Source of the DNA: Taenia hydatigena
Lineage: Eukaryota > Platyhelminthes > Cestoda > Cyclophyllidea > Taeniidae
Direction of reading: 5' to 3'
DNA: 64,000 bases
Assembly (NCBI GenBank): GCA_036345935.2
Contig: JADWOT020000010.1
Span: 10,135,412 to 10,199,411 of the forward strand
The position numbers and the translations under genes were made by a program. The first letter of the stretch is position 1, and every line of letters starts with the position of its first letter. Under the pieces are notes generated by a model, which saw only the letters and a program-made list of their open reading frames with translations, was not told the origin of the DNA and made no database searches. Positions 1-64,000 of the stretch are shown here, one piece after another.

Positions 1-575
1 CGCGAACTTACCGCATCTCTCACAGCGACTTCGACTTGATTCCTTAGCCACTTAGTCAGCAGTCAAAGGTGGTCTGGTTAGAGCAGGGACAAACTGCGCT
101 GATATGCTCCATTATGTTGAGTTCTACCCTACTCTGGCCATTTACCTTATTAAGTAGCAGTCCGATCCCAAGTTTCTGGTTTATCTTACTCGGTGTCCAT
201 TTCTATGATTGCAGGTCTTGGTAAACATCCAATCTTTTGAAGCAGTGAAAGGTGTGCTGATGTTAGTTTTTTGGAAAGCAAAGTACCAGATTCCCTGTTA
301 ATGCTTTAGACCTACACCTAAAGCCTGTGCTTAGCTCATTAATAGTGCTGGAATAAAGTAGTGCTTCACTTTTCGCAAGTGTAACACAAACTACGTTAGA
401 TGTGCAAAAATCACTGCGGCAACAGAACACCCGTTGGCTAAACCGCTTCACCGCATCAGAGTAGAAGGGCGTGGTTAGGAGGTCCATGAAATGCGTGAAG
501 GGTTTTGTCTCAAGCTACAAGGTGGTGCAACATGCTTGGAGCCAACAAGAAATACGACGATTACTCAAAACATTC
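1..575 (+). repeat. F-box unit tail, copy a (no CDS in window)
   Basis: This stretch matches 53,810-54,340 in the same orientation, i.e. the distal 3' part of the intact F-box-like unit at 51-54.7k. Inverted copies lie at 47.9-48.5k and 20.2-20.8k, and direct ones at 25.35-25.8k and 27.52-27.70k. By orientation, a plus-strand F-box-like gene would be expected just left of base 1. Short frames inside it are not shared intact between copies, so no gene is called. Confidence 0.75.
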
Positions 576-584
576 TCTGCAGAC

Positions 585-1040
585 TTTACCTCGCTTGTCC
601 ACTCATTCTTACTACTTTTCCATCATTTGCTCATGAGATACCTGACTGTTGTCCAGATTGAATTGGGTAGAGAAAATGGCAGATTTAGTTTATGTTACAT
701 GTACCGTTCCTTCGCCAATCTTCCATCAGATCATATAGCACCAGTGCAGTAATTATTGAGATCAAGCCTTTGTGGTTGACTGAATGCAAATTTTGTTGTA
801 CACCAGTGATGATTAGTAATGAGCGAAATGCTTTCACGAATGCAGATAGCCTACTTACATGCTTTTAACAAACACAGGGATAGTTGATATCAAAGGAGGT
901 GCTATCCTCATATTATTCCAATATTTCGATGGCAGGTTTCCTTACCTGCTAAGATGGCTCATTAGGTTTCCATTCCCATGCTTAAGCCAACGGAGGCTAA
1001 CCCCATCATCTGAATGCACACACCACGCCTTGTCAGGATG
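585..1040 (+). repeat. F-box unit leader, copy a
   Basis: This is a direct copy of 51,055-51,530, the region that precedes the 5' flank of the intact F-box-like gene. An inverted partial copy ends copy c at 21,960-22,130. The match is close, including a shared run of about 90 bases around 770-860. Near 950 a stretch of several dozen bases present at 51.43-51.48k is missing. It joins directly to the tail fragment at about 575, a tail-to-leader order expected for head-to-tail units. Confidence 0.75.
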
Positions 1041-1589
1041 ACCTTTTGCATTTCCTCACCCCTTTCATTCTAATCAGGAACCTGGCAATTCATTTAACTT
1101 GACTAATGCAACTTTGCTTTGCTCACAACTGGACAACCCTGGCATTCCTGTTTTATTAATAAATCGCAAGAAAGGACTGCATTTTTGCTGCTACACGCGA
1201 TTTAAAACAGCGATGCGTTTTCCGATAAAAATGTATACGCAAGTGCGTGGTGCCTAAAAGCCGACATGCTAAATGTGAAGGAATATTGTCTGAGCAGTTG
1301 AGAGCCGGTCCCTAAGCAATTATCGCTTCACAAGCTGTAAATAATTGAGCCTGCTCATTTTACGGGCAGTTACATGGATATATGCGAGGTGGGTGCGTAG
1401 GTGCGGAAGTTAAGTAAAGGAGATTGGCGGCTGTTCGAATACACACATGCGATTGACCCGGTAATGTTGCGCTTGTGATGGAAGCGTGGAATTAACACAA
1501 GCTAAAATGTAGTGATGTGCCTGCCACCACAAGCCTGTCAGATGAGATGCAGTCCCAGTAGCAGTGCTGTTTTGTCGTAACACACGCCA
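1041..1589. other. No recognised content
   Basis: I see no homology to other parts of the window, no long frame and no RNA gene here. It separates the leader fragment from module M. Confidence 0.4.
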
Positions 1590-1870
1590 TTAATCCTTGG
1601 TATGTTGCCCCTTATCTCCCTTGCTGGTCTCCCTCACTTACTTCCATCCACCTTCCTTAGACCAGTAGCTGTCTCCATCAGCATCACGGACAATAATCTT
1701 ACTTCCGTGGTTGGCAACCTCTTTGTGAGCACCCTAAGAACCCTTTTAGAATTTGAATACACCTAACACCGGAATTACAGAAAGCAGTTGGCTACCTCTT
1801 TGGCTTCGTGGTTCATTGGCCCTCCCAGAATCACATTCAACTAACTGAAAAGGCTGGTTTGTGTGTCGAC
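1590..1870 (+). repeat. Module M, third copy
   Basis: Homologous to 16,613-16,816 (plus) and to 18,068-18,352 (minus). It begins sharply at the bases CATTAATCC and runs through to 1,870, so it covers the part of the 18k copy that is absent at 16.8k. All three copies keep an open frame of about 55-60 codons containing GMLPLI and LPHLLPST. The differences among copies are mainly replacements, so coding is not supported. Confidence 0.75.
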
Positions 1871-2365
1871 TCACCTACTAATTAAACATTCTTCAAATCT
1901 AGCAAACATTCTTTAAAACCAGCCACACGGAGGACTCTGCTCTGGGTTGCAAATTGATCTGCCACCAATGCCCTAGGCAATCCCAGAGAAGGAATCGTTT
2001 GGTTGGATTATATCTGCGGCTGCGCATTTCACTCAAAGCCGCCAAAAGTTGGACTGTCCTAATCCGTTCGCGTTTTGGCATGAAAAGAAGCACAACCGGT
2101 GATCAGCAGCACCCTCTTGTTAATACTCGCACACCTAATCACAAATTTGCAGACTCAAGTAGGAGGAAGTTGTCTTAGCACTCCGGACGTCAAATTTTAA
2201 CAAAACACATAAGCAAAAAAAGGGAATGCAGCCTGGAACAGAGTGTTACAATGCAATCCCATGTACCAAAGCAAAGTGTGGGATAGCGGGATGGCATAAA
2301 AGGGCAGGTTTTATCCAAATCCTAATACGGGTGGATTCCGTGACACATTTTTGTCCTTGGCTGCT
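1871..2365 (-). repeat. 3' flank of F-box unit, copy b
   Basis: Non-coding sequence downstream of the F-box-like gene at 2,366-3,337. It matches 48,800-49,238 (same orientation), 53,049-53,490 (inverted) and, more loosely, 24.1-24.6k. Its conservation beside the CDS shows that the gene was copied with its 3' surroundings. No AATAAA signal in the correct strand was evident close to the stop codon. Confidence 0.7.
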
Positions 2366-3337
2366 TCATGCAGCATCGATGTTGGCTATTTGCAACGCAG
2401 CCATTTGGAACGCCTCATACAGATTCACGAACCATCCATCCTGTTGGTGCAGACGACACACCCTCCACCAATTATGAGGTGGAAGTCTCGCTGCAGTTCT
2501 GCCGTACCTCCGCAATGCGATTCTGTCAAGTCTGTGAAGACTGGTTATGAGATGCTCAAAACACTCACCCGAAGAGGCAAGATTTTGTGTCTCTTGCGAT
2601 TTTATGTCCAAGATGAAGAGCAGTAAAGGGCGAGTCAACTGTTTAACAGTGAGGTTGGTGATGCGGAAAATGAGGCGTTTCAATCCAGTTGGAAGACTGC
2701 ACCCAACTTGACATTGACGTGCAGAATCGATCATGTACACCACACTGTCGAATGCGCGGAGATAAGACGCCTTGAAGGACCTATGATAGCGGTCATTTCT
2801 CCCTTCTATGTATTCTTCATTGATATGAACCTCAAGGTTAGTCAAGAAAGCGACCATTTCAATAAGATCAGGTCCAACGGGGTAGTTCAGTTGCAGTGGT
2901 CTTCCACACCTATAAGCAGCATAATGGAGAGAAGGCCAAAGGGGATGAAGGGGACCCAAATCCCTTACGCTGCATCCAAGCATTAGAAATCTAATGATCC
3001 TGCCACAATCAGATAGGACATGGTCTATGTACTGCGGAGTGAATCGGCAACATTCTTGGTAGCATCGTAGAGCACTGATTAGAACCATTCCTTCTGATTG
3101 TGTATTCACATCTGGGTCAGATTCTCTCTTCGCAAAGGCACGAGTGGAATACAGCATACAACCAATTTTTGCATCCATCCACTCCATTTGTGTCACGTAA
3201 CTGCGCAAAATGCCTTTGATGATGAGAGACCTGAGAACCGACCTCATGTAGGGCATTACTTCACACACATTGACGATGTCCATGGCAGCAAGGTATTTGC
3301 AAATCTTGATTCGTACATGTTGAGGAATCCTCTCCAT
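2366..3337 (-). CDS. F-box-like protein, full-length copy b
   Basis: A single open frame of 323 residues from an ATG at 3,337. The N-terminus reads MERIPQHVRIKICKYL and then AMDIVNVCE, which has the spacing of an F-box: a Pro near the start, a hydrophobic helix, then a D-[IL]-x-x-[VL]-C segment. F-box proteins usually bind Skp1 and select substrates for SCF ubiquitin ligases; that role is inferred from this short region only. The rest (residues 60-323) resembles no family I can name and has no visible LRR, WD40 or kelch repeats. It is about 70% identical to the 338-residue copy at 52,032-53,048 and ends some 15 residues earlier, lacking that copy's polar C-terminal tail. In the first 66 codons the two differ at 12 replacement and 6 silent positions. 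An in-frame GTG lies four codons upstream, but ATG is the better start for a eukaryote. Intronless in what can be seen. It could be expressed or a recently silenced duplicate. Confidence 0.55.
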   Translation of the reverse strand: MERIPQHVRIKICKYLAAMDIVNVCEVMPYMRSVLRSLIIKGILRSYVTQMEWMDAKIGCMLYSTRAFAKRESDPDVNTQSEGMVLISALRCYQECCRFTPQYIDHVLSDCGRIIRFLMLGCSVRDLGPLHPLWPSLHYAAYRCGRPLQLNYPVGPDLIEMVAFLTNLEVHINEEYIEGRNDRYHRSFKASYLRAFDSVVYMIDSARQCQVGCSLPTGLKRLIFRITNLTVKQLTRPLLLFILDIKSQETQNLASSGECFEHLITSLHRLDRIALRRYGRTAARLPPHNWWRVCRLHQQDGWFVNLYEAFQMAALQIANIDAA

Positions 3338-3901
3338 CGTGCACCTCACAGATTCGGTAAGTGAATTTTAACTCCGACTTGTGATTTATTCGCTATTAGC
3401 AGAGTTTGCTTGAGTAAAATGCATGAATGCGCGCCTGATTCGAGTTAACCATTGCCGTGAGGCAAGTATTTGGTCTGACTAGGCCACCGACTGCGCAATC
3501 TGCCAGGTTTGCTCCAGCCAAATGCTTCATGCACTTTCGCCATCCATTATATTCCATCAGGGCTGCAACGTTTCCCACTCTTCTATTCAATGGCACTTAC
3601 TATTCTATTTGGATTTCCTTTTACCACATTTTAGAGTTTAGGCTAATCGTCGGTTACAGACTGTGCGACGGCAATGTAGAGGTCTTAGTTTGTTGCCCCG
3701 TTTTCATTTTAATCTTACTCTTGACAACTCAATTGGCTGCAACACACTTTAACTTCTCTGCCCATTTTGATGTGTAGGAACAATGCATGATGAAGTGCAA
3801 CTTAAAATGCCAAATTCTGACAACGCGTGGCGTGTGCATTCAGATGATGGGATTAGCCTCCGTTGGCAAAAGCGTGGGGATGGAAATCTGGTGAGCCAAT
3901 T
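3338..3901 (-). repeat. 5' flank of F-box unit, copy b
   Basis: Upstream region shared with 51,530-52,031 (inverted), 21,449-22,010 (same orientation), 30,480-30,900, 44.9-45.19k and 57.15-57.45k. The core reads TTGGATTTCC on plus and a run about 60 bases long around 3,590-3,650 recurs in all copies. It includes a 66-codon frame on minus (3,396-3,596) with a counterpart at 51,773-51,973. It is the best candidate for promoter and leader of the gene, but I cannot point to a TATA box with confidence. Confidence 0.65.
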
Positions 3902-4303
3902 CGCACAGATCTAGTGCCACTAAAAATCCAATTAAATCATGCAGAAGGCTTGCTTAACTGAGTGAGCGTTGGTACAAAATCCTTGTCCCATTTTTGAAAA
4001 AAAACGTTGAGGAATAGGTCGCCACTGCGTGCGAAACCCACATCGTGATGTATGTGATGAATTTCTGCAGTGAAGTGTCATAGTAGGCACCGCATATTAT
4101 ACATGTTAAGGAGCCTCATGAACCTTCTCACTCACAGCACCTTCGATGCGACACGTCGCCCTCCATCGCCACTCGCCAGACAGAGACGGTGGCGGACGCG
4201 TGTAAAGATTTTGGAGGTCCTGAGGTGCATGTTGACCCATGCAATTGTTGGAGATTGCGGCGTCTCCAACGAAAGGGTGGGCCTTGCTCCAATTCCTTAC
4301 GAA
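3902..4303 (+). repeat. Module J
   Basis: Very similar to 22,418-22,880 in the same orientation. The left edge is sharp: both copies begin at CGCACAGATCTAG although the sequence before differs. A short inverted piece lies at 8,045-8,150. The 22k copy carries about 30 extra bases near 22,690 and 34 near 22,820. No protein family was recognised. Confidence 0.75.
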
Positions 4304-4411
4304 CAGCGCAGCCCTCGACTTCAATTCTTAGATGGCACCGCAATGCTATTGGCACCGAGCATCCTTCATCATCCACTGCTGCAGCACATTCACAGTTTGT
4401 TTTTCCAATGT
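4304..4411 (+). repeat. Module K
   Basis: About 100 bases beginning after CAGCGC. It matches 59,018-59,119 directly and 42,262-42,365 inverted; those two are arms of palindrome P1. It sits between modules J and D here, but next to different sequence in P1. Confidence 0.7.
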
Positions 4412-5270
4412 CTGAAGTTACCGGTTCTTGGACGTTGATTGAACGGAACACATTCGGAAGGCTAAAGGAGATGTCACGTTGCAAAGAAACTATCGGCCTA
4501 AACTTTAGACATCTAACACACACTCCAGCTGTATCAGTGGATATGAATGCATCCTCCAAACAATCAGGAATGGAAGTAAAGCTCTGTCATTCAAGCACAA
4601 ATTCAAGCTGTACTCCTGCCTGGCCCGTTGTGGGCATCGCGTTGGTACATGATGGAGAAATGACCACCCTAAACGGTGGAACAGGGATTGACACTCAGTT
4701 GGGTGCTGGATGGAACTAGTAGTCAGAGGAGAAGGAAATTCAGCGTCTGATCTAGTGTCAGTGGAGTTCATGTGAGCTGCAACAGGGTTAACACCAACTA
4801 CTGGTTAAGCAGCTCGAAGTTCAAGTCGAGTTCACTGTGAGCGATTCGGTGGGGCGATCCGCTCCCTGCATTCTGCTTGTGCTTAATTAACAACAACTCA
4901 AACACACAGATTGTTAATTTGGAAGCCCAGAAATTCTTGGGTGGGCAATGTAGAGCCTTCGAACTCTTAACGCGTGTTTCGATACCCGTTGTACAGGCGT
5001 CACAACTCATTTGTCCTCGCTACTCACCCTCGCATCATGCTAACAATCAAGGATGATAACTAAGTTGTCTGATGTTCTCTCAGCATGTTGTGTGCACGAG
5101 TACACGGAAATGTGGTATGATAGCCCATGAGTTATATGTGATGGGTAAACATAGGTACAAATAAAGTAAAAAGATAAGATTTAAAGTCTTCGTTAGTTCT
5201 ACGCAGGCTGTTTAGCGTTGTGGAGAGTTGAGTTGGCTACTTGAGGACGAACTTTCACCATTGTTCATGG
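4412..5270 (+). repeat. Module D, long copy with conserved frame
   Basis: Matches 50,081-50,930 in inverted orientation over its whole length, 26,930-27,330 directly, and 7,400-7,600 inverted over a short core. A plus-strand frame ending at 4,719 contains TPAVSVDMNA and GTGIDTQLGAGWN. The 50.6-50.9k copy keeps the same frame for 100 codons with many conservative changes, while the 27k copy is broken. I do not recognise the product. It may be a transposon or host exon fragment. Confidence 0.7.
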
Positions 5271-7399
5271 TGACCTGAACTGAAATCATGATCCGTCTAC
5301 TCAGCCGCCAATGGTGTTCACTATGCATCTCAGATGAACTCCGTCTGCATTTAATAGAATGCTGAGTGCCACATTCCTCGGACATTTGGACTAACTGCTT
5401 GATAGCATCAGCTCACATTTTATGGTAACCACTTGCATGCGGGGTAGTTCCGTGAGCAGATGCTCCTAAAGAGGCAAAGGGAGGCAAGATACATGTCAGT
5501 GATTAGGAACGAGTACAGTGCTATTATGCATAGGCGTTGTAAAGACTTCGCTAGCCAAAGACTCGAGGTGGAGGAGCACACATCTCTGTGACAATGCGGC
5601 TATAAGGTTAGAACCGGATCTAATAGGCCTTTTCTCCCAGTGAGTACCTCTGTTCCACATATTAACTCGAAGTTGCATTTGAAAACAAATGTGGTTCATC
5701 GGGAAGCAAAATACAGCATAGTTTTGCCTACCTCCTGTAGCTATTTGCCCCATAGCAATGAATAGCAACGGTCACAATGAATAAAGAATTCTTTTTAGGT
5801 TTTAAGCATGTCCATTCTAGGGTTTCATTGACATGCTCGTCTCGGTATCCGCTGATCTGCCAGCATTATTCAAACAACCATGCTAACGCGGGTTTCGTGC
5901 CACATTTGCTGACACCACTAACTCATCTCTTTCCACAGACTTGCTACAAACCAGCGACGCGATCAGTTGATTTACGGCGAATGTTTTTAAGCAAGCTCAC
6001 CATTCCACTCATCACGCATTGTGTGGGCACCAGAGCTGCCATTGAGTTCTGTGAGAACTCAGTGGCTTCCTCAATTTTGCTACTCTACTTCCATGGAATG
6101 GTAGCGATTCCGCAAACAGCAAATCCTTTTGTAATATAGGTAGCGACTGCACCACATTTACTTTTGCGGAACCGATTACGATTAGATTATGGGAGAAAAA
6201 TGGTCACCTAAATGTCTTTCAGTCTTCTTGAGCAGCCATAAAGTATGCTTTTGATATCAGTACAGTGGGCTTCTACTTCAAGCCTGTTGCAATTTGTAAA
6301 CATAATCAAAATGTAGTGTCAAACCAAGGCACATTTATGAAGTCGTAGGCCGCCTTAATATCATCCTTCCCATACTGTGGTAATGATTCCGCCTTGTGTT
6401 GTTAGCAACGATGTTGATCATTAGCACATGGGGCCAAGAAGTAAACGCAGCTATTGTATAAAGGAGTTCCTCCAAATATTCTGACAATTTTTTTGTATTT
6501 TATCTGAATTGTTGACTAGATCATAAAGTAATGTAGGACAATGCTGTAGCAGCATGCATAGCTTCATGTCCAAAAACAATCCGAATGTTTCGTAATCCTG
6601 CTGCTGTCACTTGGGATTCTTCGCAAGTTAAACACTGCTTTCCTCCGTAAATATAAGCGTGCCATGCCGAATGCAGGGTATTTTAGTGTGTCCATGGTAA
6701 ATGGACAGTCCAATGCCTCACAACCGACCACAAAGCAGCATTAAGTTCTGCTCTCAACTCCCCATTTTAGGCGGACATCGAACAAATCAAGCAGTATTGC
6801 CTTCCATCTCCTAAATTTGCAATTGCTTTTAACCCAAGCCACGCCGCAGTGTGCATCACGCTAAAATCACCAGGCGATCGACGCTGGCAAACTCAATGTT
6901 GCAGCTGCGATCAAAGCCAGGACAGGAACTATATGCAAGACGAATCGTGAAGTTGCGCGTTTCTCACAGGCATCGTCACAGTTACAAGGCGACCCGATGT
7001 TCTTGCAGAATTGGTCCTTACATAGGCCACCTCATCATGTTTCCAAGCTAGTAGACATAATGAAATAGGGAATAAGGTTTTACCACCTGCTGCATAAAAC
7101 GTTATGAGAAGGTATTGAGCTAGTTAACTATCTTTTGTGATCCGAGAGTGGGGTCAACGCCAGTCCAGAAAGTCTGCTAACGGAAGGCAGAAAAGGCTCG
7201 TGCTCATGAAGTTAATTAGGACCTCACTCATGGTAGCAGTGCGAGAACCGTGAAGGGTGTCATACCCGCGGATCGACGCAATTACTGGCGTATTGTTGCA
7301 CAGTTTTGTGATGTTAGCCACGGCGACTGTGCAGTTACAGGTGTCTTTTACTATTTTAACCCACAATCTTGCTGCATTGCTCACGGTGACCTGACTTCA
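5271..7399. other. Unassigned region
   Basis: No homology to the rest of the window and no recognisable domain. The longest frame (5,777-6,139, plus, 120 codons) has no family resemblance or supporting splice or promoter context that I can see, so I do not call it a gene. Confidence 0.4.
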
Positions 7400-7600
7400 A
7401 CCGGGAACTACTCAATTGGTAGTAAGTGTTGACCCTGTTACAGCTCGCGTGAAATCCACTGACATTTGATCGCATGCTGGATTTCCGTCGCTTGGCGCTA
7501 CTCCTTCCATCCAGCATCTGAATGATCGGCAGGCCCTGTCCTTCCATTTGGAATGTCCATCCCTCTGCATAGTGTGGCATTGAGATGCTCACTATGGGGC
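7400..7600 (-). repeat. Module D fragment
   Basis: The stretch from about 7,430 to 7,580 is an inverted, diverged copy of 4,650-4,800 and a direct copy of 50,530-50,670. Shared blocks include TCCATCCAGCA and CCACTGACA. Confidence 0.6.
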
Positions 7601-7800
7601 TACTGGAAGCATGACATGAATTACTGATGAGAAGGAGTAGCAGTGCTTCCATTTCCAACTTGTTTACAGATGCACCCGCATTGATGAGCACAGCAGAAAT
7701 GCGCCATGCATAGCGTTTTACTCCTATGAGTTTGCCTCCCCCTTTAGCCAAGGATCTCAAATAAACAACCTTAAGCGTCAAAATTTATCCGCTTCAAAAT

Positions 7801-7945
7801 AACTTCATCACACACCACCACCACTTTGTGCTAAAGCCAATTCCACTTTCTAAAAGTAAAATTCCTAATTGTATTGGATTAAATATGCAAGATTGTTAGT
7901 GTGAGCTAAGAGTAGGAGACATGAAAATGCATTCGACAAATGCGC
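7801..7945 (+). repeat. Module H
   Basis: Direct copy of 24,952-25,086. The best-preserved part is a run of over 40 bases at about 7,888-7,930 that is nearly unchanged. Module I follows both copies in the same order. Confidence 0.75.
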
Positions 7946-8044
7946 CGTAGTTCAGCTTGCAAAGACTGGTCGCAAGGCACTCAAAATTATCACACGCATT
8001 CGCCACCATCTCAGTCTCTTTTGACTTAGCATTCGAGGCAGGTA

Positions 8045-8150
8045 TCGATGAGGGCGACTCGTCACATCGGACGTGATGCAGATGATGATATTCATGAGGC
8101 TCCTGAACGAATATAACAGGCGGTGCCTACTATGACGCTGTAATGCAAAA
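8045..8150 (-). repeat. Module J fragment
   Basis: Inverted, diverged copy of 4,075-4,160. Both contain TTCATGAGGCTCCT or its complement and the GGTGCCTACTATGAC block. This fragment lies inside the otherwise H-I ordered segment. Confidence 0.55.
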
Positions 8151-8530
8151 AGCCATCACTTACATTACGAAGTGGAAACGGCGCTAAGGGACAACAGGTT
8201 GGACGACAGGCTTCTTCATTGACTGCTCTGTTTCAGTGTACTACACTTGAACACCAAACTCCATGGCCATTATAGCGTGAGTCGCATGTTTATTTGGTGC
8301 ATCACGTCAATGAGGCTGTGGTGATGTTCAAGCTAATCCTAATTTACTCTTATGGGCAAGCGATAGTGAATCTAATAGCATTAGTGCTGTGTAGGACTGC
8401 ATCCCCTCATCGCTTAGTTCACTCTGCGATGCGGTAGGCGGGTCGCTGTAAAGTTCCTTTGACTAGGGTGTGCATTTATATCCTCCTTCCAGCAGTTTAA
8501 GCTATCAAATCAGAAAAGGGATCAGGATTT

Positions 8531-8765
8531 TCTGAAATCGCAGGATGCATTGAGGTTTTCTTTACGATCTCGTAGTAGTCTTCTTGGACTATTTGCATAT
8601 TCAAAGAAAAGTTGAGTTGTTATGACTCAAGCACTGTGGCTGCATACTGCCTCCCTCAAGTATGTCCATGGTGTAACAATGAGAAACATTGGAACAAGAG
8701 ACTCAATTGTTGACAGAGGTGATTTAGTCACACGCGTCGACTTAGCTCGTCTAGTCAATTATGCA
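8531..8765 (+). repeat. Module I
   Basis: Direct copy of 26,000-26,225. Both begin with GCAGGATGCATTGAGG and end near TTATGCA, after which the flanks are unrelated. Spacing to module H is about 0.6 kb here and 0.9 kb at 25-26k, so the two loci descend from one larger block. Confidence 0.75.
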
Positions 8766-9116
8766 CTCTGCGACGAATGCACTGCTGAATGTCTGCAGCA
8801 GCACCCACTTTATATCAATGAATAGGAGCATTATACGTAGAGGATGCCAAACCGAGTGTTTAGTGCTTTAGTCGCACGCTGATAGCCATCCGTATGGCCC
8901 ACTTCAATTTCAAATACGGTCTTCTACCTTAAACAGTCAGCCATTTCTTAGAAGCGAACTGCCCGCTCATCCTCAAAGGGTCTGTTTATATCATCACTAT
9001 TCCTGTTCATAAACGCAAGTCTTGAGTGCAGATGCATAAACAATCGAAAGCAAAATACCACAACAGTTTATTTTCCTCTTTTCTGCAAGTCTCTAATTAA
9101 TGGGATCCTTAATTAG

Positions 9117-9430
9117 TCAGCAAAGAGGAGAATTCGGGAAGTTCAAATATATAGAGGAGCAAAGTTGCATCGAATGTTTCGAGGAGCACATGACCCAACC
9201 ACACTTTGGTAAGATTGTAAGTCTGCATGTTACACAAAGGTGAGGTGCATCAACGCAAAATTTGCATTTTAAAAGACGTGCCTTGACAGCATCAAACACT
9301 GCATTCACTTTTACTTGGTACCCTTCATCTGCACATCTTTCCATGTCAATCCATTTAGCACACATTATTTCATTCGAGCACATTATGCTACTCAAATCTT
9401 GTCAATAGACAGCGCTTAGAGCAGCATAAT
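9117..9430 (-). repeat. Module F, partial copy with open frame
   Basis: The minus strand is open for 92 codons and contains DEGYQVKVNAVFDAVKARLL, then CKFCVDAPHL. The same frame appears at 38,615-38,896 (plus) and, with breaks, at 12.0k, 15.1k, 33.7k and 62.1k. Retention of one reading across diverged copies suggests a coding origin. The product is unknown. Confidence 0.6.
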
Positions 9431-9789
9431 GGTGTGTTTGTTTTTTCTAGGTGTACTCGTGCTATAGAATGCAATATCCGAAGGGAGTTTTGGGCTATTC
9501 TTGCCAAATATGCTTGATTGCCATGCTTGATGAGGTGGTTCCTCCCACTGGGAGGTTGGAAGAGGATGTTGGAAACTCTCGTACACCAGAATCATCTCAC
9601 GACAGATAATCTGCTCAATTCTGTGCTTATGCTTGTGGATGGTTCGCTTAGATTAATGATGCACTGCACAACGTTGCCCAGTTCTGCCATGACTGTTCTG
9701 TGAGGCATGACATCCGCATCACTATGCATATCTCCTTTTCAGTACTGTACTGTACAATCGCCCCACTGCAAATGTTTATGCCAGCATAC

Positions 9790-10165
9790 AGCTAAACGGC
9801 CTCTGGTTTTGATATGATAAGGGCTTGACAAATCCCTTTTTTCAATAAACTTCCCCATTGCCAGGTAGTCTTGAGTGTCGAATCATTGCAAAGACATCGA
9901 ATGATTGATGTTGTGCTGCACCTTTCTGCCCCACTTTCTTGTCCAAATCTGGTATTCCCGTAAGCAGTGATGTGTTCATTTACTCTTTCATTTTGTGAGA
10001 ACATGCTATTTATGGCTGCATTGCATGCGTTCGAACCCGGCGCGAGCCGTAATGCGCTTGCATTGAAATTCGGCAATGTCAGAATCGGCATGATGCATGA
10101 TATTTGCTTCGGCTCAATAAATGCACCATCATGCTCAATTTACCGCTTTAAATGACCCTCTGTCT
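9790..10165 (-). pseudogene. Ty3/Gypsy-like pol remnant, RNase H side
   Basis: On minus the frame reads TPILTLPNF, then a SNACNAAI block, then NEHITAYGNTRF. In Gypsy-type pol these places are occupied by the end of the RT connection (AP-[IV]-L-x-x-P-[DN]-F), the first RNase H aspartate segment, and the IAY-x-SR segment. The RNase H aspartate position is not preserved, so the enzyme would be dead. The RT core seen in the partner copy at 35.9-36.25k is missing: about 650 bases are deleted where 10,165 joins 10,190. It lies within IR2. Confidence 0.6.
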
Positions 10166-10189
10166 GTTTTTTGGTTAATGTAACTCCTT

Positions 10190-10620
10190 TAGCTATTTGA
10201 TGATGTCACCAGCGCCTTCCAACGGCAGCGAAACAGCTGCATTGACCTCATTCCTTTTTTCGGCTGTTGAAGGTGCTCTCAGCGAGGTTTGAGATGGTTT
10301 TGATGTTACGCAGGAAATCTGTAGTCCAAATGGCTCAAATCCTGTTCTCCAGCTCATTTTTAGTAGCACTGTATACGGTTATGACTGGTTTAATGCTCTG
10401 GTTGTAATAGACCTTCCGTCCGTGAGAATTGGCCTAAAATATGCTGAATGTTACAGGACCCATCCAGTCATGAGCGTCTCACTGCACCCAGAGACTGCTT
10501 TTTAAGTCCGCCAATACTTGCGCCAACTTTGCACAATCCCTTAACTCAGTTGTTCTTATAATAAAGACCATTCAAATGCCAGTTTTGATCAACTTATTTG
10601 TGATCTTTAGCGCACTGAAA
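10190..10620 (-). repeat. Pol-upstream stretch, left copy
   Basis: Inverted copy of 35,240-35,650. In the right arm this stretch sits just 5' of the Gypsy-like pol, so it is probably more of the same element, heavily decayed. The minus-strand reading has several stops. Confidence 0.55.
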
Positions 10621-10864
10621 CCCCCATTACTTACTGAGAAGAAGAATGCACGCGGAAGACTTGAACATAACGTCAATGTGGTGGTCGAAGTGGATTAGGA
10701 TATCACATCGACTCTAGTTGCAGGAATGCACATACATACACGCACCGATGAGAAGGTCTATTTCGAAAGAGCATTTGGCAAATCAGATGGGGTTGTCAGT
10801 AGACAAGAGTTTGCAGTTTGAAAAGGCTGCAATTGGCGTTTAGCGATCGTCTGTAGTGGGCGGA

Positions 10865-11330
10865 AATTAGGCAGTCGTCTTCTTCCCAACGCTGGCTGAA
10901 CAGAGCAGACCACTGTGCTGCTGCCTTTTGTCAAGTCGACGCCTAAGCATCGCCCTACGCTAGTGCGGGTGAGCGAAAATAGATGGTGGCGAAGGTGGGC
11001 AGGCGAGAATGTAGGTAAAGCGATGATTTGACGACGCGAACAGGATGTGGACCCGCATGGGGAGACTTTAAGTAATTTCTAGTCCATCACCCAAGCACTC
11101 AACCTTCGCATCACAAATCTATACACTTTCACAAGGAGCATCTTCAGCTGCTCACGCGCTAAGTCAACAGGTGTTGTGGTCCGAGCTCCGTTTGGCTACA
11201 CCTTGCACCTCATGTCATCACCAAATTTAGACAGCACAACAACAGTATTGTGTTCATCTACCAATAGAAGAACAAAATGATACATGGTCAAACTGAAACT
11301 AAATCCAACGATAATCCAACGCAGCATTTG
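10865..11330 (+). repeat. Module G
   Basis: Matches 62,350-62,868 directly and 34,545-35,045 inverted. A recurring landmark is GCAGACCACTGTGCTG. The minus strand has a partly conserved reading (GRCLGVDLTKGSSTVVCSV here, GRSLGGDLTIGNSTVVCSV at 62.4k) that I cannot assign to a family. Confidence 0.75.
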
Positions 11331-11659
11331 CAACACAGAAAATGACTTAGGAGGTGCAGTTTCTTATGACCACTAGAAATCAAAATTTACTGACCTTGTT
11401 GTTTTACTACTTTAGGCTTCTGTGATGGAAAGCCAGCGTTACGAAAATCCTTACTTCATCGCTGCTCATTTCGCAGTTTAGACATCAAATCAAGTATGAA
11501 TGAGATGCTTCATCATTGTGAGATTGGATGAAACCTTTCACAGTTGAGAGTTCTGCTACTCAGGAAATAAGCTGCCTCGTATCATCAGGGCATGATCGTC
11601 TCCTCCCTTCGTTGTTTGCGCGAAGAGAATTTCCTGAGGGTAATGCAAATGCTTACATG

Positions 11660-12650
11660 GAACGTGTTTGTCATGAGTGGTGGTGAGCTGCAAATATAAA
11701 TAAAGATACCGTTATCACATCAGTGAACAACTCCTTACGCCATTGTAAATGCTTCCACTGTCGTGTCGCGGGCATGCTCACCGCATACCTTCACTCGTGT
11801 TTGACAGTGCAAATGCAGTGGAAGCACGCAGTCAACTCAGGATTTGAATGATGAGGTTGTAATTATGCAGCAGATTGACCATTTGTGAGAATGAAAACCT
11901 CGCGTGGGTGGTCGATTGCAACAATCGCAGTAGCTCACTCGACTTCAAACCAAGTCAGAAGCAATGCAGCCAGTGTTGCACACTTCCTCCAAATGCCGCT
12001 ATCGCCACATTGGGTGAAGTTACAAGTCTGCATAAATTACACGAAAGTGAGGTGCATCAAGGCAAAACTTGCGCTTCAAAAGACACGCTTTGACAGCATC
12101 AAATAATGCATTGCCTTATACTTGGTGCCCTCCATCTACACAGCTTTTGATGTTGACCTATTATTGGTGCGTTATTTGAAATGACTGCCTTATACTACTC
12201 AAATGCTACCAACAGGGATCAGCTAGAGCAGCTTTGTTTGCGTGGCAGGAGAATGGAATGCGGAGAAGAAGCTCATTCTACTGCAAATGAGGCTACTACC
12301 CTGCCTTTGGTTGGCGCATCAACATGGCAATGGTGCGTTCTGGCACCATTGCAAGGCAAGTCACTTGCAATGACCAGCCTAAGTTGAAGAATATAGTTGC
12401 CCAATGGTGCAGAAGATTGGTTAACTAAATACAGCTATTCCAGTCTGCAAGTGAAACTGTTTTATGCACAATCCAGTTCCAAAATCCAGAGTGACAGGGA
12501 CTCTCGACTCTATGACAAATCACCCTCATTGAATGAATTTGCATGTGCTACAACAGGCTGGTCTCCAAAACGCCTAGGAGTAGCATTAGAAGTTGAAATT
12601 ATGAAGTTCAAGCCCGATAGGCTGTCGGTGCGGAAGTTGGGCTACTTCGT
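11660..12650 (-). repeat. Module F, long copy
   Basis: Inverted relative to 33,190-34,150 and 38,080-39,450, and in the same orientation as 61,380-62,346. It includes the GYQVKV-type frame in broken form near 12.0k and ends at 12,650, where the right-arm homology jumps to 15.2k. Confidence 0.7.
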
Positions 12651-15019
12651 TGAAGCGATAAGGTAGAGGTTCAGTAGACGAAGTCACTGTCCTTACCCGC
12701 AACCGACACTTTGCCCCCATTTGCTCAATTTCTTTGTTCCGCCTTCTACACTCACCAATTCGCCATTGACTGCTCCAAAACAACTGCGCCACTGACATAC
12801 TCCAGAATGCATTGGCACTGCTTCATAGACTACGCCATGATGGAAAGGAGTCGAGTGTACAACGTTAAATGTCCCATGCGCTAAGCGAATGCAAGTTTAC
12901 CATGCAGCTAGTGTTGGCTTCTAAAGCATGCTCTCCATTGTTACCCTCACTACTCACGCATCAACATACATCTTGCCCAATCACGCCACTCACTAACTAT
13001 GCTTTGTTATGCGCAGACACGTGGTTCTCTGGAGTTTGTGCTTCCCCTCTATAGCGTGCTCCTCATTGCAAGCCAATCTGTGTTGGATTGGACGACCTCT
13101 TCTATATACTGTTTGGTAGTCGACGCATTTGAGCCATTGTGCCTACATTGGGAATGCAGCTGAGGTCGGAACTGTTTCCTTAAGCCATTGAAGCAGAATC
13201 GAGGAAGTTTACATTGATTCCACCCGTCGTCACTAATTTGAACGGCTTCCCAGGTAAAGCACAGATCTGATGCTATTGCTTGGCGTCATGGGAAGGTGAG
13301 AGGTGGCAGGACACGTTTGTTTGATGTAGTCTAATAATCCCGCCTCCCTCTATGCAGTCACTGAGAATAGGTCCTAAACCAATCTAACGAATAAGCAAGA
13401 ATGTGACATTGCACCAAGCCAGCGACAGCTTACGGTCGCAGTTGTGGACCCTGCATCAGGTAACTTATGCAAAGAGGAAACAAAATCCGCATTACCTTCT
13501 CATTGTCGCCTTCTTTGGTCCTGATATAACAAGGCGAGCAGCACTTTTTGCATAGTCATTTCTTAGCTTCCTAATCGCTTCTAATGCACCTAAAAAGCGT
13601 GTGAAATATCTTCTAGACGTTGGTATTGCTGTCTTTGTGTGCATTGTGACAGTCATGGAACCACAATTGTAGACAATAGGTGTTCGCCAATACTTCTTTT
13701 CTCACCAAATTCACTGAAGGTTGTTTACCTGTCCTCATTTCTACAAAAAGAGGAATTAGACAAATTCGATTCAATTTGAACTTATTTGAACCACGCTTCA
13801 CACCGCCACTTTGCCTATGCTTAATCCAGTCCGACGTTATCACTTCAGTTCTTATGCTAATGGTAGTGTCGTTTAGGTCCACACCTGCATTTCTTGCAAT
13901 GTAATTCTTCTACTTTTCAGCATTGAGCAAGTAACAAGCACAAAATATACTTGAAATGAGCCATCCAGTGAAGAGAATTGTGACACTTAGACCATCACTG
14001 ATGTCGCACAAATCCAAGGACATTAAGTTGGACACTTCCTTTAAACCTGCACCACTTCACTATTGCCTGCCACATTAACACCGCATCGTAGACGCAGTGC
14101 TTGGTGGGATGTGGAGTGAACTTCGCTGTGCGAAATGCCGCTGCCCTCAACTCTACTTCCAGTATCCTCCACCGTAGGCGCCCACGTAGTAGCATCGCTG
14201 TTTATGCACTGCCTCACATCTTATCACATCAAGCTTTACTTACCCTCTTCCCACCAAACACGTTAAGAGATCTGCATACACTTGTGGCTCGAGGGGTTCG
14301 CTTCCACTTCACACTACATTCATCTGCCATGATGCTATATTCGGTGCCACAAGAAATACAACCAGAAGAGGTGGGAATAAATGGTGGGTGTGCACCGTGC
14401 CATCCTTAAGCGCCACATCCACACGAGCCGTACTGAAGCAAATGTCGTTAATGAGGGCTACCGTAGATTCTAGACTGTCGCTGAGAAGAGGCTGCAACCA
14501 GCTTCGGTGAACGAGTGTCAAACAGAACACTGCTGCATATTGTGCTGCTTGGCTATCGTCCAGCTGACTTCTGCGACCGCACAGAGTGCCGCATCAAGGG
14601 AAGCGGAGAAGCATGGACGAAGCGAATGACAAGTGTGGTCCAGTGATTGGACAAGGAAGCAATAATCCTTCTTTTGTGCGAAGCAGGTGGCAATAGTAGC
14701 ACTACTTGTGATGGTTTGAGTTTATTGAGGGCAATTGGCATCGAGGCAGGGATATGGAATAATGGGATAACCTGCATTGGAATGTGAATCATTTCTAAAA
14801 TCAGCTGACAGTACTTGCAACACATCCTTCAAGCAAGGGTCGCAAAAGATTGCGATAGCCTACACCACCTCTCCTCTTAAACTTAAGCTCACACCGCGAA
14901 CTTCAGTTATGCGAGATGGGAGGTTGCAAAGTGTCAGATGTCAGAGCACGTTGACATCAATGGAGTGTAATTTGAGTGGTAAGGAACATATTTACTTGAC
15001 TGCATTGGGTTTAGTTCAG
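12651..15019. other. Segment present only in the IR2 left arm
   Basis: In the right arm, homology passes directly from the 15.2k side to the 12.65k side at about 33,180, so 2.55 kb are either inserted here or deleted there. AGTTGG occurs at both breaks (about 12,635 and 15,190). Frames of 90-100 codons on minus (14,309-14,530; 14,553-14,825; 13,613-13,882) resemble nothing I know. No LTR or terminal inverted repeat was seen. Confidence 0.5.
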
Positions 15020-15300
15020 GTGACATTTCCATCAATGTGTTGCATTTTAAAAGACGTGCCTCGACAGCATCAAACACTTCATCGCTTTTACTTGGTACCC
15101 TTCATCTACGCATCTTGCGATGTCAAGCCATGAAACACACATTATTTAAAACAAATGCGTTGTACTACTCGTGTCTTGTCAATAGACAGCAGTTGGAGCT
15201 GCATGGTGGTGTGGCAGGAGGATGGACTGTGGAGGAGAAGCACATTCTACCGCATTTGTGACTGCCTTTCCTGTCTCTGGTTCACGAAGGAAAGTGACGT
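15020..15300 (-). repeat. Module F, partial copy
   Basis: Similar to 9,240-9,430, 12.05-12.33k and 62.05-62.34k in the same orientation. The GYQVKV frame is present, but one deletion shifts it. The landmark GGAGGAGAAGCACATTCTAC is shared with 62.27k. Confidence 0.65.
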
Positions 15301-15900
15301 TGATGCGATGCTGGATTGAAGTGGTTACAGAATCCGAACAAAGCTTATCGTTGGTAATAGTAAGTGCACAGTCACCGTGACATGTCGGAATGTGAAAGCA
15401 CCCCAAAATTAGGCCGGTTAGAAGCCATGAATAAGGTCGTTTCATCTTCAAGAAACAAGCCATGTTAGAGAGCACTAATTCATAGTCGGTAATCAAATTC
15501 TGCGACTTCATTGTCAGTGATAACACTCAGCAGTCTGCACTTTGATTTGGTCCAAAATCGTGACATGCATGGGCAACAATGAAAAGCGAATTCTCTCATA
15601 GTCGGCAATGGTGGTGATGATGTCAATGAGGAGCATCAGGACTGGATGGAGCGACACCGCAGAATTCGTCATGCATACTCAGTTGAAATGCTTGGTAGTC
15701 AAACTCTCGTTCCAAGCGCATAGTACCAATGCGACCATCACAGCTGTCCAGTCAGATGCTCAGAAGCACGTAGGAATGACTTTTGAACATCTGCTTGTCT
15801 CTTTTGAGCATGCAGCTCATTCTCTTTGTAAAGAGTGTGTTTTAATTAGACTGACAGTTGGTCCCTTTGCCTGAGTTCCATTCCATTCAAACATTCACCA
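15300..15900 (+). repeat. Module N with open frame
   Basis: Direct copy at 19,440-19,912 and inverted copy at 32,530-33,130. The plus frame 15,608-15,874 reads SDTAEFVMHTQLKCL, then QSDAQKHVGMTFEHLL, ending in RLTVGPFA. The 32k copy keeps the second half and the 19.7k copy keeps the first half before diverging. Product unknown; the Cys and His residues do not form a zinc-finger pattern I recognise. Confidence 0.65.
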
Positions 15901-16353
15901 CCACCTCCTTCTTCTTCTTCAAACCTACAAATGATCGCAACAGGCAAGGAAGCCCAACTTTAGTGCTTTGACCTACTTTAAGTGCAATTGAAATTAAAAC
16001 ACGTGTCAATAATCTTCATGATTACCTAATGTTTTATTGTGCAGGATGCAGAGCACGGTGGCCATTTGATATGGGTGTACGGGAGGCAATGTCCCTGCCG
16101 ATCCATTCCGCTTCGTCACCTAGCAGGATGGCTTAGGACGGCAAAACAGCAGATTGAGTGCATGATCTGCTGACACAGTGCAATGAAAATGGACGTGGGC
16201 GGAAGCAAACTGTTCACATCGCGATTATGCGCACACAGAAGCGATCATTGCCAAGGCGAAAGCTGTCACTGCTTTGGCAGATTCTATGCAATTAAACCTA
16301 GCATATATTGAATCACTGGCGAGGTAATAGTCTGCCACCTCACAAAACAAAAC

Positions 16354-16816
16354 AACTTCCAAGTCCTAATTATAGCCCTTTTACGAGCCATTTGTGCATT
16401 GTTTACTGACAACCAAAATAAATCCGGAAGTGAGTCTTCAGGAGAAAAAAGCTTGCAGCCCGTTCACCACTGGAACAACCTATCTGCATGCACATCAGAT
16501 CGTACGGGTCATGGAGTTTTCTAATGGCTACTACTCTCAAGCATCTATGGTAATATTAATAACCTTGACCTTGACGACAAGTTCTAAAGCCTAACCTGAC
16601 CTTAGAGCACGAGTGAAATCATTAATCCTTGGTATGTTGCCCCTTATTGTCCTTGCTGATCTCCCTCACTTACTTCCATCCACCTTCCTTAGACCAGTAG
16701 TTGTCTACATCAGCATCACGGACAATAATCCTACTTCCGTGGTTGGCAAACTCTTTGTGAGCACCCTAAGATCCTCTTTGAACTTGAATATATCCAACAC
16801 TAGAACTGCAGAAGGT
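16354..16816 (+). repeat. Small inverted repeat, left arm
   Basis: Pairs with 18,153-18,617 in inverted orientation at about 93-95% identity by eye, leaving a 1.3 kb loop. It includes module M. It begins directly after the end of IR2's left arm. Confidence 0.85.
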
Positions 16817-16882
16817 GGCCTGCAGCACTTGGTATGGTGTAATAGAATAACTCATTTCCCACTTTGTACCGGCAAAGTGTAT

Positions 16883-16947
16883 TTCTGCATGTTCGTTTTA
16901 TTCTCTTTGCGGTTCAACAGGCTTCAGAGCTGCACGAACATGCAGAA
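16883..16947. other. Perfect 14-bp hairpin
   Basis: The bases 16,883-16,896 (TTCTGCATGTTCGT) are exactly complementary to 16,934-16,947, with a 37-base loop. It lies just inside the loop of the 16.4/18.2k inverted pair. No RNA class is recognised. Confidence 0.6.
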
Positions 16948-16949
16948 GG

Positions 16950-18067
16950 CTTGAGTTGGTAAGGCCAGGCAGGATCGTAAGGTGCAGAATTGGACTTCTT
17001 CTTCATTAATATTCCCATCTTGCGAAAATAGAGGGGGCAATTTTACTAGAAACCAATTATAAATGCCGATGTAGCTGTTCCATTCTTAAGGTGTGAGTCG
17101 ATCTGTGAGTTGAGTCATCCAATGGGGCTGAGAAGATGGTGGCTTACACTCCGTTTGATGCGTATCAATATGTGCCTCACTGGCATTGATGCCGCCTACA
17201 GGAAGCGCTGAGGCGAGAGCGCGCGAGTCTCTGTCTTCTGAACTATGTGCAAGGTCTGAAGGCGGGTTTTCGCCAGATTTCCTGCCATTTTTCGACCTCT
17301 GCAATGCCTTGTAATTTTTCCATAAGGTTTTTGTTATTAATCACACCGATGAATGGCTGAGATTCCACTACAGTGAGTGAAGCTGTTGTTTCTTTCCAGA
17401 TGAGGTGGACGTGAAGGATAAAGTGTGAATGTACTTCCGCAATCAAGCTGTGACAGCCAATAGGCTTCCGACCTCCACATCCTATGATAAGGTCCCTAAA
17501 GGAAACGAAAAGAACAATTTACTTAACGCATAAAGCGGATCAGTAGTCATCCCCTGTCAGCTCAAAGCAACCGCGTTCAAAATTTTGCAACTCTGCAACG
17601 CAAAAGTTTTCTGGGTTAGTAGTGAGACACATCGGGCAGGAAGACATCAACCGCACGGCCAATCTTCTGAGGATGATGCGATGCCTTAGACATGCAGGGA
17701 GGAGGGTGAGTAAGTTATGTGGCGATGCCCAACGTTGAAGCAAAACGGTCACTTATAGTCACAGGCAGGCCAGTCCATCCAGTCAGTTCGGATGGTCAGT
17801 CAGCCAGTCAATATAAAGTGAATCACACAAAAAGCTATCACCAAGGTGCTTAAAATAAGCAAAGGATGTCGAACTATTAGTTTTGACGTCATTGCCACGC
17901 AACGTTGCCTCACGTTGTCAGCGGGATCTCTCATTCATGTAAGTATAAACAGTTCGAGTTTTACCGTATCCCATGCACCTCCAAATGATCCCCATTAGCG
18001 TAAATGCCTATTTAGTTTTGGTCTTCAACGCAGACAGTCTATTCCACGTGATCCACGATTCACTGGG
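16950..18067. other. Loop of the small inverted repeat
   Basis: No homology elsewhere in the window. Minus frames at 17,086-17,304, 17,243-17,446 and 17,540-17,752 (60-72 codons each) are unassigned. A degenerate CAGTC/CAGC-type simple repeat occupies about 17,761-17,815. Confidence 0.4.
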
Positions 18068-18617
18068 TGAGTCGACACACGAACCAGCCTTTTAAGTTAC
18101 TTGAATGTGATTCTTGGAGGGCCAATGAACCACGAAGCCAAAGAGATAGCCAACCACCTTCTGTAGTTCCGGTGTTGGGTATGTTCAAGTTCAAAAAGTG
18201 TTCTTAGGGTGCTCACAAAGAGTTTGCAAACCACGGAGGTAAGATTATTTTCCGTGATGCTGATGGAGACAACTACTGGCCTAAGGATGGTGGATGGAAG
18301 TAAGTGAGGGAGATCAGCAAGGACAATAAGGGGCAACATACCAAGGATTAATGATTTCACTCGTGCTCTAAGGTCAGGTTAGGCTTTCGAACTTGTCGTC
18401 AAGGTCAAGGTTATTAATATTACCATAGATGCTTGAGAGTAGTAGCCACTAGAAAACTCCATGACTAGTACAATCGGGCGTGCATGCAGATAGGGAGTTT
18501 CGTTGGTGAACAGGCTGTGAGCTTTTTTTCTCCCGAAGACTCACTCTCTGATTTATTTTGGTTGTCAGTAAACAATGCTGAAAGGCTCATAAAATGGCTA
18601 TAATTGCAATTCGGAAG
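18068..18617 (-). repeat. Small inverted repeat, right arm plus module M extension
   Basis: 18,153-18,617 pairs with 16,354-16,816. The extra 18,068-18,152 is absent from the 16k copy but present in the third copy at 1,765-1,870. The 18k locus therefore holds the longest version of module M. A minus frame of about 87 codons (18,097-18,360) starts at GTG, which argues against it being a gene. Confidence 0.8.
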
Positions 18618-19430
18618 TTTTTTTTTCGTCTAAGAGAATCAAAACGTGGTAGAATGCATTGAATGGCATTAACTCATTGGGATGGGTGACCTCGAGAGCG
18701 AGAGTGACTGACTGGCGCCGTGCATTGGCGTGTGCATGAACGACGAGGTCTGTGTGTCGGAGCAAAAGAGAACAGCTAGGCAATTGCTTGTTCATCATTC
18801 GGCAGGTGTGCAAACCGATTTGGGCTAATATTACGGGACTTATTATCTGTTTTGCATGGTCTGCAACGCTCTGCTGTGCCTTTTGGAGAGGGCAGGTGCT
18901 GCTGAGTTTTCCGATGTGGTTAATCGTTTACCAAGAGTGGTCCCATTTTGCGCTTACAATTTTCCGCCTTTCCTTGTGTCAATCCGAAACCCATGGAGAT
19001 AGAAGCAAATAGGATTGATGTAAGAGCTGACATCATTCTGTCGCAGAAATCAAAAAGGTTTATTGGTTTCGTGCCACCCTGAACGGCTCAAGTACCGCAA
19101 TCATCAACGCGACGTGAGCGCACTAACTGGTGTCCCATGTCTTTGACGTCGAGGCCCAACAAAGATGCCTACGGATACCACGTTTTTAAATTTTTTGTGA
19201 TTTTCTGTCAAAGCATGCACTAAGAGTGAACTTTTGGGAATCGGTTGCTGACAAAGTGGTAGGAGTAGTGGTTGGTGAGGGAAATAACAAAACCATGAAT
19301 TATGGTGCCTGGGCTAGCAGAATTTCCTGTCTACAATTCGGTTTGGGTGGATTAGGCAGCTTTCGGAGTACCAGGGGCACAAGTTCCTTGCTCCCTCATA
19401 AATGGGCTTGTTAGTAAAGCTATCGCTACT
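18618..19430. other. No recognised content
   Basis: No match to other modules and no convincing coding region. The longest frame is 86 codons at 18,752-19,012. Confidence 0.4.
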
Positions 19431-19439
19431 ATCCTAAGA

Positions 19440-19912
19440 TAGTAGATATGCAGAATTGAAGTGGTTGCTGAATTTGAAAAAAGCTGACCGGTGGCGCCAG
19501 TAACTGCACAGTCACCGTGGCGTGTTGGAAAGTGAAAGCACCCCAACACCAGGCCGATTAGTGGCTTATAAAAGGTCTTCTATTCTCCGAGAATCATGCC
19601 ATGTTGGAAAGCAATGATTCCTAGTGCATTTGCGAAATCTGAGACATCACTCGCTACTTCGGTCTGGTTCGAAATCTTGACATGAATGAACAACAATGAA
19701 GAGCAAATCACCTCATTGTCGGTAATGGTAGTGATGGTGCCAATGAGGAGCATCAAGACAGGATGAAGCGATACCGTAGAATTCGTCATGGACACGCAGC
19801 TGAATTGCTTGGCAGTAGGCCTCATGTTACACCCACATTACAAAGTGCCCAGAAGCATTTATGAATGGCTTTTGAGCACCTGCATGTCTCTTGAGCATGC
19901 AGCTGCAAAAGG
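19440..19912 (+). repeat. Module N, second copy
   Basis: Direct copy of 15,306-15,815. It stops exactly at GAGCATGCAGCT, after which the F-box unit tail (copy c) begins with GCAAAAGGCC. Confidence 0.75.
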
Positions 19913-21037
19913 CCTCTTGCCACGCCTTAATAGTTCACATGGTCTGACGTTTAATATTTACTGACCATTCGGGCTTCATATCCTCCCCAAACTGTTCCCA
20001 TCTCTACCTTCCAATCACTTCTCGTCTAAAGTGGTTTGACCATCAATGCAGCACCTAACCTCATGCTACCCACGCACCAACACATCAATGGCGCACCAAG
20101 GAGAGGAGGAATGTGTCATAGTGCCTTTGAAGTCATTGTCAAACAAAATTCACCAAACCATCTCACAGTCTGCTCGTAAGTTAAAGATCCAATCGACATC
20201 TGCTGTTTTCCTTTCTTTAAAACTAGTCTTGTGTGAGGTGATAGATTTGCAGAGAAGAGTTTGAGAAATTTTGGTGCATTCGCATGACTCCAAGTATGTT
20301 GCATCACCCTGTAGCTTTGAAAAAATCTTTTATGCTTGTCATGAATCACCTAACTTAACCTCATCCTCCTGCACTGATGCAGTGAAATAGTTTAGCTATG
20401 AGGTAGCCTGCGCTCACACTGATTTTCACACACCCAACGAAGTTTATGTTGCACTTCCTAAAAGTGAAGCCTGACTTTTGTGCCAGCGGCATTAGTGAGC
20501 CAAGAAAGGCTTTTAGCTGTAGGTTTGAAGCATTAAGAGGCAAATTTAGCATTCCACTTTCCCCAAAATTAACGTTTGTACACTTTTCATTGCTTCATGA
20601 AAATAGCCGTGCACCAAGACCTGCCCTCATAGAGATAACCACCGAGTGGTATAAACCAGAAACTAGGAATCGGAATGCTACTAAATAAGGTTAATCGTCT
20701 GAGTGTGGTGCAGCTCAGCATCTCATAAGATGTCAGCGCAATTTATTCGAGCTCTAAGCAGACGAGCTTTGACTACTGATTAGGTGGTTAAGGAATCAAG
20801 TCGAATTCACGTGAGAAATGCGGTGAGTTCGCTTACGCTCTTTACCATACGGAGGCTCAATTAACGGTAACCGTAATTCGCCAATTGTCAATCCAAATGC
20901 CTAACATGCTGCATTCTAAGAAGTTTATTCTGATTTTCCACTGAAAGTTGCAGTGAATTGCATTGCGTGCCATATGTCTTATCATGAAATTCGCTACACG
21001 TAACGATTGCTACATCACGAGGTGATGAAATCCTCGT
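19913..21037 (-). repeat. F-box unit tail and residual 3' flank, copy c
   Basis: Matches 47,613-48,740 in the same orientation and 53.5-54.7k inverted. After about 21,050 the homology jumps to the 5' third of the CDS, so about 1.2 kb of 3' flank and CDS have been lost between 21,040 and 21,100. Confidence 0.7.
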
Positions 21038-21448
21038 TCAAAATTGTCCACGAAAAAGGACAGGCTGTGAATGCATTGGCTGAGCAATGTGTTGGCATTG
21101 CGAATCTCTGCTGCCACAATCAGATAGGACATGGGTTATGTGCCGCGGAGTGAATTGACAATACTCTTGGTAGTATCGTAGAGCACTGACTAGAACCATT
21201 CCTTCTGATTGTGCATTCACCTCCAAGTCAGCTTCTCTCTTTACAAAGACACGAGTTGAATACAGCATGCAGCAAAGTTTTGCGTCCACCCACTGCATTT
21301 GTCTCACGTAACTGCGCAAGATGCATTTGATGGTGAGAGACCTGAGAACCGACCTCATGTGGGGCATTGCCTCACACACATTGACGATGTCCATGGCATC
21401 GAGGTATTTGCAAATCTCCACTCGTACATGTTGAGGACACCTTTCCAT
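21038..21448 (-). pseudogene. F-box-like protein, copy c, 3'-truncated
   Basis: The frame starts at an ATG at 21,448 and keeps the F-box-like N-terminus: MERCPQHVRVEICKYL, then AMDIVNVCEAMPHMRSVL. It follows the family to residue ~110 (HVLSDCG) and then leaves it, because the remaining two thirds are deleted; about 20 unrelated codons follow before a stop. The 5' flank is intact. If translated it would give a protein of about 136 residues with the Skp1-binding-like part but no substrate part. I treat it as a pseudogene. Confidence 0.65.
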
Positions 21449-22130
21449 CGTGCACCTCACAGATTCGTTAAGTGAATCCTAATTCCGGCTTGTGATAGAT
21501 TCGCTACTAGCAGAGTTCGCTTGAGTAAAATGCATGAATGAAGCATAATTCGAGTTAGCCATTGCCGTGAGGCGTGTTTGGTCTGGCTAGGTCACCGACG
21601 GCACAATCTGCTAAGTTAACTCCAACCAAATGCTTCATGCACTTTCGCCATCACTTATATTCTATCAAGGCTGCAACGTTTCCCACTCTACTATGCAACG
21701 GCACTTGCTATTCTATTTGGATTTCCTTTTGCCACATTTTAGAGTGTAGGCTAGTCCTCCGTTACGGACTGTGCGATGGCAATGTAGAGGTGTTAGTTTG
21801 TTGCCCCGTTTTCATTTTCCTCTTACTTTCTCACAACTCAAGTGGCTGCAACACACTTAAACATCTCTATCCATTTTGATGGGTGGGAACAATGCATGAT
21901 GAAGTGCGACTTAAAATGCCAAATTCTGACATCGCGTGGCGTGTGCACTCAGATGATGGGATTAGCCTCCGTTGACATAATCGTGGGGATGGAAATCTGG
22001 TGGGCCGTTTCGCACTGTTTATTGTGGAGCAGCCATCGTGGCAGGCAAGCAAAACCTGCCATCGAAATACTGGGATAACCTGAGGGTAGCGCTTGCTTTG
22101 CTACCAAATATCTCTGTGTTTGTTAGAATT
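21449..22130 (-). repeat. 5' flank and leader of F-box unit, copy c
   Basis: Matches 3,338-3,900 in the same orientation and 51,350-52,031 inverted, including the leader part that copy b lost. The upstream 66-codon frame seen at 3.4k and 51.8k is broken here by a small deletion and a stop. Confidence 0.7.
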
Positions 22131-22417
22131 CATTCACCTCAAAATAAATTCATCACACACTGAAAAAGGGTCGACTGCTGCACAAATATCTATGATCATT
22201 TGTCAATGTTTCAAATACGGTCGTGTGAGTCATGCCAAAATAGTTTTAAGGATTTAATCCAAATTAAGCGGTAATTACGCCCTATAAATCTTAGTTATGC
22301 ACCAGTGCCCCACTTAAGCTCATTTCTCTTGATCTACTCATTTGCCGCTGCATAGACAGACACGTCAGAAACTGTTGAGTACCTGACCTATCAACTTCAC
22401 AATCCCACCTCTTATAA
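22131..22417. other. No recognised content
   Basis: Short spacer between the leader of copy c and module J. No homology seen. Confidence 0.4.
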
Positions 22418-22880
22418 CGCACAGATCTAGTGCCACTAAAATTTTAATTAAATCGTGCAGAAGGTTTGCTTAACTGAGTGAGCGTTGGTGCAAAATCCTT
22501 GTCCCATTTCCAAAAAAATACATTGAGGAATAGGTCGCCACTGCGTGCGAAACCCACATCGTGATGTATGTGATGAATTTCTGCAGTGAAGTGTCATAGT
22601 AGGCACCGCATATTATACATGTCAAGGAGCCTCATGAACCTTCTCACTCGCAGCACCTTTGATGCGACACGTCGCCCTCCATCGCCACCCGTCTTGAATG
22701 CTAGGCCGAATCAGACTGATACGGCGGCGGACACGTGTGATGATTTTGGAGGTCCTGAGGTGCATGTTGGCCCATGCAATTGTTGGAGATTGTGGCGTCT
22801 CCAACGATCGGGTAGGTTTATACTCCTAATGCACGAAAAGTGGCAGTGGGCCTTGCTCCAATTCTTCACTAACAGCGCTG
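22418..22880 (+). repeat. Module J, second copy
   Basis: Nearly identical to 3,902-4,303 over long runs, with two small insertions. Its left edge is at the same base as in the 3.9k copy, while the DNA before it differs. Confidence 0.75.
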
Positions 22881-22965
22881 GGGGTAGAAAGCAATTCCAC
22901 AGCATGCAGTCAGGCTACAACGGCGTCGCGTATTCGCGTGTAGAGAATTTCAGTAAGCAGTGCTC
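22850..22965 (+). repeat. Module L
   Basis: Diverged copy of 45,275-45,395. Inverted copies are at 57.0k and 25.88-25.99k. Shared blocks are GGGCCTTG, TCCACAGCA and GCAGTC. Confidence 0.55.
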
Positions 22966-23684
22966 GAATGGTACATTTATTTGTTGATTTTCATGATCGT
23001 CTTATTTTGAGCTTATATATTTTACCTTACTTACCAATGACTTCTCTCTCCTATTCTTTGGCGTGATATGCTGTACCTGCGCATCCGTCCGCAGTGACTT
23101 CCATGCACTCACCACACTTTTTATTGCAATCCTCATAAGTACAACTTAGTATTTATTCCAGTGCCATTATTATGTCTTGAAGCAATTTCACCTGTGGGTT
23201 TGAGGCACTAAAGCGTAACTTCAGTGTTTTAACTGTCCAAGAGCTAAAATCTGTGCAATTATCATTCTTAGGGTAATGACCAGTCAAGCATTCGTTTTTT
23301 AAATGCACACCATATTCACTTTAAGATCAAATTTGTGCGTCCCCCAACACCTTGCACAGGCTTGCTGCAACGCGGTCACGTCTTCGGCTTGCCCACCGCG
23401 AACATATGCACTTTCCGCTGCTTAACTCACCACTGCGCTTTGACTGTCCTGATTCGCTTCAACTAATCATAAATATGCTCTAGCAATTTCACCTTTCCAC
23501 CATTCATGATCGCATAGGGCGGAATGGATTTGGGTCTTCTTCGGTTATTTTCGCCATCCCTTGTATGTTGAACCAATGATTTCGGACAAAAATGGTGCAT
23601 AATCAGCCCCACTGGACCCAATCGCATCAAAACAGTCACGTACTTGTCTTACTTTCATATTTATGCCAATATTAAATAACATAA
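22966..23684. other. No recognised content
   Basis: No homology, long frame or RNA gene noticed. Confidence 0.4.
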
Positions 23685-24110
23685 GGGGTAATATGCTCCA
23701 TATCTTACGTCCATCGAGATTTCTTACCTCTGTTCATTCGACGGTGTGGTGTACATGACCGATTCTGCACTGCATTCTTTCGCTGAACGCAGTCTTCCAC
23801 TTGAGTTAAGGCGCCTCATATTCCGCATCACCACCCATGCTGCCACTGGGATGACTCGCCCTCGAATGTCGTTTATCCTGGGCACGGGATCAAAGGAGAC
23901 CGGCGATTTGACGTCTAGGACTGATCATTATGAGCATCTCAGAGCCATCTTCACGAACTCTGCAGAACTACATTGCGAGGTTATGTTAGGTCCACAGTGA
24001 GATTCTCACCTTCAAGTTGGTAAAGAACATTTCGTCTGCACCAACGGGATGGAAGGTTCGTGAACCTGTACGAGGCATTCCAAATAGCGCGTTGCAAATC
24101 GCCAATATCA
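23685..24110 (+). pseudogene. F-box-like protein, copy d, C-terminal fragment
   Basis: Matches codons ~195-325 of the intact gene at 52,032-53,048. It reads SALHSFAERSLPLELRRLIF, then a TRPRMSFILG block. A stop at 23,998-24,000 follows an indel. Homology continues past it through the region for CRLHQ and MAALQI in a shifted frame. The N-terminal F-box half is absent. It is clearly broken. Confidence 0.7.
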
Positions 24111-24740
24111 GCGTGGAAGGAAGCACCCAAGGTCGAAATGTGACAGCAGATTCACCTGCAATATTAGTTGAGCAAAATCTGTCCATTCATGCCCTTCCCC
24201 TATCCCACGCTTTGCTCTGGCACACAGGATTGCATTGTAATAACCTGCTCCATGCTAGACTCCATTTCATTACCCACGTACTTTTTTTGTCGAAATGTCG
24301 ATTTGATGGCCGAATTTTAGCGAGAGGGTGCTACCGAGCACCGTTTGAGCTTCCTTCTCATACTAGAACAGGATTAGTTTTAGAGAGTCTACCTTTTAGC
24401 AGCCATAAGAAAAGCGGCAGATACATTTCAAGTAAACAATTCATTCTCTCGCAGTGTCTTGGACTTTAAAGTTGACTCAATTTTCAATCTGTTTGAGAAC
24501 CCTATGTATGACTTATTTACAAACAGACTAGCTAGTTTTGAAGAATGTACCTACAGTTAGGCAGATTATCTGACTTTGCATTTGGACCACACGATTACAC
24601 CAAAGTCGAGCCGTGATTAGCAATGCTAACATTCTGTCCAGGCAATGTAAATGCAACCCATGTTTTTTGTGGGCAATTTCGATCGTGGACTTCACTGCCT
24701 CGTGAGGTAGCGTCCGCTAAAATTACCATTCGATATGCCT
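24111..24740 (+). repeat. 3' flank of F-box unit, copy d
   Basis: Diverged copy of 53,049-53,600. The clearest matches are at 24,200-24,290 and 24,530-24,620. It is then interrupted until 25,190. Confidence 0.6.
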
Positions 24741-24951
24741 TGACATAGCTTGAGAACCTCTCCATCAAGAAAGTAGCACTGGTGACTGCAGCTGTCGTGT
24801 CTTATCCAGGGCCTCGTTGACAAGTTCCTCAAGTCACTGGCCAGATCCAAGCAGAGAAGTGCAGACCCTATCGAGGCAGCAAGGTGGTCCTTTAATTAGG
24901 TGGGAGCCTGGACTCGGTTTCATCTAGTGCCTTGGATGCGCCTATTCCTCA

Positions 24952-25086
24952 TCACACGCCACCACTTTGTGCTGAAGCCAATTCCACTTTATAAAAGTAA
25001 GAGTCGCAGTCGTATGGTATTGAATTATGCAAGATTGTTAGTGTGAGCTAAGAGTAGGAGACATGAAAATACATTCAACAAATGCT
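24952..25086 (+). repeat. Module H, second copy
   Basis: Direct copy of 7,801-7,945. It lies inside the interruption (24,741-25,189) of F-box unit copy d, so H arrived there or the unit was rebuilt around it. Confidence 0.75.
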
Positions 25087-25189
25087 GTCAATGTGCCAGT
25101 GTTAGGGTGGTTTGCGAACTTGATGGGCAAACACGGAGTTGAGTGATTGGCAAATAGTGAATTCGAAATTGTCAGGATCGGCGAAATTC

Positions 25190-25800
25190 CTGGTAAGCTA
25201 CGTGGCACACAACGCAATTAACCGCAAATTGCAGTAACTAATCAAAACAACCATTTTAAATGGCATATGATAATTTAATGGCTTTGTGCGAATGCACTGG
25301 ACATTTGGATTGGCGACAGGTGAATTAAGGCTACTGTTGGCTTAGCTCTCGCATTCACTGCAGAACGCACGAAATTACCGTATTCCTCACAATAACTTCG
25401 ACTTGATTTTCCCAACCACTTACCAAGTAGTCAAAGCTGGTCTGCTTAGAGCTGGGGTAAACTGCGCTGATATCTTACAAGATGCTGAGCTCCACCACAT
25501 TCAGACAATTTACCTTATCAAGTAACAGTCCTTTCCCCATTTGCGATCTATTACACCCGATGGTCATTTCTATGAAGGCAGATCAGGGCCACAAATATTC
25601 CCCTGGGATATTTCGACTCTTAGAGAGTGAAAAAAGCCATATACACCTTTTAATGCCTTGAACCTACAGCTGAGATCGCCTCTAGACTCATTGGTAGGAC
25701 TGCAATAAAAACTGCGTTTCATTCTTGGGGATCGCAATACAAAATTTGGTGAGTGTGTGTTAGTTAATGTTGACGGATAGGCAGGTACAACTTCACACGA
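25190..25800 (+). repeat. F-box unit tail, copy d
   Basis: Diverged direct copy of 53,630-54,130 and of 1-300. It continues the 3' flank of copy d after the module H interruption. Confidence 0.65.
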
Positions 25801-25809
25801 CAAGAAAAT

Positions 25810-25995
25810 GAGACAAAAGTCATTGATAAGTAAGGTAAGAATACAAGCTCGGAATAAGACAATTATGAAATTTGCGGATAAGTATGCGATGCATGCGCTG
25901 CTTGCTTAACTCCACTCCACGCCAATGCGCAACGCCGTTGTAGGCAGACTGCTTGCTGTGCAATTACCCGCTACCTTCGACGCTGTTAGTGACCA
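25810..25995 (-). repeat. Module L, inverted copy
   Basis: Direct match to 56,870-57,050 and therefore inverted relative to 45.27-45.46k. Shared block: GACTGCTTGCTGTG. Confidence 0.6.
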
Positions 25996-25999
25996 ATTT

Positions 26000-26225
26000 T
26001 GCAGGATGCATTGAGGTTTTCTTTACGATCCACCAGTATTCCTCTTGGACTATTTGCATATTAAAAAAGTTGAGCTGCCATGACTCAAACAATGTGGCTG
26101 CGCACTGCCTCCCTCAAGTAGGTCCATGATGTGGCAATGAGAGACATTAAAGCAAGAGACACAATTGTTGACAGAGGTGATTTAGTCCCACGCAACGACT
26201 TAGTTCGTCTAGTCGGTTATGCAGT
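26000..26225 (+). repeat. Module I, second copy
   Basis: Direct copy of 8,531-8,765 with small indels. It ends at TTATGCAG, next to the hairpin at 26,239. Confidence 0.75.
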
Positions 26226-26238
26226 AAGTCTCTAAATA

Positions 26239-26284
26239 GCCTGCATAAAACAAACGCTAGGTGTTAACTAGCGTTTTCGCAGGC
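26239..26284. other. Hairpin at the I/E module junction
   Basis: AAACGCTAG (26,252-26,260) pairs perfectly with CTAGCGTTT (26,268-26,276) around a 7-base loop. An outer GCCTGC / GCAGGC pair (26,239-26,244 and 26,279-26,284) extends it. It fills the gap between module I and module E. Confidence 0.65.
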
Positions 26285-26640
26285 AGCCACGGAGAACAAC
26301 GTGCCCGTTCATGAAGCTTGTTGTGACACGAAGATGCGTGCGTCTAACAAATTCACTTGACCTCAGTCTAGAGATCGCAGAGTTTATCTGCTACGACATT
26401 AGCTTTAATCTACACGCGTTTCAACAAACAAAGATGCTTATTTCTGCGCCTTGTCATCCAAAGCATCGGGACTTACCTCAGAACGAGGCATAGATCATTG
26501 AGTGGTTTGCAATGCGTGGCGACTTGATTAAGCCACTTCTTCGTGATTACGGAAGGACAAATGCAGACAGAGCACCCTTCGCCCCACTCCCACTCCCATT
26601 GCCACAAGATCACTGCGGATGATGTAGGGTGAAAATGATA
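26281..26640 (+). repeat. Module E
   Basis: Direct copy of 46,143-46,500 and inverted copy of 55,838-56,193. More diverged relatives lie at 44.33-44.56k and 57.76-58.00k. On minus, GTAAGT (splice-donor-like) is preserved at 26,471-26,476 and at the corresponding place near 56,000 on plus. Its use is unproven. Confidence 0.7.
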
Positions 26641-26929
26641 TCAACTTAATAAATTTTGTGTTCACATTTTGGATAGTGAGATCGCTGGTTAAGGCAACCG
26701 ACAGCTGTTGGCATGCTTGCCGCTGCAACCAAAATTAGGGAGTAGATCAGCGGAATAGTGTCGACCCTCACTGCTACTGTAAGCATGCTGAAATTAATTC
26801 GAAGTTTATTGTTATCTGTTTGGTTATTTTCCCACTTTCAATATTCGCGCCAATTTGCTTTCCAAAGTGAATAAATTGACATTGAAAACAGCTTATCCAC
26901 GATTAATGGCTGAAAGGAAAAAACACACT

Positions 26930-27330
26930 GTGGGGTAAAGTGTGATTGCAGAATGTAACGAGACAATCGTCTTACTCGTTGTATAGGTAATGTAAGCTTC
27001 TCCTGTGTCGGTCGATATGAATGCACCTTTAAACGAATCAGGAATAAAAGTGCTGCTTCCTCTTCCATTACTAACCATAACCACACTTCATTTCCTGAGG
27101 AGTAAGCACCTCGATGCCATGCGATAGAGCACTGCACATCTTAAACGGTGAAACAGGGACCGTCGATCAGTTATGTGGTGGCTGCAACGAGTCGTCAGAA
27201 GAGAGAGGAAAATTCAGCATCCGATCAAATGTCAGTGGAGTTCACGTGAGCTGTGACAGGATCAGCATCGACAACTTGTACAGCACTTCCGAACTCAAGT
27301 CCAGGTCACCGTAGTGATTGCGGTAGGCTT
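26930..27330 (+). repeat. Module D, third copy
   Basis: Diverged direct copy of 4,440-4,860. The SVDMNA segment is readable near 27,010-27,050, but later stops and shifts break the frame. Confidence 0.65.
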
Positions 27331-27519
27331 TTCCACGTCCTGCAACCTGCGATGACACAAATAACAAAGCAAACCCACTGATCGCCAAGTTCAAAGCGAA
27401 AAACACTTGATATGAGGTTGCAGCGCATTTGCGATCTCATTATTAGTTGTCGGAATGTTTTTATGCAGCCACCATAGCACATATTCGTTGTCGTCCTACG
27501 TCTTTCTACTTTGTTTGGC

Positions 27520-27870
27520 CACTTGCATTAGCAATCAACGAACTATTGTTAGCGTTGGTTTGGCTCCTGCGTGCATCGGATCAGAATCACCGCATCCATC
27601 ACGGTGATTTCGACTTGATTTCTCAACTTCTTAATCAGTAGTTAATGCTGGCCTGCTTAGCATGCGCATAAATGGCGCTGACATCATAAAAGAGAAGGCA
27701 GTTACGTTTCTTGCTCCAAAATCCAATTATAATTGCCATTCCGTTTTAATTTCCTTTTGCCTCTTTTTAGTGGGTAGTTAATTTACTGTTACCTGTTGTG
27801 CGATGACAATGTGGGCGTTTCGGTTGATTTACTTCCCTGCTAATTTTGATGAGCATGAAAAATGGAAAAT
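27520..27870. repeat. F-box unit fragments in opposite orientations
   Basis: 27,520-27,700 is a plus-oriented tail fragment (like 53.78-53.92k). 27,710-27,870 is a minus-oriented 5' flank fragment (like 30.69-30.86k and 3.54-3.78k). The two abut within about 10 bases. Confidence 0.6.
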
Positions 27871-30100
27871 AAGGTGCAAATGCAACTATTTTCCTTGTAG
27901 TTCGACTATGCGGAGACCCAGATGCAAAAGTCCGGCAGCGCGTTGCGTGCAAATTCAAATGTCGATGTCACCATCCACTAAGCAAAAAGCTAACGAATTT
28001 GCTGCACCGAGATTCGGCGTCACTATAGCTTAGAGTAGACACATTTCGTCCAAAGTCTTTATGTGTTTTGGCGATTTCAAACAAAACCTTCATTTATGGA
28101 CCTGCGTGCACTACTAAAGCGACCGGATGGGCACAAAGGAATCTTATTCAGTCACAACAATGCGTTTGCCTGCAGTCATGGCAAACCTGAAATTAATGGG
28201 CACTACACAGTTTAATAACCCAGAGCTACTCAAGCAGGTTAGTCGTTGGAAATGAGGAACCCTTTTATCTTTTGAGGACCAAGAATGTGCAGCTTCTCAT
28301 TGCAACAGACTCAGGCACACCCAACGCAGCAGATGAACTCAAGTCCATACTCCCGTTGACAGGAGAGGCCACAATACTATTTTAGTAGGGTTTGTAAAGA
28401 GAGATAAACGCGCAACCCGGTCGAAGCATAGGTAATGGCATGAGAAATTTGGTAACTGTGAGACCGTGTCGAATGAGATGGTGCGCTCGCTCTTATCAAT
28501 CTCTTCCATAGTAGAGGAGTAGTCCGCATTCTGCCACTATCAAATGTAGGAACAACTACAGCCCTATAAGTAGCAAAATGGCACTAAATGCTTGCTCCGT
28601 CGACAATGGAAGAAGGCGAAGTGAGACCACACTACATTATCAAGTTTTCTTCCTTGAGGTACATTGGTCTCCTTGCACATTAATATTGCACAAAATAGCA
28701 AGACATACAGCAAAGCGCTTGCAGCGTTTTACAAGGAATCGCTTGAAATGTTATCGTACGAACTTGTATACGCAAAATGCAAGTTTCCTAACCATGAAAT
28801 TAATCTTCTGCTCAAACGAATTTGCTGTAATAAAACGCAAAATTATAAACGAGATTAACAATGATGAGACTTATTACCAAGAAAGCAAGCACCAAAAAAT
28901 ATATGTGTAGCAAATGCTGTAGATACTTCGCCATTTGGAGCACCTCAGTGTGCAAATATCTGAGCAAAGTCCATCCACTCTTTACGGCCGTAATGCCCAA
29001 GCCGCAGAGGCTGATCTCCGGGCCATGCCAGCTGCCTGATTTTAGTGTCATGGCAAAGCTATTCCTTCTCGGTCATGAAGTAGAAATTTGGTGAACATAA
29101 GGGATATATAATGAGGAGGATGATGGTGATGAGAGTGTGGTTGCGGATGGCTGCGATCTACTTGTTTTGGCAAAGTGCCAATGTGTGGCAGCTGCTCCAA
29201 TAGCAATGCGACTGACTTACGCGATGGTTCCACTCATCAAAAGCGCATCCACTATCAGGATGAGGTCCTACGTTTCGCTTTCACTTATCTCATAGAATGT
29301 CATCATATGATCAGCCATATTATTTGTCCTGTACGTTAAAATATCCTCTCACTTATCTGTTTCGAGTTCATTGTCAGATCCCTGATAACCTGGAATGATT
29401 TTACCACTAATGCAACACCGCCCTTGACTCAACAGAGGTGACGAATTGATCCACCAATGGGTTGAAAGTTGCCAAAGTGCCTTCGCTGAACGCAATCCCA
29501 TGGAACACTTCACCAGCCACACTTAGGTCAACAAGTGCCTTAACGTTTACTCTTCGCCTTTTTTAAAAGTGACCATAGGTAAGACATTACGTCTGCACAG
29601 ATAACGTTGCACTGTCATCGTGCCCTAGATCAATATCCTTTATTCCCGTCATGGGTTAGTACGCCAGATGAAGCGATGAGACTGTTTAGTCAGAAGACAA
29701 ACAGCAGCAATTCTACTGTCCACCACTTTTCTAGGAGCCACGCCTGTTTGATTTCTTCTCCGCCAACAGGTACGACACGGCAATGCCTTTATACATGCAA
29801 GTGAATTGGTAATCATCCAGAAATCCAACTTTATTGTGTTTCCTCGCATGAACTGTACCTCATGCAGTTTTACATTTACTGATAACGGAATTTATTCTTC
29901 GGAGTTGTTTGCCGTAATCGTTCGTTTGGGGGCACCACAATGAGCATAGCAACTATCCTCGCTCTCCCAATCACCTAGGAATATTCCTGAATGCTCAAGT
30001 TGTTAGTAAGCCTTGAGTAAATCTTTTCACCAACATTGTCATATTAGTTCAACTTCCATTGTAGACCCTTATTAATGGTCTTCATTGTAATACTAAGGTG
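27871..30100. other. Unassigned region
   Basis: No copy elsewhere in the window. Frames of 60-110 codons (e.g. 28,578-28,910 plus; 28,861-29,094 plus) show no recognisable domain. A degenerate GAGGAT/GATGGT-rich stretch occurs at about 29,113-29,140. No RNA gene noticed. Confidence 0.4.
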
Positions 30101-30106
30101 TAGCTC

Positions 30107-30470
30107 TCACTGCAGACCCGCCATACCATCGCAATACAATTCTGCCAAGCCAGTATAGAGTAGCCATGAGAAGCTCAAAACGATCACCTTGTGCGTCAAA
30201 ACCTCTGTCTCTTGCGATTCTGAGCCCAAGATTAATTGCATTGGAAACCGAGTGTCCCTAATTTCAGCAAGATTGCTGATGCGGAATATGAGGCGAATAA
30301 TTCCAAGTATGAGACTTCGCCCAACGTGGCATTGCAGTGCGGAATCGATCATGCGCACCACATCGTCGAACTCACAGAGCATATTCCCTTCCATGTTCTC
30401 TTCAGTAACACAAATATGAATGTGAGGCAAGCAAGTGACTGTTTCAATACAACCACGTAAATCGTGCTGC
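30107..30470 (-). pseudogene. F-box-like protein, copy e, internal/C-terminal fragment
   Basis: The minus frame reads MPHIHI, then MIDSALQCHVGRSLILGIIR and LIFRIS, matching codons ~168-290 of the intact gene. About 17 codons are missing between the HI-x-x-x-E and FDDVV segments, yet the frame is kept. Immediately upstream (about 30,475) the homology jumps to the 5' flank, so the first half including the F-box was lost in one deletion. It cannot encode the complete protein. Confidence 0.65.
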
Positions 30471-30479
30471 TCGCAGGTA

Positions 30480-30900
30480 TATTATGTGGATCCCGAATTT
30501 GACTTGGGATGCATTCGCTACTAGCAGGGTTCGCATGAGTAAAACCCATGGCGTTTGCTTAATTTGAGTGAATCGTTGTTTTAAGGCAAGCGTTTAGTAT
30601 GGCCTTGCTACTGACTGCAAAATCTGCCAGGCTCACTTCAGCCAATTGCTCAGTGTACTTTTGCCAACAAACGAATTTACCCGGCACCGTAACGCGTCTC
30701 GCTCTACTATTAAATGGCAGTTATTATTCCATGTGGATTTCCTTTTATCGCACTTTAAGCAGTAGGTTAATCATCCTTACAAGCTGCACGATGGCAATGC
30801 AGAGGTATTCGATTGATTTCTCACTTTCATCTTAATTCTTACTTTCTAACAATTTAACTAGCTTAAACGCATTTTGAAATGCTCTGCCAATGTTGATGGG
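30480..30900 (-). repeat. 5' flank of F-box unit, copy e
   Basis: Matches 3,380-3,780 and 21,490-21,890 in the same orientation. The upstream reading with LADFAV (LADCAV in other copies) is still visible on minus near 30,620. Confidence 0.65.
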
Positions 30901-31887
30901 TAGCAACACCGTTCCCATAATTAGCAATATCTTACCTCGCCCTTCTCTTTGTGTCAGTTAAAGTGGCTTTTCCTCAACACCTGTCTGTAGATAAATAACC
31001 ACCGTAATTGACGAGGCAAGGACAAGGACTAGCATCACCAGCATTGCATCAACTAAACCAGCATAGGAAGCAGGGATTCACAGTGGCTTCAAACATTCTG
31101 TGATGCGTTGTCAGAATTCCGCACTTATGTCATTACCTTGTCAAAGCTCATGGCAGTCATTTTAAAGCGTTCTTCGTGGCCCATTGTTCTCACCCGTCAA
31201 AATTAACAGAACAGCCAAAAGGATATTGCAGCAATTTTATTGTCGGGAGGGAAGAGTTAAGTTAAAAGTGAGAAACCAAAACAACATCTCCATTGACTCG
31301 TTGGCGAGAAGCCCAATCTAGACACTTTGGACTGACTGTTTTCATGGCTACAAAAATCGGCCACAAGGTGTGCAGACTGATCACAGCAGTAGCTATTTTG
31401 GTTCGGTCCCAACAATTTATCTGTAGTTTAGTAGAAGAATCTTCACAAAGTGCAGTGCCCGCGTTTAACCATGAGCTTGACCACTGCAGTGCAATTATTG
31501 CGATCACGACATTTAAATTTACAGGCAGCATGATGCCAGTCTTCCACAAATGTGGACAGAGCTTATCAGGAGCTAACAATGAAACTTAAGATGTGCTTCA
31601 TTATTTGCTGCTACTATGCACGACGCTGGAGAAAGCAAAACGCGCCTCAGCATCCGACCGCCTTTTTTTGTCTAACTTTCCACTCTTTCAACCGAGAATA
31701 TTATCTCCTCTCCAGTGAGCACTTTGGTTTGGCTCGTGATTGACACTATTTCTGCCTGAGTGCAAAATAAAGCACCAATAAATGCATGCATCCCTTAGCG
31801 TGGTACTCTTTGCCATTTTCTCCTCCCATCATCAAATTTCGTCATGTTCAAATTTAGAGACACCAACGATGCTAACTTTAATCTCGA
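30901..31887. other. Unassigned region
   Basis: No homology inside the window. Overlapping frames of about 100 codons on both strands at 31,262-31,589 are mutual shadows without a recognisable domain. Confidence 0.35.
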
Positions 31888-32529
31888 TTGTGAGGAAGTA
31901 GAATGCTTCCTCGCCAGTGAATCAAAACATGCTGTTTAATTGCATAGAAGCTGCCAATGCAGTGACAGCTTTCGCCCTGGCAATGATTGTTTCTGTGTGC
32001 ACATAATCGCTTCGCATCATGACGCACCACCCACTGGTGATGTGTGCAGTCAAAGTTAATGGAAATCTGCTTCTGCTCACGTACATTTTTATTGCACTGT
32101 GTCAGCAGATCATGTACGCAATCATTCTATCACACGGCCATCAATTTACTATCCTGCTGGCAACACTACTTCCAATTTACTACGATTATACAGGCGAACT
32201 GAGGCGTCCTGCGAATGACGATGCGAAATGGGATCGGCAGGGACGGTGCCACTGGTACACCCATATCAAATGGCTACCGATTTCTGCATCCTGCACAATG
32301 CAACATTAGATCAACACGAAGATTATTGACACGCGAATCCATTCCAAATGCACCAAATTTCGTCAAAACATTCAAGTTGGACTTCCTTGCCTGTTGAAAT
32401 AATTTATAGATTTGAAGAAGAAGGAAGTAGTGAACGTGGGGCCATCAGGTGTAATCGTCTATACAACAAGAATTATTTTGTTTGGATGGAATGCAACCCA
32501 GGCGAAGGGACCAACAGTCAGTCTAATTA

Positions 32530-33130
32530 AGACACACTCTTTACAAAGAGAATGAGCTGCATGCTCAAAAGAGACAAGCAGATGTTCAAAAGCCATTCCT
32601 ACGTGCTTCTGAGCATCTGATTGGATAGCTGCGGTGGTCACGTTGGTATTAATGTGGGTGTAACAAGAGTCATACCACCAAACAATTCAACTGCGTTTGC
32701 GTGACGAATTCTACGGTGTCGCTCTATCCTGTCCTGGTGCTTCTTATTGGCATCATCACCACCAATACCGACTATGAGTGAATTCGCCCTTCATTGTTGC
32801 TTATTCAGATCACGATTTTGGACCAAATCGAAGTGCCGACTGCTGAGTGCGATCACCGTCAATGAAGTCGCAGAATTTGATTACCGACTGAATTAGTGCT
32901 CTCTAACATGGCTTGTTTCTCGAAGATGAAATGACCTTATTCATGGCTTCTAACCAGCCTGATGTTGGGGTGCTTTCACATTCCAACATGCCACGGTGAC
33001 TGTGCACTTACTAGCACCAACGTTAGGCTTTGTTCGAATTCAGTAACCACTTCAATCCAGCATCGCGTCAACGTCATTTCCCTTCGCCAACCAAAGACAG
33101 GATAGCATTCACAAATGCGGTAGAATGTGC
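32530..33130 (-). repeat. Module N, third copy
   Basis: Inverted copy of 15,255-15,870. The minus frame 32,459-32,641 keeps QSDAQKHVGMAFEHLL and RLTVGPFA and runs on for 13 further codons. Confidence 0.65.
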
Positions 33131-33189
33131 TTCTCCTCCACAGTCCATTTTCCTGTCACACCAAAATGCGGCTCTAACTTCCGAACCGA

Positions 33190-34150
33190 CAGCACACCAG
33201 GCTTGAACTTCATTATTTCAACTTCTAATGCTACTCCTACACATTTTGGCGACCAGCCGGTTGTAGCATATGCGAATCCACTTACTGAGGGTGATTTGTC
33301 ATCGAGTCAAAAGTTTTTGCCACGCTGGATTTCAGAACCGGCTTGTGTCTAACACAGTTTCACTTTCAGACTGGAATAGATGTATTTAGTTAACTAACCT
33401 CCTGCACCATTGGGGCAACTATATTCTTCAACGTAGGCTAGTCATTGCAACCAGATCCACACTCGTTAGATGTCTAATGACTTGCCTTGCAATGGTGCCA
33501 GAACGCTCCATTACCATGTTGATGTGCCAACGAAATGCAGGGTAGTAGCCTCATTTGCAGTAAAATGTGCTTCTTCTCCGCATTCCATTCTCCTGCTACA
33601 CAAACAAAGCTGCTCTAGCTGATCCCTGTTGGCAGCATTTGAGTAGTATAAGGCAGTCATTTCAAATAACGCACTTATAATCGGTCAACATCAAAAGGTG
33701 TGTAGATGGAGGGCACCAAGTGTAAGTGAATGCATTATTTGATGTTGTCAAGGCGTGTCTTTTGAAGTGCAAGTTTTGCACCAATGCGCCTCACTTCCGT
33801 GTAACTTATGCAGACTTGTAACTTTACCAAAGGTAGCGATAGCGGATTTTGAAGGAAATGTGTAACACTGGCTGCTCTGCTTCTGTCATGGTGTGAATTC
33901 GAGTGAGCTACTGCGATTGCTGCAATTGACCACCCACGCCGAGTTTGCCATCCTCATGATTGGTCAAGCTGCTGCATAATTACAACATCATCATTCAAAT
34001 CCTGAGTTGGCTGCACGCTTTCACTGCATTTTCACTGTCAAACACGATTGAAGGTTTGTGGTAAGCAAGCTCGCGAAACGACAATGGAAGCATTTATAAT
34101 GGCGTAAGAAACTGTTCACTGAGGTGACAACGGTTTCTCCATTCATATTT
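33190..34150 (+). repeat. Module F, plus copy
   Basis: Inverted to 11,660-12,650, direct to 38,080-39,450. The conserved frame is readable in pieces (FDVVKACLLKCKF) but has a stop after the HQV position. Confidence 0.7.
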
Positions 34151-34544
34151 GCAGCCCACTACCACTCACGACAAATCCTTTCCATGTAAGCATTTCTATT
34201 GCTCTCAAGACATTCTCTTCGCGCAAACAATGAAGGGAGGAGGCGACCATACCTTGATGATTGGAGGCAGCTTATTTCCTGAGTGGCAGCACTCACAGCA
34301 GTGAAAGGTCCTCTCTAATCTCATCATGATGAGGCATTTTATTCATACTCAATTCATGTCCAAGCTGCGAAATGAGCAGCTATGATGTATGGATTTTCGT
34401 GACGCTGGCTACCAATCACAGAAGTCTTAGAGCATTAAAACAATAAAGTCAGTGCATTTTAATTTCTGATGGTCATAAAGAACTGCGTCTTCTAAGTCAT
34501 TTTCAGTGTTGCAAATGCTGCGTAGGATTTAGTTTCAGCTTGAC

Positions 34545-35045
34545 CATGCATCATTTTGTTCTTCTGTTGACAGACGAACAGTAATCTTAACTGACGTTTC
34601 GAATGTAAAAATAATATTCCTAGATGTTATAAATTTGGTGATCGCATGAGGTGCAAGGCGTAGCCAAACGGATTTCGGACCACAACACCAGTTGACTTAG
34701 CGTGTGAGCAACTGAAGATGTCCCTTGTGAAATTGTACAGATAAAGTGTAATGGAAGGGCAGATTTGTGATGCGAAGGCCGAGTGCTTAGACGATGGACT
34801 AGAAATTACTTGGGGTCTACCCGTGCAGGTTCACATCTTGCTCGCGACGTCAAATCATCGCTTTACCCACATTCTCGCCTGCCTATCTTCGCCACCATCT
34901 ATTATCGCTCGCCCGCACTAGCGTAGGGCAATGCTTAGGCGTCAACTTGACAATAGGCAACAGCACAGTAGTCTGCTGTGTTCGGCCAGCGTTAGGCAGA
35001 AGACAACTTCTTAATTCTTGCCCACTACAGACGATCGCTGAACCC
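34545..35045 (-). repeat. Module G, inverted copy
   Basis: Inverted copy of 10,865-11,330 and 62,350-62,868, bounded outward by the pol-upstream stretch. Confidence 0.7.
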
Positions 35046-35239
35046 CAATTGCAGCCTTTACAATCTACAATCCAATCTGGTTTGTCAAATACTCTTCCGA
35101 AATAGACTTTTTCATCGGTGTGTGCATGTGCATTTCTGCAACTAAAGTCGATGTGATACCCTAATTTGGTATGATCACCACCTTGGCATTGTGCTCAAGT
35201 CATCCGCATGCATTCTTTTTCTCAGCAAGTGATGGGGAT

Positions 35240-35650
35240 CTCCGTGCCCTATTGCTCACAAATAAGTTAATAACAAACTGGCAATTGAAGGGTCTTTTTC
35301 ATATGAACAACTGATTTAAGGGATTGCACAAAGTTGGCGCAAGTGTTGGTGGACTTAACGAAGAAGTCTGCAGATGCAGTGAAACGTTCATGACTGGATG
35401 GATCCCGTAACATTCTGCATATTTTTAAGCAAAAGCAGACGAGCAGAAGGTCTATTACAGCCATAGCATTAAGCAAGTTATAACAGTAAACAGCGCTACT
35501 AGAACTGAGCTGGAGGACAGGCTCCGAGTGGTTTGGAATACAGATTTCCTGCGTACCATCAAAGCCGTCTCAAATCTTGCTGAAGGCACCTATAGCAGCC
35601 AAAATGGAATTGAGGTCAATGCAGCTGTTTCGTGCAGATGGAAGGCGTTG
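35240..35650 (+). repeat. Pol-upstream stretch, right copy
   Basis: Inverted copy of 10,190-10,620. It runs straight into the Gypsy-like pol remnant and is probably its 5' continuation. I could not identify protease or gag motifs in it. Confidence 0.55.
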
Positions 35651-35659
35651 GTGACATTG

Positions 35660-36650
35660 CAACGCCATTCTAGAGGCCAAAATCACACCTATGGACAACT
35701 TGGACGGCACCAGCAACGTAGGTAAAGGACTTCGTGAAGTGCTAATTAAGTGCGCATGTACAGTTCCATGCCGCGGCATTGTGAAGCATACATTGGTGAT
35801 GGCGAGACTGGACCCATCTGCAAGGTGATATCAAAAGCCATAAAAATCACCATAAGTCTCTAATTGCGTGGGCATAGAAGAACAACGGAAGCCTGCATCT
35901 ATGCGTCGACTATGAAAAGTAGAGCGCAGTAACGCAGAAGGACGCATTTTTACAACTCCACAACGACTTGTAGAAGTCCCTATACAAGCCAAAGTGATTC
36001 ATCACGCAAGTAGAATTAGCTGAAACCGAGAGTAAAAAGGCAGTCTTTGCATTGTCACACGGTACCTACGGAAAACATGCGCTGCCTTTTAGACCCTGTG
36101 TTGCAGCATTGTCTGATCTATCCAGATGTTGATCACGTTCTCATTTGAGGTATATGAGAGCACAACTTTTTCCTGAAACTAGTGTTGGATCACCCACCCT
36201 TAACCCCAAGAAAGCCTTTCCAAACAGCGTTTGGCCAACTCCATGCGATAGTCAGACAAATATCTGAAGAATATGTAAAGTACAGCGTGGTGGCAACTGA
36301 TCAACAAATAACTGTGGGAGTTATATTAACCAAAGATAAATAGACAGAAAGTCATTCGAAGCAGAAAAATTTGGCATGATGGTGCATTTAAAGAGCTGAA
36401 GCAAATATCATGCATCACACCGATTCTGACATTACCGAATTTCGATGCAAGCGCCCCACGGCTTGCGCCGCATCCGAACGCTTGCAATGCAGCCGTGAAA
36501 AGTGTATTCGAACAAAACAAAAGAGGGAATGAACACATCATCGCTTACGAAAATACCAGATTCGTTCAAGAAAGTGGGACAGAAAAGTGCAGCACAACAT
36601 CAGCTATTCGATGTCTTCGCAATGATATGACACCCAAGACTATCTGAAAA
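35660..36650 (+). mobile_element. Ty3/Gypsy-like pol pseudogene (RT and RNase H start)
   Basis: Reading plus, with frame changes: an IGDGETGPI segment near 35,790, matching the [HI]-x-I-x-T-G-x-x-PI region before Gypsy RT. From 35,887 GSLHLCVDYEK follows, then SAVTQKDAF, ELAETESKKAVFALSHGTYG, MPF-like LPFRPC, and LNPKKAF near 36,200. These correspond in order to the GSxRxCVDYRxLN, VELAxxDxxKTAF, GxYE, MPFGLxNAP and L-x-P-x-KC landmarks of Ty3/Gypsy RT. From 36,381 comes AFKELK, then TPILTLPNF, SVFEQNKRGNEHIIAY and ENTRF, matching the RT connection and early RNase H. At least four stops and several shifts, and no recognisable YxDD, show it is dead. LTRs were not found. Confidence 0.72.
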
Positions 36651-37060
36651 TGGAGATGTATATGAAGAGAACGGATTTGCCAAGCCCTTACCTAATCAAA
36701 ACCAAAGCGACAGAGACCTTTCATTTGCATGCTGGCATAAACATTTGCAATAAAGCATAGTGATGTGGATGTTATACCTCACGGAACAGTCATGGCAGAA
36801 CTGGGCAACGTTGTACAGTGCATCATTGGTACAAACGAACCAACCACAAGCATAATCAAAGAATTGAGCAGGTTATATGTCGTGATAAGATTCCGGTGTA
36901 CAAGAGTTTCCAACGCCCTCTTACAACGTTCCAGTGGGAGAAATCACCTTATTAAGCATGGCAATCAGGCATATTTGGCAAGAATAGCCCAAAACTCCCT
37001 TCGGATATTGCATTTCATAGCACAAGTATACATAGGGAAAACAAATGCATTCAAAACAGA
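36651..37060 (+). repeat. Pol-downstream stretch
   Basis: Inverted copy of 9,430-9,780. It follows the RNase H remnant and is probably later pol (RNase H or integrase), but no HHCC or DDE motif is readable. Confidence 0.5.
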
Positions 37061-38079
37061 GACTCATTAAGACAAACATGAGCAGCTAAGCCATGTGGGT
37101 GTAAGGGAGAATCCAAAGAAGCTAAGTAGCTTCTTTTAATCCAGTTGCACACGGTTCGTGCTGAATCCGCGTCAATTGCAGCAGTAGTCTGTGGTCAAGC
37201 GATACGTGAGGATGGATTGATACGAGCAGTGTGCATGTTGCTTCTACATCTCCTTCTTCCTAACAGTAGATGCCTTTCTTTTGTGCTAAACATGATTTGT
37301 AATGATCTAAAGAGATCCGGGTTATTAATTTCTTGAAAGAGTGCATGATTATTTCTGTCCTACTACTTTTGGCAAGCCATCATATGACTGTTTACTGCCA
37401 ACTGAAGGGGATAAGCAATACATGAAGCCATGGAGTCGCGATAAGCTTTACGGCTGTGCCTCATTGAAGAGGGTGTTTAGGATGGCGACAGCACATTTTC
37501 GATGGCCTGAGGAAACAGGCTTATTTTGTGGCCTCAACTACATTTCAAATCCAGGCTTAAGGTCTCTAATTCGTTGACAACTAAACAGTATATGGAAGAG
37601 ACCGTCCTATCCAACCCAGATTGGCCTGCAACGAAGGACTTGCTATAGAGTGGTGGTACAATCTGTAGAGACCCAATTGTCGACACATGGGAAAGCGTAG
37701 TCAGTGAGTGGCATGATTGGGCAAAGTTGTGTGGCGATGCATGATCAGTAAGGCTAACCATAGAGAGCATACTTTAAAGGTTTGCATTGGTTGATAGGAG
37801 GACAGCGCACGGCAAGCTTGCAGTCGCTTAACGGGTGGGCCAATTCACAGAGGGCACTCAATTGCTACCCACCATCCCATAGTCCATCAAGCAATGCGAA
37901 TGCAATCTGGACTATGTCGACGAAGAAGTTATTGTGAAGTAGTGAGTGGAAGAAAGAAATTGAGCGAGTAAAGGCAAAGTGTCTGTTTACAGAGAGGGCA
38001 CTTACCTCGTGTACTGTTATTTCACCTCTGATTGCGACGAAGTTGTCCAACTCTCGCACTGACGACCCCTAGCCTTCAA
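37061..38079. other. Right-arm-only segment
   Basis: Absent from the left IR2 arm, where 9,430 joins the F module directly. Minus frames at 37,534-37,770 and 37,865-38,059 are unassigned. It is either an insertion or sequence deleted on the left. Confidence 0.45.
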
Positions 38080-39450
38080 TTTAGCCAAATCAACTCTGAT
38101 TGCTAGTCCTAATCGCTTTGGCCACCAGACAGTGGTAGCGCATGCGGAATCACTTACTGAAGGTGACGCATGATGAAGTCCATAGGTTTCACCACGCTGG
38201 ATTTTTGAGACTGGTGCAGGTGGGATTAGGTCGGTCTAGGCTTTAGCTACTTCATAATGGGACTGCCTTAGTTTCTTACTCAATGCACTGCCTATCCCAT
38301 CATCGCATTATTTGTCTCTGCATACAATGTCACTTTCCCTCTTGATCCTGTAAAGTACCACTTCACCAATGAGCAATTTATCAGCAAATGCACCGGTGGG
38401 GTGTTGACTCTGCAATCAGTGCAAATGCCTCCCAACTGCATCATCCCCTCCAATAGCTTATGCTCGAAACTGATGCTCGTCCCTGATGCTAAGTGACTTG
38501 CCTCCCAATGGTTCTAAATTGCACTGATGCTATGCTGTTGCGCATAGTGAAGGCAGGATAGCAGCCACAAATGCAGTAAAATGTGCCTCTCCAACTGCCA
38601 TCGATTGACAAGATTTGAGTAGTATAATGCACACGGATGAAATGATGTGTGTGACATGGATTGACATGGAAAGATGTGCAGATGAAGGGTACCAAGTAAA
38701 AGTGACTGCAGTGCTTGATGCTGTCAAGGCACTTCTTTCAAAAGGCAAATTTCGCTTTGATGCAGCTCACCTTCGTGTAACATGCAGACTTACAAGTTTA
38801 CCAACGTGGGCGACAGCGAAAACTCAAAACCATCCTCGTGCAGCTGGGTCATATGGTGGTGGAAATAGTCCACGTAACTTAAGCCCTTCTTTTTGATCCA
38901 GACGTCTCAAGTTCTTTCCTTTGCTAAAAAACACAGAAATGGATGCTGCGATGCACTGCCAGTCCATTGGCGAGTGACCGTGAGGGTGAAGAAGTCGGTG
39001 TCTCACGACACTTGCAATGATTATATGATAGTCTTTCAAAGCGGTCTTTCTACATTGCCTAACCACGCAAATCAATGTGGAGGAAGTGTGTGACACGGGC
39101 TGCTTGCTTCTGACTTGGTCTGAACTGGAGTGAGCTGTTGCGATTATGCTGCAATTGGTAAAACTAATCACCCACGCTGAATTTGCCATCCTCACCATTG
39201 GTCAATCTGCTGCACAATCACAACCTCATCATAGAAAACCTGAGTTCGCATTACTAATGACCACATTGTGTTTTGTTAACGTCGAATCACGACTAATGCG
39301 CTACGAGATGGGCAGCTTGCTTCCACAACATTTCGACTGACGACCATGATTGAAGGTTTGTGGTAAGCAAGCTCACGGCACGACAACTCAAACATTTATA
39401 ATGGCGTAAGAAGTTGTTCGCGTAGGTGACAACGGTTTCTCCATTCATAC
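38080..39450 (+). repeat. Module F, P1/IR2 shared copy
   Basis: Direct to 33,190-34,150, inverted to 61,380-62,346. The frame 38,615-38,896 (plus, 93 codons) contains DEGYQVKVTAVLDAVKALL and TCRLTSLP. This copy is the hinge shared by the two large inverted repeats. Confidence 0.7.
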
Positions 39451-39479
39451 AGGTACATCAAAATCGCTGATTAGTTCAT

Positions 39480-39735
39480 TTTGCCCAAAAAGAATACTAC
39501 GACATGCATATGTGCGATGAGGACAGGGTAAGGCACGCAATCCATACAAAGTATGTCCACTACATCGTCATTTGCGAAAAACCGGTGAAATGATTTTTGT
39601 CCATTATGCTTCAAGCTACAAGTACACACGTGGGCGAGACCAGGTGCTGGTGCTGGCAAAGTCTGCTTGGACATTTCAATGCCCAGCATTTACACTGTCC
39701 TACTTCTCCATTCGGTTCGTGCAGATCTTTATATG
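39480..39735 (+). pseudogene. Unknown protein remnant, left mirror
   Basis: Mirror of the open frame at 61,097-61,354. It keeps TGEMIFVHYASSYKYTRGRD and VLVLAKSAWTFQC, but the upstream half is shifted and holds a stop. Confidence 0.4.
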
Positions 39736-40454
39736 AGGCACACTATGGTAATAAAAGTACAAGTCACCCCACATTCAGGCATGGACGGCTTTTGCTGACG
39801 CACAGCGTCATGAGCAAAAACTGTGAATCGGATGAATAAGTGGAACTGACGTCTCCTTGCGTACCTTTTATTTACAGGAATTTAAAGTCAACAAAGCGTG
39901 ATAAGAGCCACTACGGAATACGAATGAGAAAGGCCGCACAAAGTCATGATAATTTGGGCCCTGCCTGACACAAAAGAATTTCAATTATTACAAGTTTTCT
40001 TTTGCGTGTCGAAGCTTCCCTTTCGGAGCTACTTAACACCTCTCAGCATCTCTGTTATTCCTAATGTAACAAAATTGCATTGGTCTACTTTTTAGATTTT
40101 AACCTGAAGCAGTGTGATTTATAATGACAGCACGTCAATTTGAGAGCCTTCGGTGATCGGAATCTTGCCTACAATGTTGCCGCTCGTTTCATTTCAATAG
40201 CACGGATAAGCGGAAGGTAGCCAACAACAGGTGCCGATCTCTGTGCATTACTGCAGAGTGGATAAGCTAACCGATATTATAATATCCTGTCGCATATATC
40301 TCACATCTGCTACGCGATTGGTCCGTCGATGCTTCTCATCCATTCGCTTTTCAATCCGCATCGCTAGATTTATGGCAAATCTCTCCAGTCAAACAGAAGC
40401 AGACTCTGAATTGATTCGTCTATATAATGGTGATACAGCAGGAGAAAGGAAGCA

Positions 40455-41030
40455 AGAAATCGACCTCTCGGCCTAAAGCCCTGTAAGCCAAGAAAACAAA
40501 GTCTACTTGAAGTTCGTAGTGGATCGGTTTTCTTAAATTCCTCCCAGCTCTAATGCCCAACTATAGAGCTCTATTGCCAACAAGCAAAAAACGATTAATG
40601 CACTCCGAGAATTTGCACTTTGATGGGAGACCAGTGTATGCACAAGCTCGAAATGGCTTATTTCAAGGCAGTGCAAAGCCCTTCTATCCATTCACTTAAA
40701 CTTAAGTCAAAATTGGCTGTGCCGTTGTAGTTAAATCAACTTGAAATGAACGGAGTAATTTGGGCTGCCAGTGATTTCCACCCTGATTAGTCATGAGTGG
40801 AAGCAGGCATCCTACCCATTGTAAGCGCAGCTTTTCTTGGTGAAAACAAGGTCTACGATGGTGGTGAGCTGCAGTGTGGGTGCATGCTGATTTGATGCAT
40901 GTAAGCACGATGCGGATGGCAGAAGGTGCCTCCAGTCAGAGCCCTCAGTATGCGATGGCTCCACTGCACACGTCCATGTGCAAAGTTTGTGCGTTCGTGA
41001 TAGAAGACTAGAGACAATCTTGTCTTTGCA
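40455..41030. other. P1 left-arm-only segment (about 600 b)
   Basis: Right-arm homology passes from 41.03k to 40.45k at about 60,335, so this stretch is inserted on the left or lost on the right. No motif recognised. Confidence 0.55.
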
Positions 41031-41560
41031 CATTTTAACATCAATCGTTCCAAAGCTGTTTAATACAAGCATCAAGCTAACAAATCTGTGTTCTTTATTT
41101 TTTGCAGCAGCAAAAGCACAGATATGTGTCATTTGACTTATCAAATATTTCCTCCGGATGCAAGTACAAGGTGACACTTCTATTAATTCGCGACACTGCG
41201 TGATGGTCCGTTAGTGACTAGCACACTTTATTAAAGTTAATCACTTGGGTCACAGCTTCTAATTACTAGAAGCTCTTTCAATCAACTATGCGCTATCGTG
41301 TCTTTGTGCAAGCCATGCATCAGTTTATAAATGGAACCTGTCATGCAAAGTGCCTGTGCACAACACCAAGTAGAGAACCTTCTGAATTAGCCAAGCCTGA
41401 TGAGCTAATCCCGGTGAGAGTAGAAGGCGCCCTTGTTCCACACTCCGACGTACCTCACTTTACCAACCATCACATTACTAGACGGCAGTAAACGACTAAC
41501 AGAACGACTGACCTCATCACGCACCGATCGACCAATTAATCTTCACACCCACCTACATCC

Positions 41561-41592
41561 CACCCACCCATCGACCGACCGACCGACTGACT
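41561..41592 (+). repeat. CGAC tetranucleotide repeat
   Basis: Short run of CGAC units preceded by CACC units. The mirror locus at 59,791-59,850 has a longer array. Confidence 0.8.
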
Positions 41593-42261
41593 AAGCAACT
41601 AGCCAACCCACCAACAAATAAACAAGCACAGCTGACATACTAGATACGATTTGTCTACCTTGACGTCACCTCATCAGGCTGACAGCCGACCAATCAAGGT
41701 TGTCCGTTGTGGGTAAACACAACACATCAACATCACGCTTGACATAACATCCACCCTTGTTGCATGCTAAACAAACTTCAAACTGGAATTACGACTGCCT
41801 TTTCCTTTTCCTTCGTTCCTTATTTGCGAATTAACCACCCTCTCTTTCTCCTCTTCATGAGAGTTACTTCCTCGCCAATTATGGATGGCATATATCGACT
41901 GAACTGCAGCATTTTACACGTTAGCTGACATGAATGCATCCCAAGTGCATCCAAACATCTAACTTCCCTCACTTGCACACAAACACTCTACTCATGCAAA
42001 AGGCGAGCATTAAACACCACAAAGCAGAGAACCGATTAATTGTCACAAATATTTTCTTCACTTCCCAATATTAGCTACTACTACTAAAAAGTGGTGGGAC
42101 CATTTCAAACTGAAAGTATCAGAAAGTATGCACCAATACCGTATGGTACGGCTCGACGTATGTAGGAGAGAGGAATTCGGACACGGTTCAGTAGAAGAGG
42201 CAAATCACTTGCTCGTACTGAGTCAACTGTGAGGGTGTTGTTACACAATGCAGCCCGACAA

Positions 42262-42365
42262 GGACATTGGATGAACAAACTGCGAATGTGCTGCAGCAGT
42301 GGACGATAGAGGATGCTTGGCGCCAAGAGCATTACGGTACCATCTGGGAATTGAAGTCGAGCGCT
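42262..42365 (-). repeat. Module K, inverted copy
   Basis: Inverted to 4,304-4,411 and to its P1 mirror 59,018-59,119. Confidence 0.65.
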
Positions 42366-43011
42366 GCAACAGCGAGTGATGATGGCGCGACTAAAGATTT
42401 GAAAGAGCATTGGTACAGGCGTCTGAGGCACTCTAACTCACCCCGTAGTCGGCAGTCGACTGTATGGGACTACTGCCTCACTAGGTCGCGAGTGAAGCCT
42501 TCAGCCATTGTTAATTAAAACAACGACCAAAGTAAATGTGCAAGTACGGATTTTTAATGTAGTTTGAAATTACATTTAAAATGTAGCAAAATACAAGGAC
42601 CCAGTAATTATACACGGAAAGGCGTGTTTGTTGCGCAGAAAATTAAGATGATGCGATAAAACTTTTTGCAATGATTTTAAATGTGTGATCGCGTTCTGTG
42701 TGAATATCTCTAAAGCATAGGTTTTGGTGAATTAGACGTCAAGTTGCTTAAGGCTAAGCCTTGCGGTTGAATGGCTAGAAGCAACTTGGTGAATAGGCCT
42801 CCCATCAAATGTGGTAACGAGCATGCTTTGACGAAATGGCCAACAACAATCAAGCTATTGGAACACGTTGTGAGGGAGCCTTTGAGGACACTTGTGCCAG
42901 ATTGAAGCGCCTCAAATTCCGAAATTCTCTATTTGTCGCATTTATAGAATTTTCACAATGGAAAATGTCGGCGTGGAAGGTAAGGACAGACGATGACACA
43001 CCAAATCCCAG

Positions 43012-43030
43012 CATGGTGGTGGTGGTGGTA
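43012..43030 (+). repeat. GGT microsatellite
   Basis: Five to six GGT units. The mirror CCA run is at 58,354-58,370. Confidence 0.8.
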
Positions 43031-43199
43031 GGTGCTGTAATTTCTGGGTTCCAATAAATCAGCTAAGTAGCTTTGGGTCGGATCAACTTATTTGACAATT
43101 GCAGTGTGTTGCTGCGAGAGCCGCGTTGGTGAGTTTGCTGTCGGCGACTCGGCAGGGCAGTAATTCCCTACCACATCTTTTATCAAAGCAAGCTCCAGT

Positions 43200-44270
43200 G
43201 GCTAGACTATCTACTCTATAGCTTTATTCTAGTAAGACATACAGCCCTCGCCATTCTTAGCATCAGCGTACAGTGAGATTTTGCCTCAAACATTCTTCCT
43301 CTATGTAATCCACCTTCTGAGCGATGCGGCTTAACCGCAACATATTTGTCGTCCAAATGGAGACGTTTGTCGTGCATTCCGAAACAGAACGACATCACTG
43401 GTGTCTTATAAGTCTTTGATAATTTATAAGCCCTCCGCTTCATACCACACTGCCTTAGGTGTCTTAGTCTAGCCAATTTTGTCCATCAACATTGTGCATT
43501 TGAAACGATTAGAACGCCACATTGAATACCTCGATGCGATACTGGAGGCCCTAGGTGTACGCGACGAAAATGTTGCATAAAATCACACCTATCACAGTCC
43601 TCTTCCCAAAAACCTACACTTTGTGTTTATTGGCCTGAGTTGCTGGTAACTGTGGCAAAATGAATTATTCGAGGGTTAGAGCGCTAGAGTTAGCGCTGCA
43701 TCCTCCTCTCCATCTGAAATTAACGCTTTCGCCGCAGTGTTGCTATCAGTGGACCAATGAGCCTTCCCGACTAAGGTCAGAGAGTGAGTGAGACAACCTA
43801 AGAACGAATCGCCGTTGTACAAGCGAAAGGCCGATACGTCATACACCTTACCTGGTGAATGAGTCCCAAATGTATTGCTGGTGATGCCCCATACAACAGA
43901 GGCTGAAGTTAATAGCGAGAGTCGTAGTTATCTGCACGGGAATCGGCTCTCCCCATCTGTCTGCTAAAACGCTCCTTTGAGGAAAATTCCTTGCATACGT
44001 TAGCATTTATTTAGCAGCGCTACCAAATGCATTTGCATGTTAGGTGAAGAAAGTAAATTGCGATGACTGAGTTCTCACTTGGCTCCAAACACTTGGAGTC
44101 AGAATATTTTATCTCTGCATGGAAAAGTCTTTTTGTATATAAGTGATTTACCGTTCTTCTCAGTCTATAACATTTTTCCTTCTTCACCTCAAGGATAGCT
44201 TTACCAGACCTCGTACGTGAACCCATTGTAGACCGCGCTTAATTCATCCATAATAGCACTGAGGCTAACT
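43200..44270. other. P1 left-arm-only segment (about 1.07 kb)
   Basis: At the mirror point (about 58,050-58,070) the right arm continues without it. TGGCT occurs at both ends. The longest frames (43,216-43,476 minus; 44,020-44,226 minus) are unassigned, and no terminal inverted repeats were seen. Confidence 0.55.
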
Positions 44271-44329
44271 CACTGGCTGACCATCTAGCTTCTGGACAGA
44301 AGTGAAATGCAACATTTCGCAAAAGGGTG

Positions 44330-44560
44330 GTCAGTGAGAGAACTGCATCATTCGCCCACCTCAATTCACCAGTTCTTCTAGGGTCTCGAAGCAGTGGCCT
44401 AGACAAGTCAACACGCATGGCGAATCATTCGGTGACCCTGTCTCGCGTTGAGGTTGGTTTGTCCACGTTGGAGAATGAGGAAGCAGAAGTGAGCGTCTTA
44501 ATCGAGCGAAATATGTGGAGGTAAACGTAAATGCTTGATCTAACAAACTCATTTTCACCT
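44330..44560 (-). repeat. Module E, diverged copy
   Basis: Shares GACAAGTC-ACACGCATGGCGAA with 55.94-55.97k. It lies inverted to the E copy at 46.14-46.50k in the same P1 arm. Mirror at 57.76-58.00k. Confidence 0.6.
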
Positions 44561-44708
44561 GCGAGCCACGTAAAACCCGAAGTTGAACCGGAGTAACTCT
44601 AAGCAGTTGAAGGTGATTCGAAGCGAATGGGCTACACGTGCTGGGCATTGTATTACTTCTCTTAGTCTCCTATCTCGTACTTATAAGATGCCTTGCAGAC
44701 ACAGACCA

Positions 44709-44856
44709 TCAGAGCGAAGTATTGCACTGTTCGATTACCTTGACACACCGCAAGACCGACTTCATGCTGCACACTGCCTCACATAAATTGACGATGTCTG
44801 TGCAACTGAGGTGATTGCAAATCTCGATTCGCAGATGTGGAAGAAGCCTCTCCATC
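44709..44856 (-). pseudogene. F-box-like protein, copy f, N-terminal fragment
   Basis: Starts MERLLPHLRIEICNHL, continues TDIVNLCEAV and SMKSVLRCVKV, then leaves the family after about 40 codons and stops. Only the F-box-like segment remains. The frame is open upstream into the 5' flank. Its mirror at 57,480-57,627 has an in-frame stop. Confidence 0.6.
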
Positions 44857-45195
44857 GTACACACTGCAGATTCGCTTAATGAATCCGAACGCCAACTTGC
44901 GATGTTTTCGCTGTTAGCAGAGATCGCTTGAATAAGGCGCATAAATGAGCGCCTATTTAGAATCAACTCTCTCTGTAGTGTAAGCGGTTAGTCTGACTTT
45001 GCTACTGACTGCACAATCTGCCGCGTTTATTCCACCCAAATGCTTCTTGCAATTTTGCGAGCAATTAGGTTGGCCCATGCTGTAACTTTTCCCACCCTAA
45101 CATTTAATTGCAACCTATATTCCACTTGAATTCCTTGTTGTCTCCTTTTGAAAACGGTGCTCGCATTAATGTGGCAGACTGTGGAACAACAAGGC
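44857..45195 (-). repeat. 5' flank of F-box unit, copy f
   Basis: Diverged copy of 3,340-3,650. The LADCAV-like reading is seen as the bases GCGGCAGATTGTGCAGTC on the complementary strand. Mirror at 57.15-57.47k. Confidence 0.6.
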
Positions 45196-46142
45196 AGGCG
45201 TTTTGTTTCATTTTCTCATTTCCATTTATCGCACGCAACGTAAGTCCCTTTTTGCAGTTTTAGTTCAATGCTCCAAGCATTCCAGTGGGCCTTGTCGCGA
45301 CTCCTCACTTCCAACGCCAAAGGTAGCAGCCAAGTCCACAGCAAGCAGTCTGATGACAGCGGTGCCAAGCACCGACGAGAAGGGGAGCTTGGGTAAATAG
45401 CACATGCATGGTATGCTTATCTGTGAATTCCATAAACCTCATGTTTTAATCTTTCGTTTTTACCCTGCTGAGCAATGCTTGCTCTCTTCTATTTCTTTTA
45501 GCAATGGGCTGTATCAGCAATGTGTTCCTTGGATATATGATAGAAACAAAAGAGTGAATGCAGTGTCCAATGCCACTTGTAAACACACGATATTACAGAG
45601 CCCAACGATTGTGGCATCCGTCTCGGAAGAGCGTTTGAAAGTGTTTACAATCGGACCCCACAAATATTGCTGACTGCGTAAGTTGCGCTTCTTCCTTTGC
45701 TGTAAAACAGGAAAAGCATGTGACTGCATGGCATTTGGTGGTGTCAAGCCAACTAAATGGCAAGGTCATGGTGTCAGCTTCATAAATCCACTTGTTTAGT
45801 TACAGGTGATTGTGGAGTCAATGATATTCACATCGTCAAATGCTACTTTGTGGCAATATCAGTAGGTGGTGTGCCGAGCACTGTTGAGGCAAATCTACTC
45901 AGTGTCTGCTGTACTAATTTTGTGGGCGATGAGTAGGGAGGAGAGAGTGAGGAAAGTATATGTAGAGATTGCACATTGTTTATGCACCCACAATTTGCAT
46001 CGATAGAGGTGCCAAAGTTTCCATCTCAAGCATCAAGCTCTATTTCGCATTTGTTGCTCTTCAAAGGGAAAGCATATCGTATTCAAAGTTTCTAAGTGGA
46101 GCGCATAAGATAAAGGACGGTTGTTAGCTGGGGTCCCCAAAT

Positions 46143-46500
46143 GCAGCAACGGAGAACAAGGTGGTCATTCATGAAGCGTGTTGTGACACGCAGATGAGTG
46201 CACGTGACCCACTCACTTGACCTCAGTCTTAAGACCTCAGAGTCGATCTGGTCTGACATTCACCTTAATCTCCACTCCTTTCAATAAACAAAGACGCTTA
46301 TTTCTGCGCCTTGTTGTCCACCGCAGACTGACTTACTTCAGTGCGAGGCATGCATCATTGCGTGGTTCGCCATGCGTGTCGACTTGTTTAGGACACTTCT
46401 TCGTGACGGTGGCATGACAAATGCAGCCATAGCACCGCCTGCACCGCTTCCATTAATTGCCACACAACCGATGCAGCTGATGTTGGATGCAAACGTTGTA
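46143..46500 (+). repeat. Module E, P1 left arm
   Basis: Direct copy of 26,281-26,640. Its P1 mirror is 55,838-56,193, nearly identical. Confidence 0.7.
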
Positions 46501-47612
46501 ATTGAAGCGATTCGCATTTCATTGCACTTATATGACAACCAAAAATAGAAGAAACAACTTTCGGCGTGCTTGCCTTAATTGGGTGTGGCAGATGAGGCCG
46601 TTGTTGTCGAATGCATCAAAATTCGAAAGCGGGATTTTTGGACCCAATAACAGATCATTGCGCATCAGTTGTGCGCATAAAGCCCAAACTAGCATTGCAT
46701 TAATGGGATCAGATCTTGTGAGACATTAATGCTTACGAAGAAGTCTTTTGTAGCAGTGACATTCTAATTTCCCCGTAGTTAACTAAGCCATCCCGAACTC
46801 GGTGTCATTATGTGCTGCCGCCTTGGGTGCCTCAGACGATATGGGTTGCGGACCTGCACTTCAACGTTCCAACTCCACCATGCTTTAGCGATGATTCCTC
46901 TGCCTTACTGCCTTCTTCGGGTGTTGTTGCGCAGGACTTTGGAGGATAGTCAGGGCGTCGAACCTGATGCATACCCTATAAACTGTGTGCAGCATATTAA
47001 TTTTGACTACTTGAGATGCTATACCTCGATTCCATCCTGAAGATGTGATGAAACTTAGTATCGAACGAGACCATGCCATCTGCTTTCGTGCATAAGGACA
47101 GTAAGACCACTAGCATGATTGGAAGGTCATGTTGAGCCATCGAGGCACAGCGTCCGAAGAATGAAATGCTCGAGTTCATTGCATCAGGATGTAGCATCCC
47201 CAAAGTACCGCATCTAAGCCTGAGAGCCATTCGTGAACTCAGTGACTAGCCGTGTAAAATTACTCCCTCCCGTATGCAAAGCCTCACAACATAGCAGCAC
47301 AAGAAGGATAATTTTGATTAAAGATCAACTAATCAAATCTAAAACGATATTTAGGTAGTGTTTGCCTACATTCCCCACAGTCCTGGTGGACAGTAATCCA
47401 TGAGGATGGAAAGGAAACTGAAATCCACGTAGGCAGCTGTACTCAAAGCAACTGCACATAATGAATGAATTAATTACGGGAGGATATTAGCTAAGAATAA
47501 CCCTCATTGACCCTTTTATGCGTCCCTTTAACCATTCATCCACTTCGGTCATCACTCACCGCCTGACGCAGCCTTTGATCTCAGGGACGGAAATCAGAAC
47601 TCCACTGTTGCA

Positions 47613-49238
47613 AAAGGCCTCTTACCACACCTCAATCTTTCGCATAATCTAACGTTTTAATGTGTTGTCACCATTTGGGCTAATATATCCTTCTTAGCCT
47701 CTTTCCAACTCTACCATTTAATCACTTCTCGTCTAAAATGGGTTGACCGCTATTGCAGCACCTAAAATCATGCTACCACACTCATCAGCACATCTGTGGT
47801 GCACCGATGGGAGGAGGAATGTGTCAAAGTGCCTTTAAAGTCATCGCCATACAAAATTTGCGGATCCATCTCACAGTCTTCTCGTAGGTCAAAGAGCCAA
47901 TTGACATCTACTGTTTTCCTTTCCTTAAAACTAGTCATTAGTGTGGTGATAGGTCCGCAGAGAAGAATTTGCGTAATCGTCGTATATCATCTTGGCTCCG
48001 AGAATGCATGTTACCGACTTCTCAGCCACGTCCTTCTACTCTGATGCAGCGGAATGGTTTAGTCAAGAGGTATTCTGTTTACGCAGTGATTGTTGCACAT
48101 CTAACACAGTTTGTGTTGCACTGGCGACAAGTGAAGCACTACTTTATTGCAGGGCCATTAATGAGCCAAGCAAAGGCATTAGGTGTGGGTTTGGCACGTC
48201 AACAGGCAAATCTGGTGCTTTACTTTCCCCAAAATTAGCGTCAGCACACCTATCAGTGCTTTAGAAGACTGGGTGTTTAACAAGACCTGTCATCATAGAA
48301 ATGGACACCGAGTAAGATAAATTAGAAATTTGGGATTGGACTGCTGCTAAATAAGGTAAATCGTCTGAGTAGGATAGAACTCAACATCTTGCAGCGCGTC
48401 AGCGCAGTTTGTCCCTGCTCTAACCAGACCACCTTTGACTACTGACTAAGTGGCTAAGTAAACAAGTCGAAGTCACTGTGCTCTCAGGTGGAAGCGAGAG
48501 CTCAAACAACAGCAAGCTTAATTCGACGATCGCCAATCCAAATGCTCTATGCATTCGCATTAAATTAGAAGCCAAAATTGCTGCATTTTGAAGAGAGCTG
48601 ATTTTGATTATTTACTGCAGACTGCTGTGAATTGCCTTATATGCCATATGCCTTACTGTGGATTTTGCGCTCTCAACAAACGCTAACTTACGAGGTTATG
48701 AAATTCGTGTCCAAAATTACTCACAAATTGCAAATCCCTGCTCGCCTTTTGTGGAATCTTGTTGTCGAAACGCAAAGCCAGATTAGCTGCCCAACTACTT
48801 AGACATTCTTCAAAACTAACAATCACTTTTAAAATCGGCCACACAGAGGACTTTGTGCTGGGTTGCAAACTGATCCACCATCAATGTCCTGGCAATCGCA
48901 GAGAAGGAATCGTTTGGTTAGATTATAGCTGCTCTTGCGCATTTCACTCAAGGCCGCCAAAAGTTAGGCAGTCCTAAACTGTTCGCATTTTGGCATGAGA
49001 AGATGCACAACCGGTGATCAGCAGCACCGCCTCCTTTATATGCGCCCACCCAATCACAATTTTGCAGACTCAAGTGCTAGGAATGCAATCTTGGCGAGCT
49101 TAATGTCAACGTTCAACAAAAAACACATAGGCAATGAAAAAAATTCTAACCGGGAAGAAAGAGTTGCAATGCAATCTTGTGTACCAAAGCAAGGTGCGGA
49201 ATAGCGGGATTGCGTAAGGAGACAGGCATTTACTCGAT
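47613..49238 (-). repeat. F-box unit tail and 3' flank, copy g
   Basis: Mirror of 53,049-54,680, practically unchanged. Same orientation as copy c at 19,913-21,037. All short frames in this stretch are duplicated exactly in the right arm. Confidence 0.8.
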
Positions 49239-50080
49239 TCACTGTGGAGACAAATTCGATTGCACACTTTCTTCTTGACTTCTGCCTGCAGCGTCCATAT
49301 TGACTATTTGCAACGCAGCCATTTGGAACACCTCATACAGCCACACGAACCTTCCACCCCGTTGGTGCAGACGACATGCCCTCCACCAATTATAAGGTGT
49401 AAACCTCTCTGCAGATCCGCCAGACGCTTGCAATGTAATTCTGTCAAGTTTGTGAAGGTTGGCTATGAGACATGCAAAATGATCACCCCTATCCGTCATA
49501 TCTCTTGTCGCCAACGAAATCGTGTCGAGGATGAAGAGCATTGGAGGGCGAGTCGTCCTATTGGCAGCGAGGTCACTGATGCGGAAAATGAGGCGCCTTA
49601 GTCCAAGTGGAATCTTGCACCCAAAGTGGCATTGCAATGCAGAATCAATCACGTACACAACACCGTCGAATGAACAGAGGTAAGAAGTCTCGAAGGACCT
49701 AAGATCACAAACATCTCTTGCTTCTATGCTTTCTGGGTTGATATGAATCTCAAAGTTAGTCAAGTGGGCCACTACATCAATGGAATCAGGTCCATCAGGG
49801 TAGTTCTGCAGCAATGGTCGTCCACACTTACAAGTCGCATAAACGAGGGAGGGCCAAAATGGCTGAAGGAGACCCACATCCATTACGCTGCATCCAAGCA
49901 ATAAAAATCGAATGATCCTGCCACAATTGGATAGGACATGGTATATGTGCCGCGGAGTGAAATGGCAAAATTCATGGTAGTATCGTAGAGCGCTGATTAG
50001 AACCATTCCCTCTGATTGCGCATTCACCTCTGGGTCAGCTTCTCTCCTTACAAAGCATGAGTGGAATACAGCATGCAACA
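49239..50080 (-). pseudogene. F-box-like protein, copy g, 5'-truncated
   Basis: From codon ~70 to the stop it is the same as the intact gene at 52,032-53,048, except that near 50,055 one base is missing, which shifts the frame. At 50,080 the palindrome arm ends and module D begins, so the ATG, F-box-like segment and promoter are gone. It could only be expressed as a fusion or from an internal start. The preserved 3' part is best explained by recent duplication or gene conversion rather than by function. Confidence 0.75.
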
Positions 50081-50930
50081 ACGATAGCGAAAGCCCGTCC
50101 TCAAGTAGACACCTTTACTCGCCACAATGCTAATAAGACTGCATAGAAGTAACGAAGGCCTTAAAGTTATTCCTTTCCCTCCATTTGTATCTATGCTCAC
50201 ACATAACATGTAACCCATGCGCTCTCATACCACATTTCCGTGTACTCGTGCATACAACATGATGACAGAACATCAGACAACTTATTTATCGTCCCTGATT
50301 GTTAGCTTGATGCGAGGGTGGGCAGCGAGGACAAATGAGTTGTGATGCCTGTACAACGGACATTAAAACGCGCATAAAGAATTCGAAGGCTCTACATTAC
50401 CCATCCAAGAATTTCTGGGCTTCCAACTCGGCAAATCGTGCGTTTGAGTTGTTGTTGATTGAGTACTGCCCCACCAAATCGCTCTCAGTGAACTCGACTT
50501 GAACTTCGAGCTGCTCAACCAGTAGTCGGTGGTAACCCTGTTGCCGCTCACATGAACTCCACTGACACTAGATCTGAGGCTGAATTTCCTTCTCCTCTGA
50601 CCACTAGTTCCATCCAGCACCCAACTGAGTATCAATCCCTGTTCCACCGTTTAGGGTGGTCATTTCTCCATCATGTACCAACGCAATGCTCACAACGGGC
50701 CAAGCAGGAGTATAGCTTGAATTGGTGCTTGAATGACAGAGCTTCACTGTCATTCCTGATTGTCTAGAAAATGCATTCATGTCTACTGATACAGCAGGAG
50801 TGTGTATCGGATGTCTTAAGTTTAGGACGATAGTTCCGTTGCAATGTGACATCTCCCTTAGCCTTCCGAGTGTGTTTCGTTCAATCAACGCCCAAGAACC
50901 GGTAACTTCATCATGCATAAATGGCGACAA
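50081..50930 (-). repeat. Module D at the P1 centre
   Basis: Inverted copy of 4,412-5,270. It starts exactly where the left palindrome arm stops. The minus frame 50,604-50,930 is open for about 108 codons, ending GTGIDTQLGAGWN as in the 4.7k copy. Confidence 0.75.
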
Positions 50931-51049
50931 CTACATTTTTAATTAAGATTTTTTCGCTCGTGTATCCATTCTTTCCACAGTGCCGCAACGTTTCATCGTT
51001 TGTGTCATGCGAATTTGTTTATACTTGACAAGTGATCCAGCAATAGCGA

Positions 51050-51530
51050 ACTTGTCTACCCATTCTTAGACCTTTTCTATCATTTCCTCACAGGACGTCT
51101 AACAGCACTTACATACCTAGAGCAAGTTAAGTGTTGCCCAGATTGAATTGGGTAGGGAAAATGGCAGATTTAGTTTATGTTACATGCACCGTTCGTTGGC
51201 CAATCTGCCATCAGTTCATATAGCACCAGTGCAGTAATTATTGGGATTAAGCCTTTGTGGTTGACTAAATGCAATTTTTGTTGCACACCAGTGATGATTA
51301 GTAATGAGCGAAATGCTTTCACGAATGCAGATAGCCTACATACATGCTTTTAACAAACACGGAGACAGTTGATATCAAAGGAAGTGCTATCCTCATATTA
51401 TCCCAATATTTCGATAGCAGGAATCCTTACCTGCCACAATGGCTGCTCCACACTATACAGTGCGAAACGGCTCACCAGATTACCATCCCCACGCTTATGT
51501 CAACGGAGGCTAACCCCATCATCTGAATGC
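51050..51530 (+). repeat. F-box unit leader, copy h
   Basis: Direct copy of 585-1,040 with about 27 extra bases near 51,090-51,115 and an extra stretch at 51.43-51.48k. It continues without a break into the 5' flank of the intact gene, which shows the original order of the unit. Confidence 0.7.
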
Positions 51531-52031
51531 ACACCCCATACGTTGTCAGAATTTGGCATTTTAAGTCGCACTTCATCATACATTGGACCTACCCGTCAAA
51601 ATGGACAGAGAAGTTGAAAGTGTGTTGCAGCCACTTGATTTGTCAGAAAATATGAGTAAAGAAGAAAACAGGAAAACAAACCAAAACCTCTACATTGCCA
51701 CCGCTCAGTCTGAAACGGAGGATTGGTCCACCCTTTAAAATGTGGCAAGTGGAAACCCAAATGGAATAGTAGTTGATATTAAATAGTAGAGTGGGAAACG
51801 TTACAGCCTTGATGGAATATAGTTGTTGGCAAAGAGGCATGAAGCATTTGGCTGAAGTAAACTTGGCAGATTGTGCAGTCGGTGGCCTCGCCAGGCTAAA
51901 CACTTGCCTCACGGCAATGGCTAACTCGATTCAGGCGCACATTCATGCGTTTCACTCAAGCGAACCCTACTAATAGCGAATAAATTACAAGCCGGAATTG
52001 GGATTCACTTACTGAATCTGTGAGGCGCACG
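51531..52031 (+). promoter_or_regulatory. 5' flank of the intact F-box-like gene
   Basis: Conserved in front of every copy that keeps its 5' end. It contains a 66-codon frame (51,773-51,973) ending about 58 bases before the ATG, with LADCAVGGL and NTCLTAM shared with 3,396-3,596. The frame is broken in copies c, e and f. Regulatory function is inferred from position and co-duplication only. Confidence 0.4.
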
Positions 52032-53048
52032 ATGGAAAGGCTTCCTCAACATGTACGAGTCGAGATTTGCAAATACCTCGATGCCATGGACATCGTCGAT
52101 GTGTGTGAGGCAATGCCCTACATGAGGTCGGTTCTCAGGTCTCTCACCATCAAAGGCATTTTGCGCAGTTACGTGAGACAAATGCAGTGGGTGGACGCAA
52201 AACTTTGTTGCATGCTGTATTCAACCCGTGCCTTTGTAAGGAGAGAAGCTGACCCAGAGGTGAATGCGCAATCAGAGGGAATGGTTCTAATCAGCGCTCT
52301 ACGATACTACCATGAATTTTGCCATTTCACTCCGCGGCACATATACCATGTCCTATCCAATTGTGGCAGGATCATTCGATTTTTATTGCTTGGATGCAGC
52401 GTAATGGATGTGGGTCTCCTTCAGCCATTTTGGCCCTCCCTCGTTTATGCGACTTGTAAGTGTGGACGACCATTGCTGCAGAACTACCCTGATGGACCTG
52501 ATTCCATTGATGTAGTGGCCCACTTGACTAACTTTGAGATTCATATCAACCCAGAAAGCATAGAAGCAAGAGATGTTTGTGATCTTAGGTCCTTCGAGAC
52601 TTCTTACCTCTGTTCATTCGACGGTGTTGTGTACGTGATTGATTCTGCATTGCAATGCCACTTTGGGTGCAAGATTCCACTTGGACTAAGGCGCCTCATT
52701 TTCCGCATCAGTGACCTCGCTGCCAATAGGACGACTCGCCCTCCAATGCTCTTCATCCTCGACACGATTTCGTTGGCGACAAGAGATATGACGGATAGGG
52801 GTGATCATTTTGCATGTCTCATAGCCAACCTTCACAAACTTGACAGAATTACATTGCAAGCGTCTGGCGGATCTGCAGAGAGGTTTACACCTTATAATTG
52901 GTGGAGGGCATGTCGTCTGCACCAACGGGGTGGAAGGTTCGTGTGGCTGTATGAGGTGTTCCAAATGGCTGCGTTGCAAATAGTCAATATGGACGCTGCA
53001 GGCAGAAGTCAAGAAGAAAGTGTGCAATCGAATTTGTCTCCACAGTGA
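52032..53048 (+). CDS. F-box-like protein, intact 338-residue copy h
   Basis: A single uninterrupted frame from ATG at 52,032. Residues 1-40 (MERLPQHVRVEICKYL, AMDIVDVCEAMPYMRSVL) fit an F-box: L-P near the start, two amphipathic helices and the conserved V-C pair. Such proteins usually recruit Skp1/Cul1 and present substrates for ubiquitination, in cytoplasm or nucleus. The ~300-residue remainder carries several hydrophobic segments (IIRFLLLGC, LRRLIFRIS, PPMLFIL), repeated Cys and Trp residues (a NWWRACRLHQ motif near the C-terminus) and a polar tail; no named repeat domain or membrane segment is evident. An in-frame GTG four codons upstream is less likely as the start. AATAAA lies only at 54,139, about 1.1 kb downstream. 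It spans the inner end of P1's right arm: codons from about 60 onward are mirrored, the first part is not. F-box identity is moderate, function unknown. Confidence 0.62.
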   Translation: MERLPQHVRVEICKYLDAMDIVDVCEAMPYMRSVLRSLTIKGILRSYVRQMQWVDAKLCCMLYSTRAFVRREADPEVNAQSEGMVLISALRYYHEFCHFTPRHIYHVLSNCGRIIRFLLLGCSVMDVGLLQPFWPSLVYATCKCGRPLLQNYPDGPDSIDVVAHLTNFEIHINPESIEARDVCDLRSFETSYLCSFDGVVYVIDSALQCHFGCKIPLGLRRLIFRISDLAANRTTRPPMLFILDTISLATRDMTDRGDHFACLIANLHKLDRITLQASGGSAERFTPYNWWRACRLHQRGGRFVWLYEVFQMAALQIVNMDAAGRSQEESVQSNLSPQ

Positions 53049-54680
53049 ATCGAGTAAATGCCTGTCTCCTTACGCAATCCCGCTATTCCGCACCTTGCTT
53101 TGGTACACAAGATTGCATTGCAACTCTTTCTTCCCGGTTAGAATTTTTTTCATTGCCTATGTGTTTTTTGTTGAACGTTGACATTAAGCTCGCCAAGATT
53201 GCATTCCTAGCACTTGAGTCTGCAAAATTGTGATTGGGTGGGCGCATATAAAGGAGGCGGTGCTGCTGATCACCGGTTGTGCATCTTCTCATGCCAAAAT
53301 GCGAACAGTTTAGGACTGCCTAACTTTTGGCGGCCTTGAGTGAAATGCGCAAGAGCAGCTATAATCTAACCAAACGATTCCTTCTCTGCGATTGCCAGGA
53401 CATTGATGGTGGATCAGTTTGCAACCCAGCACAAAGTCCTCTGTGTGGCCGATTTTAAAAGTGATTGTTAGTTTTGAAGAATGTCTAAGTAGTTGGGCAG
53501 CTAATCTGGCTTTGCGTTTCGACAACAAGATTCCACAAAAGGCGAGCAGGGATTTGCAATTTGTGAGTAATTTTGGACACGAATTTCATAACCTCGTAAG
53601 TTAGCGTTTGTTGAGAGCGCAAAATCCACAGTAAGGCATATGGCATATAAGGCAATTCACAGCAGTCTGCAGTAAATAATCAAAATCAGCTCTCTTCAAA
53701 ATGCAGCAATTTTGGCTTCTAATTTAATGCGAATGCATAGAGCATTTGGATTGGCGATCGTCGAATTAAGCTTGCTGTTGTTTGAGCTCTCGCTTCCACC
53801 TGAGAGCACAGTGACTTCGACTTGTTTACTTAGCCACTTAGTCAGTAGTCAAAGGTGGTCTGGTTAGAGCAGGGACAAACTGCGCTGACGCGCTGCAAGA
53901 TGTTGAGTTCTATCCTACTCAGACGATTTACCTTATTTAGCAGCAGTCCAATCCCAAATTTCTAATTTGTCTTACTCGGTGTCCATTTCTATGATGACAG
54001 GTCTTGTTAAACACCCAGTCTTCTAAAGTACTGATAGGTGTGCTGACGCTAATTTTGGGGAAAGTAAAGCACCAGATTTGCCTGTTGACGTGCCAAACCC
54101 ACACCTAATGCCTTTGCTTGGCTCATTAATGGCCCTGCAATAAAGTAGTGCTTCACTTGTCGCCAGTGCAACACAAACTGTGTTAGATGTGCAACAATCA
54201 CTGCGTAAACAGAATACCTCTTGACTAAACCATTCCGCTGCATCAGAGTAGAAGGACGTGGCTGAGAAGTCGGTAACATGCATTCTCGGAGCCAAGATGA
54301 TATACGACGATTACGCAAATTCTTCTCTGCGGACCTATCACCACACTAATGACTAGTTTTAAGGAAAGGAAAACAGTAGATGTCAATTGGCTCTTTGACC
54401 TACGAGAAGACTGTGAGATGGATCCGCAAATTTTGTATGGCGATGACTTTAAAGGCACTTTGACACATTCCTCCTCCCATCGGTGCACCACAGATGTGCT
54501 GATGAGTGTGGTAGCATGATTTTAGGTGCTGCAATAGCGGTCAACCCATTTTAGACGAGAACTGATTAAATGGTAGAGTTGGAAAGAGGCTAAGAAGGAT
54601 ATATTAGCCCAAATGGTGACAACACATTAAAACGTTAGATTATGCGAAAGATTGAGGTGTGGTAAGAGGCCTTTTGCAAC
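53049..54680 (+). repeat. 3' flank and tail of the intact F-box unit
   Basis: Reference copy for tails elsewhere (1-575, 19.9-21.0k, 25.2-25.8k, 27.5-27.7k, 47.6-49.2k). The frame 53,419-53,604 is mirrored exactly in the left arm, but it is degenerate in older copies such as 24.5-24.7k, so it is not called as a gene. Confidence 0.75.
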
Positions 54681-54867
54681 AGTGGAGTTCTGATTTCCGT
54701 CTCTGAGATCAAAGGCTGCGTCAAGCGGCGAGTGATGACCGAAGTGGATGAATGCTTAAAGGGACGCATAAAAGGGTCGATGAGGGTTATTCTTAGCTAA
54801 TTTCCTCCCGTAATTAATTCATTCATTATGTGCAGTTGCTTTGAGTACAGCTGCCTACATGGATTTC

Positions 54868-54917
54868 AGGCCAGCGCTTTCAACCCGTCAAATATACTCT
54901 GCTTTAGCAATGAATCA
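54868..54917. other. 49-bp right-arm insertion
   Basis: Interrupts otherwise near-identical mirror sequence; the left arm has no counterpart at about 47,420. It explains the 49-base step in paired-coordinate sums. Confidence 0.7.
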
Positions 54918-55837
54918 GTTTCCTTTCCATCCTCATGGAATACTGTCCATCAGGACTGTGGGGAATGTAGGCAAACACTACCTAAATGTCGTTTTAGATT
55001 TGATTAGTTAGTCTTTAATCAAAATTATCCTTCTTGTGCTGCTATGTTGTGAGGCTTTGCATGCGAGAGGGAGTAATTTCACACGGCTAGTCACTGAGTT
55101 CACGAATGACTCTCAGGCTTAGATGCGGTACTTTGGGGATGCTACATCCTGATGCAATGAACTCGAGCATTTCATTCTTCGGACGCTGTGCCTCGATGGC
55201 TCAACATGACCTTCCAATCATGCTAGTGGTCTTACTGTCCTTATGCACGAAAGCAGATGGCATGGTCTCGTTCGATACTAAGTTTCATCACATCTTCAGG
55301 ATGGAATCGAGGTATAGCATCTCAAGTAGTCAAAATTAATATGCTGCACACAGTTTATAGGGTATGCATCAGGTTCGACGCCCTGACTATCCTCCAAAGT
55401 CCTGCGCAACAACACCCGAAGAAGGCAGTAAGGCAGAGGAATCATCGCTAAAGCATGGTGGAGTTGGAACGTTGAAGTGCAGGTCCGCAACCCATATCGT
55501 CTGAGGCACCCAAGGCGGCAGCACATAATGACACCGAGTTCGGGATGGCTTAGTTAACTACGGGGAAATTAGAATGTCACTGCTACAAAAGACTTCTTCG
55601 TAAGCATTAATGTCTCACAAGATCTGATCCCATTAATGCAATGCTAGTTTGGGCTTTATGCGCACAACTGATGCGCAATGATCTGTTATTGGGTCCAAAA
55701 ATCCCGCTTTCGAATTTTGATGCATTCGACAACAACGGCCTCATCTGCCACACCCAATTAAGGCAAGCACGCCGAAAGTTGTTTCTTCTATTTTTGGTTG
55801 TCATATAAGTGCAATGAAATGCGAATCGCTTCAATTA

Positions 55838-56193
55838 CAACGTTTGCATCCAACATCAGCTGCATCGGTTGTGTGGCAATTAATGGAAGCGGTGCAGGCG
55901 GTGCTATGGCTGCATTTGTCATGCCACCGTCACGAAGAAGTGTCCTAAACAAGTCGACACGCATGGCGAACCACGCAATGATGCATGCCTCGCACTGAAG
56001 TAAGTCAGTCTGCGGTGGACAACAAGGCGCAGAAATAAGCGTCTTTGTTTATTGAAAGGAGTGGAGATTAAGGTGAATGTCAGACCAGATCGACTCTGAG
56101 GTCTTAAGACTGAGGTCAAGTGAGTGGGTCACGTGCACTCATCTGCGTGTCACAACACGCTTCATGAATGACCACCTTGTTCTCCGTTGCTGC
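55838..56193 (-). repeat. Module E, P1 right arm
   Basis: Mirror of 46,143-46,500. The plus frame 55,798-55,998 contains AINGSGAGGAMAAFVMPP and then STRMANH. The same frame is in the left mirror, but the 26.5k copy is shifted, so coding is unsupported. Confidence 0.7.
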
Positions 56194-57149
56194 ATTTGGG
56201 GACCCCAGCTAACAACCGTCCTTTATCTTATGCGCTCCACTTAGAAACTTTGAATACGATATGCTTTCCCTTTGAAGAGCAACAAATGCGAAATAGAGCT
56301 TGATGCTTGAGATGGAAACTTTGGCACCTCTATCGATGCAAATTGTGGGTGCATAAACAATGTGCAATCTCTACATATACTTTCCTCACTCTCTCCTCCC
56401 TACTCATCGCCCACAAAATTAGCACAGCAGACACTGAGTAGATTTGCTTCAACAGTGCTCGTCACACCACCTACTGATATTGCCACAAAGTAGCATTTGA
56501 CAATGTGAATGTCATTGACTCCACAATCACGTGTAAATAAACAAGTGGATTTATGAAGCTGACACCATGACCTTGCCATTTAGTTGGCTTGACACCACCA
56601 AATGCCATGCAGTCACATGCTTTTCCTGTTTTACAGCAAAGGAAGAAGCGCAACTTACGCAGTCAGCAATATTTGTGGGGTCCGATTGTAAACACTTTCA
56701 AACGCTCTTCCGAGACGGATGCCACAATCGTTGGGCTCTGTAATATCGTGTGTTTACAAGTGGCATTGGACACTGCATTCACTCTTTTGTTTCTATCATA
56801 TATCCAAGGAACACATTGCTGATACAGCCCATTGCTAAAAGAAATAGAAGAGAGCAAGCATTGCTCAGCAGGGTAAAAACGAAAGATTAAAACATGAGGT
56901 TCATGGAATTCACAGATAAGCATACCATGCATGTGCTATTTACCCAAGCTCCCCTTCTCGTCGGTGCTTGGCACCGCTGTCATCAGACTGCTTGCTGTGG
57001 ACTTGGCTGCTACCTTCGCCGTTGGAAGTGAGGAGTCGCGGCAAGCCCCACTGGAATGCTTGGAGCATTGAACTAAAGCTGCAAAAAGGGACTTACGTTG
57101 CGTGCGATAAATGGAAATGAGAAAATGAAACAAAACGCCTGCCTTGTTG

Positions 57150-57479
57150 TTCCACAGTCTGCCACATTAATGCGAGCCCCGTTTTCAAAAGGAGACAACA
57201 AGGCATTCAAGTGGAATATAGGTTGCAATTAAATGTTAGGGTGGGAAAAGTTACAGCATGGGCCAAATTAATTGCTTGCAAATGCACAAGAAGCATTTGG
57301 GTGGAATAAGCGCGGCAGATTGTGCAGTCAGTAGCAAAGCCAGACTAAACGCTTACACTACAGTGAGAGTTGATTCCAAATAGGCGCTCACTTATGCGCC
57401 TTATTCAAGCGATCTCCGCTAACAGCGAAAACATCGCAAGTTGGCGTTCGGATTCGTTGAGCAAATCTCCAGTGCATAC
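57150..57479 (+). repeat. 5' flank of F-box unit, copy i
   Basis: P1 mirror of 44,857-45,195, about 94% identical. Confidence 0.6.
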
Positions 57480-57627
57480 GATGGAGAGGCTTCTTCCACA
57501 TCTGCGAATCGAGATTTGCTAACACCTCAATGGCACAGACATCGTCAATTTATGTGAGGCAGTGTGCAGCATGAAGTCGGTCATGCGGTGTGTCAAGGTA
57601 ATCGAACGGCGCAATACTTTGCTCTGA
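57480..57627 (+). pseudogene. F-box-like protein, copy i, N-terminal fragment
   Basis: Mirror of copy f. MERLLPHLRIEIC is followed directly by a stop, then NGTDIVNLCEAV and SMKSVMRCVKV before the family homology ends. It is non-functional. Confidence 0.65.
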
Positions 57628-58353
57628 TGGTCTGTATCTGCACGGCATCTTATAAGTAGGAGATAGGAGACTAAGAGAATCAATACAATGCCCAGCGCGT
57701 GTAGCCCATTCGCTTCGAATCACCTTCAACTGCTTAGAGTTACTCCGGTACAACTTCGATTTTCACGAGCCTCGCAGTTGAAAACGAGTTTGTTAGATCA
57801 AGCATTTACGTTTATCTCCACATATTTCGCTCGATTAAGACGCTCACTTCTGCTTCTTCGTTCTCTTACGTGGACAAACCAACCTCAATTCGAGACAGGG
57901 TCACCGAATGACTCGCCATGCGTGTTGACTTGTCTAGGCCACTGCTTCCAGACCCTAGAAGAACAAATGGATTGAAGCGGGTGTATGATGCAGTTCTCTC
58001 ACTGACCACCCTTTTGCAAAATGCTGCATTTCACTTCTGCCCAGAAGCTAGATGACCAGCCAGCTTGGTTTGATAAAAGATGTAACAACAAATAACTGCA
58101 ATTGCAAAATTAGTTGATTTGACCCAAAGCTACTTAGATGATTTATCGAAACCCAGAACTTACAGCATCTCATTCATCGTAATCTTTATTGACCAATGGA
58201 TCGTCAAATCGTAGCTGCACCTGAAGCGACTGGCAACTATTGCTACCATTCATGAAGTCGCAATAATTAGCAGTGGGAAATGCGATTTCATTCATTCAGA
58301 AATGGGCACACAGAAAGACTTGATTTGCGTCGGGTCTTTTGGGAAGGAGATCA

Positions 58354-58370
58354 CCCACCACCACCACCAT
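58354..58370 (+). repeat. CCA microsatellite
   Basis: Mirror of the GGT run at 43,012-43,030. Confidence 0.8.
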
Positions 58371-59017
58371 GTTGGGATTTGGTGTGTCATCGTCTGCCCA
58401 TACCTTCCACGCCGACATATTACAATGTGAAAATATGATAAATGCGACAAACGGAGAATTTCGAAATTGGAGGCGCTTCAATCTGGCACAAGTGTCCTCA
58501 AAGGCTCCCTCACAACGTGTTCCAATAGCTTGATTGTTGTTGGTCAATCCGTCAATGTATGCTCGGTACCACATTTGATGGGAGGCCTATTCACCAAGTT
58601 GCTTCTAGCCATTCAACCGCAAGGCTTATCCTTAAGCAACTTGACGTCTAATTCACCAAAACCTATGCTTTAGAGATATTCACACAGAACGAGATCACAC
58701 ATTTGAAATCATTGCAACAAGTTTCATCACATCATCTTGATTTTCTGTGTGATAAACACGCCTTTCCTTATATAATTATTAAGTTCGTGTAGCATGCCAC
58801 ATTTTTAGATGTAATTTGCAACTACATTGAAGAATCCGTATTCGCACATTTACTTGGTCGTTGTATTAATTGGCACTGGCTGGAGGCTTCACTCGTGACC
58901 TAGTGAGGTAGTAGTCTCATATAGTCGACTGCTGGCTACAGGATGAGTCAGAGTGCCTCAGTCGCCTGTACCAATTCCCTTTTCAACCTTTAGTCACACC
59001 GTCATCACTCGCTGTTG

Positions 59018-59119
59018 CAGCGCTCGACTTCAATTCCCAGATGGCATCGCAATGCTGGTGGTGCCGAGCGTCCTCCATCATCCACTGCTGCAGCACATTC
59101 GCAGTTTGTTCTTCCAAGA
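59018..59119 (+). repeat. Module K, P1 right arm
   Basis: Direct copy of 4,304-4,411 and mirror of 42,262-42,365. An open frame of 115 codons (58,953-59,300) crosses it; the left mirror frame (42,105-42,431) is also open for 108 codons with about 75-80% similar residues. No family recognised. Confidence 0.6.
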
Positions 59120-59790
59120 TCCTTATCGGGCTGTATTGTACAACAACACCCTCACAGTTGACTTAGTACGAGCAAGCGACTTGCCTCTTCTACTGGACCG
59201 TGTCCGATTTTCTCCCTTCTGCATACGTCGAGCCGTACCATGCGGTATTGGTGCATACTTTCTGGTACTTTCGGCTCGAAATGGTCTTATCACTTTGTAG
59301 TAGTAGTAGTTAGTGTTGGGAAGTGAAGACTATTTGTGACAATTAATTAGTTCTCTGCTTTGTGGTGTTTACTGCTCGCCTTTTGCATGAGTCGAGTGTG
59401 TGTATGCAAGTGAGGGAAGTTAGATGGTTGGATGCACTTGGGTTGCATTCATGTCAGCTAACGTGTAAAATGCTGCAGTTCAGTCGATCTATTCCATCAA
59501 TAATTGACCAGGAAATAACTCTCATGAAGAGGAGGAAGAGGGGGTGGTTAATTCGCAAATAAGGAACGAAGGAAAAGGAAAAGACAGTCGTAATTTCAGT
59601 TTGAATTTTGTTTAGCATGCAACAATGGTGGATGTTATGTCAAGCGTGATGTTGATGTGTTGTGTTTACCCACGACGGACAATCTTGATTAGTCAGCTGT
59701 CAGCCTGATGAGGTGAGGTCAAGGTAGACAAATTGTATCTGGTCTATCAGCTGTGCTTGTTTATTTGTTGGTGGGTCGGCTAGTAGCTTA

Positions 59791-59850
59791 GTCAGTCGGT
59801 CGGTCAGTCGGTCGGTCGGCCGGTTGGTCGATGGGTGGGATGGGGGCGGG
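59791..59850 (+). repeat. GTCG tetranucleotide repeat
   Basis: Run of GTCG/GTCA units with interruptions, followed by GGGT units. Longer than its mirror at 41,561-41,592. Confidence 0.8.
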
Positions 59851-61096
59851 TGTGAGGACCAATTGGTCGATCGGTGCGTGATGAGGTCAGTCGGTCTGTT
59901 AGTCGCTTAATGCCGTCGGGTGATGTGATGGTTGGTAAAGTGAGGTACGTCGGAGTGTCGGACAAGGGTGCCTTCTACTCTTACCGAGATTACCTCATCA
60001 GGCTTGGCTAATCCAGAAGGTTCTGTACTTGGAGTTGTGCACAGGCATTTCGCCATGACAGGTTCCACTTATAAACTGATGCATGGCTTGCATAAAGACA
60101 CGATGGCACATACTTGAGTGAAAGAGCTTCTAGTCGTTAGAGGCTGTGACCCAAATGATTAACTTCACTAAAGAGTGCTAGTCACTAACGGACTATCATT
60201 CAGTGTAGGGACTTGATTGAGGGGTCACCTCGTATTCGCATCCGGGTGTAGTTTTTGATAGGTTAACTGAGGCAGATCTGTGCTTTTGCTGCTGCAACAA
60301 ATCAAGATTACAAATTCATTAGCGTGATGTTAAAATGTGCTTCCTTTCGCCTGATGTATCATCATCGTGTAGGCGAATCAGTTGAGAGTCTGCTTCTGAT
60401 TGGCTGGAGAGATGTGCCATAAATTTAGGGATGTGGATTGAAAAGCGAATGGATGAGAAGCATCGACCAGCCAATAGCGTAGCAGATGTGAGATACTATG
60501 CGACAGGACATTACAATATTGGTTAGCTTATCCACTCTGCAGTAATGCACAGAGGTCGGTACCTGTTGTTGGCTACTTCCCGCTTATCCGTGCCATTAAA
60601 ATAAAACGAGCGGCAGCATTGTAGGCAAGGATTCGATCAACGAAGGCTCCCAAATTGACGTGATGTTATTATAAATCACACAGTGCTTCAAGTTAAAATC
60701 TAAAAAGTAGGCCAATACAACTTTTTTACATTAGGAAAAACAGAGATGCTGAGAGGTGTTAAATAGCTCCGAAAGGCAAACTTCGACCCGCAAAAGGGAA
60801 TTTGTAATCATTGAAATTCCTTCGTGTCAGGCGGGGCTCAAATTGGCATGACTTTGTGCAACCTTTCTCAGTCGTGTCCTGTTTTACGGTAGAGATCTCT
60901 TCTTCTGTGGTGGCCCTTATCACGCTTCGTTAACTTCAAATTCCTGTAAATAAAAGGTACGCTGGGAGATGTCACTTCCATTTACTTATCCGATTCACAG
61001 TTTCTGCTCATGTCGCTGTGCCTCAGCAAAAGCTGCCCATGCCAGGATGTGGGGTAACTTGTTCTTCTGATACAATAGTGCTTTTCATATAAGGAT

Positions 61097-61354
61097 CTAC
61101 ACAAACCAAATAGAGAAGCAGGACAGTGTGAATGCTAGGCATTGAAATGTCCAAGAAGACTTTGCCAGCACCAGCACCTGGTCTCGCCCACGTGTGTACT
61201 CGTAGCTTGAACCATGATGGACAAAAATCATTTCACCGGTTGTTTTGCAGATGACGATGTAGTGGACATATTTTGTATGGATTGTGTGCCCCATGCTGTC
61301 CTCACCGCAAGTATACGCGTTGTAGTGTCCTTTTTGGCTAAATGAACCAAACAA
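61097..61354 (-). CDS. Open frame of unknown origin, possibly transposase-derived
   Basis: Eighty-five codons on minus with HTIHTKYVHYIVICKTTGEM, then IFVHHGSSYEYTRGRDQVLV and LAKSSWTFQC. The pattern of a strand, a turn with TGE-[MI], another strand and a His/Asp-containing segment faintly resembles DDE-type (IS5/Harbinger-like) transposase cores, but the resemblance is weak and no catalytic triad can be placed. The mirror at 39,480-39,735 keeps the second half only. It has a poor start codon context and no clear neighbours, and may be an exon or transposon fragment. Confidence 0.2.
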   Translation of the reverse strand: MFGSFSQKGHYNAYTCGEDSMGHTIHTKYVHYIVICKTTGEMIFVHHGSSYEYTRGRDQVLVLAKSSWTFQCLAFTLSCFSIWFV

Positions 61355-61379
61355 TCAATGAATTAGGTGTGCCCGTATG

Positions 61380-62346
61380 AATGGAGAAACCATCGTCACC
61401 TCAGTGAACAGCTTTTTACGCCATTTTAAATGTTTCCGTTGTCGTGCTGTGAGCTTGCTTACCACAAGCCTTCAATCATGGTTGACAGTTGAAATGTTGC
61501 GGAAGCAAGCAGCTCATCTCGCAGAGAATTAATCGTGGTTCGGCGTGAACAACACACAATGCAGTCAGAGCGAAGCTAACAAAGGGTTTAATTGATGGGT
61601 TGTAAGTTAGGCAGCAAAATGGCTAATGGCGAGGTTTGCAAATTCGGCGTGGGTAATTAATTGCAACAATCGCAGTATAGTTGCAACAGCTCACTCCGAT
61701 TCAGACCAAGGCAGAAGCAAGCAGCCATTGTTGCACAATTCCTCCACATTGATCCGCGTGAATGGGCAACGAAAAAGACCACCCTGAAGAACCATCATTT
61801 AAGCATTCCAAGTGACGTGAGACACCTACCTTCTCACCCTCATCGTTACTCGCTAACAAAGTAGTGATTCATTGCAGCATCCATTTCTGTGTTTTTTAGC
61901 AAAGGAAAGAACTTGAGAAGTCTGAATCGATAAGGATGGCTTAAGTTACGTGGACTATTTCCACGAGCGCATGACCCTACTGCACGAGGAAGATTTTGAG
62001 TTTCCCCTGTCGCCACGTTGGCAATCTTGCCAGTCTGCATGCTGCACGAAAGTGAGGTCCATCAACGCAAAAATTGCAATATAAACGACGTGCCTTGACA
62101 GCATTAAACTCTGCAGTCACTTTTACTTGTTATCCTCCATCAGTACATTTTGTGGATGTTAATCTATGAAATACACCTCGTTTAATATGATTGCGTTACG
62201 CTACTCGTGTCTTGTCAGTAGACGGCAGTTAGAGCAACATGGTGGTGTGGCAGGAGGACGGACTGTGGAGGAGAAGCACATTCTACTGCAAATGTGTCTG
62301 CTACCACGCCTTTGGTTCGCGTAGCAACATGACATTGATGCAGTTG
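61380..62346 (-). repeat. Module F, P1 right outer end
   Basis: Mirror of 38,515-39,450 and same orientation as 11,660-12,650. The conserved reading survives as VKARRLYCNFCVDGPHF with a stop just before it. It ends at about 62,346, where module G starts. Confidence 0.7.
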
Positions 62347-62349
62347 TTT

Positions 62350-62868
62350 TTTGCCTAACGCTGGCAGAACAGAGCAGACCACTGTGCTGTTGCCTATTGT
62401 CAAGTCGCCGCCTAAGGACCGCCCTACATTAATGCGGGAGAGAGATAAGAGACGGTGGGTAAACGATGACTTGACGTCTCGAACAGGACGCAGACCTGCA
62501 TGGGGAGACCCCAAGTAATTTCCGGTCCATCATCTAAGCACTCGATCTTCGCATCACAAATCTGCTATTCCGCTGCACAATATCTATACACTCTCACTAG
62601 GAGCATCTTCAGCTGCTCACACGCTAGGTCAACTGGTGCTTTGGTCGGAGCTCCGTTTGCTACACCAAATTTTGACAGCATAACAGGAGAAATTCATGCA
62701 GTTACTTGGGTTCCTGCAGTATTAAGTCCATACCCATTATATTCTTCCTATAACACCTAAAAATATTTTTTTTAATTTCAAAACGCAAGTTAAAATTTGG
62801 ACTCATCAGCCAATAGAAGAACAAAATTATGCATGGTCAAACTGAAACTAAATCCAACAATAATCTCG
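62350..62868 (+). repeat. Module G, third copy
   Basis: Direct copy of 10,865-11,330. It abuts the end of palindrome P1 and is the last repeated module in the window; homology stops near 62,868. Confidence 0.75.
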
Positions 62869-62911
62869 CTTGGTGGGAACACGATCTCGATAGAAGTGAC
62901 AATTCTTGTGA

Positions 62912-63135
62912 TCAGGTGATTGGATGGACGAGAGGAAGGCGAGAGCCACGTCTCTCTAGGTAGTTGCCAATATCGACGCTGCTCAAAGTGATCGATGGAG
63001 AGACGTATCCACCGAAGGTTACTTGGAAAAAGCAGTGGCACAGATAAGCCAACGTTCCCACTATCAATGCTGCCTTGAGGACACGGAGCAGCATGCGGAG
63101 TGAATGGCCATCTCTCCCCTTTGACTGTCGAAAAT
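62912..63135 (-). CDS. Possible internal exon with a membrane segment
   Basis: On minus a pyrimidine-rich tract ending in TTTTACAG precedes position 63,135, a good splice-acceptor context. The frame then reads on for about 74 codons to a stop at 62,912. It contains SLRMLLRVLKAALIVGTLAY followed by LCHCFFQV, a plausible transmembrane helix, then PSITLSSVDIGNYLERRGSR and LPLVHPI. A basic segment, one helix and a [YS]-x-x-P-[SV]-x-T strand followed by [FL]-P are what the first membrane region of DEG/ENaC channels looks like, but the likeness is loose. No donor site or neighbouring exon was identified. This is single-copy DNA just outside the repeat mosaic. Confidence 0.2.
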
Positions 63136-64000
63136 CTGTAAAATGAGCCAAACAGTGATGAGGCATGAGGGCGTGAGATCACCTCTGTTTGTGTCAAATC
63201 GAAATGAACGCAGGGAAAGGTGAATGCAAAGGTCCTGTATGCGGCAAAGGTAATGCATTATCAAAAATAAAAAAAATCACTACTCGAGGTTACTAGAATA
63301 GGTAAGTCAGCAAGGTCGTCAAATCGTACTGTATGCAGTCAGGACTTTTGTGGACCACGGCCACGTGTCAGTAGTCAGAAGGCGAGTGGGCAAGTCCAAC
63401 AATCCCGATGTGATCGCAGTGCTCGGTACGATTTCACTAATGCCTAGCATCCTTATCCACTCCCAATGCATTAGGGACAAATGTCAAAAACTTTTCGATA
63501 AGAAATAATTTAACATGGTAAAACTACATGGATAGGTGAGAAATCGAACTGATTTGTATCAAAGTTGATGTTTTCGTGTAGATAAGGTAGACTTTTACCA
63601 ACTTACCCAGCTGCCTACTCAAAGGCAAATAAAACGGTCCTTATCATTGATCCCCTTGGGAAGAGCCACTGCTCTGTGAGATGCTCTTTGCTTATGAAGC
63701 AATTAATAGACACAGGTGGCTTCGCTGACGACGGGCAGCTATCGCAATGCCATCGACAATAGTAAAGGCCCTTCAATTGGCTGACAATCCACGAGCCACT
63801 AAGTTACAACGGAGGCAAGATCCCAATTCCTGCCTTCGAATCAACTTCAGCTGTCGATGTTGACACACAATAGCCGTCTTCATGAGCACTCTCAACTAGG
63901 AACATGAAGTTGGCCATCCTAATACTTAGCTGTAATAGTAGCGGAGAAATAAGACGGAGGAAAAAGAATATTTTACTTAAAAATATGAGCAAACGTTCTT
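63136..64000. other. Apparently single-copy DNA
   Basis: No homology to the window's modules. A minus frame at 63,804-63,992 (62 codons) begins with a hydrophobic run but has no other support. Confidence 0.4.

Follow-up and report, generated by a model that had tools for sequence, protein, structure and literature searches.

Long palindromes whose arms undergo conversion are commonly seen as compensation for a sex chromosome that does not recombine. Among the closest described systems are the palindromes of the mammalian X and Y chromosomes, in which conversion holds the arms at >99% identity (PMC8981503, PMC3723533), and the inverted repeats of nematodes, which carry divergent or convergent pairs of paralogous genes (Zhao et al. 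2007, PMC1803023). In the latter work, the repeats are compared between species and have short arms (2.2 kb, with a 126 b spacer, in the example given), and gene conversion is proposed for arms that are closer within than between loci (PMC1803023).

Here we describe palindrome A of the hermaphroditic tapeworm Taenia hydatigena, whose 308.5 Mb assembly has been called the largest sequenced for the family (PMC8384839). The structure belongs to a known kind; its setting is unusual. Like the mammalian X and Y palindromes, it has long gene-bearing inverted arms that are closer to one another than to the arms of a sister palindrome; unlike them, it probably does not lie on a sex chromosome, only its core is homogenised (the outer arms are 82-88% identical), and it has several sister copies per genome. 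With the nematode repeats it shares head-to-head paralogues and arms that are closer within than between loci, whereas its sister loci lie in one genome, its arms reach 10 kb, and the point at which ancestry switches can be mapped along the arm.

Results

Genomic setting

We analysed a window of 64,000 nucleotides, C10:10,135,412-10,199,411, where C10 is an 11.84 Mb contig (JADWOT020000010.1), together with a 264 kb region that surrounds and includes the window and contains one gap of 4,990 N; the genome searched comprised 306,030,797 bases in 1,354 contigs. At a threshold of >=70% identity over >=300 bp, 97.7% of the window has another copy inside the 264 kb, and palindrome A is therefore one element of a duplication patchwork. 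At the same threshold, 82% of the whole 264 kb matches elsewhere in the same region, in which inverted and direct pairs are balanced (321 vs 317). The patchwork extends over ~1.26 Mb (C10:9.145-10.411 Mb) and bears an F-box/GTPase-like gene family. The protein encoded in the right arm of A has at least 119 matches in the genome, 91 of which lie in this interval; the total is a lower bound, as 118 of 1,144 candidates were scored, and some of the matches are pieces of one gene. Core sequence is local, with 48 of 57 and 72 of 76 listed matches falling within the C10 cluster, and the outer block is more widely scattered (21 of 61 listed matches lie outside C10). The outer block may have an old mobile origin.

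Palindrome A is itself enclosed by a larger gapped inverted arrangement (Table 1), in which five main inverted blocks are 94-98% identical and window positions 14,873-28,739 have no partner. Close relatives of the individual arms lie elsewhere on the contig. From 59,689 outward, the right arm is 99.0% identical to C10:9,189,000-9,192,239, and the left outer arm is 95.5% identical to the right outer arm of a sister palindrome, C, which is described below. A copy at C10 10.27 Mb matches the left outer arm mostly at 92-98%, with 88% in the innermost kilobase.

Geometry and arm identity of palindrome A

The original prediction, made from the letters of the window, was of an imperfect palindrome with 10-11.6 kb arms around a 2.1 kb centre, whose paired coordinates sum to about 102,300 near the axis; it called for a self-comparison as a check. 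Self-blastn of the window bears out this geometry. It yields four colinear inverted pairs, the inner two with coordinate sums close to the predicted value (Table 1), which together make up a left arm of 11.5 kb (38,589-50,081) and a right arm of 10.0 kb (52,205-62,234). In five shuffles of the window in 3-mer blocks, the best inverted self-match reached 30-37 bits.

Table 1. Features of palindrome A, its surroundings and its sister palindromes. Positions are in the window frame, except those of palindromes B and C, which are positions on C10.
Feature	Position	Strand	Remarks
Larger gapped inverted arrangement enclosing A	1,034-36,690 vs 71,269-96,216	.	right side lies beyond the window
Inverted pair 1, innermost	52,205-54,869 / 47,418-50,081		99.5%; coordinate sum 102,286; 5,328 bits
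Inverted pair 2	54,915-58,063 / 44,273-47,421		97.2%; coordinate sum 102,336; 4,843 bits
Inverted pair 3	58,355-60,329 / 41,070-43,028		88.3%; coordinate sum 101,383; self-blastn
Inverted pair 4, outermost	60,338-62,234 / 38,589-40,454		82.5%; coordinate sum 100,792; self-blastn
Left core arm of A	44,273-50,081	-	97.4% over 5,859 columns to 52,205-58,063 inverted
Right core arm of A	52,205-58,063	+	arm alignment
Left outer arm of A	38,589-43,028	-	82-88% to right outer arm
Right outer arm of A	58,355-62,234	+	82-88% to left outer arm
Left-arm insert, ~1.2 kb	43,029-44,262	.	mostly absent from right arm; present in B and C
Centre of A, 2.1 kb	50,082-52,204	.	unpaired in A; in C, inner end of the longer arm on both sides
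Deletion junction (inferred)	50,080-50,081	.	C 9,755,792-9,760,387 missing in A; 2-base overlap (BLAST ends and sequences)
Stop-free F-box/GTPase-like ORF, 342 aa	52,020-53,048	+	mostly within right arm
Left-arm gene copy	49,239-50,081	-	matches only residues 70-342; the N-terminal part with the F-box is lost at the central junction
Palindrome B	9,452,666-9,459,910 / 9,460,148-9,467,433		arms 98.8%
Palindrome C	9,752,333-9,757,964 / 9,760,339-9,765,970		arms 99.0%

Identity between the arms of A drops steeply with distance from the axis (rho -0.85 over 39 bins of 250 bases). Within the 19 bins of the arm alignment that reach to 57,004, identity is at least 98.4% in 17 and stands at 96.4 and 97.6% in the remaining two; the bins that end between 57,254 and 58,004 fall to 90-97%. 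Two bins at the 58.06-58.35k break, the site of the ~1.2 kb insert in the left arm, reach 59 and 77%, and the outermost 14 bins range from 75 to 93%.

A mobile element was considered as the cause of the structure and rejected: ten of the 85 listed window ORFs of >=90 aa gave 0 Pfam families at E <= 0.1, so no transposase or reverse transcriptase was seen among those ten. Rfam and tRNA scans of the window each returned 0 matches. The tandem repeats of the window amount to one 40-base array.

Sister palindromes B and C

The core of A is found inverted around an axis at two further sites on C10, namely palindromes B (9.46 Mb) and C (9.76 Mb). Among the matches listed (40 of 175 candidates scored), further copies lie at 9.30, 9.19 and 9.88 Mb, each lacking a nearby inverted partner. 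In a common 5.8 kb core frame, identity within palindromes is 98.3% for A, 99.2% for B and 96.6% for C, and the eight pairs computed across palindromes give 95.2-97.8%. The arms of C extend outward at 93.0% and 85.8%, contain no N and lose identity with distance from the axis (rho -0.90, 40 bins). Palindrome B has a single N at its axis, no outer continuation on the left and no outward drop (rho +0.46, 28 bins), its outer core being 100% identical; because of the N at its axis, B is not to be leaned on either way.

These features bear on the possibility that A arose during assembly, either from haplotype contigs joined head to head or from repeats evened out by read correction. Long-read error correction can even out near-identical repeats by itself, and SSPACE marks negative gaps with a single n, which would fit the one N exactly at the axis of B; there is also a 100-N gap in the 9.19 Mb copy, in addition to the 4,990 N in the flank. 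The window itself, however, is free of N, the N-free palindrome C repeats the same design, and the outer arms of A, only 82-88% identical, have diverged too far for alleles or for a simple artefact of fold-back. The T. hydatigena assembly was made with Canu, Pilon and SSPACE, but at 91% of the k-mer genome size it is not inflated overall (PMC8384839). We consider an artefact quite improbable.

Ancestry along the arms of A and C

We compared the left and right arms of palindromes A and C (A_L, A_R, C_L and C_R). Separate fresh origins of A and C predict arms that pair within palindromes along their whole length; a palindrome that predates the split of A and C and has a homogenised core predicts pairing within palindromes close to the axis and across them farther out. 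The pattern observed is the second, that of an older palindrome with a homogenised core. Quartet sites, given in the order AA/CC, A_R+C_L/A_L+C_R and A_R+C_R/A_L+C_L, number 38:0:0 in the innermost 1.3 kb (52,205-53,504), 18:7:0 at 53,566-55,740, 2:17:6 at 56,682-58,063 and 7:44:18 in the outer segment (58,355-60,186). In the two inner segments, AU tests favour the tree that pairs arms within palindromes and reject the others at p <=0.004; in the two outer segments they favour A_R+C_L/A_L+C_R and reject the others at p <=0.009. When larger sets of copies are placed in the tree, the inner segment unites (A_L,A_R) with a support of 100 and (C_L,C_R) with 99, the interval 53,600-55,640 places A_L, A_R and C_L together at 96, and the outer segment unites (A_R,C_L) at 97 and (A_L,C_R,B_R) at 99. 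Arms are closer within than across palindromes in the inner two segments only, and the reverse holds in the outer two. The cross-pairing of the outer arms (A_R with C_L, A_L with C_R) dates the palindrome to before A and C split, with the qualification that outer divergence is unequal (see below).

This result weighs on the rival view that A, B and C each arose anew when the core was recently duplicated in inverted orientation, through fold-back or template switching, with no ongoing conversion. A fresh copy would be of one age to its edge, whereas the outer arms pair across palindromes, and the arms of A and C run on colinearly into outer blocks at 82-93%. Different inner boundaries in A, B and C would suit repeated duplication, as would the closer relationship of the innermost arms within than between palindromes and the arms of B, which alone are of about even identity and end abruptly; yet replacement of only the inner arm from the other arm amounts to long-tract conversion. 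We therefore think an origin by fresh duplication unlikely. As to the 'recent inverted duplication' that the original prediction had offered, the inverted duplication stands and its recency does not, since the palindrome predates the split from its sister at 9.76 Mb; the core would look young because it has been homogenised. The proneness to intrachromosomal recombination that was predicted for such a structure gains support, as the switch between inner and outer ancestry is evidence of arm-to-arm exchange.

The divergence of the segments leads in the same direction. In the inner segment, divergence is 0.2% within A and ~3% between A and C, and in the outer segment it is ~10% both within A and between A and C (the Fisher table on this contrast was built from rounded counts). 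The inner contrast together with the outer equality means that a slow local mutation rate is no explanation. Divergence of the outer arms is unequal, at 11% between A_R and C_L and 7% between A_L and C_R, which is not predicted by a single copying of the whole palindrome, so that subsequent exchanges with other copies have to be assumed as well. In the outer segment, 18 sites back the third tree, and many of these lie clustered toward the segment's inner end. These 18 sites, the unequal outer divergence and the lack of an outward drop in B are points against a reading by conversion. A further such point is that polarised sites show no clear excess of the kind expected from GC-biased conversion (AT-to-GC 26 vs GC-to-AT 19).

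The centre of palindrome A

In 500-base tiles, the centre of A matches both arms of C at their inner ends with 96-98% identity, and A 50,080-53,504 is 96.6% identical to each C arm. The C arm runs on past the point at which the left arm of A ends, and both flanks from C come together at A 50,080-50,081; A therefore corresponds to a C-like palindrome minus ~4.6 kb across the axis. From this comparison we infer an asymmetric central deletion of ~4.6 kb in A (Table 1), which would have taken ~70 residues from the N-terminal end of the left gene copy. Central asymmetry through deletion has been cited as stabilising long inverted repeats (Zhao et al. 2007, PMC1803023).

Genes in the arms

The closest known system for the arm gene is FBXO4, an F-box protein with a GTPase-like domain, and in the right-arm protein a GTPase-like fold likewise follows the putative F-box region, with helices at residues 10-53 in the predicted model. 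Pfam F-box models match weakly (E 0.0097-0.13 in single family members), and the window's F-box_4 match falls below the curated cut-off. A sequence search of solved structures gave chance-level matches only. Compared with its five nearest copies, A_R gives dN/dS values of 0.12-0.23, and the right-arm gene has probably been kept open under selection, its product being a putative SCF-type substrate receptor. A fold predicted from four sequences was unusable (pLDDT 35).

Two database searches (3 and 7 hits) placed the relatives of the right-arm protein in Taenia solium, T. asiatica, Hydatigera and Echinococcus, all of them taeniids. We know of no sex chromosomes in tapeworms of this kind. Ampliconic sex-chromosome palindromes, which the original prediction had named as typical settings for structures of this size, are similar to A in arm length, gene content and within-palindrome identity; with related proteins that are taeniid only, and hermaphroditic cestodes reported to have similar coverage on all chromosomes (PMC9187692), that reading is unsupported and appears extremely improbable.

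Discussion

In palindrome A a short, unpaired centre is flanked by two long arms in inverted orientation, as in palindromes maintained by gene conversion, and from the sequence comparisons we judge A likely to be an old inverted duplication that was copied within the cluster and whose core was homogenised by arm-to-arm gene conversion. Such a history would have begun with an ancient inverted duplication of an F-box-family gene block in a taeniid tapeworm, after which the palindrome came to occupy several sites of the ~1.26 Mb cluster, namely A, C and probably B. Shared, colinear arms show its presence at more than one site, and the route by which it spread is a presumed one. Arm-to-arm recombination, whether gene conversion or repair synthesis templated by the other arm, would then have overwritten the inner ~1.3-4 kb; the tree switch indicates that this overwriting was separate in A and C, with one of these two processes as the presumed enzymology. 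The outer arms drifted and exchanged sequence with other copies of the cluster, as their 96-99% matches elsewhere show. Judged against C, an asymmetric loss of ~4.6 kb from the centre of A would have produced the unpaired 2.1 kb middle and deprived the left gene copy of its F-box end.

The words 'F-box' and 'palindrom' are absent from the main text of the T. hydatigena genome paper (PMC8384839), and the literature searched on tapeworm and flatworm palindromes with gene conversion, judged in part by title, yielded no earlier account. We tentatively put forward, as a possibility that falls somewhat short of probable, that sister palindromes of one lineage have multiplied within a single gene-family cluster of a hermaphrodite, their cores kept self-identical by conversion as their outer arms mixed with the cluster. 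If this is true, palindromic self-repair would be a general way to amplify and protect gene families and not a response to a missing partner chromosome. Several sister palindromes in the genome of a hermaphrodite would allow conversion to be studied without sexing or crossing, the ancestry switch point along the arm would serve as a measure of the reach of conversion, and palindrome A points to a gene-family cluster of >1 Mb.

Shared stretches and exchange among copies of the palindrome core

A 62-base stretch (window 48722-48782 and 53505-53565) is present in both arms of palindrome A, the palindrome of the window, as well as in the core copy at 9.30 Mb on contig C10. The sister palindromes B and C, at 9.46 and 9.76 Mb, which share the core of A, lack it in each of their four arms. 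The distribution of a 16-base stretch is the same (both A arms and the 9.30 Mb copy; none of the four B and C arms). At C10:9192236-9192239, the core copy at 9.19 Mb jumps from the equivalent of window position 56,244 (91% identity) to that of 59,689 (99%). This copy is a chimera, the outer part of which was recently exchanged with the right arm of palindrome A.

Inverted structures around and beyond the palindrome

Palindrome A is itself enclosed by a larger gapped inverted arrangement (blocks at 94-98%), which is younger than the outer arms of the palindrome (82-88%). Two further inverted structures are present in the window and its flank (Table). The window also holds, on the minus strand at 2366-3349, another open member of the F-box/GTPase-like family, which is 66% identical to the right-arm protein; a 95% copy of this gene is located at 93,947-94,927 (window numbering extended beyond its ends), on the opposite side of the larger arrangement.

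Table. Inverted structures in and around the window
Feature	Window numbering, extended	C10 (Mb)	Identity	Remarks
Larger gapped inverted arrangement	1034-36690 vs 71269-96216	10.136-10.172 and 10.207-10.232	94-98%	
Second inverted block set	9202-15893 and 32479-38808		81-90%	within window; axis near 23-24k
Small palindrome without spacer	-44491 to -43514	10.091	96.8%	matches its own reverse complement, 986 columns

Among the matches listed, the mirrored order of family members at C10:9.934-10.013 Mb, as well as at 9.145-9.170, 9.546-9.574 and 10.38-10.41 Mb, hints at more large inverted duplications in the C10 cluster. The block forming the outer arms of palindrome A recurs in opposite orientations on contig C1 of the same genome (5.41-5.42 and 5.90-5.95 Mb), and is also matched on C5 and C1278, so its palindromes may extend beyond C10.
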